Origin: Sclerotinia nivalis | Lineage: Eukaryota; Ascomycota; Leotiomycetes; Helotiales; Sclerotiniaceae | Assembly (NCBI GenBank): GCA_029531795.1 | Contig: JAPEIS010000001.1 | Span: forward strand, 6,200,001-6,264,000 | Direction of reading: 5' to 3' | Length of the DNA: 64,000 bases | In this document: one piece after another, positions 1 through 64,000 of the stretch | Numbering within the stretch: position 1 is the stretch's first letter | Layout: the number at the start of each line of letters is the position of its first letter | Program-made: the position numbers and the translations under genes | The notes under the pieces: generated by a model | Databases searched by the model: none | Told to the model about the DNA's origin: nothing | What the model saw: only the letters and a program-made list of their open reading frames with translations

Positions 1-526
1 CGCAAGAGAACCACCAACAATAGCGAGAAACCAACAACAATTTCCTTACTTTCCTGGTTATCATGGAAACAGAAAAGAAAGGAAATCCCAAGAATATCTC
101 TCTCTACCTATCCTTTCAAGGGAATGGCACCGTCTACATCGAGGAACTGTGAAAACGTCATAAATGAGACCTGGTCTGCGAGTTTGAGAGATTATCGGAA
201 TTTGAAAGTTATGGATATGGCGGAATATGGTATGGGTAGTATGAATCATCCTTTTTCACTTTATTCGTTCTGAGAACTAATAACATTTAGATACACAGTC
301 CCGAAATAGAGTACCGCCACATCTTTCCGGATATGAATCGGATTATTCGCGACCCGCTCAATCGCAAGCTCTACGTAATAATGAAGATTCAACTTCTCTT
401 GGAGTGGGATTGGATAGAAGTTCTTTTGATCAGAGGATGGTGCAGAGGGGTTGGGATGGAATAGATTTGCGAAATTGTTATGTAGCCAGATGTGATGGAC
501 AGGGAGAGCATGATGTTGAGCGTTGA
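1..526 (+). CDS. 3' end of an unrecognised gene, partial at left edge
   Basis: Frame 1 is open from the edge to 229. A 61-bp intron (230-290, donor GTATGG, branch CTAAT, acceptor TTTAG) then joins in phase to an exon ending with TGA at 524-526. The C-terminal part (e.g. SGYESDYSRPAQSQ, then GLDRSSFDQRMVQRGWDG) is Ser/Arg/Gln-rich and looks disordered; I recognise no domain. Frame 2 is also open up to about 155 and reads plausibly, so the exon before the intron could be wrong. The 5' part lies outside the window. Confidence 0.4.
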
Positions 527-1165
527 TTCTTCCTGTCGCTTGGAGAGGACTATTTGTTCACATGGGTAGAGAAATCGAATGTATACATGTTGCAAGGAGG
601 TTATAAGGTCATTGGTTTAGGCATTCATATTGGAATTTTATTATCTATTTAACGTCAAAATCCCAAGACTAACCTCTACATAAGGTCAGAATCACCAAAA
701 GTCATAAATTGAGAAGACTTCCCCCATTCAAGTGAGATGCCAGATAATCCCTAGCCATCCCATCTCATCCTTATCCCATCGCTCCTTCCATCTCCAATCA
801 CGTGATGTGGTCCTAACATCCCACCCACGATTTCCAACCCCGAATCCACAGATCATCACGCTGCATAATTCCTTCTCCACACCACACAACATTTAATTGT
901 CGTCGGGCTATACAAACCTTCTCAAATCGTACTTGATAAGAGAAGCGGCAATAGGAAGGTCCGTTGTCGGTAGAACCGTACTCCGTATGCGGGGTCATTT
1001 GCCCGTGCATGCTGTCATCACCCACCCCTCTTTTTCTTTCTTCTCTTTCTCGACCTCAACCCATTCAATAAAATCAAACGACATCAATCATCTACAACTA
1101 ATAGATTCAATTCGCATTTCCAATCCACCTTCTTTCTGCTACAAGGAAGAAAATAACCCGCCAAA
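527..1165. other. intergenic, promoter of the EthD-like gene
   Basis: No convincing gene. A pyrimidine-rich tract at about 1024-1060, typical of filamentous-fungal core promoters and 5' leaders, precedes the start at 1166. Short open frames here begin with non-ATG codons or have no recognisable product. Confidence 0.5.
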
Positions 1166-1612
1166 ATGTCCGTCATCGTCACCGTCATGTACCCCAAAAC
1201 CGAAACCTCAACTTTCGATTTGGATTATTACATGAAGACACATATGCCACTTGTACAGGAGAAGTGGAGTCCTCATGGGTTGACAAATTGGACGGTTACA
1301 AAGTTGGATGAGAGTACAGGGTATTCTATGTATGTTTTTCTCAAGTCCTGTTTGCTTTTCTTATCTCCGAATTTGTTCATTTCTCCGATGCGATTCGTGC
1401 TTCAGAAGACGTAAAGGGTTGGGTGGGCAAAGGCGAATTGGGGTAGTTACTAATGAATTGATAATAGGCAAGCACTCCTCTGGTTCGAGAGCAAGGAGGC
1501 GTGGGCTAAGGCTAGAGCTGCTGAGGGACCAACTGTCATGGGTGATATAGCCAATTTTAGCTCGGTGCAACCATTACTTGTTTTTGGACAAGAGCTTGAG
1601 AAGGTTGTTTGA
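1166..1612 (+). CDS. EthD-domain-like small protein
   Basis: Two exons, 1166-1329 and 1468-1612, encode 102 aa. The 138-bp intron has donor GTATGT, branch TACTAAT and acceptor ATAG, and the junction restores an ATG (Met) codon. The protein opens with a beta strand MSVIVTVMYP, followed by the DLDYYMKTHMPLV segment and an F-x-S-K-E-AW motif. This is the pattern of the EthD family (ferredoxin-like dimeric alpha/beta barrel, about 100 aa). These proteins are small cytosolic factors named from ethyl tert-butyl ether degradation; fungal members mostly lack a known substrate. The start lies in a good context (CCAAAATG). Length and fold pattern fit a complete gene. Confidence 0.85.
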
Positions 1613-2795
1613 GCTGTCTTGGTGATGGTTTATTATGCTGGTAGGGGCGGGATGGGATGAATAGATCGTTCGACGTACCGTGATGCGTTAGTGGAAGACA
1701 GGCAGAGTGCAAGGGTAACGTGATTTGCGAGTAAGATGCATACTGTAACATCTGTATCAGAGGACCTGGATTGTGGTGAATCGATCGTTAAGACCTCTTT
1801 GAGATTCATGCTTCTATGTTGCTCATATTTTTGCTTGAGTAGAGAGGTAATTTGGAAGATCCCTCAACCTGCGACTCTACTTTCAGCCTTTCACAATGTC
1901 TGCGAGATATGTGCTTCACCAATCCTGATGCGAGCCATCTCTCCTTTATTTCTTTCCGCCGTTTCATTTCTTATTTACCCTCCTCTAAGCTTGTCGAAGG
2001 AAGTGGATCCGAAGTTGTTGTGTCAAATCTTGTTTTGCTCTTTCCTTCCTCATCAAAGCTCTGATATCTTCTTGAGGGAATGCCCAAAGTTTTTGTCCTC
2101 CGCAAAGAGACGAAAACAAGGAGAACTATTCGTACTCTCAAGAATTTCAACTGAACTTTCACTGTGGTCTTTGAGCTTTCAATGCTCTTTAATACTCGAG
2201 ATAATGAGCTGAAAGAGGCAACGCAATTCAGAATACGATATGTTTGAGAAGTTCATGGCGGGATCAATTCTCTCTTTTTTATCACGTATGAACGCAAATA
2301 GCTCAGCATGATTGTGTATCAAGCTGTGATTATTGTACATCAAACTGTGCTGGCGCGAAAATGGGGTACGCAGTCAACAACGTTGGAACCAAAATTCATA
2401 CTGGGGGCTCGCCCACAATGTGAGAAACGGCGATAACTTCTTGTATCCTGGTAGTCCCATCAAGGAATATTCCTCGTCACGATGATATTCCTTGCGTCCT
2501 GGTAACCAGGTCAAGGAGTACTCCTTGTCATAGTATCACGATACAACTCCAGTGTTTCATCTCGGAGTTGTTTCCGTAGCTTCAGTTGGGTTTGTCGGTC
2601 AAGTAGTTCTTGGGATCTTCTCTAGGATTTTCCGCAGTTCTGGGTTCTGGCATGATACCTAGCCGGAACGAGGAGTCCTGATCTGATATGGCCTTTTGGC
2701 TCGTCAATCGATAGCTCATCGATAGACTTTTGTAACTGAGTTTGGTCCTCTTCTACCTCTCTAATAGCGACCTTCAATTTTATACGAGCATTCTA
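1613..2795. other. intergenic with a palindrome-rich repeat
   Basis: A 158-codon ATG frame at 1736-2212 has no recognisable domain and no intron support, so I do not call it. At 2446-2545 two imperfect tandem units (TCCTGGTA...TCAAGGA...TCCT..GTCA) carry near-perfect palindromes such as CAAGGAGTACTCCTTG (2512-2527). Nothing else stands out. Confidence 0.45.
2446..2545. repeat. imperfect tandem repeat with palindromes
   Basis: Two units of about 50 bp each contain TCCTGGTA, then (A/G)TCAAGGA, then a TATTCCT or TACTCCT arm. The second unit holds CCTGGTAACCAGG (2498-2510) and CAAGGAGTACTCCTTG (2512-2527), both palindromic. The region could fold as hairpins or be bound by a dimeric factor; no function can be assigned. 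Confidence 0.4.
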
Positions 2796-3545
2796 TCAAT
2801 CTTCCCGAGGCGTCCGACTTCCCAGCCACAATATTTGTTTTATCGCCATAAACTTCCTTTCTTCTTCTTCCTTTGCCAGAGCCTTTTTTACCTTTGCACG
2901 TCTCGTTGAAAACCATTGTAAATAAGACATGTTTTCTTGCTTCAGCCACGTGGCTCGGTTCCACGGAACCTCATCTTTCTTTAACAGACAGCGGTCTGTG
3001 CATTCGAGCTTCCAATGTTCAGGACAAACCCTCATCTGCTTTTTGCCTACATAAATATACCCAGAAGGATGATAAAACTTCATTTCAATCCCACAATCTA
3101 AACAGAAACGTTTGTGGCGCTGTGACCCATTGCGACCCCTTCTTCCTGCCCTCTGCACATTTGCAAATTTGGAAATATGTCGCAGGCGGTGGCATATTCG
3201 GCATGCCAATAAAAGTTTTTCCGTCTCATAATCTTCCAATTCGGCAGCAAGGAGTTCTTCATGAGTTACTGTGAGACGTGGGATCGTGGCGTGGTAGAAA
3301 TGGTTCGTGACTCGCAGTCTGGCTTTATCCACTGATGTCAGATTTTCAATGATCACGCTTTGTACCTCGCTTGGTAGTTGTTCGATGTTTGTGATTGGTT
3401 CGGGTATCGACCAGGTTTTGGGATCGGTACAGAGTCTTGTTGATTCGAGGTAGGCTAGACATGCCGTGTGAAGTGCATCGAGGAGAGGTGCTTTCGGTGT
3501 TGGCGAGCACCATATTTTTGCCAGAAGTCTGCATTCGGATGTCAT
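2796..3545 (-). CDS. F-box-like protein with Cys-rich region
   Basis: A single exon of 249 codons; the ATG at 3545 lies in CTCAAAATG, a good context. Upstream in-frame sequence lacks an ATG. Residues about 54-90 (start LPSEVQSVIIENL, later RVTNHFYHATIP) match the F-box pattern that recruits Skp1 of SCF ubiquitin ligases. A Cys-rich block follows: CRICHRLRHISKF then RFCLDCGIEMKFY and CPEHWKLECTDRC. This arrangement of paired cysteines after an F-box is common in expanded families of unknown target in filamentous ascomycetes. The C-terminus is Lys/Glu-rich. The substrate cannot be inferred. Confidence 0.75.
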   Translation of the reverse strand: MTSECRLLAKIWCSPTPKAPLLDALHTACLAYLESTRLCTDPKTWSIPEPITNIEQLPSEVQSVIIENLTSVDKARLRVTNHFYHATIPRLTVTHEELLAAELEDYETEKLLLACRICHRLRHISKFANVQRAGRRGRNGSQRHKRFCLDCGIEMKFYHPSGYIYVGKKQMRVCPEHWKLECTDRCLLKKDEVPWNRATWLKQENMSYLQWFSTRRAKVKKALAKEEEERKFMAIKQILWLGSRTPRED

Positions 3546-5338
3546 TTTGAGATGTTGTGAGGAAATGACTTGGATATTAAGTAGATTGTGCAAGTTGATG
3601 AGGTTGAAGGATCGGATCAATGTATCAGAAGTCTGATTGGAATGTTATGAGTATGACAAGATAGAGAACGGGATGATTTGGTGAAAGTGGAGTGGAGATG
3701 GGTAATGAGATCCGAAGGATCAAATTATTATAGCAGGAATATGGATATATGATGAGTAATGCGGTTAAGAACGAGATACTATATGGCGATATAGTGGATA
3801 TAACGAAACCGGTGAAGTTAAAAAGATTAAATATTTTGGTATGGTAGAAATATGATGGACAGAAATTTCTCAAGGTGGGAAACTTCATGAACTTATATAC
3901 TTTGAGGATTTTGGGAATGAGGACTGATGTGCAGACTTGTGTATTAGCGTTCGGCATTTGCTATTAGACTACTACGCCGGCAATTAAGTGGTTGCTAAAG
4001 ATGGTTAGTGTAAGTGCATTCGGTATAGTCGCGGGGTTCTCGACGATTAGAGTTTATGTTTGGAGTGAAGAAGTTTTAGCTGGTATGTTTAGTTTAGCTA
4101 ATTTTACGTGGGTTTATTTTTAAATTCCCTATTTGGGTTGTTTTGAGGTTTAGTTCTCTGCAATGTCGACTTCTTTTTTTGCACTTAGACGTAGACACGG
4201 TGTCGTTTTTTTTACTCAAGTCTCTTGGAGACTAGTTTTATTAATTTACTTTCAGCTTAAGCTTGAGTAAGGTCCTGTCAATTTTCTTCCGCTGTTTGTA
4301 ATTGTCTTCGTCGAAGCCTGGGTTTGCGCATCATTTACCGAGCATCAGCATCTTCGCCTAAATGTCCCCTTTCCCCCGTGCCATGTTAATAAATGCTGGT
4401 GACAGTACATAGATCGCGCAAAAATGACCCTCAGTATGATTGCAATATTCAAAAAATTGTAGTATTATGGCGTCATAGACTAGGGGTTTTTTCTTTTTCA
4501 AAAGCCCCAGACTAAGTCAACCCCACTTTCTAGCACCTTCATTTAGCTCGAACGCCGCTCCAGCATACTAACTGCCCATCAGTTAGTCTAATGTACTGTG
4601 ATTTGTGTTTCAGATAGGAGCGGATGAGGTAATTGACATGCTCTGGGTATCTTGCAGACTTTCTACAGTAGTATTACCAAATCTAGATTATTATCGGATC
4701 ATTCTCCGCAAGGTCGGGAAAATGATATTTCCTGCATCTTTTATTTCATGTTAAACATCTATGCTATATGCATTTGTATATAGTTCCTCTTTTTTCAGTT
4801 CTTCATGAAATCCATTTTTGATTTATATCTCAGCTTTTCACGATACAGAATTCTGATCTCCTCTTCGGTAAAATCATCTACATCTACTTTCTTTGGACTT
4901 CATATCTTAGTTCATTATTATCTTCATCAATACTGTTTTATTAGTAATTTGTAAATTACCCGATGTGGAATATTCTGAAGTTAGAGACCTCAAAGTAGTC
5001 TTTAACTAGCATATAGAAGACACGTTTGAATTCGGCTACATACTCATCAAGACAAATTTAGATGCTCAAGGTCAAGTAAAGTACAAAGAATAGAGGGCTT
5101 TCAAAATATACAAAGGAAATTCACTAGTAAAGAAACTTCCTAGATGAAATTGTGCACAACAAAGGGCGTAGAAAAAACGGAAAGACAAGAACTTTACATT
5201 TGAGCCTCACCTCATCTAACAATGGAATTTACCTGTTACCAAATCAGGAGTTCATCGAAAAAAAAAAATGAGAAGTCATGATATCTTAATTTCACTTACC
5301 TACAAATTCTTCGAGCCTAAGATTAATCACGATCCAAT
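3546..5338. other. intergenic, AT-rich
   Basis: Between the divergent F-box and HExxH-protein genes. Small frames (e.g. 3625-3957 minus) are low-complexity Ile/Leu/Phe-rich and unconvincing. The stretch 4,600-5,300 is markedly AT-rich but holds no recognisable transposon coding sequence or terminal repeats. Confidence 0.45.
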
Positions 5339-8151
5339 ATGGCCGCTCAGCCATCAATATATACCCACCTCGCAGAATCGCATACGCATCCCACAGGCGA
5401 TGATCACAAACCCTTGAAACGACTTCCCGGCTTACTAAAAAGTGGTATTACGCCAATTACACCACCGCCGTATGATAATTATTACAAACACAAAGCTCAT
5501 CAGGATTTAAAATGGTATCAGTCTGAAAGATTTGGTGGTATGTTTTTCTTCTCCGATATCCCAATCGCAGTTTAAAAATCTGGAATGAATGGAAGCTGAT
5601 GAGATAAATATAGGTTTTACTACACAAGAGATACATCTCCATGATGCTTTTGCGCCATATTCGAACGCAAAAGCTACGGGAAAATTAACATGTCCTATTC
5701 ATCCCATTATACAAAGAACGAAATGGAGACGAGAATTACCTGCGCAATTGGCTAGGTATCCGCTTGGGAATGGAAGGGAAGGATATTGGGATGCTGTAAG
5801 AAGGGAGTTCCTCAGGGATTGCTAGATATACGCTGATAATCTGAGATGATAGTGGGAAAATGATACGGTTTGGAATTTAATGGTACCCGCTTTACAATTG
5901 ACGACCATGTTTTTGGCAAATCTATATACTTGGCCTTGGTAAGATATCTCTGTTACTAATAGAGATAAAAGCTAATCCGGTAGGTTCGATGCATTATTCC
6001 TCGGGGAAATGGAAGAAATAGACGAAATCGACTTGCCCGCGGAACTACACGGAAAAAAAGGATATCGAAAATTCAAACTACGACCACCATACATATCGGC
6101 GCAAGAATCCGAGCGCAAACGTGTTCAAGCAATGCTTGAAAGATTTAGGGATGATGTGACGCTAGATTTGAGTAGTGGACATACGGATACTAGATCGGGA
6201 TTACCTGATGAATTTGAATTCGCGAATACAAATGGATCGCTGGATGTGGTTACGGGAAAAGGAATTGGGATTTCGATGGCTTTTGAGATTTTGGAACCGT
6301 TGTTCAATGAAAAGATTACGGAGGCGGAAAGGATGATTGTTTTGTTTAGATTTGCGGGGACTTTACTTCATGAGCTTTGTGTAAGTTTTGCCGAAATATG
6401 CATACATACATAGATTTTGAGTGGAATATATGCTGATTACAAAGATAGCATGCTTTTTGGGAATGTCTGCGGAAATGGGGGGTTCGAGTTGATGGTGCGG
6501 ATGTGGTTGGGCTGAAGTTAGAACCCTGGTTTGAACATCAAAGAACATCTGAATTGTATGTACTATCTCCAACCAGATCCCCCGTTCTGTCAAATTTTTA
6601 CTGATTGAGGATAGAGGCTTTTCAATGGAGAGCTTTGTATGACCATTCCGCGTTCAAGCTCCGTTTTTCCCCACAATCGACTGATATTTGACAGGTATTT
6701 GGCGGAATCGCCCAAGATTTCTTGCGAGAAGAAAGTGTACCGTGTCGTGGTATTCCGCCGATGGGATTTTCCCTGTAGGACTTAAATTTGCACTTCGATT
6801 CCGTGAATTAAAGGCTAATTAACACAGTGGCGAATTTGACAAATCCATAACGGAATCATTAACAACGAATCCGCTGGTTCTTATCAGGAAGCCACCAGAC
6901 TATTTGGTCTCACATGTATGGCCAATAACTTTAAGTTATTTTATAGATATCCAAAATCAATCATGGTGGAATACATGCAAAATGGTGTGGGTAATTTCTT
7001 GCAGACTGTAAAATTTTAGTTCATTGACTTATAAACATAGATTCGGAGCTAGGAGCACACATATTCCAAAACTATACGGAAAAAGAACAATCAATAGACC
7101 AGATGGTCAACCTCCTGCACCGCCCTCTGTTGGATTCGAAGATATAGATGGAAATCCTATGGTGGGGGTAGGACCCATGAATCAAATGCAAAGTATTGCA
7201 CAATGGTTATACAACTCGTATAAGCAGCGCGCATATCAAATCAGAGATGCATTGATTGCTCATGGGAATTTAGAAGATAGTTTTTCAATTGCACGCTGGC
7301 CACCATCACCGCCACCTGATGACTATGAGGATGATGACGACGATGAGGAGGAGGACGAAGAGGACGAAGATGAGGAAGACGAAGACGACGAAGAAGTACC
7401 TTTTTGTCCACGCTATGATGAGATCAAAAACTATTTAATCAATCAAAAGAGAGAATTGGCTATTGATACGATGAAATTCAAAATGCCAGAACATACCTTC
7501 CATCAATACATACGTAGAAACGGCGGAATAGATTTAAGTGCAGAGGAATGGAGAGGATTTCTCTTAAATTGTACCGAGCGCATGGAATTATTTCAGTAGG
7601 CCCCCCAAAATTATTCGCCATAACATCTATAACTAACAGCTTAGAATTCGTGAGAAGAACGGAAAATTACCTACTCCATACCATGCGATTCTCAGAGTAC
7701 TTAGTACCGGATGGTCCACGAACTTACCAGCCCCAGATACCCGGGTGCAAGTGAATATATCAAGGGCACAAGCAGAATGTTTCTTCAATGCCAGTATGAT
7801 TTATTTAACCGATAGAAAAGAACCTTGGTACAGATTAGATTTTTGGGATGCCGATGTGGAGATTTTTCGCACTCTGTGTAACAACTGGTTGGTAGATAAT
7901 AATCGAGGTGATTCTCTTCCAAGGGATGTTTTTGAGGCATGTATACATGCCGGAGTGCAGCCTCGATTTGTGTAAGTTTCGGATAGTCTGTTATTAAGTA
8001 GCTTGCTAATAAGTGCAGCCTTGGTTCTAAAGGTATTGTTCGTAAATTGCCTGGACCACCTCCAGAAGCGAAGGCATCCAGGAAAAGGCAGGCGGAAGGC
8101 CCTCAACCCGGTCCTCCATCAAAGCATCGGGGTCAAAATTACCCTAGGTGA
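5339..8151 (+). CDS. putative HExxH zinc-peptidase-like protein, 11 exons
   Basis: I rebuilt eleven exons: 5339-5537, 5614-5795, 5853-5938, 5984-6380, 6449-6555, 6615-6636, 6695-6774, 6828-6986, 7041-7595, 7645-7971 and 8019-8151. All keep phase and give 748 aa. Residues about 285-289 read HELCH inside LLHELCHAFWECL, an HExxH zinc motif; the last His is on the next exon. ELGFSMESFVFGG (about 323-335) follows and could supply a third Glu ligand. This pairing is familiar from uncharacterised fungal zincin-like proteins. Exon 6 is a 22-nt microexon inside that second motif. A long Asp/Glu run lies at about 503-527, and the C-terminus is basic and Pro-rich. There is no signal peptide, so it is probably cytosolic or nuclear. 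The exon 8 donor (GTGGGT at 6987) is the weakest junction. Peptidase activity is inferred, not shown. Confidence 0.7.
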
Positions 8152-9540
8152 GGGTTTTAATTTTGTCTTATCGGAGATGGATGGCATTCGTTCTTTATCA
8201 GTGACATCGTGTTTGCCTGTCGATTATATATTTGTGCCGCCTTCAACTTCCCATCGGGTTGCGAGGAACCTCAATCATCTGATTGCAACAAAACAACCAT
8301 GGAATCGACATTCTCCTCCTTGGTTCGGTAGTGTACGAAGACTTGGAGACATCTCTTGTCCTTGATTTGCATACATGTAAATAATTTACGTTAGAATAGC
8401 GTCTGGTACTGGTCATATTGTAATAAATAGCCATGAATTGTATCTTATATCCAAAAATTTATAGCAAATGGATCCATGGTTGTGGTGGCGATGCCTATGA
8501 ATGCGCTTGAAGTGCCTTTAAATCCTTTGCCCAATGGTTGTGGAAAGTGGAAAATAAGTGATTCTTCTCTCACCTCGCAAAGCTTGACGGGAAGAATTCA
8601 AAGAAATCTTTGTAATTAGCCAGGGTTTAGGTGTGATGTACAGTAAATAAATATCTGCTCGAGGAAGACATAAACTCAACAATAAAAATGGCTAGAGCAT
8701 TGCATTTTATGTGAATAATGGTAACTTGATTTATAAAATTTGACGATATTTCAACTATTGACAAGAGTCATAACCATTATTATGAATAATCGCGAAATCC
8801 TGACTCATACTTGTCATTATGCGGATATACTCTGTTCCAGGACTCCCCTACATCATTCTCCCATGAAAAGCAAACAAAATGTGCAAAATGGGAAATTCAG
8901 ATGATATCAATATCAATATGGACAGATTTATCTTCCCGATCGCATGTTTATTTGCCATGAGAAGGGCCCCACAAAACAACAATATACCCGACAATATTGT
9001 CGGCAAGCTTTCCTTGATTACTAGATGGATTTTATAATGCCACTTTGTTTGTGTTGGTGCGATACCAGGCAAGTATTCAAAGGTCGATTGTGCATGATAG
9101 CTCAATGTACGGGCAACGGGCGTATTTGGCGAAGATGATAATCGGCATTGATGATTGCCCAAACTACAAGAACCTATCTACGGACCATCCTCATCAGAAC
9201 GCTATCCATGAGGAAAAAAGTAATTTGTTTGACAACTTCATATACATCGTGCTGCCTGGGCTGAAGGCCTGCGAGATCTATGCTCTCCAACACAAGTCTT
9301 AGCTCAAGTACTCTAGATGTAAAGAATGCTTTTCATTCAAAATTAACATCGATGAATGATATGACTGTAACTTCACAGTAATAAAAGAATATTTCACAAA
9401 TTACCTGGCAATGACTGGTAAATAAACTTAACAGGACTCAACCAAATAATGGACTCATAATTAGGCAATACATTTAAAAAGATCATTTCCCTTGACTTCC
9501 TCCTCCAACAGCTCAAGAGTAAAGCGATCTTTTAGAAAAT
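8152..9540. other. intergenic
   Basis: 3' flank of the HExxH-protein gene and promoter of the next gene. An open continuation to 8365 and a minus frame at 8848-9162 have no recognisable product. No repeats or RNA gene found. Confidence 0.4.
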
Positions 9541-10651
9541 ATGATCAATCCACAAAAGTTCAACATCATCAACCCTAAGCGTGTTTCCAGCGACGCTCTT
9601 TACGAAGAAGGCGACTTAGTTCCAATATGGCGAAAGTGTCTACGCTATCGTCCTCGTTTCAAGGACTTGAGGGCTTTTAACCCACTCCGTGATAAAATTC
9701 GTCAAATACCAGGCTGTGTGCGAAGGATCTGGTCTCCTAGTCCTAGTGGTGTTCGTGGCAAACATGCAGTGTCATCGAGGTATGTAGAAACCAAGCCAAA
9801 CACGTTCCTAGATGCGCTTCAACGGGAGATGATTATTGAGGGCAAGAAAGCAAACACTGACGTTTCTCATTAGTGACAGGGAGGTTTCCAAAGCACCCCC
9901 TACATCCAATAAGGCCGCACGGGCATCGGACACCGGAAATCATCCCCTTGCATCGAATCCAGTCCCACCTGTACAACCAAGCTTTCCAAGAACTCTCGAT
10001 CCAGTCCCATCCCGGGTCCTCACCAAAGAGTCAAAATTGGATGCGGCACATGGCGAGCCGGGAAGCGAGAGAGTGTATGATATCAACTATAAACCTCATC
10101 AATCACAAACGCCATCACACCCGAATCACAAGATTGGTATGGCTTTAACTACAACGGAAACAATACTAAACTATCCGAACGGCCACAGAGATACCCATAA
10201 CGACAAAGTCCAGAAGAAAAGTGATAAAGAAAGCCGCGAGAGTGTCAAATCCAACGGCACATCCTCTTGGGATATATTCCAGCGTGACGAGGGCGCAAAG
10301 GGTATTAAACCGAAAAATTCAAACCTGATCGACCTTGTAGACATCTCTACATTGGTGCCGGAATATCCTCGCCGCCCGAAAAGGAAGCCCGTGATGCAAA
10401 AGCGAGCGGCAGACGAAATTCAGCACCATCCTTTGCCACATTCAGCCTCGACGCACAATTTGGTTCAAGTGCTTGAGGTAGAAGTTTCAAAACGAGAGCA
10501 GGAGAAGGAGGTGGAAGCGACAAAATATCTAGATTTATATTCACAAATACCTAGGACGCCAAGGCATTCAAGACGATGTGGGCAGGTTTGGGACAGAGTA
10601 GAGACGGGGAACAGCTTCCTGGCGATGAAGTTTCTAAAAGACTCGCTCTAG
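9541..10651 (+). CDS. unrecognised disordered protein
   Basis: Two exons, 9541-9779 and 9880-10651 (336 aa). The 100-bp intron has donor GTATGT, branch CACTGAC and acceptor GACAG; without it the first frame stops at 9873. The junction codon AGG preserves phase. The N-terminal 75 residues are basic with aromatic residues (WRKCLRYRPRFKDLRAF). The rest is rich in Pro, Ser, His and Lys and appears disordered, with short KRKP-type basic clusters that could be nuclear localisation signals. No signal peptide or membrane segment is visible and I recognise no family. It is likely real because the intron is canonical and resolves the frame change exactly. Confidence 0.6.
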
Positions 10652-11270
10652 ATCTAAGACTCACTTGAGTTATAGAGGTATCATAAAAGTAAAGTGTTTT
10701 GTATTGTAGTTGTCTGAATATATCAAAGATGTTTCATTCCCACGAAGAATGCATTCTTTCGGTACCAATGGAATGGAAATGTGGCTTCATAAGACTTACT
10801 CCTTACATATGTTTTCAATCTCGTGATGAAATCGTACATACTTTTACTCTGGTAAGTACCTAGTACTTGAAGGTCGCCGAGCATGATGATAGATCATAGA
10901 TAGATAAATAGTTCATAGTTCGTGATATTTGAGGATTGGAACAGAATTAGTAGAAAATTGATAATGGCGGGGAAACATAAAATCAAATCTGTCCTCAGCC
11001 ACGACTTTGTTTGGTAAGCTTAAACGCGGCACGGTGTATTTGTTAGGGCCGCCGCTTCTAATCGTGACGATTTTCTTCTTTCCACTCTTCAAAATTATTT
11101 CCTGGGATCTGTCAATTTCTCAAAGACTTCAACAATAAAAGTTCAACAAAGCCCAACAATTTTATTATTCAATATTCCCCCCGAGGTATCATTTGGTCGC
11201 ATTCAATTACGATCTTCTATAGCACTTCTTCATTTCATCTCACATCAATTTGTACTTGCAAACAGACAAA
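10652..11270. other. intergenic, promoter of PHO88
   Basis: No gene. The last 150 bp before 11271 is rich in CAACAA/ATTC motifs and short C+T runs, as expected of a highly expressed fungal leader. Start context is GACAAAATGG. Confidence 0.4.
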
Positions 11271-11971
11271 ATGGGTCTCAATCCTCAAGTGTATGATAAA
11301 ATTACCGGAACTCCCATCACCTTTTTTGGACTTGTTACTGACGGATTTTGAATAGAACCAACCTGATCATCATCCTTGGGATGATGCAAGTCTCCAAGCG
11401 TGTTCCTCTCGAGGACCCTAACGTTTTGATGCTTGTTCGTGGGATTTACATTCTATCAAACGTCATCATCGCAGGCGTTTACGCTTATACCCAATACTTG
11501 ATCAATAAGAAGAAGGGTAAGTAGCCTAGTTTACTGTGCATGCTACCATAGATGCTAACAGCTGTTGGCATAGATATGACTACTCTTAAGTACGTCGAGC
11601 AACCTCAAATGGGTTCCGCCGAAGAGCCAAAGCTCGTCACCACCACCGTTCACAAATACGATAGCGATCAAATGAAAGCCCTATACAAGGCGCAATTGAT
11701 GGGTGTTGGAATGATGGCCGTTATGCACTTGTACTTTAAATACACCAACCCTCTCATGATCCAATCTATCATCCCACTTAAGGGCGCATTCGAAGGCAAT
11801 GAGGTTAAGATCCACCTTTTCGGACAACCAGCTTCTGGGGATTTGAAGAGACCATTCAAGGCACCAGCTGGTTTGATGAACAGCCTTCAAGGAGGAGCTT
11901 CCCCAACACAAGATAAGAAGACTATTGAGGCAGCTGAAAAGGCAGGTCGTGGAGGTGTTAAGGACGAATAG
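11271..11971 (+). CDS. PHO88: Pho88/SND3-family ER membrane protein
   Basis: Three exons: 11271-11290, 11356-11516, 11574-11971 (192 aa, against about 188 in budding yeast). Both junctions keep phase. The protein begins MGLNPQVTNLIIILGMMQV, then a second hydrophobic segment (MLVRGIYILSNVIIAGVYAY) and a third around MGVGMMAVMHLYFKY. It ends with the conserved region NPLMIQSIIPLKGAFEGNEV and a charged Lys/Glu tail. Pho88 (SND3) is an abundant ER membrane protein of the SRP-independent targeting route and was first found through phosphate uptake. The start and second exon are unambiguous because the reconstructed N-terminus is colinear with the family. Confidence 0.93.
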
Positions 11972-12399
11972 ATGCTCGAGCGTCAGACATACACGATATA
12001 ATGTTTTCAAGGAATGGGGAATCAGGGGACTGGGGTTTGGACCTTAAAATCCAGGGACATGGCGGTAAAATTGGGGGATGAATGGGGCAAGAGATTTTAT
12101 GTCTCCTTTGTATCATAGAGACGAGTAGATGGAGACGACCTTTTTAATTCCATCACTACTTTCTACATTTTCTTCTATCAATACATCGTTTACACTATCC
12201 ATATAGTTCTTCCAACCATGTTGAGTTTCTATATCATTCGTTTAAAGATATGAATAGACGAATCCAGCCTTAGCGCAGACAAAATCACCGAGGCTGAATT
12301 ACTTTAAACTTATTGCCACTTTCTGACTTCAGCCTTGCTATATAAATTTATAAAACTTCAACAATTTCACTTGTAGCATACTCTACACAATCTGACATT
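11972..12399. other. intergenic between PHO88 and RAD14
   Basis: 3' UTR of PHO88 and the short promoter of RAD14, both on the plus strand. Nothing else is seen. Confidence 0.4.
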
Positions 12400-13635
12400 A
12401 TGGAGAGACCAAATACTCCACCGCGCACTTCAAGAACTAGATCTCAACTCATATCACCACCAACACCGGAAGTCAAAAGAAGAATAGTTAGTTCAAGGCA
12501 ACCCATAAAGACAATTTAAACCCTCATTTATTAATCTCTTTCATCAGGAAGAGAACAGACTTAAGGCTAAAGCCCTCCGCGAACAATCTATAGCTCGTGA
12601 AAATGTTCTCTCTTCAAACAGTACCAATCGCACTCCTTCGGGCTTCATCGCCACCCCAGACATAACCCTCGCGGGTCAAAAGCGCACTCACTCCTCCATC
12701 TCAACTTCGTCCATCCCAGCCACTTCTCGCGATGCGCGACAATCTACCAAAGATTCCCGAACCGATGACACAGCACCACAGGCGGCGCGGAAGTTCCGGA
12801 AATATGTTGATCATGATTTCAGTAAAATGACAGATACGAAAGGTGGATTTTTAGCTGCGGAAGATGATCCGTGGAATAAGGCATTACATGCACCGAAAGA
12901 AGGGGAGAAACCAGCACATATGACATTGAAGGAATGGGAGAGACATCAGTTGTTGAAGGGACTGAGGAATAGAAAGGAGGGACCTTTTGAGCCAGGATTG
13001 AGTGTGCTAGGGAGGGGCGATAAAAAGTGTAGGGAGTGTGGGAGTTTGGAGATTGATTTTGTGTGGGATGAGGTTTTTAAGTGTATGGTTTGTAATGGGT
13101 GCAAGGAAAAGTATCCGGAGAAATATAGTTTGTTGACTAAAACGGAGGCGAAGGAGGATTATCTTATTACGGATCGTGAGTTTTCATGATTATGCATGGT
13201 AGACTTGAGCTAATATTCTTTGTAGCGGAGTTGAAGGATGGTGAACTCTTACCACATCTCAATAAGCCCAATCCACATAAATCGCATTGGCATGATATGA
13301 TGTTATTCTTACGCTATCAAGTTGAGGAATATGCATTTAAGACGAAGTGGGGAAGCGCGGAAGCATTAGATGCAGAGTTTGAGAAAAGAGAAACGGAAAA
13401 GAAGAAGAGGAAAGAGGAAAAGTTTAAGAGTAAATTGAAGGAATTAAAGAAGAAGACGAGGACCGAGGCGTATAGGAGGGGTTTAGCGGGTGATGGCAAA
13501 GGTGGAAAGTTTGGTGATGTGATCAGTAATGGGAAACATGAACATGAATGGGGTCAGACGGTCGAGAATGAGGGTGGAATGAGTGTGAAGAGTTGTATGG
13601 AGTGTGGGATGGAGGTTGAGGAGTTGGAATTTTAA
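12400..13635 (+). CDS. RAD14: Rad14/XPA nucleotide-excision-repair protein
   Basis: Three exons: 12400-12486, 12548-13175, 13226-13635 (374 aa; yeast Rad14 is 371). Landmarks are the approach DHDFSKMTDTKGGFL, then a C4 zinc module with Cys at about 190, 193, 211 and 214 (CREC ... VCNGC, with 17 residues between the pairs as in XPA). KYSLLTKTEAKEDYLITDPE and ELKD follow across the second intron, then KPNPHKSHW and a long basic helix (EKKKRKEEKFKSKLKELKKK). Rad14/XPA binds kinked damaged DNA and helps verify lesions with TFIIH, RPA and the ERCC1-XPF homologue in the nucleus. The C-terminus has two further Cys (SCMECGMEVEELEF), a short extra CxxC. Start context is weak (CATTATGG) but no better ATG exists. 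Confidence 0.94.
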
Positions 13636-14450
13636 AGGAAGGTGTTGCTATAGGGTATGGGGATATGGGGATATGGATGTATAGATTAGAGGCTTTGGGA
13701 AAGACATTTTTGATCATCATGATTAGGCTGGAATTCTGACATTTCCGGAGAATATATATGATACTCGGGGTACGTACTTCAATTACACTCTTAATTCCAT
13801 ATCTTCTTTGCATGATGGAGATGCACATTTACACTTCGTCTCTCTCCCTTATGATTCCTTTGGTGGGATAAGTCTTTGGTGGGATAAGTCCAAAATCCCC
13901 ATTCACTCTACATAGAACTCAGGTACAAAAATCACCAAAAGACCAGATGGGAGCTATGACCATTTTAAGTTAAAGCCGGCATCATCCATACCTTAAAATA
14001 AACAATAACCCCAAGCAAATCATTTATGGCCTTAAAAGCGGCCTGAAGACGAAATTTAGAATAGTTGGCTTGGTTGGTAGCTCTATTTGGGTAAGAAACG
14101 CCCTCCTTCAGTTCCTCTTATGATTTTAATGTCCCACGTTTCACTCACGCGACGATCTTGTACAGAAGCATCATAAAGAGTTTTTAAAGATTTATAAATT
14201 TATTACCTCCTGAACTCTATTATACTTCATTAATCTTAAGCAAATCTAGTTTGCGCGAATATGTTCAATTGAGCATTGGTAGTTTGCTGGAAAAATTTAA
14301 GGCCTCGTTGTCTTTGGCGACCACTCAACATATCTTGCGCCTACGACGATTAACAAATGCCCATCGTGCCCTGGAGTTTAGGTGCGATATTAGCGCACAA
14401 GGCGGGTTTTAGGTTATAAAAGAGGGACTGGCCTGGGCCTGGGGAACGAG
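13636..14450. other. intergenic, promoter of striatin gene
   Basis: No gene. A direct duplication of GGTGGGATAAGTC lies at about 13861-13890. A TATAAAAGAG box at 14415 is only about 35 bp before the striatin start, so it is probably not the core promoter unless the leader is very short. Confidence 0.35.
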
Positions 14451-17062
14451 ATGGCCTGGCAGTCTCTATCTGGTTTGGGGGGTGGTGGTGGAGGTCAAAA
14501 TAATGGAGGTGGTAATGTAGGTGATGGAGGAAATCAAACAAATCAGCCGCAAGGCACAGAATATACTCTGCAAGGTATGCGCCCAGTTGTTGTGTTCTTT
14601 TGACTCCATTAACTGGTGTTTAGGTGTAATGCGATTCTTACAAACTGAATGGCATCGACACGAGAGGGATCGAAATGCTTGGGAGATCGAAAGACAGGAA
14701 ATGAAAAGTAGGATAGCGAAATTAGAGGGGCACACTAGAAAACTTGAAGGGTCGAATGATAGCTTGAAGAAATTCCTTACGATGTTAGAGAGGGTAGCCA
14801 AGGATCGAGAGGCACAATTAAAAGCGATCAAATCTGGTGGCACGGCTCCAGTGTCGGGAAAGAAGGAGAACAAGGATAAGAATTCACGTCGTAAGTCAGT
14901 TGGAATTTTACGATTATTGGAAACTAATAGATTTATCAGCTGGAAGAGAGGCACATAACTCATTTCTCGAAGTTGAAGGGGAAAACGATGCGAAAAAAGC
15001 AATTCAATCCGACAAATCTGGCATGAAGGATTTTATGGATAAATCTCAAGGAGAACTCACTTACCTCTTGGTATCGCCACCAAATCCTATGCCACCTCGA
15101 GAAGCTCCTCCACCACCTGAAGAGATTCTACCCTTCGGAGTCAATCAAGCTCAACAGCAAAACCTCGACGAGATGCAGCAGCTATACTCTAGATCCAAGC
15201 CTATGAGAATACCAGAACTCTCACGACCTCCCCCAGCGCCTTCTCCGACACCTAACCATAATCCACCATCAGTTCCAACCCCAAGTAAACTTTCGGTTCA
15301 AAACCCCGATAATCCAGCCCCAAGATTTTTAGCAGATCAACAACCTTTACCACAACCTACTCAGCAAGAATGGTCTTCGCAATTTAGATCTCCTGAGAAG
15401 GCTCAGGTTTCGGAAGAGCCCTTGACGAAAGTTAATCATTCTTACGATTCTTATGGACGACCCATTGAGACGAGAGAAACAGTACAAAAGTCAGCTTCGG
15501 ATGCTGATGGATGGGACTTTAATGAACCAGCTCAGTTTACCGAACAAGAAAATAAGATTGCGACCCAGAGACCGGACACCGATGTATTCCCACCAGCGCA
15601 AGATCCACCAAAATCACCCGTCCGTGGTCCAGGCTCACATCGGAGGAAAACATCTTTATCACGGAGAAAAAGCGGCGAACATGAACTTTCATTGAACCCA
15701 ACACAAAGACCAGATAGTGGTAGCTTCAAGGTTCGATTTGGTCTTAGGGGTCATCTAGATGCAGTTCGCTCGGTTATATTTACTGGAGGTGGAAGTCCTG
15801 GAGAACCAGAGTTATGTACATCAGGCGACGATGGTACTATCAAAAGATGGATCATACCCGCTCGTTATGAAGACCAGGGTACATTTCATGTTAGCGCCAA
15901 CGATTTGGATATTCAAAGTTATTTTACTCATCGTGGTCATGCCGGAGCTGTCATGTGCTTAACTGCTTGGTCTCCATCGCAGAACTTTGCTAGTGGTGGA
16001 CGTGCCCAAGGTGATGGATGGATATTTTCCGGTGGCCAAGACGCTACTGTAAGAGTATGGGAGAGAGGTCGAGTAGATCCCAAGGCAACTCTTGACGGTC
16101 ATACAGATGCAGTATGGACAGTATGTGTACTTCCTGGTACAACTGGAACGATCTTTGGTCAGAATAATGCTTTCGGTGGACCAGATCGTATTATCTTAGC
16201 AAGTGGTGCTGCAGATGGCACTGTTAAGGTATGGTCTGTTAGCGCACCTCCACAACTTGTATCACCTTCAGGTGCCGGCAATCGTAGAGGTGGCCGAGTT
16301 CGAGGTAACTCAATGTCATCTGGTTCAGCATTTCCATCATCTCCTCAACCAAGCGTCGCCTCAACCTCGCCTTTCCATTATACATTAATTCATTCGATAA
16401 CCAGGCCCAATAGCACAGCATCCCCTACTTGTATAACACCTTTAGCCACTTCAGGTGAATCGTTTGTCGTATCTTATTCTGATGCAGCTGTGCTGGTATA
16501 CGATACACGAACTGGTGAAGAGGTTGCTTCCATGGCAAGTTTGGAGACATATAATGGTACACAATCGACTGGAGTTAATGCCATAGTTGCAACTACTACT
16601 GGTCTTGATAGTTCCTTGAGCTCTGATTCTAATCGCGGAATGTCTGAAGATGAAAATGTCGTTAGTGGAGCCACAGGTACGAGTGGTGGTGTTGAAGGTG
16701 TCATAATCAGTGGACATGAGGATCGCTTTATTAGATTCTATGATGCTAATAGCGGTAAGCTACTCTCCATGATTGTAGAGGATTAATCACTAATTAATTT
16801 AGGTCAATGCACATACAACATGCTTGCTCACCCAGCAGCTATTTCTGCTCTCTCATTATCCCCTGATGGTCATGAACTCGTCTCAGCCGGTCACGATGCT
16901 AGTTTACGGTTTTGGTCTTTAGACACACGTAGCTGCACACAAGAAATGACAAGTCATCGGCTAATGCGTGGCGAAGGTGTATGCTCAGTCGTATGGAGTC
17001 AAGATGGAAGATGGATCGTTAGTGGTGGAGGTGATGGCGTCGTAAAAGTCTTTGCGCGCTAA
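14451..17062 (+). CDS. striatin-family STRIPAK scaffold (PRO11 type)
   Basis: Four exons: 14451-14574, 14624-14890, 14940-16754, 16803-17062 (821 aa; Sordaria PRO11 is of similar size). A Gly/Asn-rich N-terminus leads to the striatin signature [20 protein letters not shown] and a coiled coil to about residue 108 (dimerisation and PP2A A/C contact in the family). A long Pro/Ser/Gln-rich linker follows. Seven WD40 repeats start near residue 392; their closing strands include [38 protein letters not shown] and GVVKVF. Striatins scaffold the STRIPAK complex at endomembranes, which controls hyphal fusion, septation and sexual development in ascomycetes. All junctions keep phase; the last intron (GTAAGC...TTTAG) splits a Gly codon inside a WD repeat. 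Confidence 0.95.
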
Positions 17063-18603
17063 ATGTGTGATAATACCCATACTCAATAATTTTCTCTAAT
17101 TTCTCTATTTGAGATGAAACGCATATACGTATTCTGCATGGATATGGTGGAATGAATGAATGGATGGGTGAATGGAGTGATGGTGTTGAATGTGAATGCA
17201 TTGCACTTCAAATATGGATGTCTTTTATTAATTTGGCATTTTGGTTGCATCTGGGCATCATACCTTCATGTCACACACAATTGGGGTTTTTCTTGCGCCC
17301 CTGGCAGGACTCCACAGTCGAAATGTACTTTGATGGATGGAAGCGGGTGGGATAGGAGATGATAAATAGGGAGGAAATATTCCAAATGCTAAATGGAAAA
17401 TGGCATGTGTTAAGATGAATGAAGATGAGATGGGATGAGACACATACTTCATCGTCGTTCTTACTAATGTTGTAATTGTCATTCCGCTTGATTGATTATA
17501 CACCTTATCTAATTTCCAACTTCCAATTAATACCTTCAATGAATTGTTATATAGATCAATAAAAAATACAATCGATAAACACAAAAATCCTTTTAATACA
17601 TCAATTTATTTGTCCCTTGTAGATAATATATAATATCATACGAAACTCAATTCGAGATAATGATAATGAAAATGAAAATATTGCCATCAAAATTTTTAAG
17701 GTCTTCGTTTCAGTAAACACGATGGAAATGGATACAGGATTGAAGAAATTGATGTTGCGCATTTTATTCTAAACTGGGTTGAATCGAAGAGGTTTTATAG
17801 ACCTTTTTGGATCACGTTACCGGCCTCCTGATGAGTACGGTAACAGTTTCGAAGTCTAGCAGTTATACTTTGCTAGATAGAGCCCACTTCCAGCCACTCA
17901 TGAAATGTATTATAAATATAAGGCTCAATAATAGATTTACAGACCAAGCACTTCCACTTGCATGTCTATCTTCGTATGATAGATCATGGATCGTTAATAG
18001 ATCGCCAGGAAATCTACGAGAAAAATCCCGATTGTTCGAAGGCCACTTCGTTGCCATGTTTGAGCGCGGGTATGATATTTGAGAGGGGATGGATGTGGAT
18101 TCTAAGCTAGTAAATCGCCACTCATATGACTTGAAAGCCCAGCTCCACAAACAGCAAGAAGTGACCACCTTTGATTACATAATCCTTCATCGGATAATCT
18201 AATCTAACCTTTCAAACACTTAAAAACACGGGTGGTCAATGCATACCTACAAATTTTTCTTTGAAATATTATATGTAATCTTTCGAAATTCTTTAAATTT
18301 AATACAGATCGAAAAATAATTGAATGAATTAAAAAATAATGATAGCAAAATAATAATAATAATTAGGGCTTTCAAATGATATATATTATTCCTCCGAAGG
18401 ACGAATTGCGAGGTAAATTTTGAGGTGTTTCAAAAATAATAAAAGGAATAGCAGCTCCTTTTATTATTTTCGGTACCGAGGGGCCGGACTCAAAACTCGT
18501 ACTCTAACATCTTAAATACCACAACATCACAACAACATCAAAAAATTCAAACAATCCAAAAACACCAACAACACCAAACAATATCAAAATTGCGATTAAA
18601 AGT
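17063..18603. other. intergenic, AT-rich
   Basis: 3' flank of striatin and flank of a decayed gene. The overlapping frames at 17807-18168 on both strands have no recognisable product. Around 18300-18480 there are runs of AAATAATAAT. No terminal repeats found. Confidence 0.4.
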
Positions 18604-19699
18604 ATGAGCAATAGTATACTAAAATTGTCTCGAGCTAGCTCGAATTATAGCCAGCGCCCTCCCCCAGCACTTGGCTCTATCCGCGCTATACTACTCGAAA
18701 ATTGCACTACTCGACTTTTCGTCCATCCGTTTGAATGGACTGCTGATCATTTTCATACTCTTAATGTCGAACTTGTTATATCTGTTAATCTAGAGGAGCC
18801 AATAACAGAGGATATTAAATCACAAATTGTTGAAAACAGAATAGTAAAGGGAGCATTACAGGATATAAATGGTTGTCATTTGGTAAGAAGAGATAATGCA
18901 ATTCGAAGTTTAGTTATAGGTATGGGAAAAATCCAAAATCTACAATTGGAATGGAAAAGATTGCATTTTATGTATGAAAATCAAATCATTGCTAAATTGC
19001 ATCATATTTTGGTTGCTCAATCTCAATCTGCATCTGAAATTGATTCAAGATTTTCAATCTAAGCATATACTGATCACAAATGCACATCTACTATACAATG
19101 GAAACGAAACAACTCTAGAAAGAAATCAAGGTCTTTTACTTTCAACAAAATCAAATATAACAAAGAGCTTCCTATTGATCCTGTTTATATCGCTATTCTG
19201 ATCAGTTTAGTTCAATAAAGAAGGAGATTCATTCTATAAGAATCAATATTACATTGAGTATATTGTTTTTCTTTGAATAATATATAATGCTAATCAATTA
19301 TAATAGGTCACTCTTTTTGCCCCTATACATAAATCAATAATAATAACTAATACTCCTTTATAAAATACTGGAACTTTTATATCATCACAAACCGAAAAAC
19401 AAGAAACAGTATCGAATATTATACAATATACAGCCGACATTTCAACTATATACTTGCAAAAGTTCGAGGAACCTTACAAATTCCATGATGCTAATTTGTA
19501 CATTGAGAAAAAGATAATACCGATCAACGAGACCGCTATATTCTTCCAAGCTATGAAATCTGCTTCCAAAGATCTTAGCATATATCCGAAATCTTCCTCT
19601 TCAAATTCTACCTTGAAACGAAAAGCACTTAAGGAGTTGCATCTCAATACAAGCGATCAGAAGCTAGAAAACAAACGAATGAAGATTTGCAATACATAA
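18604..19699 (+). pseudogene. decayed fungal hypothetical gene
   Basis: ATG at 18604 opens 152 codons (LGSIRAILLENCTTRLFVHP, later RSLVIGMGKIQNLQLEWKRL) and stops with TAA at 19060. The same frame then stays open to about 19215 and reads KELPIDPVYIAILISLVQ. A further segment VTLFAPIHKSIIITNTPL (about 19308-19365) and a last one, QYTADISTIYLQKFEEPYKF to 19699, follow in shifted frames. This order resembles, from memory, a widespread uncharacterised fungal family. At least three in-frame stops and frame changes separate the pieces, and candidate introns have poor donors, so I call it a pseudogene. The alternative is a real multi-exon gene with non-canonical introns. Confidence 0.5.
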
Positions 19700-20699
19700 T
19701 ACAAAAAGAATAGATCGATAGATGAAAGTATGCAGATCTATTGGTATGGTATTATTACTGCTGTATTAATGAGAGTTGCTCGAGTTTCCGTCCATACTAT
19801 TTAAACACTCATTTGGTAAGCACGGCTATCTTGTACGCCCACACCGGATCATGCTGACTAGAATAGCTAGAATTGCTTAGTTTGTATGCATTGGTGGAAA
19901 GAATCAGCTTGCTCCCGTAGAGCAGTCAAAAAGTTGATGACAGAAATGTGTATTTCACCAAAGAACGAACACTCCGATTCTCTTTCCCTCAACTCATTTG
20001 GGAAAGAGGTTAGATATATTCTTGTAGTTTAAATGATTACCCTTTTTTTTCCCTCGCATGGCGGAATCGGAAACCGGGGAGATTTAGTTTTCTGACGGGG
20101 CTTTTTGATGGGGCTTTGGCTTTCTTCTCTTCTTTCTTGATGGGAAATTGGAGATTGGAGATTGGAGATGGGAAATGGGAGATGGGAGATGGGAGAGGGG
20201 GATGGGGGATGGGAGATGATTTGATGATGGAGGAAGAAGAGAAGGAGAAGGGAAAGGAAAGGAAGGGGAATGGGAAGGGAAATGGGAAGGGGAATGATGG
20301 CATGGGATTGGAATGGAATGGTGGTTGGATGGTTGGATGGTTGGGTGGTTTGGTGGATGAATGGCGATATGACTAGCTTAGCTGGTTTATGGAAGCGGAA
20401 GGAAATGGTTTGGGGGCATGGATAGGAGTCAATCTTGTGCAAACACTGGAATGAAGATACCTATTTTCTTGAGCATCATATAATGTTGGGGATGTTGTGA
20501 TGTATGACTGGCTTTTGTGATGAAACTGAAGTAATGGAATCAGGGCAATGAGTTTGATCTAGCGAGAGAATTTATGAGTTTGGGCATGGATTTTCATGGA
20601 ATAACTTCGTTAGACATTCGTTGTTTATCTGCATATAAAATTTAACATGCAGGGGTATATATTTCTTCCTTTTTCTGCTTGTTCTCTTTCTTTATCAAC
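19700..20699. other. intergenic with purine-rich tract
   Basis: No gene. About 20110-20350 is almost pure purine on the plus strand, built from GGGAGAT, GGGAAAT and GGATGG units. Open frames across it (such as 20037-20442 minus) are low-complexity Pro/Ser/Phe artefacts. Confidence 0.55.
20110..20350 (+). repeat. G-rich low-complexity purine tract
   Basis: Runs such as GGGAGATGGGAGATGGGAG and GGGGGATGGGGGATGGGAG provide many closely spaced GGG triplets on the plus strand. The tract could form G-quadruplex or triplex DNA. It lies in the 3' flank of PIG-P, not in a gene. Confidence 0.6.
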
Positions 20700-21623
20700 T
20701 CAATAATAATCATCATCATCTAACCCATGATCTTCCCTCCCATCTCCATATAAAATCTCACATACTCCACCCAAAGGGACATCCATAACCGCATCAGTCC
20801 CTCGACTCCAAACTTTTTTCCACGCCCTCACATCCGCCTCTTTTCCACCTCCTATATATCCTCCCTTTTCCCTTTCTCGCTCCTTCGCACTACCACCCAA
20901 ATACCCCGTCCCCCTTTCCCTCTCCCTCTCCTTCCCCCTCCTCCGTTCCCTCTCCCTCTCCCTCAAATTCTCCTCCTGACTAGCATGACTCGCAGCCGCC
21001 ATACCCCTCCCATCAACCAAACACACATTTGCCGCACCATCAATAATCGTCTCGACACTATTCATCCCCAAAGTCAAATATCCCGTATTGTAACTCGCGA
21101 GCGCCACATAGATGTACACGAGTAACATGACGATCCAGCTCGGTAACGCAAGTGACCACCATCGATTGGGGTAATAGTAGATTCCTAGTGCGTGCAGAAA
21201 GGGAGAGGGGAGATATGACCAGAGGAGATAGAGGAGGAAGGTTAGAGAGGAAAAGAGATAGAGCACGAATCCGTAGTATTCGTATGTGGGGACTTTTGGG
21301 GAGGCGCGGGGGACGGGCTCGAGTTCGTCGGCGGAGGAATCGGGGGTTGTGGGGCGGGAGGGTCGGAGTAGGGATGTTAGGGAGGGAGAGGGCGGGAGTG
21401 GAGTAGGTGGTCGGTTGTAGAAGGGGGGGGCGAAGAAATTGTGCTGGAGGGGGGGTGGAGAGGGTGATGAGGAGGAGGAGGAGGAGCTTTGCCGTGAGTG
21501 CGGACGAGATGTGGGATGTTGGGGGGTGTTGGCGTGGCTGGGATTGGGTTGGTAGTGTGATTGGAAGAGGTAGTCGTCGGGGGCGGGGAGTGGAGGTGAG
21601 GAAGATGTTGAGGAGGATGTCAT
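20700..21623 (-). CDS. GPI19: PIG-P/Gpi19 subunit of GPI-GlcNAc transferase
   Basis: A single exon of 307 aa; ATG at 21623. Residues 1-110 are Ser/Pro/His-rich and disordered. The PIG-P domain begins near 113 with YEYYGFVLYLFSSLTFLLYL (first membrane segment) and LPSPFLHALGIYYYPNRWW, then a second membrane segment (SWIVMLLVYIYVALASYNTG). An insert rich in RERERERRRG follows, and the domain resumes with DVPLGGVCEILYG near the C-terminus. PIG-P is a small subunit of the ER enzyme that adds GlcNAc to phosphatidylinositol, the first step of GPI-anchor synthesis. Yeast Gpi19 is about 140 aa; the long N-terminus and Arg/Glu insert are typical expansions in filamentous fungi. Confidence 0.93.
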   Translation of the reverse strand: MTSSSTSSSPPLPAPDDYLFQSHYQPNPSHANTPQHPTSRPHSRQSSSSSSSSPSPPPLQHNFFAPPFYNRPPTPLPPSPSLTSLLRPSRPTTPDSSADELEPVPRASPKVPTYEYYGFVLYLFSSLTFLLYLLWSYLPSPFLHALGIYYYPNRWWSLALPSWIVMLLVYIYVALASYNTGYLTLGMNSVETIIDGAANVCLVDGRGMAAASHASQEENLRERERERRRGKERERERGTGYLGGSAKEREREKGGYIGGGKEADVRAWKKVWSRGTDAVMDVPLGGVCEILYGDGREDHGLDDDDYY

Positions 21624-22634
21624 TTTCTTGTCTTTTGAGGTATGGTGCGTTTAATAGATGCTAGATAGATTCCAGACTGGGAAGCCTTGGTGCCGAAAGG
21701 CTTGAATACCGGAGCGTTTCCTCGTTATCTCGTCGTTATATCGTTCTTTTTCCGGCGGTCTTGTCTGCAAGCTCACAGGTAATTAACTAGCGGCACATAA
21801 TGAGCCAATTCGTGCGTCTTCGGAAAGATATGCAATCGTTATGCAGTATCACATCAAATACGCAGAATTTAGTATGTTTGGTTGTTTTTGGATATGCTGT
21901 GTATATCTTTTGTAAATTACCATATGCATGTCGACAAAGTTGTATGTACAGCCTTATCTTATCGCAAGGCTGAAGTGTCATTTTATTTTAATTTATACTT
22001 ACGTAGACCCTAGCTTACCCTGGTATTAGGTAAGCCCTGTTAAGCTTTATTACGAAACATTCCCTTCGCAAGAATATCCCGGATTTTGGCATCATCATTT
22101 CCTTACGCGGACTATATTATTACTGCTATATTATTACTGCTAAGTAGCCGTGGTAATATGTTAAATATAGATGAGCAACATTTCTCCGGACTTTAAAGTT
22201 TGATTTCCACCAGACAGGATGTCATCCATGGGTCCACTGACTCAACTGAAAGGCGTGCCAGATAATCACCGGCAGTTAATGGCCCTGGAAACAATCTATA
22301 TGAAATTATAAAGTTCTAGTCTTCCATGATTTATATTGCGATATAGCAATACCACACTCCACACTCCACAATGGGTGTGTAAGAGTCGAAATAGCCGGTG
22401 GTGGATTCACATGGTAATATGATGAAATGGTTCTAAAGGAAAAGGAGTCTTTTCTTATAAAAAGTCGAGGCAAGCCAAGTTGTTTTGTAGTTCATCATCC
22501 ATTTGCACAGGTTTGCAATTACAAGTTACAATCATTTGTTCAATTCTCCGTTCTTCTTCAAAACAAGCAACTTCAAACTTCTTCGCACTTTTTAACCGTC
22601 TTTATTCTTGACAATATCATCACCTACTATCAAT
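21624..22634. other. intergenic, promoter of the acid protease
   Basis: No gene. A 14-bp unit TATATTATTACTGC is repeated twice at 22113-22140. The protease promoter lies in the last 250 bp. Confidence 0.45.
22456..22463 (+). promoter_or_regulatory. TATA-like box of the eqolisin gene
   Basis: TATAAAAA lies 172 bp before the ATG at 22635, followed by a pyrimidine/CAA-rich leader. A strong TATA box suits an inducible secreted-enzyme gene; the transcription start is not visible. Confidence 0.45.
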
Positions 22635-23444
22635 ATGAAGTACTCAATCGCTGTCGCCACCCTTCTTGCAGGCTCTGCCGTTGCCGCACCAGCAACCAAG
22701 CTCAACGCTAAACAAAGACTTGCTCAACGCCACAAGAACGCTGCAAGCTCAGAAGACGATTACAATGTTAGTTGGGCTGGTGCCGTTCTTACTGGTGGTG
22801 CATACACCGGTGTTTCCGCTTCTTTCGCTATTCCTAAACCAGCGGTTGGTACTACAGGAGAGACATCCGCTTCAGACTTCACAGCTTCTACATGGGTCGG
22901 TATTGATGGATACAATTGTGACAATCTCTGGCAAGCAGGTGTGGATGCCACAATTGAGAAATCCACCGGTGCACTCTCATATTATGCTTGGTATGAATGG
23001 TATCCTGCCGGTACTCAAGTCATTGATCTAGGAACTCTCACAGCTGAAGACGTAAGTTATTTCCCCATCATAATATCCAAACTCCAACCTCAAACTGACA
23101 AACCACAGATCATCTCGGTAAATCTCACCACCAGCGGCTTCAACAAGGGAACCGTCGTCATGGAAAATAAATCCACCGGCAAATCCTACACCAAGACCGT
23201 CTCCTCAACCAATACCCTCTGTGGTATTAGTGCTGAATGGATCATGGAAGACTTAAGCATCGATGGCAGCACCGTCGGTCTCGCAAACTATGGAAGCGTT
23301 GTCTTCTCCGATGCAATCGCTACTACCTCCTCCAAGACAGTCAATCCATCTGGTTCGGATATCTTGGATATCGAGACTACCTCCAATGCTATCTTGACTA
23401 AGACTACTGTTACTGATAACTCGGTTACTATTGCTTATGTTTAG
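22635..23444 (+). CDS. secreted eqolisin (G1 glutamic acid protease)
   Basis: Exons 22635-23051 and 23109-23444 encode 250 aa. The 57-bp intron (GTAAGT ... CTGAC ... CACAG) is itself open in frame, so a single-exon reading would insert 19 foreign residues. MKYSIAVATLLAGSAVAAPA is a signal peptide, followed by a short basic propeptide. The mature part matches aspergillopepsin II/scytalidoglutamic peptidase: NVSWAGAVL, then WVGIDGY, the catalytic Gln near 100 in DNLWQAGVD, the YAWYEWYP segment, and the catalytic Glu near 182 in AEWIMED. These pepstatin-insensitive enzymes cleave proteins outside the cell at acid pH. The ATG at 22635 is preferred because it begins the signal peptide. Confidence 0.93.
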   Translation: MKYSIAVATLLAGSAVAAPATKLNAKQRLAQRHKNAASSEDDYNVSWAGAVLTGGAYTGVSASFAIPKPAVGTTGETSASDFTASTWVGIDGYNCDNLWQAGVDATIEKSTGALSYYAWYEWYPAGTQVIDLGTLTAEDVSYFPIIISKLQPQTDKPQIISVNLTTSGFNKGTVVMENKSTGKSYTKTVSSTNTLCGISAEWIMEDLSIDGSTVGLANYGSVVFSDAIATTSSKTVNPSGSDILDIETTSNAILTKTTVTDNSVTIAYV

Positions 23445-23548
23445 AGTGTTCAGCCAAATTTGCAGGTCGTTGATTATTAGCTGGGGATGTGCTTATGTTT
23501 AGAGTGTTCAGTCAAATTTGCGAGTCGTTGATTATTAGCTGGGGATGT
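23433..23548 (+). repeat. 58-bp tandem duplication across the stop codon
   Basis: Positions 23433-23490 and 23491-23548 are two adjacent copies beginning GCTTATGTTTAGAGTGTTCA and ending GGGGATGT, with three differences. The first copy holds the last codons and TAG stop of the eqolisin; the second lies in the 3' UTR. Confidence 0.9.
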
Positions 23549-24003
23549 CAGTGTGGAGGTTTTAATTCTTTTTGTATATATAGTTTTTACATAATTTGCG
23601 TATTTATATCGTAGCAATTTTATATACCGTTGCTATCTATCTGAAGCCCTGTTGAGCCATTATTCTTTTCAAAATTTCTAAGCTCAGAAAAATATCGTTA
23701 TATAAGAGTATAAATTAGTTACATAAGAGTATAAATTAGTTACATGTCCAGGTCAACTCAACCTTGAGGCTTTCTTTTCTTAGTAGTTGGTTATATCTGT
23801 ATGGTTCACTGATAGTGCTATTCATCAAATGTACTAGCTAAACTTATATTTAAATACTTAGATGATTTGATTAGAGGATTCCCAATAGCCCCAATCGCGG
23901 AATAAGACTCTTCTGTGAGTCTCCTCGAAAATAATTGTTCTATACACTGTTCTACATGCACAACAGTATACATGCACAACAAATACAGACACACCAAACT
24001 TTA
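23445..24003. other. intergenic between convergent genes
   Basis: Shared 3' region of the eqolisin (+) and the HSPA12-like gene (-). Besides the 58-bp duplication it holds a 21-bp direct repeat ending AAATTAGTTAC at about 23702-23744. No gene. Confidence 0.45.
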
Positions 24004-26285
24004 TCATAACTGTAATCGACTCTCCCACCCATCGATCGGTTCATCGATTGACGGTGGACGCTGCGAAGCTCCAGCTGGATCCCAATCAATTGAAAGCGGT
24101 TCATGACTTCTATTATATCGGGTACCTTTGAACCACAATTCGAACCTCAGATCCGCTGGTGCTATTATCACGCGTACTGTAAACGTGGCAAGATAGTATT
24201 TCTTTCGTTGCCAGAGCTTTCGATTCTTAGGCTCGAATTCTTCGTCGGCGACCTCTTTCAAATCCGAGTGCACTGTGCACAGTTTGTATACATTGGCTGT
24301 TGATTGTTACTATCATACGCTCCTAGTGGTGAATTGGGATTCTTACGATGTCTGGAACTTGTGGGGAGATTGTCGCGATGTTCGTATGAAACCACGATTG
24401 TGATGTCCCATTTTCGAATGTTGTCTCCTGGAACGACCTTTGAAAATGGTCTCTCCCGAGCAGAATCGGTCTCGATAATGTCATCCTTGATATTGTTAAA
24501 ACTTAGAATTCAACGCTCGCATAGCTTTTTAAGAGGGTTCGCTATACCTTTTTGATTATCCAGTCAATCTGCATCGTGGCCCATTTCTGCTTCTTATTGA
24601 GCGGGTCAATCACGACGGGCTCTCCCACATGAATTTCTGGGTCATATTCTTGACGACACAAAACACCGTAACTAGCTCTCGCTCTGTTTTACCCTGTCAG
24701 CATGGGCATCGCCTAAGCAGTCTTCAAGATACATACACTCTAGTCTTTAAAGTCGCAGCTCCATGTTTTATTCTTTGCCTTCTTTCTGTCACCAAACCCT
24801 TCACTACTGAAAGTCTTGGCTCTTGAGATTTAAGAATCCTTATGCGATGTGCTATCTGGCGAGGATTTCGTTGAAAGTGTTCTTCGATCATGGTCTTTAC
24901 ATATGGTGAACCTCCAAGACCACCACTCGGTACAAGGAATTTCTATACATTCTTTAGCGCAGGTCAAGGTTTCATTCATTTTATTCTTTGACAACTCTTC
25001 AATGTACTTACCACATCATCTTGGCTTCTATGTGTCTGCATCCAGTCTAGTTGTTTGTCTATATTACGTATTATGCCAGCAATTTGCACATCAAACAGAG
25101 CCTGTATTTCTGACCTAAATTCCGTTAGCATGGATTATCTTAAATTTTAAACTGCTCACCTTGAAAATTTCATTCTGCCTCTCTCGATTCGAAGTCCAGG
25201 GTGCGTCAAGTCTTTGTCGATTCCGAGCCCTAGTTTATCAAGTGGCAATATATACATAGTATAGTGATCGAAAGTCGACCCGAAATAATGTTTCATAGAC
25301 TGAAAAGATGAATGTCTAGCTAGTTTGTATGCTAGATTCTCTGGAAGCTCTATATCGGAATGTGTATCCAACCGCTTTTGTATGAGACGTTGGAGTGCTC
25401 GGTCGATCATAGTTGATCCGACACCATCACCTTTGACTTCCGCTACTTGTTTCAAGACTGGTCTTTCAGGGTTTGGGTCTGCTACTTCGACAAGACCAAG
25501 GCTAATATTGGCAATCAACACTTATTACCTAACAACACTTGAAAGCTAGTACTTACACAGTCGTTTCACCACCAGCGTCACAGAAGAGAATAATATCTCC
25601 CTTATCAAGTTCAATCTCAGAATTTGTCACAAAGTAAACAGCTGCTGCCTCAGCCTCCGTCAATCCCAATTTTGCCGAATGTTTATCTGGATTTTGAGAT
25701 GTGAATCCTGCTGCATGTATCGCATCGTTAAATCTATTCACTGTATCTAAAGCATCCCACGTGGTAGGAAGGCTGAAAACAAATTCAATCCTCTTCTCTT
25801 TCCAACTCCCAGTAATAGCTTCTATACACAACCTGACGTGTTTATAAATCTGGCGTAAATAATCCGTCACGAGATCTTTGGCTTCATCAACTGTTTCAGG
25901 AATATCTCTCACACCTCCTTTGCGAGCTAGATCTAAGCTGTGTTGATCCAAGTAGATCTTGAAACGTTCTCGCACTTCTGTGACTTCATGATATTCATCA
26001 TCAAGATCACAGGAAAATCCCCATATGGGCTCATGCCTATCATTCGGATTGCGTGAATACGCAAGCTTGGTTGGGACTTTGCTTTCCACCGAGTCTGGGG
26101 GTAGTCCGGGCCATTCTTTGATGCTTTCGGCGGGATTCGTGTTGCTCAGATTTGACCACACAACGCCTGGAAAAGATGTTCAGTATTTTGCGCATGCTCA
26201 GTGTGTTGTTAGACTTACCAGTGTATGTTTGTCCAAAGTCAATTCCTACAATGATGTCTGGAATATTATCGTTGAGTGGAGCCAT
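24004..26285 (-). CDS. HSPA12-like Hsp70-family ATPase
   Basis: I rebuilt eight exons (minus): 26219-26285, 25557-26166, 25501-25160, 25114-25012, 24942-24737, 24683-24548, 24485-24347 and 24296-24004, all in phase, 631 aa. Hsp70/actin-fold motifs are IIVGIDFGQTYTG (phosphate 1, residues about 11-23), LFCDAGGETTV (phosphate 2) and FLVPSGGLGGSPYV (adenosine). The C-terminal half lacks a normal Hsp70 substrate domain, as in the HSPA12-like proteins expanded in fungi, whose clients are unknown. Phosphate 2 departs from the usual DAGGGTTD: Glu replaces a Gly and the final Asp is lost at the intron 2 junction. ATPase activity may therefore be altered, or that junction is wrong. The acceptor of intron 5 (near 24684) has alternatives. 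Confidence 0.85.
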
Positions 26286-27229
26286 TGTGGATGAATGAGC
26301 CTCTTCAACTCTACGATGTCCTTTAGATAAAATCAAACCGGACGAAGAATATGGAAATCATGAATCACAGAAGGATTAATGATGGACAAGGTATACCCGC
26401 CCCGCAGGGTTTGACAATTTCCAAATATTAATAACATCTATATTAAAATATGCTTGTAATTCGTCGAGATATCAATAAGATAATCATTGGGTCATTTGTC
26501 ATCTATGGTCAAATCAACTGCAAATCTAGCCCTTAATTTAACAATCTTACTTCGGAGGATTGGCCACTTCCTGATCTTTGACACCAATATTTGCCCAGTA
26601 AATTAACCTTAGCATTTTTATCCTTGTTGGATGTTATCTATCATAATAAATTCATCCTCATTCATCCTCATTCATCCTCATCCATCCTCATCCATCCTCA
26701 TCCATCCTCATTCATTCTCGTGCAGCCATAAGCATGCAAACCTGGAGGCTAAGGGACCAGGGTATTTTTCTTGCTGAATACGTAATAGATCATAGATTGT
26801 TCACTTTCTGGCGGCAGGAATACCAATTAGGCAACCCATGATAAAGATGCAGGAATTGCAGCACTGCGGCTGAGTGAATTCTGCAGTAGTTCTTGACCCC
26901 AACATTCCTAAACCAATGCTTGTTCAAGTTTCCCCCATTTACGGAGTGTAAGTGCGGCACAGATTAATTAAAGGCCCCTGCTGTGCAGAATGCAACGGTA
27001 CCGTTCAGTTTGTGGGGGCTCAGATCCAGATAGGAAGTTAACCGAATTTTTGTGCGTGCCTCGTTCGTCTCACATCATCCAATCACGGGTCGGCGCCGTT
27101 CTCTACAACAGAGCCTCATGAATCTCAGCTTGTGCCATGCCCCCAGGATTTTGATCTTTGTTTCTTTCTGTTTTCGACGTGGAGATCTGCAATTGAAGTT
27201 GTCTAATATTCTTGGATGTGCATCTAATT
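26286..27229. other. intergenic with decamer repeat
   Basis: Divergent promoter region. A decamer TTCATCCTCA/TCCATCCTCA is repeated about seven times at 26651-26718. A minus frame opposite the Ser/Thr-rich gene at 27103-27612 is a shadow. No other gene. Confidence 0.5.
26651..26718. repeat. minisatellite, 10-bp unit about seven times
   Basis: Consecutive units TTCATCCTCA (three), TCCATCCTCA (three) and a degenerate last copy. The array is probably length-polymorphic among strains. Confidence 0.85.
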
Positions 27230-28020
27230 ATGTCGGATACTACGATTTCTACTTCTAGTTTTTCTGCATCTCTTTCTTCTACTTCCGGCTCTACACTTAT
27301 TTTACCTACTTCCGATTCTGCATTGAAACCTTCTGAATCGACAGCCTTGACAAACTCTATTCCTACCCTCTCTGGTTCTACATCGGTCACTTCTGGATCG
27401 ACAACGTCGACAAACTCTAGTCCTATTATCTCTGATTCTACATTGATAACTTCTGCATCGCCAATCTCGACGAAATCCAGCATTACTACCTCCAGTACCA
27501 CTGGCTCCAATACCATTTCAGCTTTGGGAAACTCAACTGCCTCCGGAAACTCAACTGCCTCCGGAAACTCAACTGCCTCCGGAAACTCAACTGCCTCTGG
27601 AAATTCTACCACAACAGGAATACCACCTACTCATCATGGCTCTACGTTTCTGGGGGAGCTGGTCGCTGGTATTGCGATAGGTACTTTTATTCTTGGTGCA
27701 CTTCTTGCCCTCATTGGCTTTTGGCTTTTCTCAAGGCGAAGAAATCCATCAAGAAGACCAAAGAGTTCTAGTAATGGCCACAGCAAAAGTATTTCTGCAG
27801 GTAATGGCGTTGCAGTATCTAAAGATCCCGAGACACCAATGCAAGAATATTCTATTGTTGAACGAGCAGACGATAGCCAACTACGACATCAAATGCAAAA
27901 CCTCGGAGAATTGATCTATCAACATGTCGAAATCACTATGTCATGGAACCATATAATGGAAAACCTCAGATTTCATAGCGAGGTTGGAAAAATGTGGATA
28001 CTCGGAGCGGACCGAGCCTA
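27230..28020 (+). pseudogene. 5' half of a transposon-split Ser/Thr-rich membrane protein gene
   Basis: ATG at 27230. Residues 1-135 are Ser/Thr-rich, with a four-fold GNSTAS repeat encoded by an 18-bp tandem repeat. One membrane segment follows (FLGELVAGIAIGTFILGALL and onward), then RRRNPSRRPK as a cytosolic stop-transfer signal. The domain LRHQMQNLGELIYQHVE should continue ENHY, but at about 27930 an A appears lost and the frame slips; GYSERTEPT appears later in another frame. The sequence meets the transposon at TA (28019-28020). The rest of the gene lies 27 kb away at 55032-55685. Before disruption it was probably a cell-surface or plasma-membrane protein with a Ser/Thr-rich ectodomain. 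No clear signal peptide is seen. Confidence 0.75.
27528..27604 (+). repeat. 18-bp in-frame tandem repeat (GNSTAS)
   Basis: The unit CTCAACTGCCTCCGGAAA occurs about four times, encoding GNSTAS. It adds potential O- and N-glycosylation sites (NST) to the ectodomain stalk and is prone to slippage. Confidence 0.9.
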
Positions 28021-28062
28021 ACCGATATCCCTACATCGTACACGACCCTACATCTTGCACGC
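28021..28062. repeat. left terminal inverted repeat of Fot1-like element
   Basis: 42 bp beginning ACCGATATCCCTACATCG; pairs with 54990-55031. The three mismatches are all C/T or G/A. Confidence 0.9.
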
Positions 28063-28185
28063 CCCCTATATCACAATTACGATCACTTCAAAATTCGATA
28101 TTAATTATAATTTATAAGATATAAAACTACGATTTCTTTTGATATATGAAAAGATATAGTATTATCCAATAGAATCAAAAAATCT

Positions 28186-28564
28186 TTACTTCATCAATTT
28201 CGACGAAATCTTGATGTATCGCCCAGCCCTTGAATGCAATACCCCTTTCTTTTCTTCCACCACTGATTTATCAACCTCTATGATATCGTAATCCTTTATA
28301 GCTTCCTTAGATACTAAACTTATAATATAAGAACATTTTAGAATCATTTGAATTCTTTTAACAAAAAGTATTAATGATTTCCAAACTCTTTTCATTCCTT
28401 CCTTAGTATTATATACAATTTGATGATCAATTTCCTTTTGTACTATCTTCTCTTTAATCGCTTTATCTCTCTATTCCTTTTCAATTTTCTTTTCAGTTTT
28501 CTTTCGTTTCTTAGCTTCCTTTTTCTGTTCAATAGTTAATGCTTTAATCGATTAGTAAATTCTA
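28186..28564 (-). pseudogene. C-terminal part of Fot1-like transposase
   Basis: The last frame (28186-28395) ends KKGVLHSRAGRYIKISSKLM. Upstream minus-strand frames are Lys/Glu-rich (EQKKEAKKRKKTEKKIEKE), the order seen at the tail of Fot1/pogo transposases: a basic coiled region plus a sequence near HSRAGR. In-frame stops break it. It continues across the LTR nest at 53396. Confidence 0.6.
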
Positions 28565-28569
28565 GCTCT
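28565..28569. repeat. left target-site duplication GCTCT
   Basis: A 5-bp duplicate of 53391-53395, flanking the outer gypsy-like element. An exact copy on both sides of a 24.8-kb insertion shows its true ends. Confidence 0.92.
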
Positions 28570-28782
28570 TATCATGGAGGCAACAGACAGAATAACAGGA
28601 ATCACTTTTATTAATAAGATATAGTTCGAAGAGTTACGTTTTTATAGAAGGAACAATTCCTTAAATATATTTATGTGTAATATTAGCCCTGATCGGGGCT
28701 AGTCTATATTTATCCGAGGTCCGATTCCTATGAATCGGAATCTGAATGGTCTTTGTATACTATATACAGGGATCCTGTGATA
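28570..28782 (-). repeat. 3' LTR of element 1
   Basis: 213 bp from TATCATGGAGGCAACAGAC to CCTGTGATA, which are mutated forms of the family ends TGTCACGGAGG and CCCCGTGACA. Same length as LTRs at 29014, 42630, 47869 and 53016. Confidence 0.88.
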
Positions 28783-29013
28783 GTATTCCTTTTTTTAGGG
28801 TCGAGCTCCGTTGAGACGATTAGAGAGATCAGATTTATCCGGATAACGATGATAGTAATTATAAATCAGTTCTTGAATATTCTCTAAATACTTTGTAGAT
28901 TTTTTGGTAGATGTATTATAGTTTATTTATCGGATAGTATATTTCAGGTAAGGGTTATTACAGTCTTGATATTTTTATTAGGAATTTAGGATTTTCTTTA
29001 TATCGAATTGTTT

Positions 29014-29226
29014 TGTCACGGGGTCCCCGTATATGGTATACAGAGACCGCTCGGGTTCCGATCTATAAGAGTCGGACCTTGGATAAGTGTAGGCTAGCCC
29101 CAATCAGGGCTAACATTATATATAAATATATTTAAGGAACCATTTCTTTTATAGAAATGTAGCTTTTCGAGTTATATCTTATTAATAAAAATAATTCTTG
29201 TTATTTTGTTTATTGTCTTTGTAATA
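29014..29226 (+). repeat. 5' LTR of element 2
   Basis: Starts with an intact TGTCACGGGGTCCCCG and ends CTTTGTAATA (from CTCCGTGACA). Same family as the other 213-bp LTRs, inverted relative to element 1. Confidence 0.88.
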
Positions 29227-29953
29227 TTATATAGCTTCTATTTATCTGTATCGATATTTCTATAATATCATTTTATCTGTATTCATTTAGCCAATTCGAT
29301 TTCCTTGAAGAATTCGCTATTATTGTAGTTAGCGATATTACGATCTAGTATCATTATCTTATCTCCCTTTACAACTATAATATAAAAATAGAAACAAAAA
29401 TAATCGATCTATAATCTGTAATTCAAAAGTTTATTCTCGATCTACAAATCGAGAAAACTATATTTATACAATAAAAGAAAAAGAATGATAAATTGATTAC
29501 CCATCTAATTCAATTTCATTCTATCCCCATCGCTCTGTCTATTTCAATTCTCATCGATTTAATCAATTCCTTACCTTTAACATCTATTATAACCCCAACT
29601 ACTGCTTTTGTTCTATCGAAGTCTTAATTGAATAAGAAAATACCTAACCCTATACCGTTTGATAAAACGAAAATCGATCTTGATCGATTTGTCGATCAAA
29701 TATAAAATAAAATACATATCAATTCCGATTACTTTATTTCCCCACATTCTCATTTGATTTACATAACTAGAAGATTAACTAAATTTGTTATCGTACAAAT
29801 TCGATTATATAATATTAAAGAGCAATTTGTTAAATTTACCGATTATAAGGATTTATTACAAATATTAGAAAAAGCTTATAGAAATCAAAACAAATAAATC
29901 GAAACCCGAAAATTCCTGATCAACCTGAAACAAAAAAACTAATCATTCTATAT

Positions 29954-30116
29954 TATCACGGTGAGGGAAAAGGTATGTGTAGGTTTGATCTATTGTTGTA
30001 CTACGAGGAGGAGAAGAAGGTCAAGGAGGTGATCTGACTATATAGAAGTGAGTGTATGTATGTGTGCCTAAGGTATATATGATCATGTGCAGGTGAAGGG
30101 AGATGAATCTGTAATA
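29954..30116 (-). repeat. 3' LTR of element 3
   Basis: 163 bp from TATCACGGTGAGGGAAAAGG to GAATCTGTAATA. Pairs with 36541-36703 at identical length. Confidence 0.92.
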
Positions 30117-30580
30117 GTATTCCTTTTTCAAGAAAACCATTTGATCTCAAATGGATATTAAAAAATAAAGAAAAATAAAGAAAAAATATAGATCTTTTTT
30201 TTCAATTAGATTCCTGAACAAAAAATATATGATATTCTTTAATGATGTTATATCCCTTATTGTTATAATATATAATATACTTTTAGGCGAAGTGAATAAT
30301 CTTAATACGAGTGGATCTTTGTAGAGTAGGTATAGCAATCGTGCTGTGTGATTTCGATTGCAAATTTTGTGGTTTCGGTTGCAATATAATAGCGTCGGGG
30401 TGTTTTAGGATCCAAGCTAGCAGCCCTGGTTTTTTTTAGATGAAAGTGATGATATTCGATAAGAATCTTCTTGTTATTTTTTAAGTTATTAATTGATTAC
30501 TAAGTTGGTATGTAGTGTCTTTATTTGATTAAATAATGATAATCATTCTTATCATAATTATTTAGAATTCTTTCAAATAT

Positions 30581-31680
30581 CTATTTCTGAATAGGTTCAT
30601 CTTCATTATTGTTCTGTTCCAAAATTCTATTCTGTATAGTTAGGGATTCTAACTTGTTAATCGTTGTTTGAATTAGGAAGTGAGGATTAGTATAAGCTGG
30701 AAGTAAAAGAGAATGATGAAAAACAAAGAAGATTTTAATATTCTCAAACAATTGAACAAGACAAATACAAGGATAAACTTTGATAATCTCGTAAAGACCA
30801 ATCCATTTATCATCTAGCTTTTTTGTTTTGCACGAAGTCTTCATATTTTTGGTATTGACAAAGACTTTCTGGTCAGTTATATAGCGAAATGAATCAAAAC
30901 GATAGCAGTTAACATAATCCTCATAAGTAGTAATTGCTTGTTATACAAGAGCACGAAATTACTCCAAGATATATTCCATGCAATCTGCAATCCTATTACC
31001 TTTAAAGAATTCCCGTTTTTATATTAGAATCATATCCGATAAACAAGATTTACTAAACTCAATATCTAGATATAAATTAAAGCTATAATTAATGAAAAAA
31101 GTCGAACAACCAATTGTTTCAAAAACCAAATTATTGGATACAAATTCAGCTAAAGATAACCAATCCAATCAATCATCTTGATAATAATTAACAAAAGCTT
31201 ATAAATACTACTCCAGAACCAAATTAATACACTCAATCTGATCATCTATTTGAAAATGAAAAGCTGAAGAATATTTTAAAGTAACTCCCAACCACTCCGA
31301 AAATTGTAACCAGAATCCTAATACGAACTACATTCCCCAATCGAAAATGATATTGTCCGAAAATCCATAAAGCATATAAATACAACTGATAAAAGCATCG
31401 ATTAACTCCTCTATCGTTAACATATATATACCAATGAAATATCTCATTTTGATTAACCTACAAATTACCATCAAGATATATTTATAGATAGAATTATAAC
31501 AAATACAATCCAGAAGCAATATAATATAATCGATTGAGATATCAAACCATACACGAAAAAGAACAAACAACGGTTTCAAAAATCCGGGAGGCGCCGATTT
31601 GAACGATTTGATACAAATACAAAGTTCGCAAACCTTTATATAAAATACGATCTCCAAATACATATTAAACCATCAATATA
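30581..31680 (-). pseudogene. integrase remnant of element 3
   Basis: The frame at 30581-30844 reads KLDDKWIGLYEIIKVYPCIC, then LFENIKIFFVFHHSLLLPAY, the conserved region just after the gypsy integrase core. Upstream, 31328-31663 keeps weaker core-like pieces. Several stops interrupt the frame. Confidence 0.75.
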
Positions 31681-32099
31681 TACGAAAAACAAAATCGATT
31701 ATTTTAATTCAACCAAAATAACCAACAGAACCAAAAGAATGAATTCGATAGATAATTTGGAGTTTGAACTCATCATCTGATGGAACCCAAATCTTATCCC
31801 GATAATAAATTCTATTATTTTGGATCAAACAATCTTATATAACGATCCGAAAAGTTTTACGATACTCTTTTAGCTATTTAATCATTAATAGATCGTTAAA
31901 AGCAAAAATAAGTTGATCTACGATATCGGATCTAATATATACTATATCGATTAAGGTATCAATTGGTTGATCGTGGAATAATATTATTGTTTCCATTAGT
32001 ATTAAATTGATATATCCAATCAAATCTTTATAAAAGTCGTCATCAAAACAGCCCTAAAGGAAAACAATACATTTTCGATTCTTTAAACACTCATCGTTT

Positions 32100-33430
32100 G
32101 GATCAAAGCAATACAATTAATCTTCGTGTTTTCTATTTAGTGTATCTAATCGAATAGTTTTATTTCCTAATCGATAGACTATACGGAAATTATATTGAGA
32201 TAGAAATTCAGATTATTGTACTTGTTATTGATTGAGAGCTTTTGTAATCATAAAATATTCGAGGTTCTTATAATCAATGAGAATCTCGAATTCCTCTTAT
32301 AAGCCTTGGAACTCTAAACACTATTCTTTTATTGTTTTGATAATAACGAGTAGTTCTTTGTTGTAGATCTTATAATTGCATTCCGCTGCTATATACTTAG
32401 ATAAAAAGTAAACAACTAAATACAAAACATTATCATTATTGTATTGCGAGAGAACTCTTTTTGAAATTCAATCGGAAATATCGATTTCCAAAACAGTTTT
32501 CCGTCTGTAATCAAAGTATACCAAAACCGGCGCCATTATAAAAGCTTTTTTTAAAATATCAAAAGCCTTTATATAATCTGCAATCCAATCCTATATAATA
32601 TTCTTCTGCAAAAGGTTGTTGAAAGAACGACAAATCTTTGAAAAATCTTTTATAAAACATCGATAGAAATTGACAAAACCGAGAAATCGTTGTAAATCTT
32701 TTACACATAAAAGCAATTCCCAAGATATAATAGCCATAACCTTTTCTTGATCCATTTCGATGCCTTCGATTGTAATAATAAAACCCAAATACTTTGTCTT
32801 CGTGATTTCGAACTCGCATTTGTTAATATCAATTTGTAATCCAGCATCCATTAACTTTTGAACTACTTAACGAATATACTCTTTATACTCTACAAGATTA
32901 TCGAAGTAGATTAGAACATCATCGAGATATATAATGCAATACTTATCCAACTCGTCGAAAAGTATATGATTGATATAATATTAGAACAATACAAACACAT
33001 TGCAAAGACCGAAAAGCATAATTAGAAATTCAAAAAGACCAAAACAAATAATGAATACAGTTTTCCATTCATCTCCTTCAGCGATTCGCAATTTGTTGAA
33101 CACTGCAATGATATCAAGCTTGGTATAAATTTTTGCATTGCAAAAAGCATCCAACGTTTCACAAACGATAAATAATGGATAACGATTCTTTATAGTAATG
33201 TTATTTAGTCCTTGATAATCTTAACAAATGCAGACCCCCCCTTTCGGTTTAGCAGCCAATAGCAAAGGAGAAACACATTGCAATTTCGATTCCCGAATGA
33301 ATCTTTTGGAAAGATTATCATCAAGTCATTTGCACATTATTATCAATTCCATTAGCGATAAAGGGCAGTTTTTGAAATAAAATAGTTCTTTATTAGGTAT
33401 CAATTCAATTTTGTGATCCCAGATTCGACG
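32100..33430 (-). pseudogene. reverse transcriptase/RNase H remnant of element 3
   Basis: YLDD (32918-32929) is intact in CIIYLDDVLIYFDNLVEYKE. The downstream frame 32591-32851 reads CEFEITKTKYLGFIITIEGI and LQRFLGFVNFYRCFIKDFSK, the RT thumb and connection motifs of Ty3/gypsy. RNase H follows toward 32100 with stops. Nonfunctional. Confidence 0.85.
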
Positions 33431-35180
33431 AGGCAGCAATTTATTTGTATAATGTAAAAGAAAGACAAAAAGTTTGTTTTGTAACCATATAAAAAGTCTT
33501 TATTGTATTTGATTATCACTAAAGGGAGATTTGCCGGTTAAAAATTTATCGATATCAATTTCAGAGATTTTTTGCAAATGGAATAGCTTATAACAATTGT
33601 ATATAAAATCATAAAGTTATAATAGGGTTCTAAAAAGTATCTTTATTATATTATCTTGCCCTTATAAAATCGATCGAAAATCTTTTTCTATGAATATCAA
33701 AGACAATATAATCTATCGCAAATGATCTTGCTCAACAGTTTTCTGTACAGCATCCAATTCATCCTATATCAATCGGATAGCTCGAATATTATCTTATTGA
33801 CAAAACGAAACAAAGCTAGAAATTTACAACCAACAAATATCATCCATATTTGAACTTGTATCTTTGTAAATAGATATAAAGAGTTTTCCAATAGAAAACA
33901 AAAACAAATAGTTTTTTAAATTGTAAATAAACTAACACCGATCTACAATCTTTAAAATCGATTTTGAATATAAACAATTGGGAATCATCTATACTTGATT
34001 ATTGATTCTCCACAACGCTTTGTTCGATAATAATTCATACTAAATATCAAATCCTACTGAAATTCGAAATCAATAGAAGAATCGTCAAATTATAATATAT
34101 AACCTTCATCTGATATCTCTTCAATAAAAAGTTTTTTATAAAAAGTTCTTTTAAAAATAGAAAACGTTTGAATAGATAAACAATCGATATCGTCCTTTAA
34201 ACAATCCTTGATATATAAAAAATAGTATTTATAAACTGTACATTTAACTTTTATATCAAAATCGATAAGGAATTTATTTAAAAGTTCGATAGCATCAATA
34301 ATTTATTGTAAAATAACTTTTGCTAAATCCTCTTATTCCTTGATCGAAGATAAGATCGTTAATACAGTAACTGACTTTGAATTATAACATACCAAACAAT
34401 TGGAAATGTAATAGTTTGAAAAGAATATTAAATTTATTTCTATTCAATTGATAATAGGATTATAACATTATAACTATAATAAATCAAAGATTAATAGTAT
34501 CTCTAATAAAAGCTAAGTAATATAAAAGGATTAATATTTATAATAATCCTTTATAGCGATTTCCATTACAAAATATTCTGTAATTCTATCAACGATCTTT
34601 TTATTGGCAAATCGGAGTTCGCGAAAGTAAAATAAAAGTTGTATTTCAATATTATATTTGAAAACAAAAGAACAATCAGCAAAGACTTCTCCAAAACATC
34701 CATTATCAATAAGACTTATAACAGTAAAGGGATTTTCATACACAAAGAATATAATGGTTTTAATGAATAGAGATTTACTATTTATAGAATTGAACTACAA
34801 TAACTTATCTCTATCCATTCCTCGATTTACCTTTTTGCCCTTAGTATTCCTCTATGAACGATTTTTCGTAAAGATTAATCTTTTCCCTGTTCAGGATTTT
34901 CCTTAACTGAATTGAATATAGAAACAACCTTCTCTAGCTCGATATAACCTTGCCATTATGCTTGATTCAGGTGTTATTAACTTTGTACCCAATTATCAGT
35001 ATATCCTTCTCGAAATCCATTGCGATTATTATTAAACCTATTAGCACCTCGAAAAGCCGGAACAACAGCATATTGATCGAAGACCGGATTAGTTGAAGCA
35101 ACGATATTACAATTGGAAAAGGTATTAACAGAAGCTTGTTTGTCAAAAAAAAGATTATTATTGATATCATAAATAATATA

Positions 35181-36250
35181 ACAATCAATCTAAAAGTAAT
35201 CGATTCTACCACAACAATTACAAGAAACCACAAGATTAAACTTCTTTTTCTTATTTTGTAGACCCTTTTTCTGTTGTCCCTTTTATTTCATTATATCGAG
35301 ATCCATAAGATCACTATCAACAACAAATGCTTTACCAGAATTTTTATTATAATACTCAACGTTATGAAGATTCTAACTCCAAGTAAAGAATTTCTTTTGC
35401 CAACCATCAACATTGTCGGCCATACAGAAGTTCGAATCACCAATAACCAAAGTTCGAAAAAGGACCGTAACCTTTTACTTCATCGTATTAACAATCTCGC
35501 GATCAGATTTGTAACAAGAGTTAGCAAAATGAAACAATGTAGAAAAGAAAGCTGAAAAAGATTCCTTTGGATTTATAGAAAGCTTATCGAATTTGAGCGA
35601 GGTTTTCTTTTCGATATCCACAGAGATATATAATTTGTCCAATTTGACCAAAAACGAAACAACGGAATCGAAACAAATAGGATCGTCAACGAATCTAATG
35701 ATATCCATAATACATTCTTATCATACTTGATTATCGAAAAGATTAATAACATAACTAATCTTCTTTTGTTCGAAAACAAAAAGTTGTAAATCGACCATCC
35801 AACAGAATTGCAAACCCAACTTCCAAAACTGATAGTCCTTTTGTCGAACAAAAATATTAAATCTTTCGCCTTTAAAAACAGACGGATCCTTCTGAGTTTA
35901 ACAAAAAGTAATCGGTTTCTGACTAATAGCAACACCATCAGCATCCAGCTAAGCTTACTTGCCAACTAGAATACAAAAAAGCTCAACATTTTCCGTTTTG
36001 AATTCTTCGGTCTTATTTATTTGAATAACGATATGGATAGCTTGAATAGTAAAGCGATCTTCAATAACAAAGAAAATATAATTCAGATAAACAGTTTGTT
36101 TGTTAAAACCAACAACAAGATTTGATATCACTAAAGCATCCAATTCTACTAGGATTTATATAATAATAGATCATTGATCGAAGACTCGTTGAATTTCGAT
36201 ATGAATTCCTTCGATAGAAATAGAAATCGTACTACCAACGAATATAGAAC
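35181..36250 (-). pseudogene. gag remnant of element 3 with mutated zinc knuckle
   Basis: One frame reads DPSVFKGERFNIFVRQKDYQ and on to FDNQV before a stop. A CCHC knuckle at 35181-35222 reads CNCCGRIDYF*IDC: Tyr stands where His is expected (CAC to TAC) and TAG replaces a residue. Both are single-base transitions expected of RIP. Confidence 0.7.
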
Positions 36251-36540
36251 CAAAAGCCATTATAAAAAGAATTACAATTGCACCAAATAATCGATAAGGA
36301 ATTTGCGATTACACAAAAGCAATCAAAAACAAACACAAAAGCCTGCGAATAAATACAATCGTACAAAAACAATCAAGAATCAGAAACTACACAAAAACAA
36401 ATAAAAAATACAACTATACAAAAACAAACGAATTACAACAATACAAAAGCAATCGAAAACAGATACAAAAGCCTATAGATGATTTAGCAAGGTCAAATTA
36501 CTTCGTAAAATAACGAAGCCTTTGAAAAAATAGTACAAAT

Positions 36541-36703
36541 TATCACGATAAAGGAAAAGGTATATATAGATTTGATCTATTATTATACTACAAAGAGGAG
36601 AAGAAGATCAAGGAAGTGATCTAACTATATAGAAGTGAGTGTATACATATGTGCCTAAGGCATACATGATCACGTGCAGGTGAAGGGAGATGAACCCGTA
36701 ACA
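36541..36703 (-). repeat. 5' LTR of element 3
   Basis: 163 bp from TATCACGATAAAGGAAAAGG to GAACCCGTAACA, followed by TSD TATAT. Confidence 0.92.
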
Positions 36704-36708
36704 TATAT

Positions 36709-38165
36709 CTTTTATACTGAATTCCAAAGACTAATATTGAAAACCGGGATGGTCAATGATAATAATACTTTGATTATTCTATTAAAATAAATTCTATCGA
36801 ATGAATTAAAAAACCAGATTATTATTGTTAAGCTATTTACAAATAGTATTAATATATTTATTGTTTTTATACAAACATTAAAGAATTGCTATTTATATTT
36901 GATGAGATCGATCAATTCCAATCGCAACCCAATCATCCCATCATTCTATATTACAATTCAAAATCTGAATCTTGTTAATTATACTTCTACTTTGTTTCCG
37001 AATACTATTATTCGATCTACTGTTTCTGTTACAATTATACCTACTGGAGATCCAATAGATCTCAGTTCCTAAAGATATACTAATAGATACAAACGAAAAG
37101 AATACTTCTGTTATGGATCTACTGATTACTATATAAAGGATTGTTTATTCTCAAATAATCATTCTATATAAGCTAAAACTAATCTTACCAGTTTTGCCTT
37201 ACCATTCTTTATTCCGTTCTTCGCTTAGATTCAATTATATATTATATCATTATACAATCTATCCCCTTTCGACTCCCCGAATTCAAAAAACAGAATCCGC
37301 TTAATATAAATCGTTATCAAACGAAAACCCTATATATACTATACCTATCCATCACTACAATTCGAGGCTTATCTTTTGCTAAAGAAACAAATAATCGAAT
37401 AAACCTGATAATATTGTTTGTTACTATCCTACCGATATCTAATCGATCCTATTCCATTTACATTATAATGAATAATGAATACAAAGGATATACTTTCATA
37501 AATCGAAATTGAATTGAAACTATTAAACTTTCAATATACAAATTATCTGTTCTATTTGAAATCATTAGATTCAATAGAAAAATACTGCCTGAAAACCAAA
37601 TGGATCATTATATCCTAATCGATCTACAAATCAACGATTACTATAAGAAAAGATCGAAAATCTATATCATTGAATTAGCTTATTATTCGAATATCCTGAG
37701 ATTAGCCTAGCTAAAGAAATACAATCCCTATATCAGATTCGCATCCAATACCTTTCACTTCGATAACGAGTCCTACTAGAAGTCCTATAATATACCTACA
37801 CAATTATCGAATATCCAAACTCTATCCGATATCCCTATCAAAATCTATTCTGTTTATCTATTGTTCTATTCTGAAATATTAAAGAAAAAAAAATATAACA
37901 AACATTTCAATCCAAACTTACTCAATATACATCTATCAAAATTACAAAATGTTTCAAGCTAGTATCGATTTGATAAATCGAATCCTAAAAGAAAAAGAAG
38001 ATTTTGTTTTCGAAGATCTATCTATTGAATTCCGATTGTAAATCGATATATTTTCTTTATATAACATTAACAAATTATCTCTACACTATCTATACAATCA
38101 TAATATCCGATTACAAGATAGAACTAAACTACCGTTTGAAGCTCTGTATTCAATATCTCAAAACG
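36709..38165 (+). pseudogene. gag/protease-region remnant of element 2
   Basis: A zinc knuckle at 37103-37144 reads YFCYGSTDYYIKDC against the expected C-x2-C-x4-H-x4-C. The first two Cys are Tyr and the His is Tyr, all explainable by G to A or C to T. Frames around it are short and stop-filled. The sister copy at 46650-46691 (minus) has lost the same cysteines. Confidence 0.6.
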
Positions 38166-39256
38166 AATTGAAAACTTTACAAAAATAATTAAAAGAAAAT
38201 CTAACAAAAGAATTCATTTAATCGAATTCTTTCGTTTCTATTTCGTTTGTTCTATTTGTTAAGAAATCCAATAATAATCTTCAATTTTATATAGATTATT
38301 ATATATTGAATAATTTATCTATAAAAAACCAATATCCATTACCCTTAATCAAAGAATTCTTGAATAATCTGAAAAGGATGAAGTATTTTACGAAAATAGA
38401 TATTATCTCAGTTTTCAATAATATCCGAATCAAAGAAGAATAAGAATATCTGATTATATTCTGTACCCGATTTAGTCTATTCGAAACCTTAATTATATTA
38501 TTTGAATTGATCAGAATCCTAACAACATTCCAACAATTTATCAATGATATTCTGAAAGAATATCTAGATATATTTTATATTATTTATTTGGATAATATTC
38601 TGATCTACAATAAGATTTATTCTGAATATATAAAGTATATACAAAAAGTATTAAACGTTTTACAGAAAACCGGATTATATATCAATCTATCGAAATACGA
38701 ATTTCTAAAACCTGAAACGAAATTCTTGGGTTTAATTATAGATTAAAAGGGGATCCGAATAGACTCAATCAAGATTAAGATAATAATTGATTGAAAAACA
38801 TCGAAGAATCTGATAGATATATAAATATTTATAGAGTTTAACAATTTCTATCGATACTTTATTCGTAATTTCTTCTCGATCATTTATTCGATAATAAATC
38901 TGATTAAAAAGGATATAGTCTTTCAATAGAATCTTGTTTATAAGAAATCGTTCTTGAATCTGAAAACTGTATTTATAATAGCATTTATATTAACCTTTTT
39001 CGATTAGAAAAAGGATATGATTCTAGAGATGAATATATTGGATTATATATCTGCTAGAATTCTTTCTTAATATAATAACAATGGAATTTTGAAACCTGTT
39101 ATATATTTCTTTAAGAAATATTCGATTATAGAGTATAACTATAAGATTTATAATAAAGAATTACTAACAATTATTCGCTATTTCGAAGAATAGCAATCCG
39201 AATTAGAAGATGCTTTTTCTTTGATCAAAATCATTATAGATTATAAAAATCTGAAG
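38165..39256 (+). pseudogene. reverse transcriptase/RNase H remnant of element 2
   Basis: Readable through stops: [35 protein letters not shown], then the polymerase motif as YLDN (38585-38596) instead of YLDD, then KYEFLKPETKFLGLII and RNase H-like [20 protein letters not shown]. The sequence is cut at 39257 by the mariner insertion and resumes at 40694 (CTTTACAACTAC). Confidence 0.82.
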
Positions 39257-39377
39257 TAAGAGTTCTGGACATCACTCACCGCACACCATCCATTTTTCGT
39301 ATATACTTTTAATAATTTAATAATAAATCAACTTTACAATATTTTTGATTGAAATTTTGAAGATATATTAATGAATA

Positions 39378-40568
39378 GTGGCCAATCCCTTTACTTTAAT
39401 TACATCTTCCAATTTATATACCAATTTCTCAGTATATGGCCTGAAATCTAAGGGATCTACCATCTTCTATAACCTCCTCAACTCTCGCTTTAATTCTTCA
39501 ATAGAAGTAGGTACAAATGGTAGTTTTTTCAATTCCTTTTTTATCCAACGTTATACCTTCTCAATTGGATTGAGATCTGGAGAGGAAGGGGGTCATTGAA
39601 AGCCTCTAACTTTATGCTCCAATCGAGCTGTTTTAGTATATTTCAAATGGACCTTTGCATCATCCTTTATAAATATATATTCAGATCCTAGTTCATCAAA
39701 TAAGGGGAAAATGATTGGAATAAGGACCTGATCCCGATATGCCATCGAAGTGATCCTTTTGTCGCCTACATTTTTCTTCAAAAAGACTAATGAAGATTTA
39801 TAATTCCAATCTAAAGCATCCCATATCATCACCGATACCCTTCCTGAATGGTATACTGATTTAATACAGTTAGTACACTTTTTTTCATCAATCCTACGAG
39901 TAATCCAAATCCTACCACTCTTTTCTAGTTCAAAAGTATTCTCATCTGATTATATAACTTTCCTCCAATCATCCCTCCTTTTTCGAACGGCAGCGATATC
40001 ACTAGTCCCCCATCATCGATGCTGTCACGGGGCTAGAACTCTACCACTAGGCCACGAAACCCCTAAAAGGGTAGAAGTAGTTTGATCGGTATCAATACTA
40101 CTCGATAGAGTTATGAACCCGTGACAGATGCGATAATGCAAAATCTAGCCGTTTTTTTGTTTGGGTTTTTGAGATAAATGGCCTAGGGTATGCTATATAT
40201 CTTTTATAGCTATGCCGATGTAGCTCTCGATGAATTGTACGTATCGAAGCTTTGATGCCTAGTATGTTTTTGACTTGCTCGAAAGTCATTCTCCTTCTGG
40301 ACCAATTATTTGCTATAGCCCTTATAATTCGACGAATCTCTTTTACTGTTATCATACTAGAAAGGTAAACTTTCCCTTTCCTAGTTCTCCTAGTAGAATT
40401 CGATTTAATTATTCCCTTTGCGGTGGATCGTAGTACACCCAAATTTTGAGCGATCCAGCTCCACGATCTCCCTAACTCTCGAGCCTGTATGACTTTAGAG
40501 CGACGAGGGGTCTTCCAATTTTCATGAAATTGATGATTATCATTCTCATCATTAAATTGAATATCCAT
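39378..40568 (-). pseudogene. mariner-like transposase, interrupted
   Basis: ATG at 40568. The N-terminal helix-turn-helix region includes RSKVIQARELGRSWSWIAQN and a second HTH (MTFEQVKNILGIKASIRTIH). After the solo LTR-like insertion (40023-40126) it continues with the DDE domain: SDENTFELEKSGRIWITRR, FIKDDAKVHLKYTKTARLEH and PPSSPDLNPIEKV. At least two Trp codons have become TAG (before SDE and after NPIEKV), the classic RIP outcome. Nonfunctional. Confidence 0.9.
40023..40126. repeat. 104-bp solo-LTR-like insertion in the mariner
   Basis: Begins TGTCACGGGGCTAG and ends AACCCGTGACA, with 5-bp duplications GATGC on both sides (40018-40022, 40127-40131). The eight terminal bases match those of the two larger LTR families here, but the interior does not. 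The minus strand carries TGGCCTAGTGG, which resembles a tRNA A-box. It is either a very short solo LTR (TRIM-like) or a tRNA-related element. Confidence 0.75.
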
Positions 40569-40693
40569 TTTGAATTTGAAAAGAAAATATTGAAGATTCG
40601 AATAATGGTAGATTATTTAAAATGGGGGGTTGGAAATAAGGTGGCTGGGTTGATCTCGCTTAAATGTGCGGTGAGTGATGTCCAGAACTCTTA

Positions 40694-42629
40694 CTTTACA
40701 ACTACAAAACTATTGAACTATCGTCAAATCTATTGATCTGAATTTCTATTCTGTTTCAATTTCAAGATTATATATTATTCTGAAAAGCAAAAAGCGAAAT
40801 CTGATATTCTGATTAAAAGATCAAAGGATTTATTTAAAAAAGAGAATGAATGTTTTCTTTATCAAAGTTAAACTATTCTGAAAACTGAAAATCTAGATAT
40901 AGATCTGTTTTCTATTATTAATTCAAAAAAGAAAATTCATTTCGTAATTACAATTCGTAACCAAATCTATACCAATATCTCATTATCTATTCGCAATCCC
41001 GAATTATCTATTCAGGAATCTGGATTATCTATCTATAAATCTGAATCATTTGTGATACCTGATAATCCAATCCCTATCCAATAACTTGAATCTATATAAT
41101 TGAAACCCCTTGAAGAATTGAAATCTCTATTCGTTGAAATTTACCTATTCGATTCATTTCCATTATCGATTCTAAAGATTTTAGAAAAGAATATTATTAA
41201 ATATCTATATATTATATTATCTAAATATATTATAAATAATAATCTATTATATTATTATAAGAAACTTTATATTTCTAATTACGATCCTCTGAAAATAAAA
41301 CTTCTTCGAATGATTTATAATTCTTCTATTGTTGAATATCCATATTATATTTATACTTTCGAATTATTTTCTTGAAATTACTATTGATCTAGATATTATA
41401 ATTATATCTTTTATTGAATATATAATTGTTATAATTGTTATCGAACTATTCCGAATTATAAAGAATAAAAAGAAATCTTATACTTTTTCTCGATTCTACA
41501 ACAAACCTAAAGAGATATCTTAATCGATTTCATCATTCATCTTCCGAAAAGTTCTAAATATAATACAATATTTATTATAATCGATCAATTAACCAAAATG
41601 AAGCATTTCTTACTTTATTAAGAAATCTATAATTCTAAAGAAGTTTCCTATTTATTCCTAAAATATATATAAAAGCTTTATAATTTATTACAAATTATTA
41701 TATCCAATTATAAAACTCAATTTATCTTTGATTTTTGAAAATATATCTATAAACGATTAAATACTATTTCGAAATTATCGATAATTTATCATCCTGAAAT
41801 CGATAAATAAATAGAAAAAGCAAATACAATACTTAAACAATATCTTCATTTGTATATATTCTATCTACAGAATAATTGATTCGAATAATTACCAATCACC
41901 AAATTCTCGATTAATTTTATTTAATCCAAAAGCTTTCATCTATTATTGTTCTTTACCAATTACAATTTTCATTTCCAAATGGATTTCGAACCCGTTACAC
42001 TTTTCGATCATTTTGAAATCTTAAATACTAAAGAATTTATCAAAAAGATGAAATCGATTATTGATCACCTAAAAACCAAATTGATTACTAATTAAACCCA
42101 TTATTCGAAAAATACCGATTCCTATTGTTCATTTATTTATCAATACCAGCTTGGAAATTTAGTCTAATTTAATACTAAAAATATCCGAACTTTTCGTTCC
42201 CAAAAAAAACTAGATTGGAAAAACTTAGATCCCTTCCGAATTCTAAAAACTATAAACTTATACATTTACAAATTGAAACTCTCTATCTTTATAAAGAATC
42301 ATTTGGTTTTTCATATTAATCTATTATATTCTATTAATAATAATCCTATCCTCAATCAATACAACTCACCCCCCCCTTCTATCGAAATTAAAGACATTGA
42401 ACAATTCGATATAAAAGAAATCCTGGATTTCTGATAAAAACATCAAGACTGTAATAATTTCTGTTTAAAATATACTATTCGATAGATAAACTATAATATA
42501 CCTATCGAAAAACTTACAGAGTATTTGAAGAATATTCAAAAACTGATCCGTAATTATCACCATCATTATCCAGATAAACCTAATCCCCTTAATTATCTCA
42601 ATAAAGTTCGACTTTAAAGAAAGAGATAC
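40694..42629 (+). pseudogene. integrase-region remnant of element 2
   Basis: The frame at 41100-41375 (LKSLFVEIYLFDSFPLSI ... LLYYYKKLYI) matches the frames at 43845-44261 and 49039-49335 in the sister copies, at the place of the integrase zinc-binding region. Core catalytic residues cannot be placed with certainty because of decay. Confidence 0.6.
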
Positions 42630-42842
42630 TATTACAAGGTCCCTGTATATAATATACAAAGACCATTCGGATTCCGACTTATAAAAATCGGATCTTGGAT
42701 AAATATAGGCTAGCCCCAATCGGGGCTAATACTACACATAAATATATTTAAGGAACCATTCCTTCTACAAAAACATAACTCTTCGAGCTACATCTTATTA
42801 ATAAAAATGATTCCTGTTATTCTATCTGTTGCCTCCGTAATA
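42630..42842 (+). repeat. 3' LTR of element 2
   Basis: 213 bp from TATTACAAGGTCCCTG to CTCCGTAATA; directly repeats 29014-29226. Confidence 0.88.
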
Positions 42843-42847
42843 TATTT

Positions 42848-45800
42848 AATGTTTTTAATTTCGATAGAAGAGAAAGATAGATTATATTGTTTAAAGATAG
42901 AATCATTATTGATAAGATATAATAGATTAATATAAAAGATCGAATGATTTTTTATAAAAATAAAAAATTCTAATTCATAAATATATAAGTTTATGATTTT
43001 CAGAATTTAGAAGGGATTTAAATTCTTCTAATCTAATTTCTTTTGGAAACGAAAAGTTCGGATATTCTTAATATTAAACTAGATTAGATTTTTAAATTGA
43101 TATCGATAGATAGATGAACAATAAAAATCGGTATTCTTTGAATAATAGATTTAATTAATAATCAATTCGATCTTCAAATAATCAATGATCGATTTCATCT
43201 TTTTAACGAATTCTTTAGTATTTAGGATTCCAAAGCGATTGGAAAGTATAACAGATTCGAAATCTATTCGGAGATGGAAATTGTAATTGATAAAGAATGA
43301 TAATAGATAAAAACTTTTGGATCAAATAAAGTTAATTAAGAATTCGACGATTGATAGTTATTCGGATTAATCGTTTTGTAGATAGAATATATATAAATGA
43401 AAATATTGTTTGAATATTGTATTTGCTTTTTTCGTTTATTTATTGATTTTAGGATAATAAGTTATTGATAGTTTCGAAATAGTATTTAATCGTTTATAAA
43501 TATATTTCCAAAAATCAAAAATAAATTAAACTTTACAATTGGATATAATGGTTTGTAATAAATTATAAAGCTTTTATATATATTTCAGAAACAAATAGAA
43601 GATTTCTTTAGAATTATAGGTTTTTTGGTAGAATAGAAAATACTTCATTTTGGTTAATCGATCGATTACAATAAATATTGTATTGTATTTAAAGCTTTTC
43701 GGAAGATAGATAATGAAATCGATTGAAATATCTTTCTAAATTTGTTATAGAATTGGAAAAAAATATAAGATTCCTTTTTGTTTTTTATAGTTCAAAATTA
43801 TAATAATTGTATAGTTAATAAAAGATATAATTGTAATATCTAGATCAATAGTAATTTTGAAAAAGCAATTCGAAGATATAAATATAATATAGATATTCGA
43901 TAATAAAGAAATCGTAAATCATTTGAAAAAGTTTTGTTTTTAAAGAATTATAATTAGGGATATAAAGTTTTTTATAATAATATAATAGATTATTATTTAT
44001 AATATATTTAGATAATATAATATATAAATATTTAGTAGTATTCTTTTTTAAAGCTTTTAGAATCGATAATAGAAATAGATCGAATAGATAAATTTCAACG
44101 AATAAAGGTTTTAGTTTTTCAAAGGGATTCCAATTGTATAGATTCAAATCATTGGACAGGGATTGAGTTATCGAATATCGCAGATGGTTCAGATTCACAA
44201 ATAGGTAATCCGGATTTGCGAATAGATGATTCAGGATTACAGATAAATAATAGAGTATCAATATAGATTTGATTATAGATTATAATCGCGAAATGGATTT
44301 TCTTTTTTCGATTAATAATAGAAAACAAATCTGTATTTAGATTTTCAGTTTTCAAAACAATTTGATTTTGATGAAGAAAGTATTTATCCTTTTTTTTTAG
44401 ATAAATCCTTTGATCTTTTGATTAGAGTATTAGATTTCGTTCTTTGCTTTTCAGAATAATATATAATCTTGAAATTGAAATGGAACAAAAATTCAGATTA
44501 ATAGATTTGATAATAGTTCAATAGTTTTATGATTGTAAAGTATTCTAGATTTTTATAATTTATAATGATTTTGATTAAGAAAAAGACGTTTTCTAATTCG
44601 GATCGCTATTTTTCGAAATAGCGAATAATCGTTAATAATTCTTTATTATAAATCTTGTAATTATATTCTATAATCGAATACTTTTTAGAGAAATATACAA
44701 TAGATCTCAGAATTCTATTATTATTATATTGGAAAAGGATTTCAATAGATATATAATCCAATATATTCGTTTTTAGAATTATATTCTTTTCTTAATCAAA
44801 AAAAGCTAATATAGATATCATTATAAATATAGTTTTCAGATTCGAAAATGATTTCTTATAAATAAGATCCTATTGAAAGGCTATATTCTTTTTAATCAGA
44901 TTTATTATCGAACAAATAATCGAAAAGAAATCGCGAATAAAATATCGATAGAAATTACTAAACTCTATAAATATTTGTATATTTGTTAAGCTTTTTGATG
45001 TTTTCCAATCAATTATCATTTTAATCTTGATTAGATTTATTCGGATTCCTTTTCAACCTACAATTAGACCCAGGAATTTCGTTTCAGATTTCAGAAATTC
45101 GTATTTCAATAAATTGATATATAATCCAACTTTCCGTAAGATATCTAGTACTTTTTGTATATACTTTATATATTCAGAACGGATTTTATTATAGATCAGA
45201 ATATTATCTAAATAAATAATATAGAATATATCTAGATATTCTTTCAAAGTATCGTTAATAAATCGTTGGAATATTGTTAAGGTTTCGATCAATCCGAATA
45301 GTATAATCAAGATTTCGAATAAACCGAATCGAATACAGAATGCAATCAGATATTCTTATCCTTTCTTGATTTGGATATTATTGAAAACCGAAATGATATC
45401 TATTTTCGTAAAATATTTTATCCTTTTCAAATTATTCAAGAACTTTTTGATTAAAAATAATGGATATCGGTTTTTTATAAATAGATTATTCAATATACGA
45501 TAATCTATACAAAATCGAAGATCATTATTAGATTTCTTAACAAATAGAACAAACGAAACAAAAGCAAAGGAATTCGATTAGATGAATCTTTTTACTAGAT
45601 TTTCCTTTAATCATTTTTGCAAAGCTTTCAATTCGTTCTAAGATATTGAATATAAAGCTTCAAATAATAGTTTAATTCTATTTTGCAATCAGATATTATA
45701 ATTGTATAAACAATATAGAAATAGTTTGTCAATATTATATAGAGAAAATATATCGATCTATAATCGGAATTCAACAAACAGATCTTCGGGAATAAAATCT

Positions 45801-47812
45801 TTTTTTTTTTCAGGATTCGATTTATCAAATCGATATTAACTTGAAATATTTTGTAATCTCGATAAATATATATTAAGCAAATTCAGATTGAAACATTTAT
45901 TATATCTCTTTTCTTTAATATTTCAAAACAGAACAATAGATAAACAAAATAGACTTTGATAAAGATATCGAATAGAACTCGGATACTTGATAATTGTATA
46001 AATATATTACAAAACTTCCAATAGAATTCGTTATCGAAACGAAAAGTATTGAATATAAATCCGATATAAGGATCATATTTCTTTAATCAAGCCAGCCTTA
46101 GAATAATCAGATAATAAATTAATTCAATAATATAGATTTTCGATTTTTTTTTATAATAATCATTGATTTATAGATCGATTAGAATATAATTCATTCGGTT
46201 TTCAGATAGTATTTTTCTATCAAATTCAATGATTTCGAATAGAATAGATAATTTATATATTAGAAGTTTAATAGCTTCAATTCAACTTCGATTTGCAAAA
46301 GTATATTCTTTATATTCGTTATTCATTATAATATAAATAAAATAAGATCGATCAAATATCGATAGGATAATAATAAATAATATTATTAAATTTACTCAAT
46401 TGTTTGTTTCTTTAATGAAAGATAAATCTCGAATTGTAATAATAGATAGGTATAATATATATAGAGTTTTCGTTTGATAATGATTTATATTAGATAGATT
46501 TCGTTTTCTGAATTCAGAGAGTTGGAAGGGGATAGATTGTATAATGATATAGTATATAATTAAATCTGGACGGAAAACGGAATAAAGAATGATAGGGTAA
46601 GATTAATAAAATTAGTTTTAGTTTATATAGAACAATTATTTGAGAATAGATAATTCTTTATACAATGATTAATAGATCTATAATAAAAGTATTTTTTTCG
46701 TTTATATCTATTAGTATATCTTTGAGAACTGAAATCTATTAGATTTTTAATAGATATAATCGTAGCAAAAGCAACAAATTGAACAATAGTATTCGGGAAC
46801 AAAGTAGAGATACAATTAACAGAATTCAGATTTTGAATCGTAATACAGAGCGACAGAATGATTAAGTTATGATCAAAGTTGGTTGGTTTTATCAAGTATA
46901 AATAACGATTCTCCAATGTTTATATAAAAACAATGAATATATCAATATTATTTGTAAATAGTTTAATAATAACAATTTAGTTCTTTAGTTCATTCGATAG
47001 AGTTTATTCTAATAGGATAATCAGGGTACTATTATCGTCAGCCATCCTAGCTTCCAATACTAATCTTTGGAATTTAGTATAGAAGATATAGAATAATTGA
47101 TTTCTTTGTTTCAAATTGATTAGGAGTTTTCGAGCTTTGATTCATTTGTTTTGGTTTCTATAAGCTCTTTCCAATATTTGTAATAGATTTTTATAATCAA
47201 CAAATTTAACAAATTGCTTTTTGATATTATATAATCGAATTTATATAACAATAGATCTAATTAATCTTTCAGTTATATAAATCAAACGAAAATATAGAAA
47301 AATAAAGCAATCGGAATTGGTATACATTTTATTTTATATTTGATTGATAAATCGATCAAGATCGATTTTCGTTTTATCAAATGATATAGGATTAAGTATC
47401 TTTTTACTCAATTGAGATTTCAACAAAACAAAAACAACAATCGGGATTGTAACGGATATCAAAAACAAAAGATCGATTAAATTGATGGGGATTGAAACAA
47501 ACGAAGCGATAGAGATGGGATGAAATTGAATTAGATAGATAATTAATTTATTGTTTTTTTTCTTTTATTATATGAATACAGTTTTTTCGATTTGTAGATC
47601 GAAAATAAGCTTTTGAATTACAGATTATAAATCGATTATCTTTATCTTTATTCTTATATTATAATCATAAAGGGAAATGAGATAATAATACCAGATTATG
47701 ATATCGTTAATTATAGCAGTAACGAATTCTTCAAGGGAGTTAAATTGATTAGATAGATGCGGATGAGATGATATTATAGAAGTGTTGATATAGATAGATA
47801 GAAGTTATATAG
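42848..47812 (-). pseudogene. gag-pol remnants of element 1
   Basis: Minus strand: zinc knuckle remnant at 46650-46691, where the Cys positions read Tyr. RT piece at 45053-45310 reads FQRFINDTLKEYLDIFY and YLDN (45203-45214), then KYEFLKSETKFLGLIV. An integrase-region piece is at 43845-44261. No long frame survives. The left end joins sequence at 29013 once element 2 is removed. Confidence 0.8.
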
Positions 47813-47868
47813 TATTATAGAGACAATAGATAGAATAACAGGAATCACTTTTATTAATAAAATATAAT
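47813..47868 (-). repeat. 5' LTR of element 1, first fragment
   Basis: 56 bp starting TATTATAGAGACAATAGA; equals nucleotides 1-56 of the 213-bp LTR. Broken by element 5 at the TSD ATAAT (47864-47868). Confidence 0.88.
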
Positions 47869-48081
47869 TATCACGGAGGCAACAGACAGAATAACAGGAA
47901 TCACTTTTATTAATAAGATGTAGCTCGAAGAGTTATGTTTTTATAGAAAGAATGATTTCTTAAATATATTTATGTGTAATGTTAACCCTGATCGGGGCTA
48001 GTCTATATTTATCCGAGATCCGATTTTTATAGATCGGAATCTGAACGATCTTTGTATATTATATATAGGGATTCTATAATA
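47869..48081 (-). repeat. 3' LTR of element 5
   Basis: 213 bp from TATCACGGAGGCAACAGAC to TTCTATAATA. Confidence 0.88.
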
Positions 48082-51000
48082 GTATTTTCCTTTTTAGAGT
48101 CGAGCTTTGTTGAAATGATTAAGGGGATTAGATTTATTTGGATAACGATGATGATAATTATAAATCAGTTCTTGAGTATTCTTTAAATACTTTGTAGGTT
48201 TTTCGGTAGGTGTATTATAATTTATTTATCGGATAGTATACTTCAAACGGGGGTTATTATAGTCCTGATGTTTCTATTGGGAATTCAGGATTTCTTTTAT
48301 ATTGAATTGCTTAATGCTTTCAATTTCGATAGAAGGAGGGGACGGATTATGTTGATTGGGGATAGAGTTATTATTGGTGAGATACAATAGATTAATATGA
48401 AAAATTAGATGATTCTTTATAAAGATAGGGAATTTCAGTTTATAAATATACAAGTTTATAGTTTTTAGGATTCGAAAGGGATCTAAGTTCTTTCAATCTA
48501 GTTTCTTCTAAAAATGAAGAATTCGGATATTCTTAGTATTAAATCAGATTAAATCTTTAGATTGGTATTGATGAATAAGCGAACGATAAGAATCGGTATT
48601 TTTCGAATAATAAATTTGATTAACGATTAGTTTGGTTTTTAAATGATCGATGATCGATTTCATTTTTTTGACGAATTCTTTAGTGTTCAGAATTCTAGAG
48701 CGATTAAAGAGTATGATAGGTTCGAAATTTATTCGAAGATGAAAACTGTAATTGGCAAAAAACGGTGATAGGCGGAAGCTTTCGGATTAAACAAAATTAA
48801 TTGAAAATTCGGTGATCGGTAGTTATTTGGATTAATTGTTTTGTAAATAAAATATATATAAGCGAAGATATTGTTTGAATATTGTATTTGCTTTTTCTGT
48901 TTGTTTATTGGTTTTAGAATGATAAATTGTTGATAATTTCGAAACAATATTTAATCGTTTATAGATATATTTCCAAAAGTCAAAGATAAATTGAATTTTA
49001 TGATTGGATATAATAATCTGTAGTAGATTATAAAGCTTTTATATATATTTCAGAAATAGATAGGAGATTTTTTTAAAGTTATAGATATAATGTAGATATC
49101 TGATAATAAAGGAATTGTAAATTATTTGAAAGAATTTTGTTTTCAAAGGATTATAATTAAGGATATAAAGCTTTTTATAATAATATAATAGATCATTATT
49201 TATAATATATTTAGATAATATAATATATAGATATTTAATAATATTCTTTTCTAAAGTCTTTAGGATCGATAACAGAAATGAATTGAATAAATAAGTTTTA
49301 GTAAATAAAGATTTCAGTTTTTCAAAAGATTTCAATTATATAAATTTAGATTATTGAATAGGGATTGAATTATTAGATATTGTAGATAATTCAGATTTAC
49401 AGATAGATAATCCGGATTCTCGAATAGATAGTTCGGGATTGTGGATAAACAATGGAGTATCGGTATAGATTTGATTATAGATTGTAATTGCAAAATAAAT
49501 TTTCTTTTTTGAATTAATAATAGAAAATAGATTTGTATCTAGATTTTCAATTTTCAAAATAATTTGATTTTGATAAAAAAAGCGTTTATTCTTTTCTTTA
49601 AACAAATCTTTTGATCTTTTGATCAAAATATCGGATTTCGCTTTTTGCTTTCTAAAATAATATATAATTTTGAAATTAAAACGAAATAGAAATTCAGATT
49701 AGTAGATTTGACAATAATTCAATAGCTTTGTAATCATGAAGTACTCCAGATTTTTATAATTTGTAATAACTTTAATCGAAAAAGAAGCGTTTTCTAATTT
49801 GGATCGTTATTTTTCGAAATAACAAATAATTACCAATAATTCTTTATTATAAATCTTATAGTTATATTTTATAATCGAATATTTTTTAAAGAAATATACA
49901 ATAGGTTTTAGAATTTCATTGTTATTGTATTGGGAAAGGATTCTAGTAGATATATAATTCGATATATTTGTTTTTAGAATTATATTCTTTTTTTAATCGA
50001 AAAAGACTAATATAGATGCCGCTATAAATGCAGTTTTCAAATTCGAAAATGATTTCTTATAAATAGGATTTCATTGAAAGGCTATATCCTTTTTGATCAG
50101 ATTTATTATCGAGCAAATGATCGAAAAGAAATTGTGAATAAAACGCTAATAAAAATTGTTAAACTTTATAAATATTTATATATTTATCAGGTTCTTCAAT
50201 GTTTTCCAATCAATTATTGTTTTAATTTTGGTTGAATCTATTCGGATCCCTTTTTGGTTTATAATTAGATCCAGGAATTTCGTTTTAGATTTCAAGAATT
50301 TGTATTTTAATAGATTGATATATAATCTGGTTTTCTATAAAGCATTTAGTACTTTTTGTATATATTTTATATATTCAGAATGGGTTTTATTATAGATCAT
50401 AATATTATCTAGATAAACAATATAGAATATATTTAGATATTTTTTTAAAGTATTGTTGATAAATCGTTGGAATGTTGTTGGGGCTTTGGTTAATCCGAAC
50501 AGTATGATCAAGGTTTCGAATAAGCCGAATCGGGTATAGAATATAATCAAGTATTTTTATCCTTTTTTGATTTGAATATTGTTGAAAATCGAGATAATAT
50601 TTATTTTTATAAAATACTTTATCTTTTTTAGATTATTCAAGGATTCTTTAGTTAAAAATAATGAGTATCGGTTTTTTATAGATAAATTATTCAATATATG
50701 ATAGTCTATATAGAATCGAAGATCATTATTGGATTTCTTAATAAATAGAACAAACAAAACGGAAACAAAAAAGTTTGATCAAATAAATTCTTTTATTAGG
50801 TTTTTCTTTAATTATTTTTGCAAAGCTTTCAATTCTTTCCGAGATATTGAATATAGGGTTCCAAATGGTAGTTTAGTTTTATCTTGCAATCGGATATTAT
50901 AATTGTATAAACAATGTGAAGGTAATTTATCAGTGTTATATAAAGAAAATATATCGATCTACAATCGGAATTCAATAAATAGATTTTCGGGAACAGAATC

Positions 51001-53015
51001 TTCTTTTTCTTTTAGGATTCGGTTTATCAAATCGATATTAATTTGGAATATCTTGTAGCTTCGATAAATATATATTGAATAAATTCGGATTGAAAGGTTT
51101 GTTATATTTTTTTTCTTTAATACTTTAGGATGGGGTAATAAATAAACAGGACAGATTTTGATAAGGATATCGAATAGAGTTCGGATATTCGATGGTTATG
51201 TAGATGTATTACAGGATTTCCGGTAGAATTTGTTATCGAAATAAAAAGTATTAGATGCGAATCTGATATAGGGATTGTATTTCTTTAATTAAATCAATTT
51301 TAGGATAATCGGATAATGAATTAATTCAATGATATAGATTTTCAGTCTTTTTTTATAATAATTGTTGATTTGTAAATTGGTTAGAATATAACAATTCATT
51401 TGGGTTTCAAATAGTATTTTTCTATTGAATCCAATAACTTCGAATAGAATAAATAATTTATATATTAAAAGCTTAATAGTTTCAATTCAACTTCGATTTG
51501 TAAAAGTATATTCTTTGTATCCATTATTCATTATAATATAAATGGGATAGGATTGATCAAACGTTAATAGAACAATAATAAACAATATTATTAGATTTAT
51601 TCGATTGTTTATTTCTTCAACAAAAGATAAATCTCGAATTACAATAGCAGATAAATATAATATACAGGGTTTTCGTTTGACAATGATTTATACTAAACAA
51701 ATTCCATTTCCTGAATTCGGGAAACTAGAAGAGGACAGATTGTATAATAATATAATATATAATTAAATCTGAATAGAAAATAAAATAAAGGATAACAAAG
51801 TAAAACTATTAAGACTAACTTTAGTTTGTATAGAACGATTATCTAAGAACAAATAATTCTTTATATAATGATCGATAGATTCACAACATAAATATTCCTT
51901 TTATTTATATCTATTAGTATATCTTTAGGAATTGAGATCTATTAGATCTCCAGTAAATATAATCGTAATAAGAGCAATAGATCGAATAATAATATTCGGG
52001 GATAAAGCAAAAGTACAATTAATAGGATTCAGATTTTGAATCGTAATATAGAACAATAGAATAATTGGATTGCAATTAGAACCAATCAATTTCATCAAAT
52101 ATAGATAACGATTCTTTAATATTTATACAAAAACAACAAATATATTAGTACTATTTATGGGTAGTTTAACGATAACAATTTAATTCTTTAATTCATTCGA
52201 TAGAGTTTGTTCTAATAGGATAATCAGAATACTATTATCGTCGATTATCTTGGTTTCCAATATTAATCTCTGGAATTCAGTATAAAAGATATAAAACAAT
52301 TGATTCCTTTATTTTAGGTTGATCAAGAGTTTTCGGGCTTTAATCTGTTTATTCTAGTTTTTATAAACTTTTTTTAGTATTTATAACAGATCCTTATAAT
52401 CAGTAAATTTAACAAATTGTTCTTTGATATTATATAATCGAATTTATACAATAGCAAATCCAATTAATCTTTTAATTATATAAATCAAATAGAAATACAA
52501 AGAAATAAAGCAATCGGAATTGATATACATTTTATTCTATATTTGATCAACAAATCGATCAAGATCGATTTTCGTTTTATCAAATGATATAGGGTCAAAT
52601 ATCTTCTCATTCAATTGAGACTTCGACAAAACAAAAACGACAATTGAGATTGTAATAGATATCAAAACCAAAGGATCGATTAGATCAGTAAGGATTGAAA
52701 CAAATAAAACAATAAGGACAGAATAAAATTGAATTAGATAAATAATCAATCTATTGTTTTTCTCCTTTTATTGTATGAATATAATTTTCTCGATTTGCAG
52801 ATCGAAAATAAGCTTTTGAATTATAGATTGCAAATCGATTACCTTTGCTTTCATTTTTATACTATAATCGTAAAGAGAAATAAGATAATGATATCAGATC
52901 GCAATATCGCTGATTACAGCAATAGCGAATTCTTCAGAGGAACCGGGCTGGCTAAACAGATACAAATAGAATAATATCATAAAAGTATCGGTACAAATAA
53001 ATAGAAGCTATATAG
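48082..53015 (-). pseudogene. gag-pol remnants of element 5
   Basis: A gag N-terminal frame lies at 52537-52749 (KIFDPISFDKTKIDLDRFVD). RT lies at 50557-50757 ([19 protein letters not shown]) and 50335-50550 (GLTKAPTTFQRFINN, then YLDN at 50404-50415). An integrase-region frame is at 49039-49335. Stops interrupt every domain. Confidence 0.82.
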
Positions 53016-53228
53016 TATCATAGAGGTAACAAACAGAATAACAAAAATCACTTTTATTAATAAAATATAACTCGAAAAACTACGTTTCTGCAAAAAGAAC
53101 AGTTCTTTAAATACATTTATATATAGCATTAACCCCGATCGGGGCTAGCCTACACTTATCCGAGGTCCGACTCTTATAGGTCGGAACCCGAGCGGTCTCC
53201 GTATACCATATACGGGGACCCCGTGACA
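53016..53228 (-). repeat. 5' LTR of element 5
   Basis: 213 bp from TATCATAGAGGTAACAAAC to CCCCGTGACA; its right end keeps the unmutated terminus. Confidence 0.9.
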
Positions 53229-53390
53229 ATAACTCGAAAAGCTACATTTCTATAAAAGGAATGATTCCTTAAATACATTTATATGTAACATTAGCCCCGA
53301 CCAGGGTTAGCCTACACTTATCCGAGGTCCGACTCCTATGGGTCGGAACCCGAGCGGTCTCCGTATACCATATACGGGGACCCCGTGACA
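53229..53390 (-). repeat. 5' LTR of element 1, second fragment
   Basis: 162 bp beginning ATAACTCGAAAAGC, equal to LTR nucleotides 52-213 with the 5-bp duplication, ending CCCCGTGACA next to TSD GCTCT. Visibly less mutated than the 3' LTR of the same element. Confidence 0.9.
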
Positions 53391-53395
53391 GCTCT
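53391..53395. repeat. right target-site duplication GCTCT
   Basis: Exact partner of 28565-28569. Confidence 0.92.
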
Positions 53396-54939
53396 TTCAA
53401 TTTGTGAAAAAGAGTATAAAAAAGTATTTCCGTTCTTCTTCTTTATGAGGTTTAAATGTTTGGAATGGATTCTTTTCTTTTTTTCGATCTTTAGAACTTC
53501 TTTTAGATTCTTTGTTTTATGTAATTGGATATTAGCATTAATTATATTTGTAAATGCAATTTTAAAAAGCTTCTAAATGATATCGGGATTCTGTTTGAAG
53601 CGAAACTCTAATTTGAAGTAACGAAGAGTTTTAGTTGTATATAATATCTTTATTTTATTCCTTACAAGTTGTATCAATATAGATAGCGTAAAAACTCTTT
53701 TAGATTCGATATTGCGAATAATAACGTTTTTATTTATAAAATAAATACTTGCTTTTTCGAAAGATTTCAGGATATTATAAATAATAGCAGATTGAACCCA
53801 AACTATCTTAAATATCATCCAAAAGTTACGTTTCGATATCTCAACGATACCTTTGTTTTTGTATATCAGATTGTTGAATTTTATATTATAATTCGTCGAA
53901 AAGAAAAGGAAATAGCTTATATCAAGAGATTGTAATTGATATATAGAATAGAAAAAAAGAATCAATAAAATGATTTTCAATTTATTGCATTTCGATATAA
54001 ATTCTATATTTATATAACTAGGATGATTATCTATAATCAATAAACGATATCCTTTCTTTGCTTTTGAACGAGTATAACATTGAAAGACCTTGGTAAACCA
54101 AATGAAGCTAAATACATTCGATGACCATCTATTATTTGAAGCTCCGAAATAAATCTGATCCTTCATTTTTATTTCATCAATCTATATATCCTATAGATCC
54201 CCAGATTCCCTTTTATAAATTAGAATAGAAAAGATAATTGTTCTATCGATATATATATATACTAAAAGGATGATAAACTCTTTTGATTCGTTCTGTTTAG
54301 CTTTTATAATTTTATTACAATTATATATACTAGCATTTATTATTCTCTTTATAATTCTTCCCAGATCAATAAGAAAGCCTTTTTCGTCCCAATTGTATAT
54401 ATTCTTCGATGATATATTGTATTTTGTAGTCATTTTTGTTAACTAAATGAAAAAAAGAAGGATATTAGTATAACTCTTTTAAATAATAAAATTCAACAAC
54501 AATATAAAATAATTCAAATTAGATTATAAAAATGCTCAAATATAACAATATTATCAATTTTTATATACAAATTATCAATGTATTAGAGATACCGATTTTG
54601 AAGATGTGTTTTATGTCTTTTCACAAAATTTACTATTCAATTCTTCTCTAGAAAATGATTTATGATCTTTTTTATAAGGTTTTTGATTATACAATTTATA
54701 GGAGATATAGATCTCTATATCAATTTATTGATTTGATCAATTAAAGTCTCTTTTTGCTTTTTTGAAAGAGATTGATGAGTTTCAGTATATACGGTATTGC
54801 AGGAGGTGGTTTTGTCTTTATAGCGCCAAGAGAACATCGAACGATTGATTTTGAAGAAATTAGCTATTTGAGTATATTTAGAATGCTTTACATCTTTAAT
54901 TTGAGTTAATGCAAACTCCATACAGGCCTCTGAAGGCAT
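53396..54939 (-). pseudogene. N-terminal and catalytic part of Fot1-like transposase
   Basis: ATG near 54939 (MPSEACMEFALTQIKDVKHS) begins the DNA-binding region. Downstream, 54191-54433 has YNISSKNIYNWDEKGFLIDL, with the first catalytic Asp in NWDEKGF. The frame 53573-54166 has LLIIDNHPSYIN (second Asp; the family usually shows DGHxSH) and LQSLDISYF (third Asp). The order fits DDE_1 transposases of Fot1/pogo elements. Stops and frame changes lie between pieces, and the gene is cut by the gypsy nest at 53395. Confidence 0.85.
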
Positions 54940-54989
54940 ATCATCGCTGTATCTGTTTATAGTGATTGATATTTTATAAAATTAAAAGT

Positions 54990-55031
54990 GCGTGCAAGAT
55001 GTGGGGTCGTGCACGATATAGGGATATCGGT
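54990..55031. repeat. right terminal inverted repeat of Fot1-like element
   Basis: 42 bp ending GGGATATCGGT; inverted copy of 28021-28062. Confidence 0.9.
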
Positions 55032-55685
55032 TACTGCTTTTACGCTTGGATATTTACTTGTCAGCCCTACCGAACGAAGAACGGCGATCAAAAGTCTAAC
55101 CGCATGGGTTATTTTGAGGGCAGTAGAGCTAAATTATGGCTCGGAATATTCATTATTGCCCGATGAGATCACCAGTTTCTATCGCACAATTTCTAAGGGC
55201 GACAGGCGATTGAATGAACAAGATGGTGTGGATTATCTCTTTCAAAACCCATTCCTTTTCATCATATATTTTATTGTCCATGAATAATTGCTGACTTCGC
55301 ACAAACAGCATTCGCAAAATCACTATCTCGATGGCGGCAACTCTCCGCACATCTTCTATCTTCCATACACTCCCCACAAGAACCCTCAATAACAAAAGTT
55401 GTCAACCTTTTAAACTCCGTCTTACAACCCTTCATCAAACCCAACAACAGTAACTCACAATCACAAGCCGATAACCTCGCCTCTCTCGTCAATGAAGGAA
55501 GGGAACTCGGACTATTGTTATTAGCGCAACCGAGAACTTGGGTGTTCGGATGGGAAACATCTATTGTGACGGGGCCAAATGCTACGAATCAGATTGTTGC
55601 GTTTCCTAGCCTAGAAGAGGTTATTACTAGGGGTAAAAAAGAGCGGAGAAGGGTTTTGTGTGAGCAGGATAGGGAGACAATGTAG
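55032..55685 (+). pseudogene. 3' half of the transposon-split membrane protein gene
   Basis: Resumes at TA (55032-55033) with TAFTLGYLLVSPTERRTAIK and LTAWVILRAVELNYG. An 83-bp intron (55226-55308, GTGTGG ... CTGAC ... ACAG) follows, then FAKSLSRWRQLSAHLL, NEGRELGLLLLAQPRTWVFG and a TAG stop at 55683-55685. This is the conserved cytosolic C-terminal half expected after the membrane segment of the 5' half at 27230-28020: the segment ...GYSERTEP ends at the left junction and TAFTLGYLL starts here in one frame. The intron and end remain intact, so disruption may be fairly recent relative to decay of the transposons. Confidence 0.8.
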
Positions 55686-56216
55686 TGTAATCATTTTGTA
55701 GGAAAGTTTGAGCTATTCTACTGGGCGTTTTCGCTGTAGAGTGGAAAGAAAAATTTGAGAGTGTGATTAGCTGTGGAGTAACCGGCAGAATTATTTATAT
55801 AAGCCCGTAATCAACATGGAATGCAAGTGAATGAAGAAGTGGTGAAAATCTCTCAGTTTTCCGGCGAGTTAGATATTAGTTGCAGGTTGGGGAAACTGGG
55901 GCTCGAGGTTTGTAGAGAATTGGTGCCCAAATACATACTTCCATGACCCACAGAGGCTGATAATCTTGTGGTCATGTTTCAGGAGTCATATAAGCTATTT
56001 TAAACGCCGAGCTGCAGCTTGCAGAGGACCTTTGAGGCTGATGTGGCAGAGACTGATAACTAGGCCCATGTAGATCTTGCGTCTTATTATCCCTCTTTCT
56101 TCTCTCACCTTCTTCATCCAAACACAGAATTATTGTAAACTGATCCCAAACTCAAGAAGCCATCACGAACACCCACTTAACACCCAAATCTTTCAAGTCG
56201 CGCTCATTAGTTCATA
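55686..56216. other. intergenic
   Basis: 3' flank of the split gene and promoter of the next gene, with a C+T-rich leader at 56090-56130. No gene seen. Confidence 0.4.
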
Positions 56217-57125
56217 ATGCCGGACCCTTTCACTGTTACCGCAATCGCCAGTGTAGCCGGGGTAAGCATGACTTTCTTTGGATTCCCATTTACACCCCTC
56301 TTTCATCTAATCTTATCACTCATATAATGAACAATTGCAAAGTCAACACCAAAAATACTAACCCACTCACTTCAGACTCTATCCAACTCAATCGCCATCG
56401 CCAACTTCATAAAAGACATCAAAAACACTCCCACCGACGTAAAAACCTGTTTCGCTCTAACCCACCGCGTCTCCACCGACCTAGATCATCTTCTTCTCCT
56501 CAAATCCCAACACTCCAAGTATATATCCCAAAATCCATTTGCCTCAAAAAGACTCGATGGTATCATAAGCGATGCAAGAGAAAGTATACTGGATATATGT
56601 AGACTTTTGGAAGGATGTAGGAAGGAAGTTTATGAGGGGGGGCATATTCCGGTTAAGAAGAGGATTAATTGGGTATTAGGCGATGGAGCGGCGTTTGAGA
56701 GGAGAAGAGGTAATTTGCAGCAGCAGCATGTGGCGGTGTTGGCGGAGATTGGTTGGTTGAGGAGTTTGCAGGTGGGAAGAGAGGTGGAGAGGATGGAGGA
56801 GATGGAGTTTGAGAATGTGGAGTTGTTGAGTAAGGGGAGGAGAGAGAGGAGTGGGGTCTCGGTTTCGAGGGCGGGGAAGCGTTTCGATAAAATTGGTGTT
56901 GAGGAGCTGGATATTGGTGGGGATGTAGAGGTAGGGTCTCCGGTCGTTAAAAATAAGATAGTCAGAAAGCCGGTGGCCGTTTCGAGTGAGAGCCATGAAG
57001 AGGTCATTGAATATGAGGATATAGAAGATGAGGATCCAGAAGTAGCTTTTTTTAAAGACTTGAGAAGACAAGAAGAGGAAAGGGAGAGAAGAATAGCTGG
57101 GAGGAGGAAGTTGATGAATCTTTGA
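56217..57125 (+). CDS. NACHT/HeLo-type fungal N-terminal-domain-like protein
   Basis: Exons 56217-56261 and 56376-57125 (264 aa). The 114-bp intron has donor GTAAGC and acceptor TTCAG, in phase. The start MPDPFTVTAIASVAGTLSNS followed by IAIANFIKDIKNTPTDVKTC is typical of the helical N-terminal domain found on fungal STAND/ankyrin proteins and stand-alone relatives. RLDGIISDARESILDICRLL and WVLGDGAAFERRRGNL extend the pattern. The C-terminal 100 residues are acidic and Arg/Glu-rich (EYEDIEDEDPEVAF), likely coiled. No NACHT or ankyrin part follows before the stop. A role in self/non-self or stress signalling is a guess from the domain class. Confidence 0.65.
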
Positions 57126-58034
57126 TAGCAAAGTGTATGATTTTTTTATATCTTACTTTGAGTTTACTTAAAAAGATTTTCTCGTACACTAGATATTGCA
57201 TATCTCAGCGTTATTTGGTACCTTCAAATCCCTAAAGTTACGATTATGCGCGCTGTCTTAAGGTTCTGAATTTTGCCGTGGAGTTCACCAAGTGGGCCAA
57301 GTCATGGCCGCCTGATGCGGCTGCATGTAAAACTAGCAAGAGCATCTATATAACCAGATAATCAAGCAGTACTTAAACCAGGTTTTATAACACTACCTCT
57401 GAAGATTACCTCTTTTTCCCCCAAACCAAAATTTCCTGGGAGGTTACCAAACCAGATAACTCGCCAAGAGACAAGAATAGTGATGCATAGGTTGATGATC
57501 TCTTGGGAGTGCGGGCTGATTAAGTAGCAAAAGCCCGATCGCCACGATGCAAAAAGCTTACGGTGACGATATCTCAGAAGTGCCCCCTATCCGCTCTTCT
57601 GCAAGAATCAATATATCACGAAGAACGAGAAAACAGAGGCAAGTATTTTTGGAGTCGAAAAGATTCTTTTATTTGCCAGTGACCGCCACAAAAGCTAATC
57701 TTGAGGGAGATAAAAAGAAATCATAAGCTCTCCCCAATCCCAAGCTTCCTAAACACTAGGCCTTGAACCTGCATATGGCCGAGTTTGTTAAAGGACTCTG
57801 ATATAAGGGTAGTTGACCTTAATGTGCAACCTGCTAGCCTTGATTGAACTCTCATCATAAACGCGATCAAGATCATGAGGGCCAAGAACTGTAGTCAAAA
57901 GGGTCTTTAGGCACCCGCATTTCCGGCTCGCAAACCGTCAAATCGATCATGCCATCCAAGCATCTATCATCATATTGTATTTTACACATCGTATTCTGAT
58001 GTGTGTCACTCTTGAACAGGTCTTTCCAAGCTTG
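57126..58034. other. intergenic
   Basis: Between convergent genes. No open frame with a recognisable product, no terminal repeats. Confidence 0.4.
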
Positions 58035-58959
58035 TCAGATTTCTGAAAATTGAGCCTCTAGATCATATACCAATTCTCGGAAGGCGCATGTGAAGCGAAT
58101 GCATTCGCTGTGCTCAAGAACTCTTCCCAGCACTCGAAGCTTCGTTTCCCTTGGGCAATCCATGCGCAAATTTTCTATCATTCTCTTGTAGAGTCGAAAT
58201 GACGCTTTAGCTGCCGGGTCCTTGTCGCGTTCAAGGGCACAAGCATACTCCTCAGCTAAAATCACCAAAATTTCTCAAACTTAATAGCATCTACTAATAG
58301 TCGAGAGGCCGTGACAATACGGTTGTATTGAGGCTGAAGGTACTGCACAATGTCGGCTCTAAGTGATTTAAACTTCATACTGTCGAAGCGCTGCGAGGCA
58401 GTGTATGCTTCACGTAAATTCTTCTCAAGGAAGCTCAAGTTATCTACGCTGTATGGATGCGGCCAACTATCATCCCGCGGGTACCTGAAGTGCGGGCATG
58501 GGGGTGTTTCTTCTGCCAAGAAGCCCATCTCTTGTTTCCATGGAGCAAAACTCTCGAATGATCGTGCAAACCTGAGTAAGTGTTTGTGCATCTCAGATAA
58601 CCTATATGCGTTAGTCCTTGTTATTATGGCCATGACTTGTCGAATATCATAACTTACTGCTCGACGGGTCTATTACCCTCCACCAAATTCTTCAACCTCT
58701 TATACGATCTTGGTTTCAGCATTCTTGATTTACTGACGAAATCTTGCGAGGAACGTACAGGACTACAGAATTTTCCATAACGAATGCGATCTGTAACTTC
58801 ATCCAATTCCATCATCCTAATATTCAAGCTTCCCACGTTTCGGAGGATCGTCAGAGGTTGGAAAGTCTCCCATGGTTTCATTAGTCTCCCATAATACGAG
58901 GGGACATTACATCTAAAGTCTGAGAGGATAATCTCAATTCGGAGTCCTAGTCTGTGCAA
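58035..58959 (-). pseudogene. N-truncated, frameshifted fungal hypothetical gene
   Basis: The minus-strand exon 58658-58959 (DFRCNVPSYYGRLMKPWETF, later LRNVGSLNIRMMELDEVTD) joins by an intron (58602-58657, GTAAGT ... CTAAC ... ATAG) to 58601 onward (LSEMHKHLLRFARSFESF). At about 58263 the frame ends in KFEKFW plus TGA while a shifted frame continues VILAEEYACALERDKD to a stop at 58035. One missing T in the TTTT run would explain the break. The start is absent: only a possible acceptor (CACAG, 58952) precedes the first exon. The LRNVGSLNI pattern recalls leotiomycete 2EXR/F-box-like families, but I am unsure. Confidence 0.6.
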
Positions 58960-58989
58960 TGGTTACCTGTGGGGCGGATAATGGCTTTA

Positions 58990-59212
58990 ATGGATAATCC
59001 ACAAATAATCCATTAACGAAACGGATAATTGAAAAATCTGAATGGATATTCGTAAATTATTGATGGATTATTAGTAAATATTTATTAATCCGTAAATAGA
59101 TGGATTATTTATAATAATTATAAATTTTTATATTAATCTTTATAAATTATATAAATTATTCATTCATTTATAAATTAATAGATTATTTATAGATTATTTG
59201 TGGATAATTTAT
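58990..59212. repeat. MITE-like AT-rich repeat
   Basis: The core ATCCACAAATAATCCAT at 58996-59012 is matched in inverted orientation at 59190-59206 (one difference). Between them are many GGATTATT/GGATAAT motifs in very AT-rich sequence. About 220 bp with no coding capacity. The target duplication is not clear. Confidence 0.5.
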
Positions 59213-59238
59213 GTACAGCTTATCATGGCTCAATTGAG

Positions 59239-59594
59239 TCAACAAAAGTCTCCTGCCGGAATCTGCGTTTGCGTTTCGAGTAAAGTGGCGGCGGTTCGCC
59301 CGATGAGGATTATATGTTTGGCTCCCGCTTTGGCGAATGTTAGGGCGGTTTCGCGTCCGATTCCGCTGCCCTGGAAAAGACGTTAGTTGAGGTTTCTTTT
59401 TTGGGTGTTTCTGGGGATTTGTGATGTTTGGATTTGAGTTTGGGTTTGGAGGTTTGGGAGAGAGAGAGAAGACTTACGGCTCCAGTGATAATAATAGTTT
59501 TTCCAGCCTGGCTAAGATGGGGTTGCGTGGCATCTATAGCGGGATAGACGTCATTTCTCCAAGTGGCTGTTGGACATGGAAAGGGAGGTTGCAT
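59239..59594 (-). pseudogene. N-terminal fragment of a short-chain dehydrogenase
   Basis: Exons 59594-59478 and 59370-59239, joined across a 107-bp intron (GTAAGT ... CTAAC ... TTCCAG) in phase. ATG at 59594 (MQPPFPCPTATWRNDVYPAI). The Rossmann NAD(P) motif TGAGSGIG spans the junction, followed by RETALTFAKAGAKHIILIGR. The frame stops after 82 residues (IPAGDFC), while SDRs are usually 250-350 aa. The catalytic Tyr-x3-Lys region is missing. The truncation point lies beside the MITE-like repeat, so this is a fragment. Confidence 0.8.
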
Positions 59595-60545
59595 GATGAA
59601 GATGAAGAGGTAATTGAGATGAGGATAGGTTATTGAAGCACGGTGGGAAATAATAAAATATAGCGATTGAATCACTACAATGGAGTACTTTTGCAATTTT
59701 AAATACACCAACAATGAACATTAAACAACAAGAGATAAATAAACCGAGCGAATTTCCACACCAGACCCAGTTCACCATACCTATGCTAACTCATACCAAC
59801 TAACGAACAACACAACAAACAACAAATCCTCGATAGAATCAGCACTAACATATAGCGTAGTTAGTTATAAACCAACAAGATACATATCCAACACTATTGC
59901 CACTATATATATTGTCACTATATATATAATCCCCCGCCCGCGCAAGAAATGGATTTCGATTCGGTACCAGCTATGCATAAAGATGGAGCTTTGTGCACGG
60001 TTTGACGGGAAGAAAGAACTATGTTACGTGGCGTTTCTATGCAAGTCATCCTCTGTTATTGAATATATATATATAATATGCATGGGTGATCTTTCCAAGT
60101 AAACTCCGCTTCATATCCGTGACTGGACTGGTCCAACGGTTGGCCAATGTGTGTGGCTGACTGCATATACAGTAGATAGATGCATTAGTGCTTACTACTA
60201 GGTAGAAGCGAGGAAAAATTATACTGACAATAAATAGTAAATCCGCTTGAAGTAGCGGGGTATTATAGCCCCGCCGCGCCCACTCCCGATTTCATGAAGT
60301 TATGAGAAGCAGCAATGTTTAACTTGCCAAAAATAGTTTGGTACCAAGTATCCCATATGATTAAATCTAAAGTGTGAATATATAACGCAAACAGCAAAGA
60401 TCCCCGCCCCAAAAATCAAAACCCCATTCTATATAACCTCTTCCTCAAACACCAATCTATCCCCAATCTCTACATGCTAACCACCCATCCCAATATCTAC
60501 ATATTAACCACCCACCATCTATTGATCATCCTATGCGTGCGGAGC
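59595..60545. other. intergenic
   Basis: Flank of the SDR fragment and 3' flank of the ABC transporter. It has short runs of ATATAT (59905-59930, 60060-60075). No gene. Confidence 0.4.
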
Positions 60546-63500
60546 CTACATCTTCTTCTCCGTCGTCTTCTCGGAATCCTTCTTGAAAAGTTTTCCCAAG
60601 GAGCCCAACTTTTCCTTGAAACTCTTCCCGCTACTCTTCCTTACTCTAATAAAATAATACAAGAACACCGCCATGAAGATGTTGAAAAAGATATAAGCAA
60701 ACACGATACCATAGTTTCTCCATCGAGTATCATAGCTAATGGATACCGAAGCGAGGTATTGATCTGCGTTGGATGATGAACAGTAGTGACAATCTGATGT
60801 AGCTTCAGGGTTATAGATGGAACCACCTGCTGCGGTAGCGTAAGATTGGAGATAACTTCCACAGGTTTCGCCGGCGGGTGGTTGCATTATTGCGAGTTCG
60901 CTTTTGGCACATGTTACTTCACGACCGGAAAGACCTGTAGATACAATAGCCGAGACGAGATCTGGATATTTGTTAGTTTGTACCTTGGCCAGTGTTGAGG
61001 AATAAACTTACAAGTCAGAGGTGAAACACGATACATGAAAATCCAAAAACGAGGAAGAGCTGTTGGAGGTTGGAAAACTCCGTTAAAGGTAAGTGTGAGT
61101 GAGAACATTAGCGTAGCGATATTGCCCGCAGTTTCAGCATCAGGAAGAGCGGAAATAAGCATATGAGCAAATGTACTAGCAAAGACGAAGAATTGAATCA
61201 AGAGTAGAAGAATAAGGCCTTGACGACTAGATGGGGGGATGCCGGTGCTTGTATAAATTGGGTAGAAGTAGGATACGAATACCATGATACCAAGTAGAAT
61301 TTGATACGGGATTTCGACGACAATATTGGCGATGATGAAAGCTTTCCAGCTATAAGCTTTCGATGGTCTTTCGCGAACCTCATAAAGATCTCTTTGAAGG
61401 ATAAATCTAGGCATAATTTGTTGTACGAGGGTTGTGAAGATAGTTGTTATCATGAAGATTGAGAAGATAACATCTTGAAGACCTTGTTGAGATGCATCGG
61501 CGTGAAAGAATGAGAAACCGATGAAGAGTGCAGATGCGACACCAAGGAGAAGCTTGGAGTATACATATCCAGGAGTACGCCAATATTGTTGAAACACACG
61601 CTTCGTAACTTCCAAAAGTTGAATAGTGAACGGCATGGCGAATTCGTCTTGGGAACCAGGATTATTTTGAGATGATTGATGACCCAATTCTTGTTGGATG
61701 CGTGAAATTTCCGTTTGAATAGCCTTTGCTTCATCACTATCTTTCCATACTTGATGCCTATATTCAATTAGTTTTAGTGGTACCGATGAACAGGATTCGT
61801 TCTTACCAATCTTGAGTAGATTTTCCTTGAGCTCCGGCACCAACCATTGTCAACATATACTCTGCTGGATTTTCATCCTCTCCACATTTATCCGCACCAT
61901 GAGACTCAAAATAGTTAAGTAAAGTCTCCGAGTTGTGACCAATATCTCCAAAGTAAACAGTCTTTCCACCCTTTGCTAAGAATAACAATCGATCAAATTC
62001 CTGAAACAGAATAGCACTAGGTTGATGAATAGTAGCCAAGACGGCCTGTCCATTATCGGCCAACTTTCTCAAGAAAGAAACGATTGCCCATGAAGATTGT
62101 GAATCCAAACCTGAGGTAGGCTCATCTAAGAAGAGTAATAGTGCAGGTTTAGCAGCTAACTCGACACCAATAGTCAAGAGCTTCCTTTGCTCCACGTTCA
62201 ATCCTTCTCCTGGGACACCAACGACTGCTTCTGAGAAGTCTTCCATATTCAGCATCTTGATAACCTCTTCCACGAAATCAAACTTTTCTTTCTTGGAAAC
62301 AGATTTTGGTTGACGTAGCATAGCCGAGAATCGAAGAGCTTCCCTAACAGTGGTGGTTTCGAGATGTAAATCTTGTTGTTGAACGTATCCGGTTTTTCGT
62401 TGAAATGATTCGTCGAGAGGTTTTCCGCTAACCAACATATCACCGGTAATAACTCCCATAGAAACTCTCTGAGCGAGGACATCGAGTAATGTTGTTTTTC
62501 CCGCACCAGAAACACCCATCAAAGCTGTTAAAGTTCCAGGCTTTACCCATCCGGATACATTATCGAGAAGTCTGCGAGGTTCGTTCTTAATCTTGATATC
62601 GTAACACACATTTCTCCATGTAAATACGTCCGTTTGGGGTGCCAATGCCTGAACATCTCTTCCCTGTTTGTCTGAGTTAATCTCTTTGGCATCTGCACCA
62701 GTGCTGACGTGTGCTTCCTCATCATTCTTTGCGGCTCGCTCGGCAGCTAGTAAATCCTCTGGTACATGTCCACGACGGAAGACCAAAACTTCAGCTTTAC
62801 TGTCTGTAGAGGAGTTGTACTCGGTTGCAAGGAGATAGAAGGCTAAGAAGAAAATCATAAATGCAAACAAAAATCCCAAATTACGCCATATGTGGGAATA
62901 AGAGTATTGAAACGCTGCTTGCATATAATCATCGCCACTGACAGTAGTGGAACCGACAACAGAACCAGCAACAGCACAAATAAAGGTATTGCCATCTTGA
63001 ACATAGCCGGGACCTGTAGGTACCAAAGTCGAGCAGGTAAATTCCTGTCCATGTAACTCATTGACGAATAAAGCCTCAAATGCATATGCAACTGGATTGA
63101 TCCATGAAATCCACTTGAACCAAGGATGCATCAGTGGTCTAGGGATAACAAAACCAGTATAGATGACAATTGCAAGTGTGGCTACACCAGCAATAGCCAG
63201 TGCTTGAGAAATCGTTTTCGTTGCTGCTGCAATACTACGGTATATTTGACTCATCTAAAATGGTTGTTAAAACTCGGAAAAATACACCACAGGCAGGAGA
63301 TACTTACAGTCAGGATGGCCACAAAATTAAACAAAAAGAAGATGAAGAATGCACCTGCCTCTCTTTTCAGACCCGCAAGAAAGTATAAAATAATGTTGAA
63401 ACCGGTTGCAATGGCGAATTTCACCGGTATATCGACAACGACACCAGCCAAAGCTTCAGTGAAAGGATGATAGAATGCGTAAGATGCTTGTTTTTCGACA

Positions 63501-64000
63501 ATCGGTCTTTGAGAATATAGATTATTGATTTCGGATATGGCAATCAGAGCGTTGAGCAATACGGCGAAGAAAAGAACACCTCCTTTTTGAAAGAAACTTG
63601 CTGTAGTACTCGGGGTATCATAGTAAATAGATCCGATGATCAAAGCCATGGCCATCTGACCTACGATTGTCGTAACCGTAGAAGTTTTGTCGTTCCATAA
63701 ACGTTGAACTGCTCGCTTTGCGCAATATTTCGTTTGCATCATGATGCTGACAGTGTATGGTGACTCGGGTCGTAGGTGATCAGCTTGCATACCCTTTCGA
63801 CTTGCTTTGAATTGTTCCAATGTTTTGCCTCCCATAGGGAACTCCTCTTCGTGTGATTTCACTTCTTTCATCATGTTCTTGAATATTTTCGAATCTTTGA
63901 AGTATTTCTCGAATTCCTCAGGGGTCCTAGGAACCTTTTTCTCGAAGCCTGGTCTCGCTTTACGTTCTGAAGTATTAGTGATTGAAGTCAAAAAGTCACC
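60546..64000 (-). CDS. PDR-type ABC (ABCG) transporter, 5' part outside window
   Basis: Exons on the minus strand: 63308 to beyond 64000, 61807-63254, 61012-61757 and 60546-60961; all three introns keep phase. The visible protein (about 1,100 aa) begins just after the first nucleotide-binding domain with [17 protein letters not shown], then the first six-helix membrane domain. The second ABC domain has Walker [10 protein letters not shown], signature-region [15 protein letters not shown] and Walker [14 protein letters not shown]. The second membrane domain and a Cys-containing external loop follow (AGETCGSYL ... CHYC). The tail is Lys-rich. Full-size (NBD-TMD)2 transporters of this class export fungicides, plant defence compounds and lipids at the plasma membrane. 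The substrate cannot be told from sequence. Confidence 0.94.

Follow-up and report, generated by a model that had tools for sequence, protein, structure and literature searches.

A nest of seven transposon insertions in Sclerotinia nivalis whose order is not reproduced by LTR divergence

Introduction

Nested LTR retrotransposons have been surveyed in 12 plant genomes, where inner elements are on average younger than the elements enclosing them as judged by LTR divergence (PMC6911290). In the Podospora retrotransposon crapaud, full copies are mutated by RIP while solo LTRs mostly are not, and its authors urge care with LTR age clocks (PMC10787394). Closer to the organism considered here, transposons of Botrytis and Sclerotinia carry C-to-T changes with CpA and CpT signatures (PMC4352252), and an index-based survey ranks B. 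cinerea among the genomes with little RIP (PMC7882544). Solo LTRs and TRIMs are also mentioned, in large numbers, for the related genome of Sclerotinia sclerotiorum (PMC5004834). Throughout, comparisons with these sources and with the Helenus TRIMs (PMC10886601) refer to the passages of them that are drawn on here.

The locus described below lies in a window of 64,000 nucleotides of the Sclerotinia nivalis genome (C1:6200001-6264000; 50.3 Mb in 31 contigs) and holds seven insertions to a nesting depth of five, as established by self-comparison and from the sequence. It departs from the plant nests in that LTR divergence does not rank its inner elements as the younger ones, and in that one insertion (element 5) sits within an LTR, whereas LTRs are not common targets in the plant survey (PMC6911290). 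The contrast between mutated full copies and a mostly spared solo LTR is shared with crapaud, which concerns another family and another order and whose passages do not include nesting order as a check (PMC10787394). The C-to-T excess is common to the transposons studied earlier in Sclerotiniaceae and to those of this locus; in contrast to the CpA and CpT signatures described there, the rates in the outermost, Fot1-like element are nearly flat with respect to the next base (PMC4352252). A literature search, to which subscription papers were mostly inaccessible, found no report of this nest.

Results

Architecture of the nest

An earlier note made from the letters of the window had described a five-level nest in which every shell has matching ends and target duplications. 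All of the shells, ends and duplications were found (Table 1), confirming that the nest is real and that the nesting is as that note stated. The outermost Fot1-like element itself accounts for about 2.2 kb (28021-28569 and 53391-55031), and its ends form a 44-nt inverted match including the TA (93% by self-comparison); its left part is matched, over half or most of its length, at 21 places, the window's included. Elements 1, 2 and 5 belong to one family (~82% alike), which is common in the genome (40 places scored of 219 candidates), and element 3 belongs to a different LTR family, with 57% DNA similarity to the reverse transcriptase region of element 1 in the same orientation. The two pieces of the 5′ LTR of element 1, split by element 5, do add up as proposed (56 + 162 − 5 = 213 bp) to the 213 bp of its 3′ LTR. 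A stretch of ~250-260 bp present in element 1 (43620-43872) and element 2 (41373-41624) is missing from element 5 near 49076-49086, reflecting either a deletion or a subfamily.

Table 1. Features of the nest and its flanks (positions within the window).
Level	Feature	Position	Strand	Remarks
	Host gene, left part	27230..28018	+	Open frame 27230-28021; tblastn
	TA target duplication, left of Fot1-like element	28019..28020
1	Fot1-like (pogo) element	28021..55031	−	TA duplications, 42-bp TIRs
2	LTR retrotransposon element 1	28570..53390	−	GCTCT both sides
	Element 1, own sequence	28570-29013, 42843-47868, 53229-53390
	Element 1, 3′ LTR	28570..28782	−	213 bp
3	Element 2	29014..42842	+	TSD TGTTT/TATTT; in 3′ internal region of element 1, opposite orientation
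	Element 2, LTRs	29014-29226, 42630-42842
4	Element 3	29954..36703	−	TSD TATAT/TATAT; inside element 2
	Element 3, LTRs	29954-30116, 36541-36703
4	Tc1/mariner	39259..40691	−	TA duplication, TIRs identical; inside element 2
5	104-bp piece, probable TRIM solo LTR	40023..40126	−	TSD GATGC/GATGC; inside mariner; strand by eye
	Element 1, 5′ LTR, piece a	47813..47868	−	56 bp
3	Element 5	47869..53228	−	TSD ATAAT/ATAAC; within 5′ LTR of element 1
	Element 5, LTRs	47869-48081, 53016-53228
	Element 1, 5′ LTR, piece b	53229..53390	−	162 bp
	TA target duplication, right of Fot1-like element	55032..55033
	Host gene, right part	55034..55682	+	tblastn

Class membership was examined with a Pfam scan of ten open pieces, selected among 34 with 85 codons or more; four gave fitting domains and the other six had no fitting match. 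RVT_1 was detected in element 1 (45056-45355, minus strand; E 6e-14) and in element 2 (38444-38743, plus strand; E 4.2e-12), DDE_1 in one of the two pieces scanned from the Fot1-like element (minus strand; E 2.7e-7) and HTH_Tnp_Tc3_2 in one of the two from the mariner (E 1.1e-10), while neither of the two pieces scanned from element 3 nor the single piece from element 5 had a Pfam match. The outermost element thus combines the TA duplication, TIRs and DDE_1 domain of Fot1/pogo transposons, and the mariner combines a TA duplication and TIRs with a Tc1-type DNA-binding domain. Elements 1, 2, 5 and 3 have the paired LTRs and 5-bp target duplications of LTR retrotransposons; the name gypsy is the label of the earlier note, and the reading frames are broken.

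Other genomic copies continue across the joins

Six internal joins, taken as they stand in the assembly, were tested on further copies from the same genome. For each join, 150 bases per side were searched separately, both had to match within 30 bases, and each place was counted once. The search covered 64 of 69 loci plus the window; L001, L009, L021 and L041, all four cut from the place of the window itself, were excluded, as was L069. These loci are a capped sample of the copies, and some of the places lie within the window, at its own further copies. The target duplications that had been predicted appeared as overlaps at uninterrupted copies for all six joins, with the exception of one Fot1 place. 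The overlap was 5 bases in 15 of 16 places at the join of Fot1 and element 1 (the remaining one overlaps by 7), in 6/6 places for element 2 in element 1, in 28/28 for element 5 in the LTR of element 1, in 12/12 for element 3 in element 2 and in the one place available for the TRIM piece in the mariner, and it was 2 (TA) in 7/7 places for the mariner in element 2. Copies interrupted at a join fall outside these counts by construction, and at least one such copy exists (L049). By match coordinates, 12 of 13 other mariner places have both halves around the TRIM join and all 12 overlap by 5; the thirteenth (C1:8013759) is without the left half. The nest is not a chance arrangement, since at every internal join the genome has further copies that continue across it with the overlap predicted.

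The nest interrupts a host gene

In an addition to the earlier account, the flanks of the nest are two parts of one gene. An open frame of 263 codons in the left flank stops at the insertion. A search for related proteins gave 13, of which 12 carry the name Botrytis or Botryotinia, and four of the 13 were compared by tblastn with the two flanks kept apart. In these comparisons one 31-residue stretch of the left flank matches at 94% and other stretches at 54-82%. The match stops at 28019 and resumes at 55033 (three proteins) or 55042 (one). In three of the four homologues the residues on either side of the nest are consecutive (187/188, 229/230 and 61/62), and in the fourth the two matches are separated by three residues. 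The left part also contains at least one frame change ahead of the insertion. The gene is thus broken and the nest lies within it; on these alignments, the Fot1-like element splits a gene that is continuous in Botrytis-type relatives. By eye, the product is Ser/Thr-rich with one likely membrane segment and resembles a Ser/Thr-rich single-pass membrane protein. An 18-bp tandem repeat lies within the open frame at 27500-27607. Elsewhere in the window, the best matches with a name to the PIG-P protein encoded at 20700-21623 come from Botrytis aclada (86%), Monilinia (79%) and Ciborinia (77%), in keeping with a host of the Sclerotiniaceae.

The 104-bp piece corresponds to the LTR of a TRIM

The innermost insertion had been called solo-LTR-like, and it can now be assigned to the LTR of a TRIM of ~434 bp. 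A complete 434-bp element (L069, C11:2354620-2355053) consists of 104 + ~226 + 104 bp flanked by the duplication TCTAC, that is, two short LTRs, a short middle and a target duplication. The 29-base end of the piece has 45 matching places (34 exact and 11 with one mismatch), and a reversed control of it has none. Twenty loci around whole 104-bp copies, the window's included, are all 98-100% identical, with an exact 5-bp target duplication in 16, a duplication with one C/T difference in two and none in two. At a Fot1 locus (L013), two further copies (98% and 88%) enclose a stretch of 227 bp that gives eight matches, or seven places if a close pair is merged, and the TRIM middle is nearly whole at five places, the query being included in each of these counts. 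The copy within the mariner is therefore, by sequence comparison, most readily identified as a solo LTR of this TRIM. A purine run adjoining one LTR, recognized by eye in the full-length copies at L069 and L013, was used to assign the strand of the 104-bp piece; no primer site was recognized in the TRIM. Helenus TRIMs are likewise small non-coding LTR elements, with 5-bp target duplications in fungi, and differ in the tRNA-like sequence in their LTR, which was not detected in this TRIM (PMC10886601). Membership in Helenus had been considered on account of a tRNA-like stretch seen by eye; ARAGORN and Rfam found no tRNA in the window's 104-bp piece or in L069, and the assignment was dropped.

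Two further insertions were encountered among the copies examined. Another mariner copy (L030, C14:737724-739159) carries a TRIM solo LTR at a different site, and a Fot1 copy (L055, C1:7808294-7808547) carries an insertion of ~254 bp that starts TGTGACGAT and ends ATCGTCACA and is perhaps another short non-autonomous element.

Nesting order and LTR divergence disagree

Nesting places Fot1 before element 1, element 1 before elements 2 and 5, element 2 before element 3 and the mariner, and the mariner before the TRIM. The earlier note had held that relative ages follow directly; this is so along each chain of insertions, whereas between branches the order is only partial. Element 5 is free relative to elements 2 and 3, the mariner and the TRIM, and element 3 is free relative to the mariner and the TRIM, so that 15 full orders (counted by hand) are compatible with the nesting. 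A comparison of LTR pairs, which the same note had proposed as a check, was run and returned the wrong order: the pair of the inner element 5 differs by 52 transitions in 213 sites (24%) and that of the enclosing element 1 by 40 in 218 (18%), with 42 in 213 for element 2 and 22 in 163 for element 3. Together the four pairs show 156 transitions and 0 transversions over 807 sites. Dating of the shells by LTR divergence was abandoned: every change is a transition, and the ranking runs against the nesting. For the same reasons C-to-T decay, not time, sets LTR divergence here. That 807 sites hold no transversion points to a recent origin of the four retroelement insertions. The interpretation offered in the earlier note is thus supported, within these limits on the full order and on dating.

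Decay of the long repeats

The divergence of the Fot1 and LTR copies is almost wholly C-to-T decay. Comparison of 20 Fot1 regions (including two pairs, L049/L050 and L057/L058, that may each be part of one copy) with the least mutated copy, which serves as an alignment reference only, gave 5006 C>T or G>A changes, 171 reverse transitions and 75 transversions. Against the window's copy, 14 regions with more than 2000 aligned sites gave 288-345 transitions and 0-11 transversions. As in RIP, the C-to-T/G-to-A transitions are concentrated in repeats, and GC content is 42-43% in the host flanks, 24-29% in the Fot1 and LTR elements and 36% in the mariner. The load varies by copy and is sometimes strongly biased to one strand, as in L053 (84/399 sites vs 5/492); other copies are balanced. 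Along Fot1, the mutated fraction rises from 0.07-0.12 over the first 200 bp to 0.32-0.40 in the five interior bins tested, then falls to 0.16-0.25 over positions 1986-2135 and to 0.08 in the final 50. The outer Fot1 ends are spared in the copies within L049-L068, the change on the left being abrupt at about position 200.

The dependence on sequence context differed between families. In Fot1 the rates by next base were similar (CpC 0.348, CpA 0.347, CpT 0.320, CpG 0.305), so the CpA preference of RIP was not found there, and the preceding base had the stronger effect (A 0.435, T 0.244). For the element 1 family, 25 LTR matches gave CpA 0.317, CpT 0.274, CpG 0.202 and CpC 0.172. This family does prefer CpA and CpT, which weakened the case for RIP independent of the next base; such RIP is not put forward as a firm claim. 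By the thresholds quoted in PMC5004834, the standard RIP indices flag neither the Fot1 and LTR elements (TpA/ApT 0.81-0.84; (CpA+TpG)/(ApC+GpT) 1.20-1.32) nor the mariner; they do flag the near-unmutated 104-bp piece, but at that length their values carry little weight. Eight matches to PF00145, a family of DNA methyltransferases, are spread over five genomic places; they are assigned to the family, and none to RID or DIM-2. In the pooled LTR pairs, plus-strand C-to-T and G-to-A changes stand at 69:18 in left LTRs and 14:55 in right LTRs, in both orientations of element. We do not turn this into a left/right rule: the left LTRs of elements 1, 2 and 3 fall within a 1.6-kb span and cannot count as independent cases, and the pattern is absent from the 56-bp piece of element 1.

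Alternatives to successive insertion

The similarity and abundance of elements 1, 2 and 5 are what would allow ectopic recombination between copies, or an assembly error, to produce an apparent nest. Recombined elements are usually without paired duplications, whereas every shell here has matching ends and paired target duplications and other copies run through the joins, which makes this origin extremely improbable. For the innermost insertion, a short inverted-repeat element moving on its own, and not the LTR of a retroelement, could be envisaged: the 104-bp piece has 9-bp perfect terminal inverted repeats and a single hairpin fold (z −4.7 and −4.8), and no second copy lies nearby for 19 of 20 copies examined with 1.5-kb flanks or for the window's own. 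Such an element would not account for L069, in which two 104-bp units surround the ~226-bp middle within a common duplication, or for the recurrence of that middle, which ends in the purine run beside the repeat (by eye), and we consider it improbable.

A different question is raised by a second Fot1 copy (C3:1665054; L049, C3:1663000-1672999, ~2603-2815), in which a solo LTR of the element 1 family occupies exactly the base at which element 1 lies here, with the same orientation; a second solo LTR lies further along. In the plant survey, nested pairs at similar positions are always at least 50 bp apart, whereas here the base is the same (PMC6911290). Part of the nest might accordingly have moved as a unit, a Fot1 element already carrying an element-1-type LTR having been transposed or duplicated. 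The short left flanks of the two Fot1 copies read differently, however, and the duplications differ yet are each self-consistent (GCTCT/GCTCT vs GTTCT/GTTCT), and a T at that second duplication base is also found in 6 of 16 uninterrupted places. Nor do the two copies have an excess of common C-to-T sites: 59 were observed against 61.0 expected (z −0.5, ranking 171st among 183 pairs), on an alignment covering only ~1000 sites of the C3 copy. Joint movement is considered unlikely. Either a preferred target or joint movement before the decay may account for the same-base LTRs.

Discussion

We regard it as highly probable that a Fot1 insertion into the host gene was followed by six further insertions and then by RIP-like C-to-T decay of the long repeats. 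According to this model, a Fot1/pogo-type transposon would have entered the gene and served as a landing ground for element 1, followed by elements 2 and 5 of the same family. Element 3, from a second LTR family, the mariner and the TRIM would also have inserted, the TRIM then collapsing to a solo LTR. Each arrival would have proceeded by its own ordinary integration and left the usual target duplication; the joins are observed directly, and they point to separate arrivals. RIP-like mutation would then have decayed the long repeats, a pattern that is seen in the copies and for which premeiotic RIP is the putative cause. The TRIM LTR is nearly clean, probably because 104 bp is too short for recognition, which presumes a length threshold.

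The C-to-T decay seen here escapes the standard RIP indices. The repeat defence of this fungus may mutate C with little regard to the base that follows, in many copies mainly on one strand, and spare repeat ends (in Fot1, ~200 bp on the left and, on the right, ~50 bp strongly and 150 partly), and would so be missed by CpA-based indices. If so, RIP would be under-counted in Sclerotiniaceae; we put this reading forward tentatively, as somewhat less than an even prospect.

Nested, decayed transposons are ordinary in ascomycetes, and the value of this locus is as a well-ordered test case. The short TRIM has left solo LTRs that are nearly identical at many places. For the specialist, the points of interest are the failed clock, the decay with weak sequence context and the LTR at the same base in a second Fot1 copy. 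The order of the nest owes nothing to mutation rates, and it shows that an LTR clock can be reversed under RIP-like mutation.
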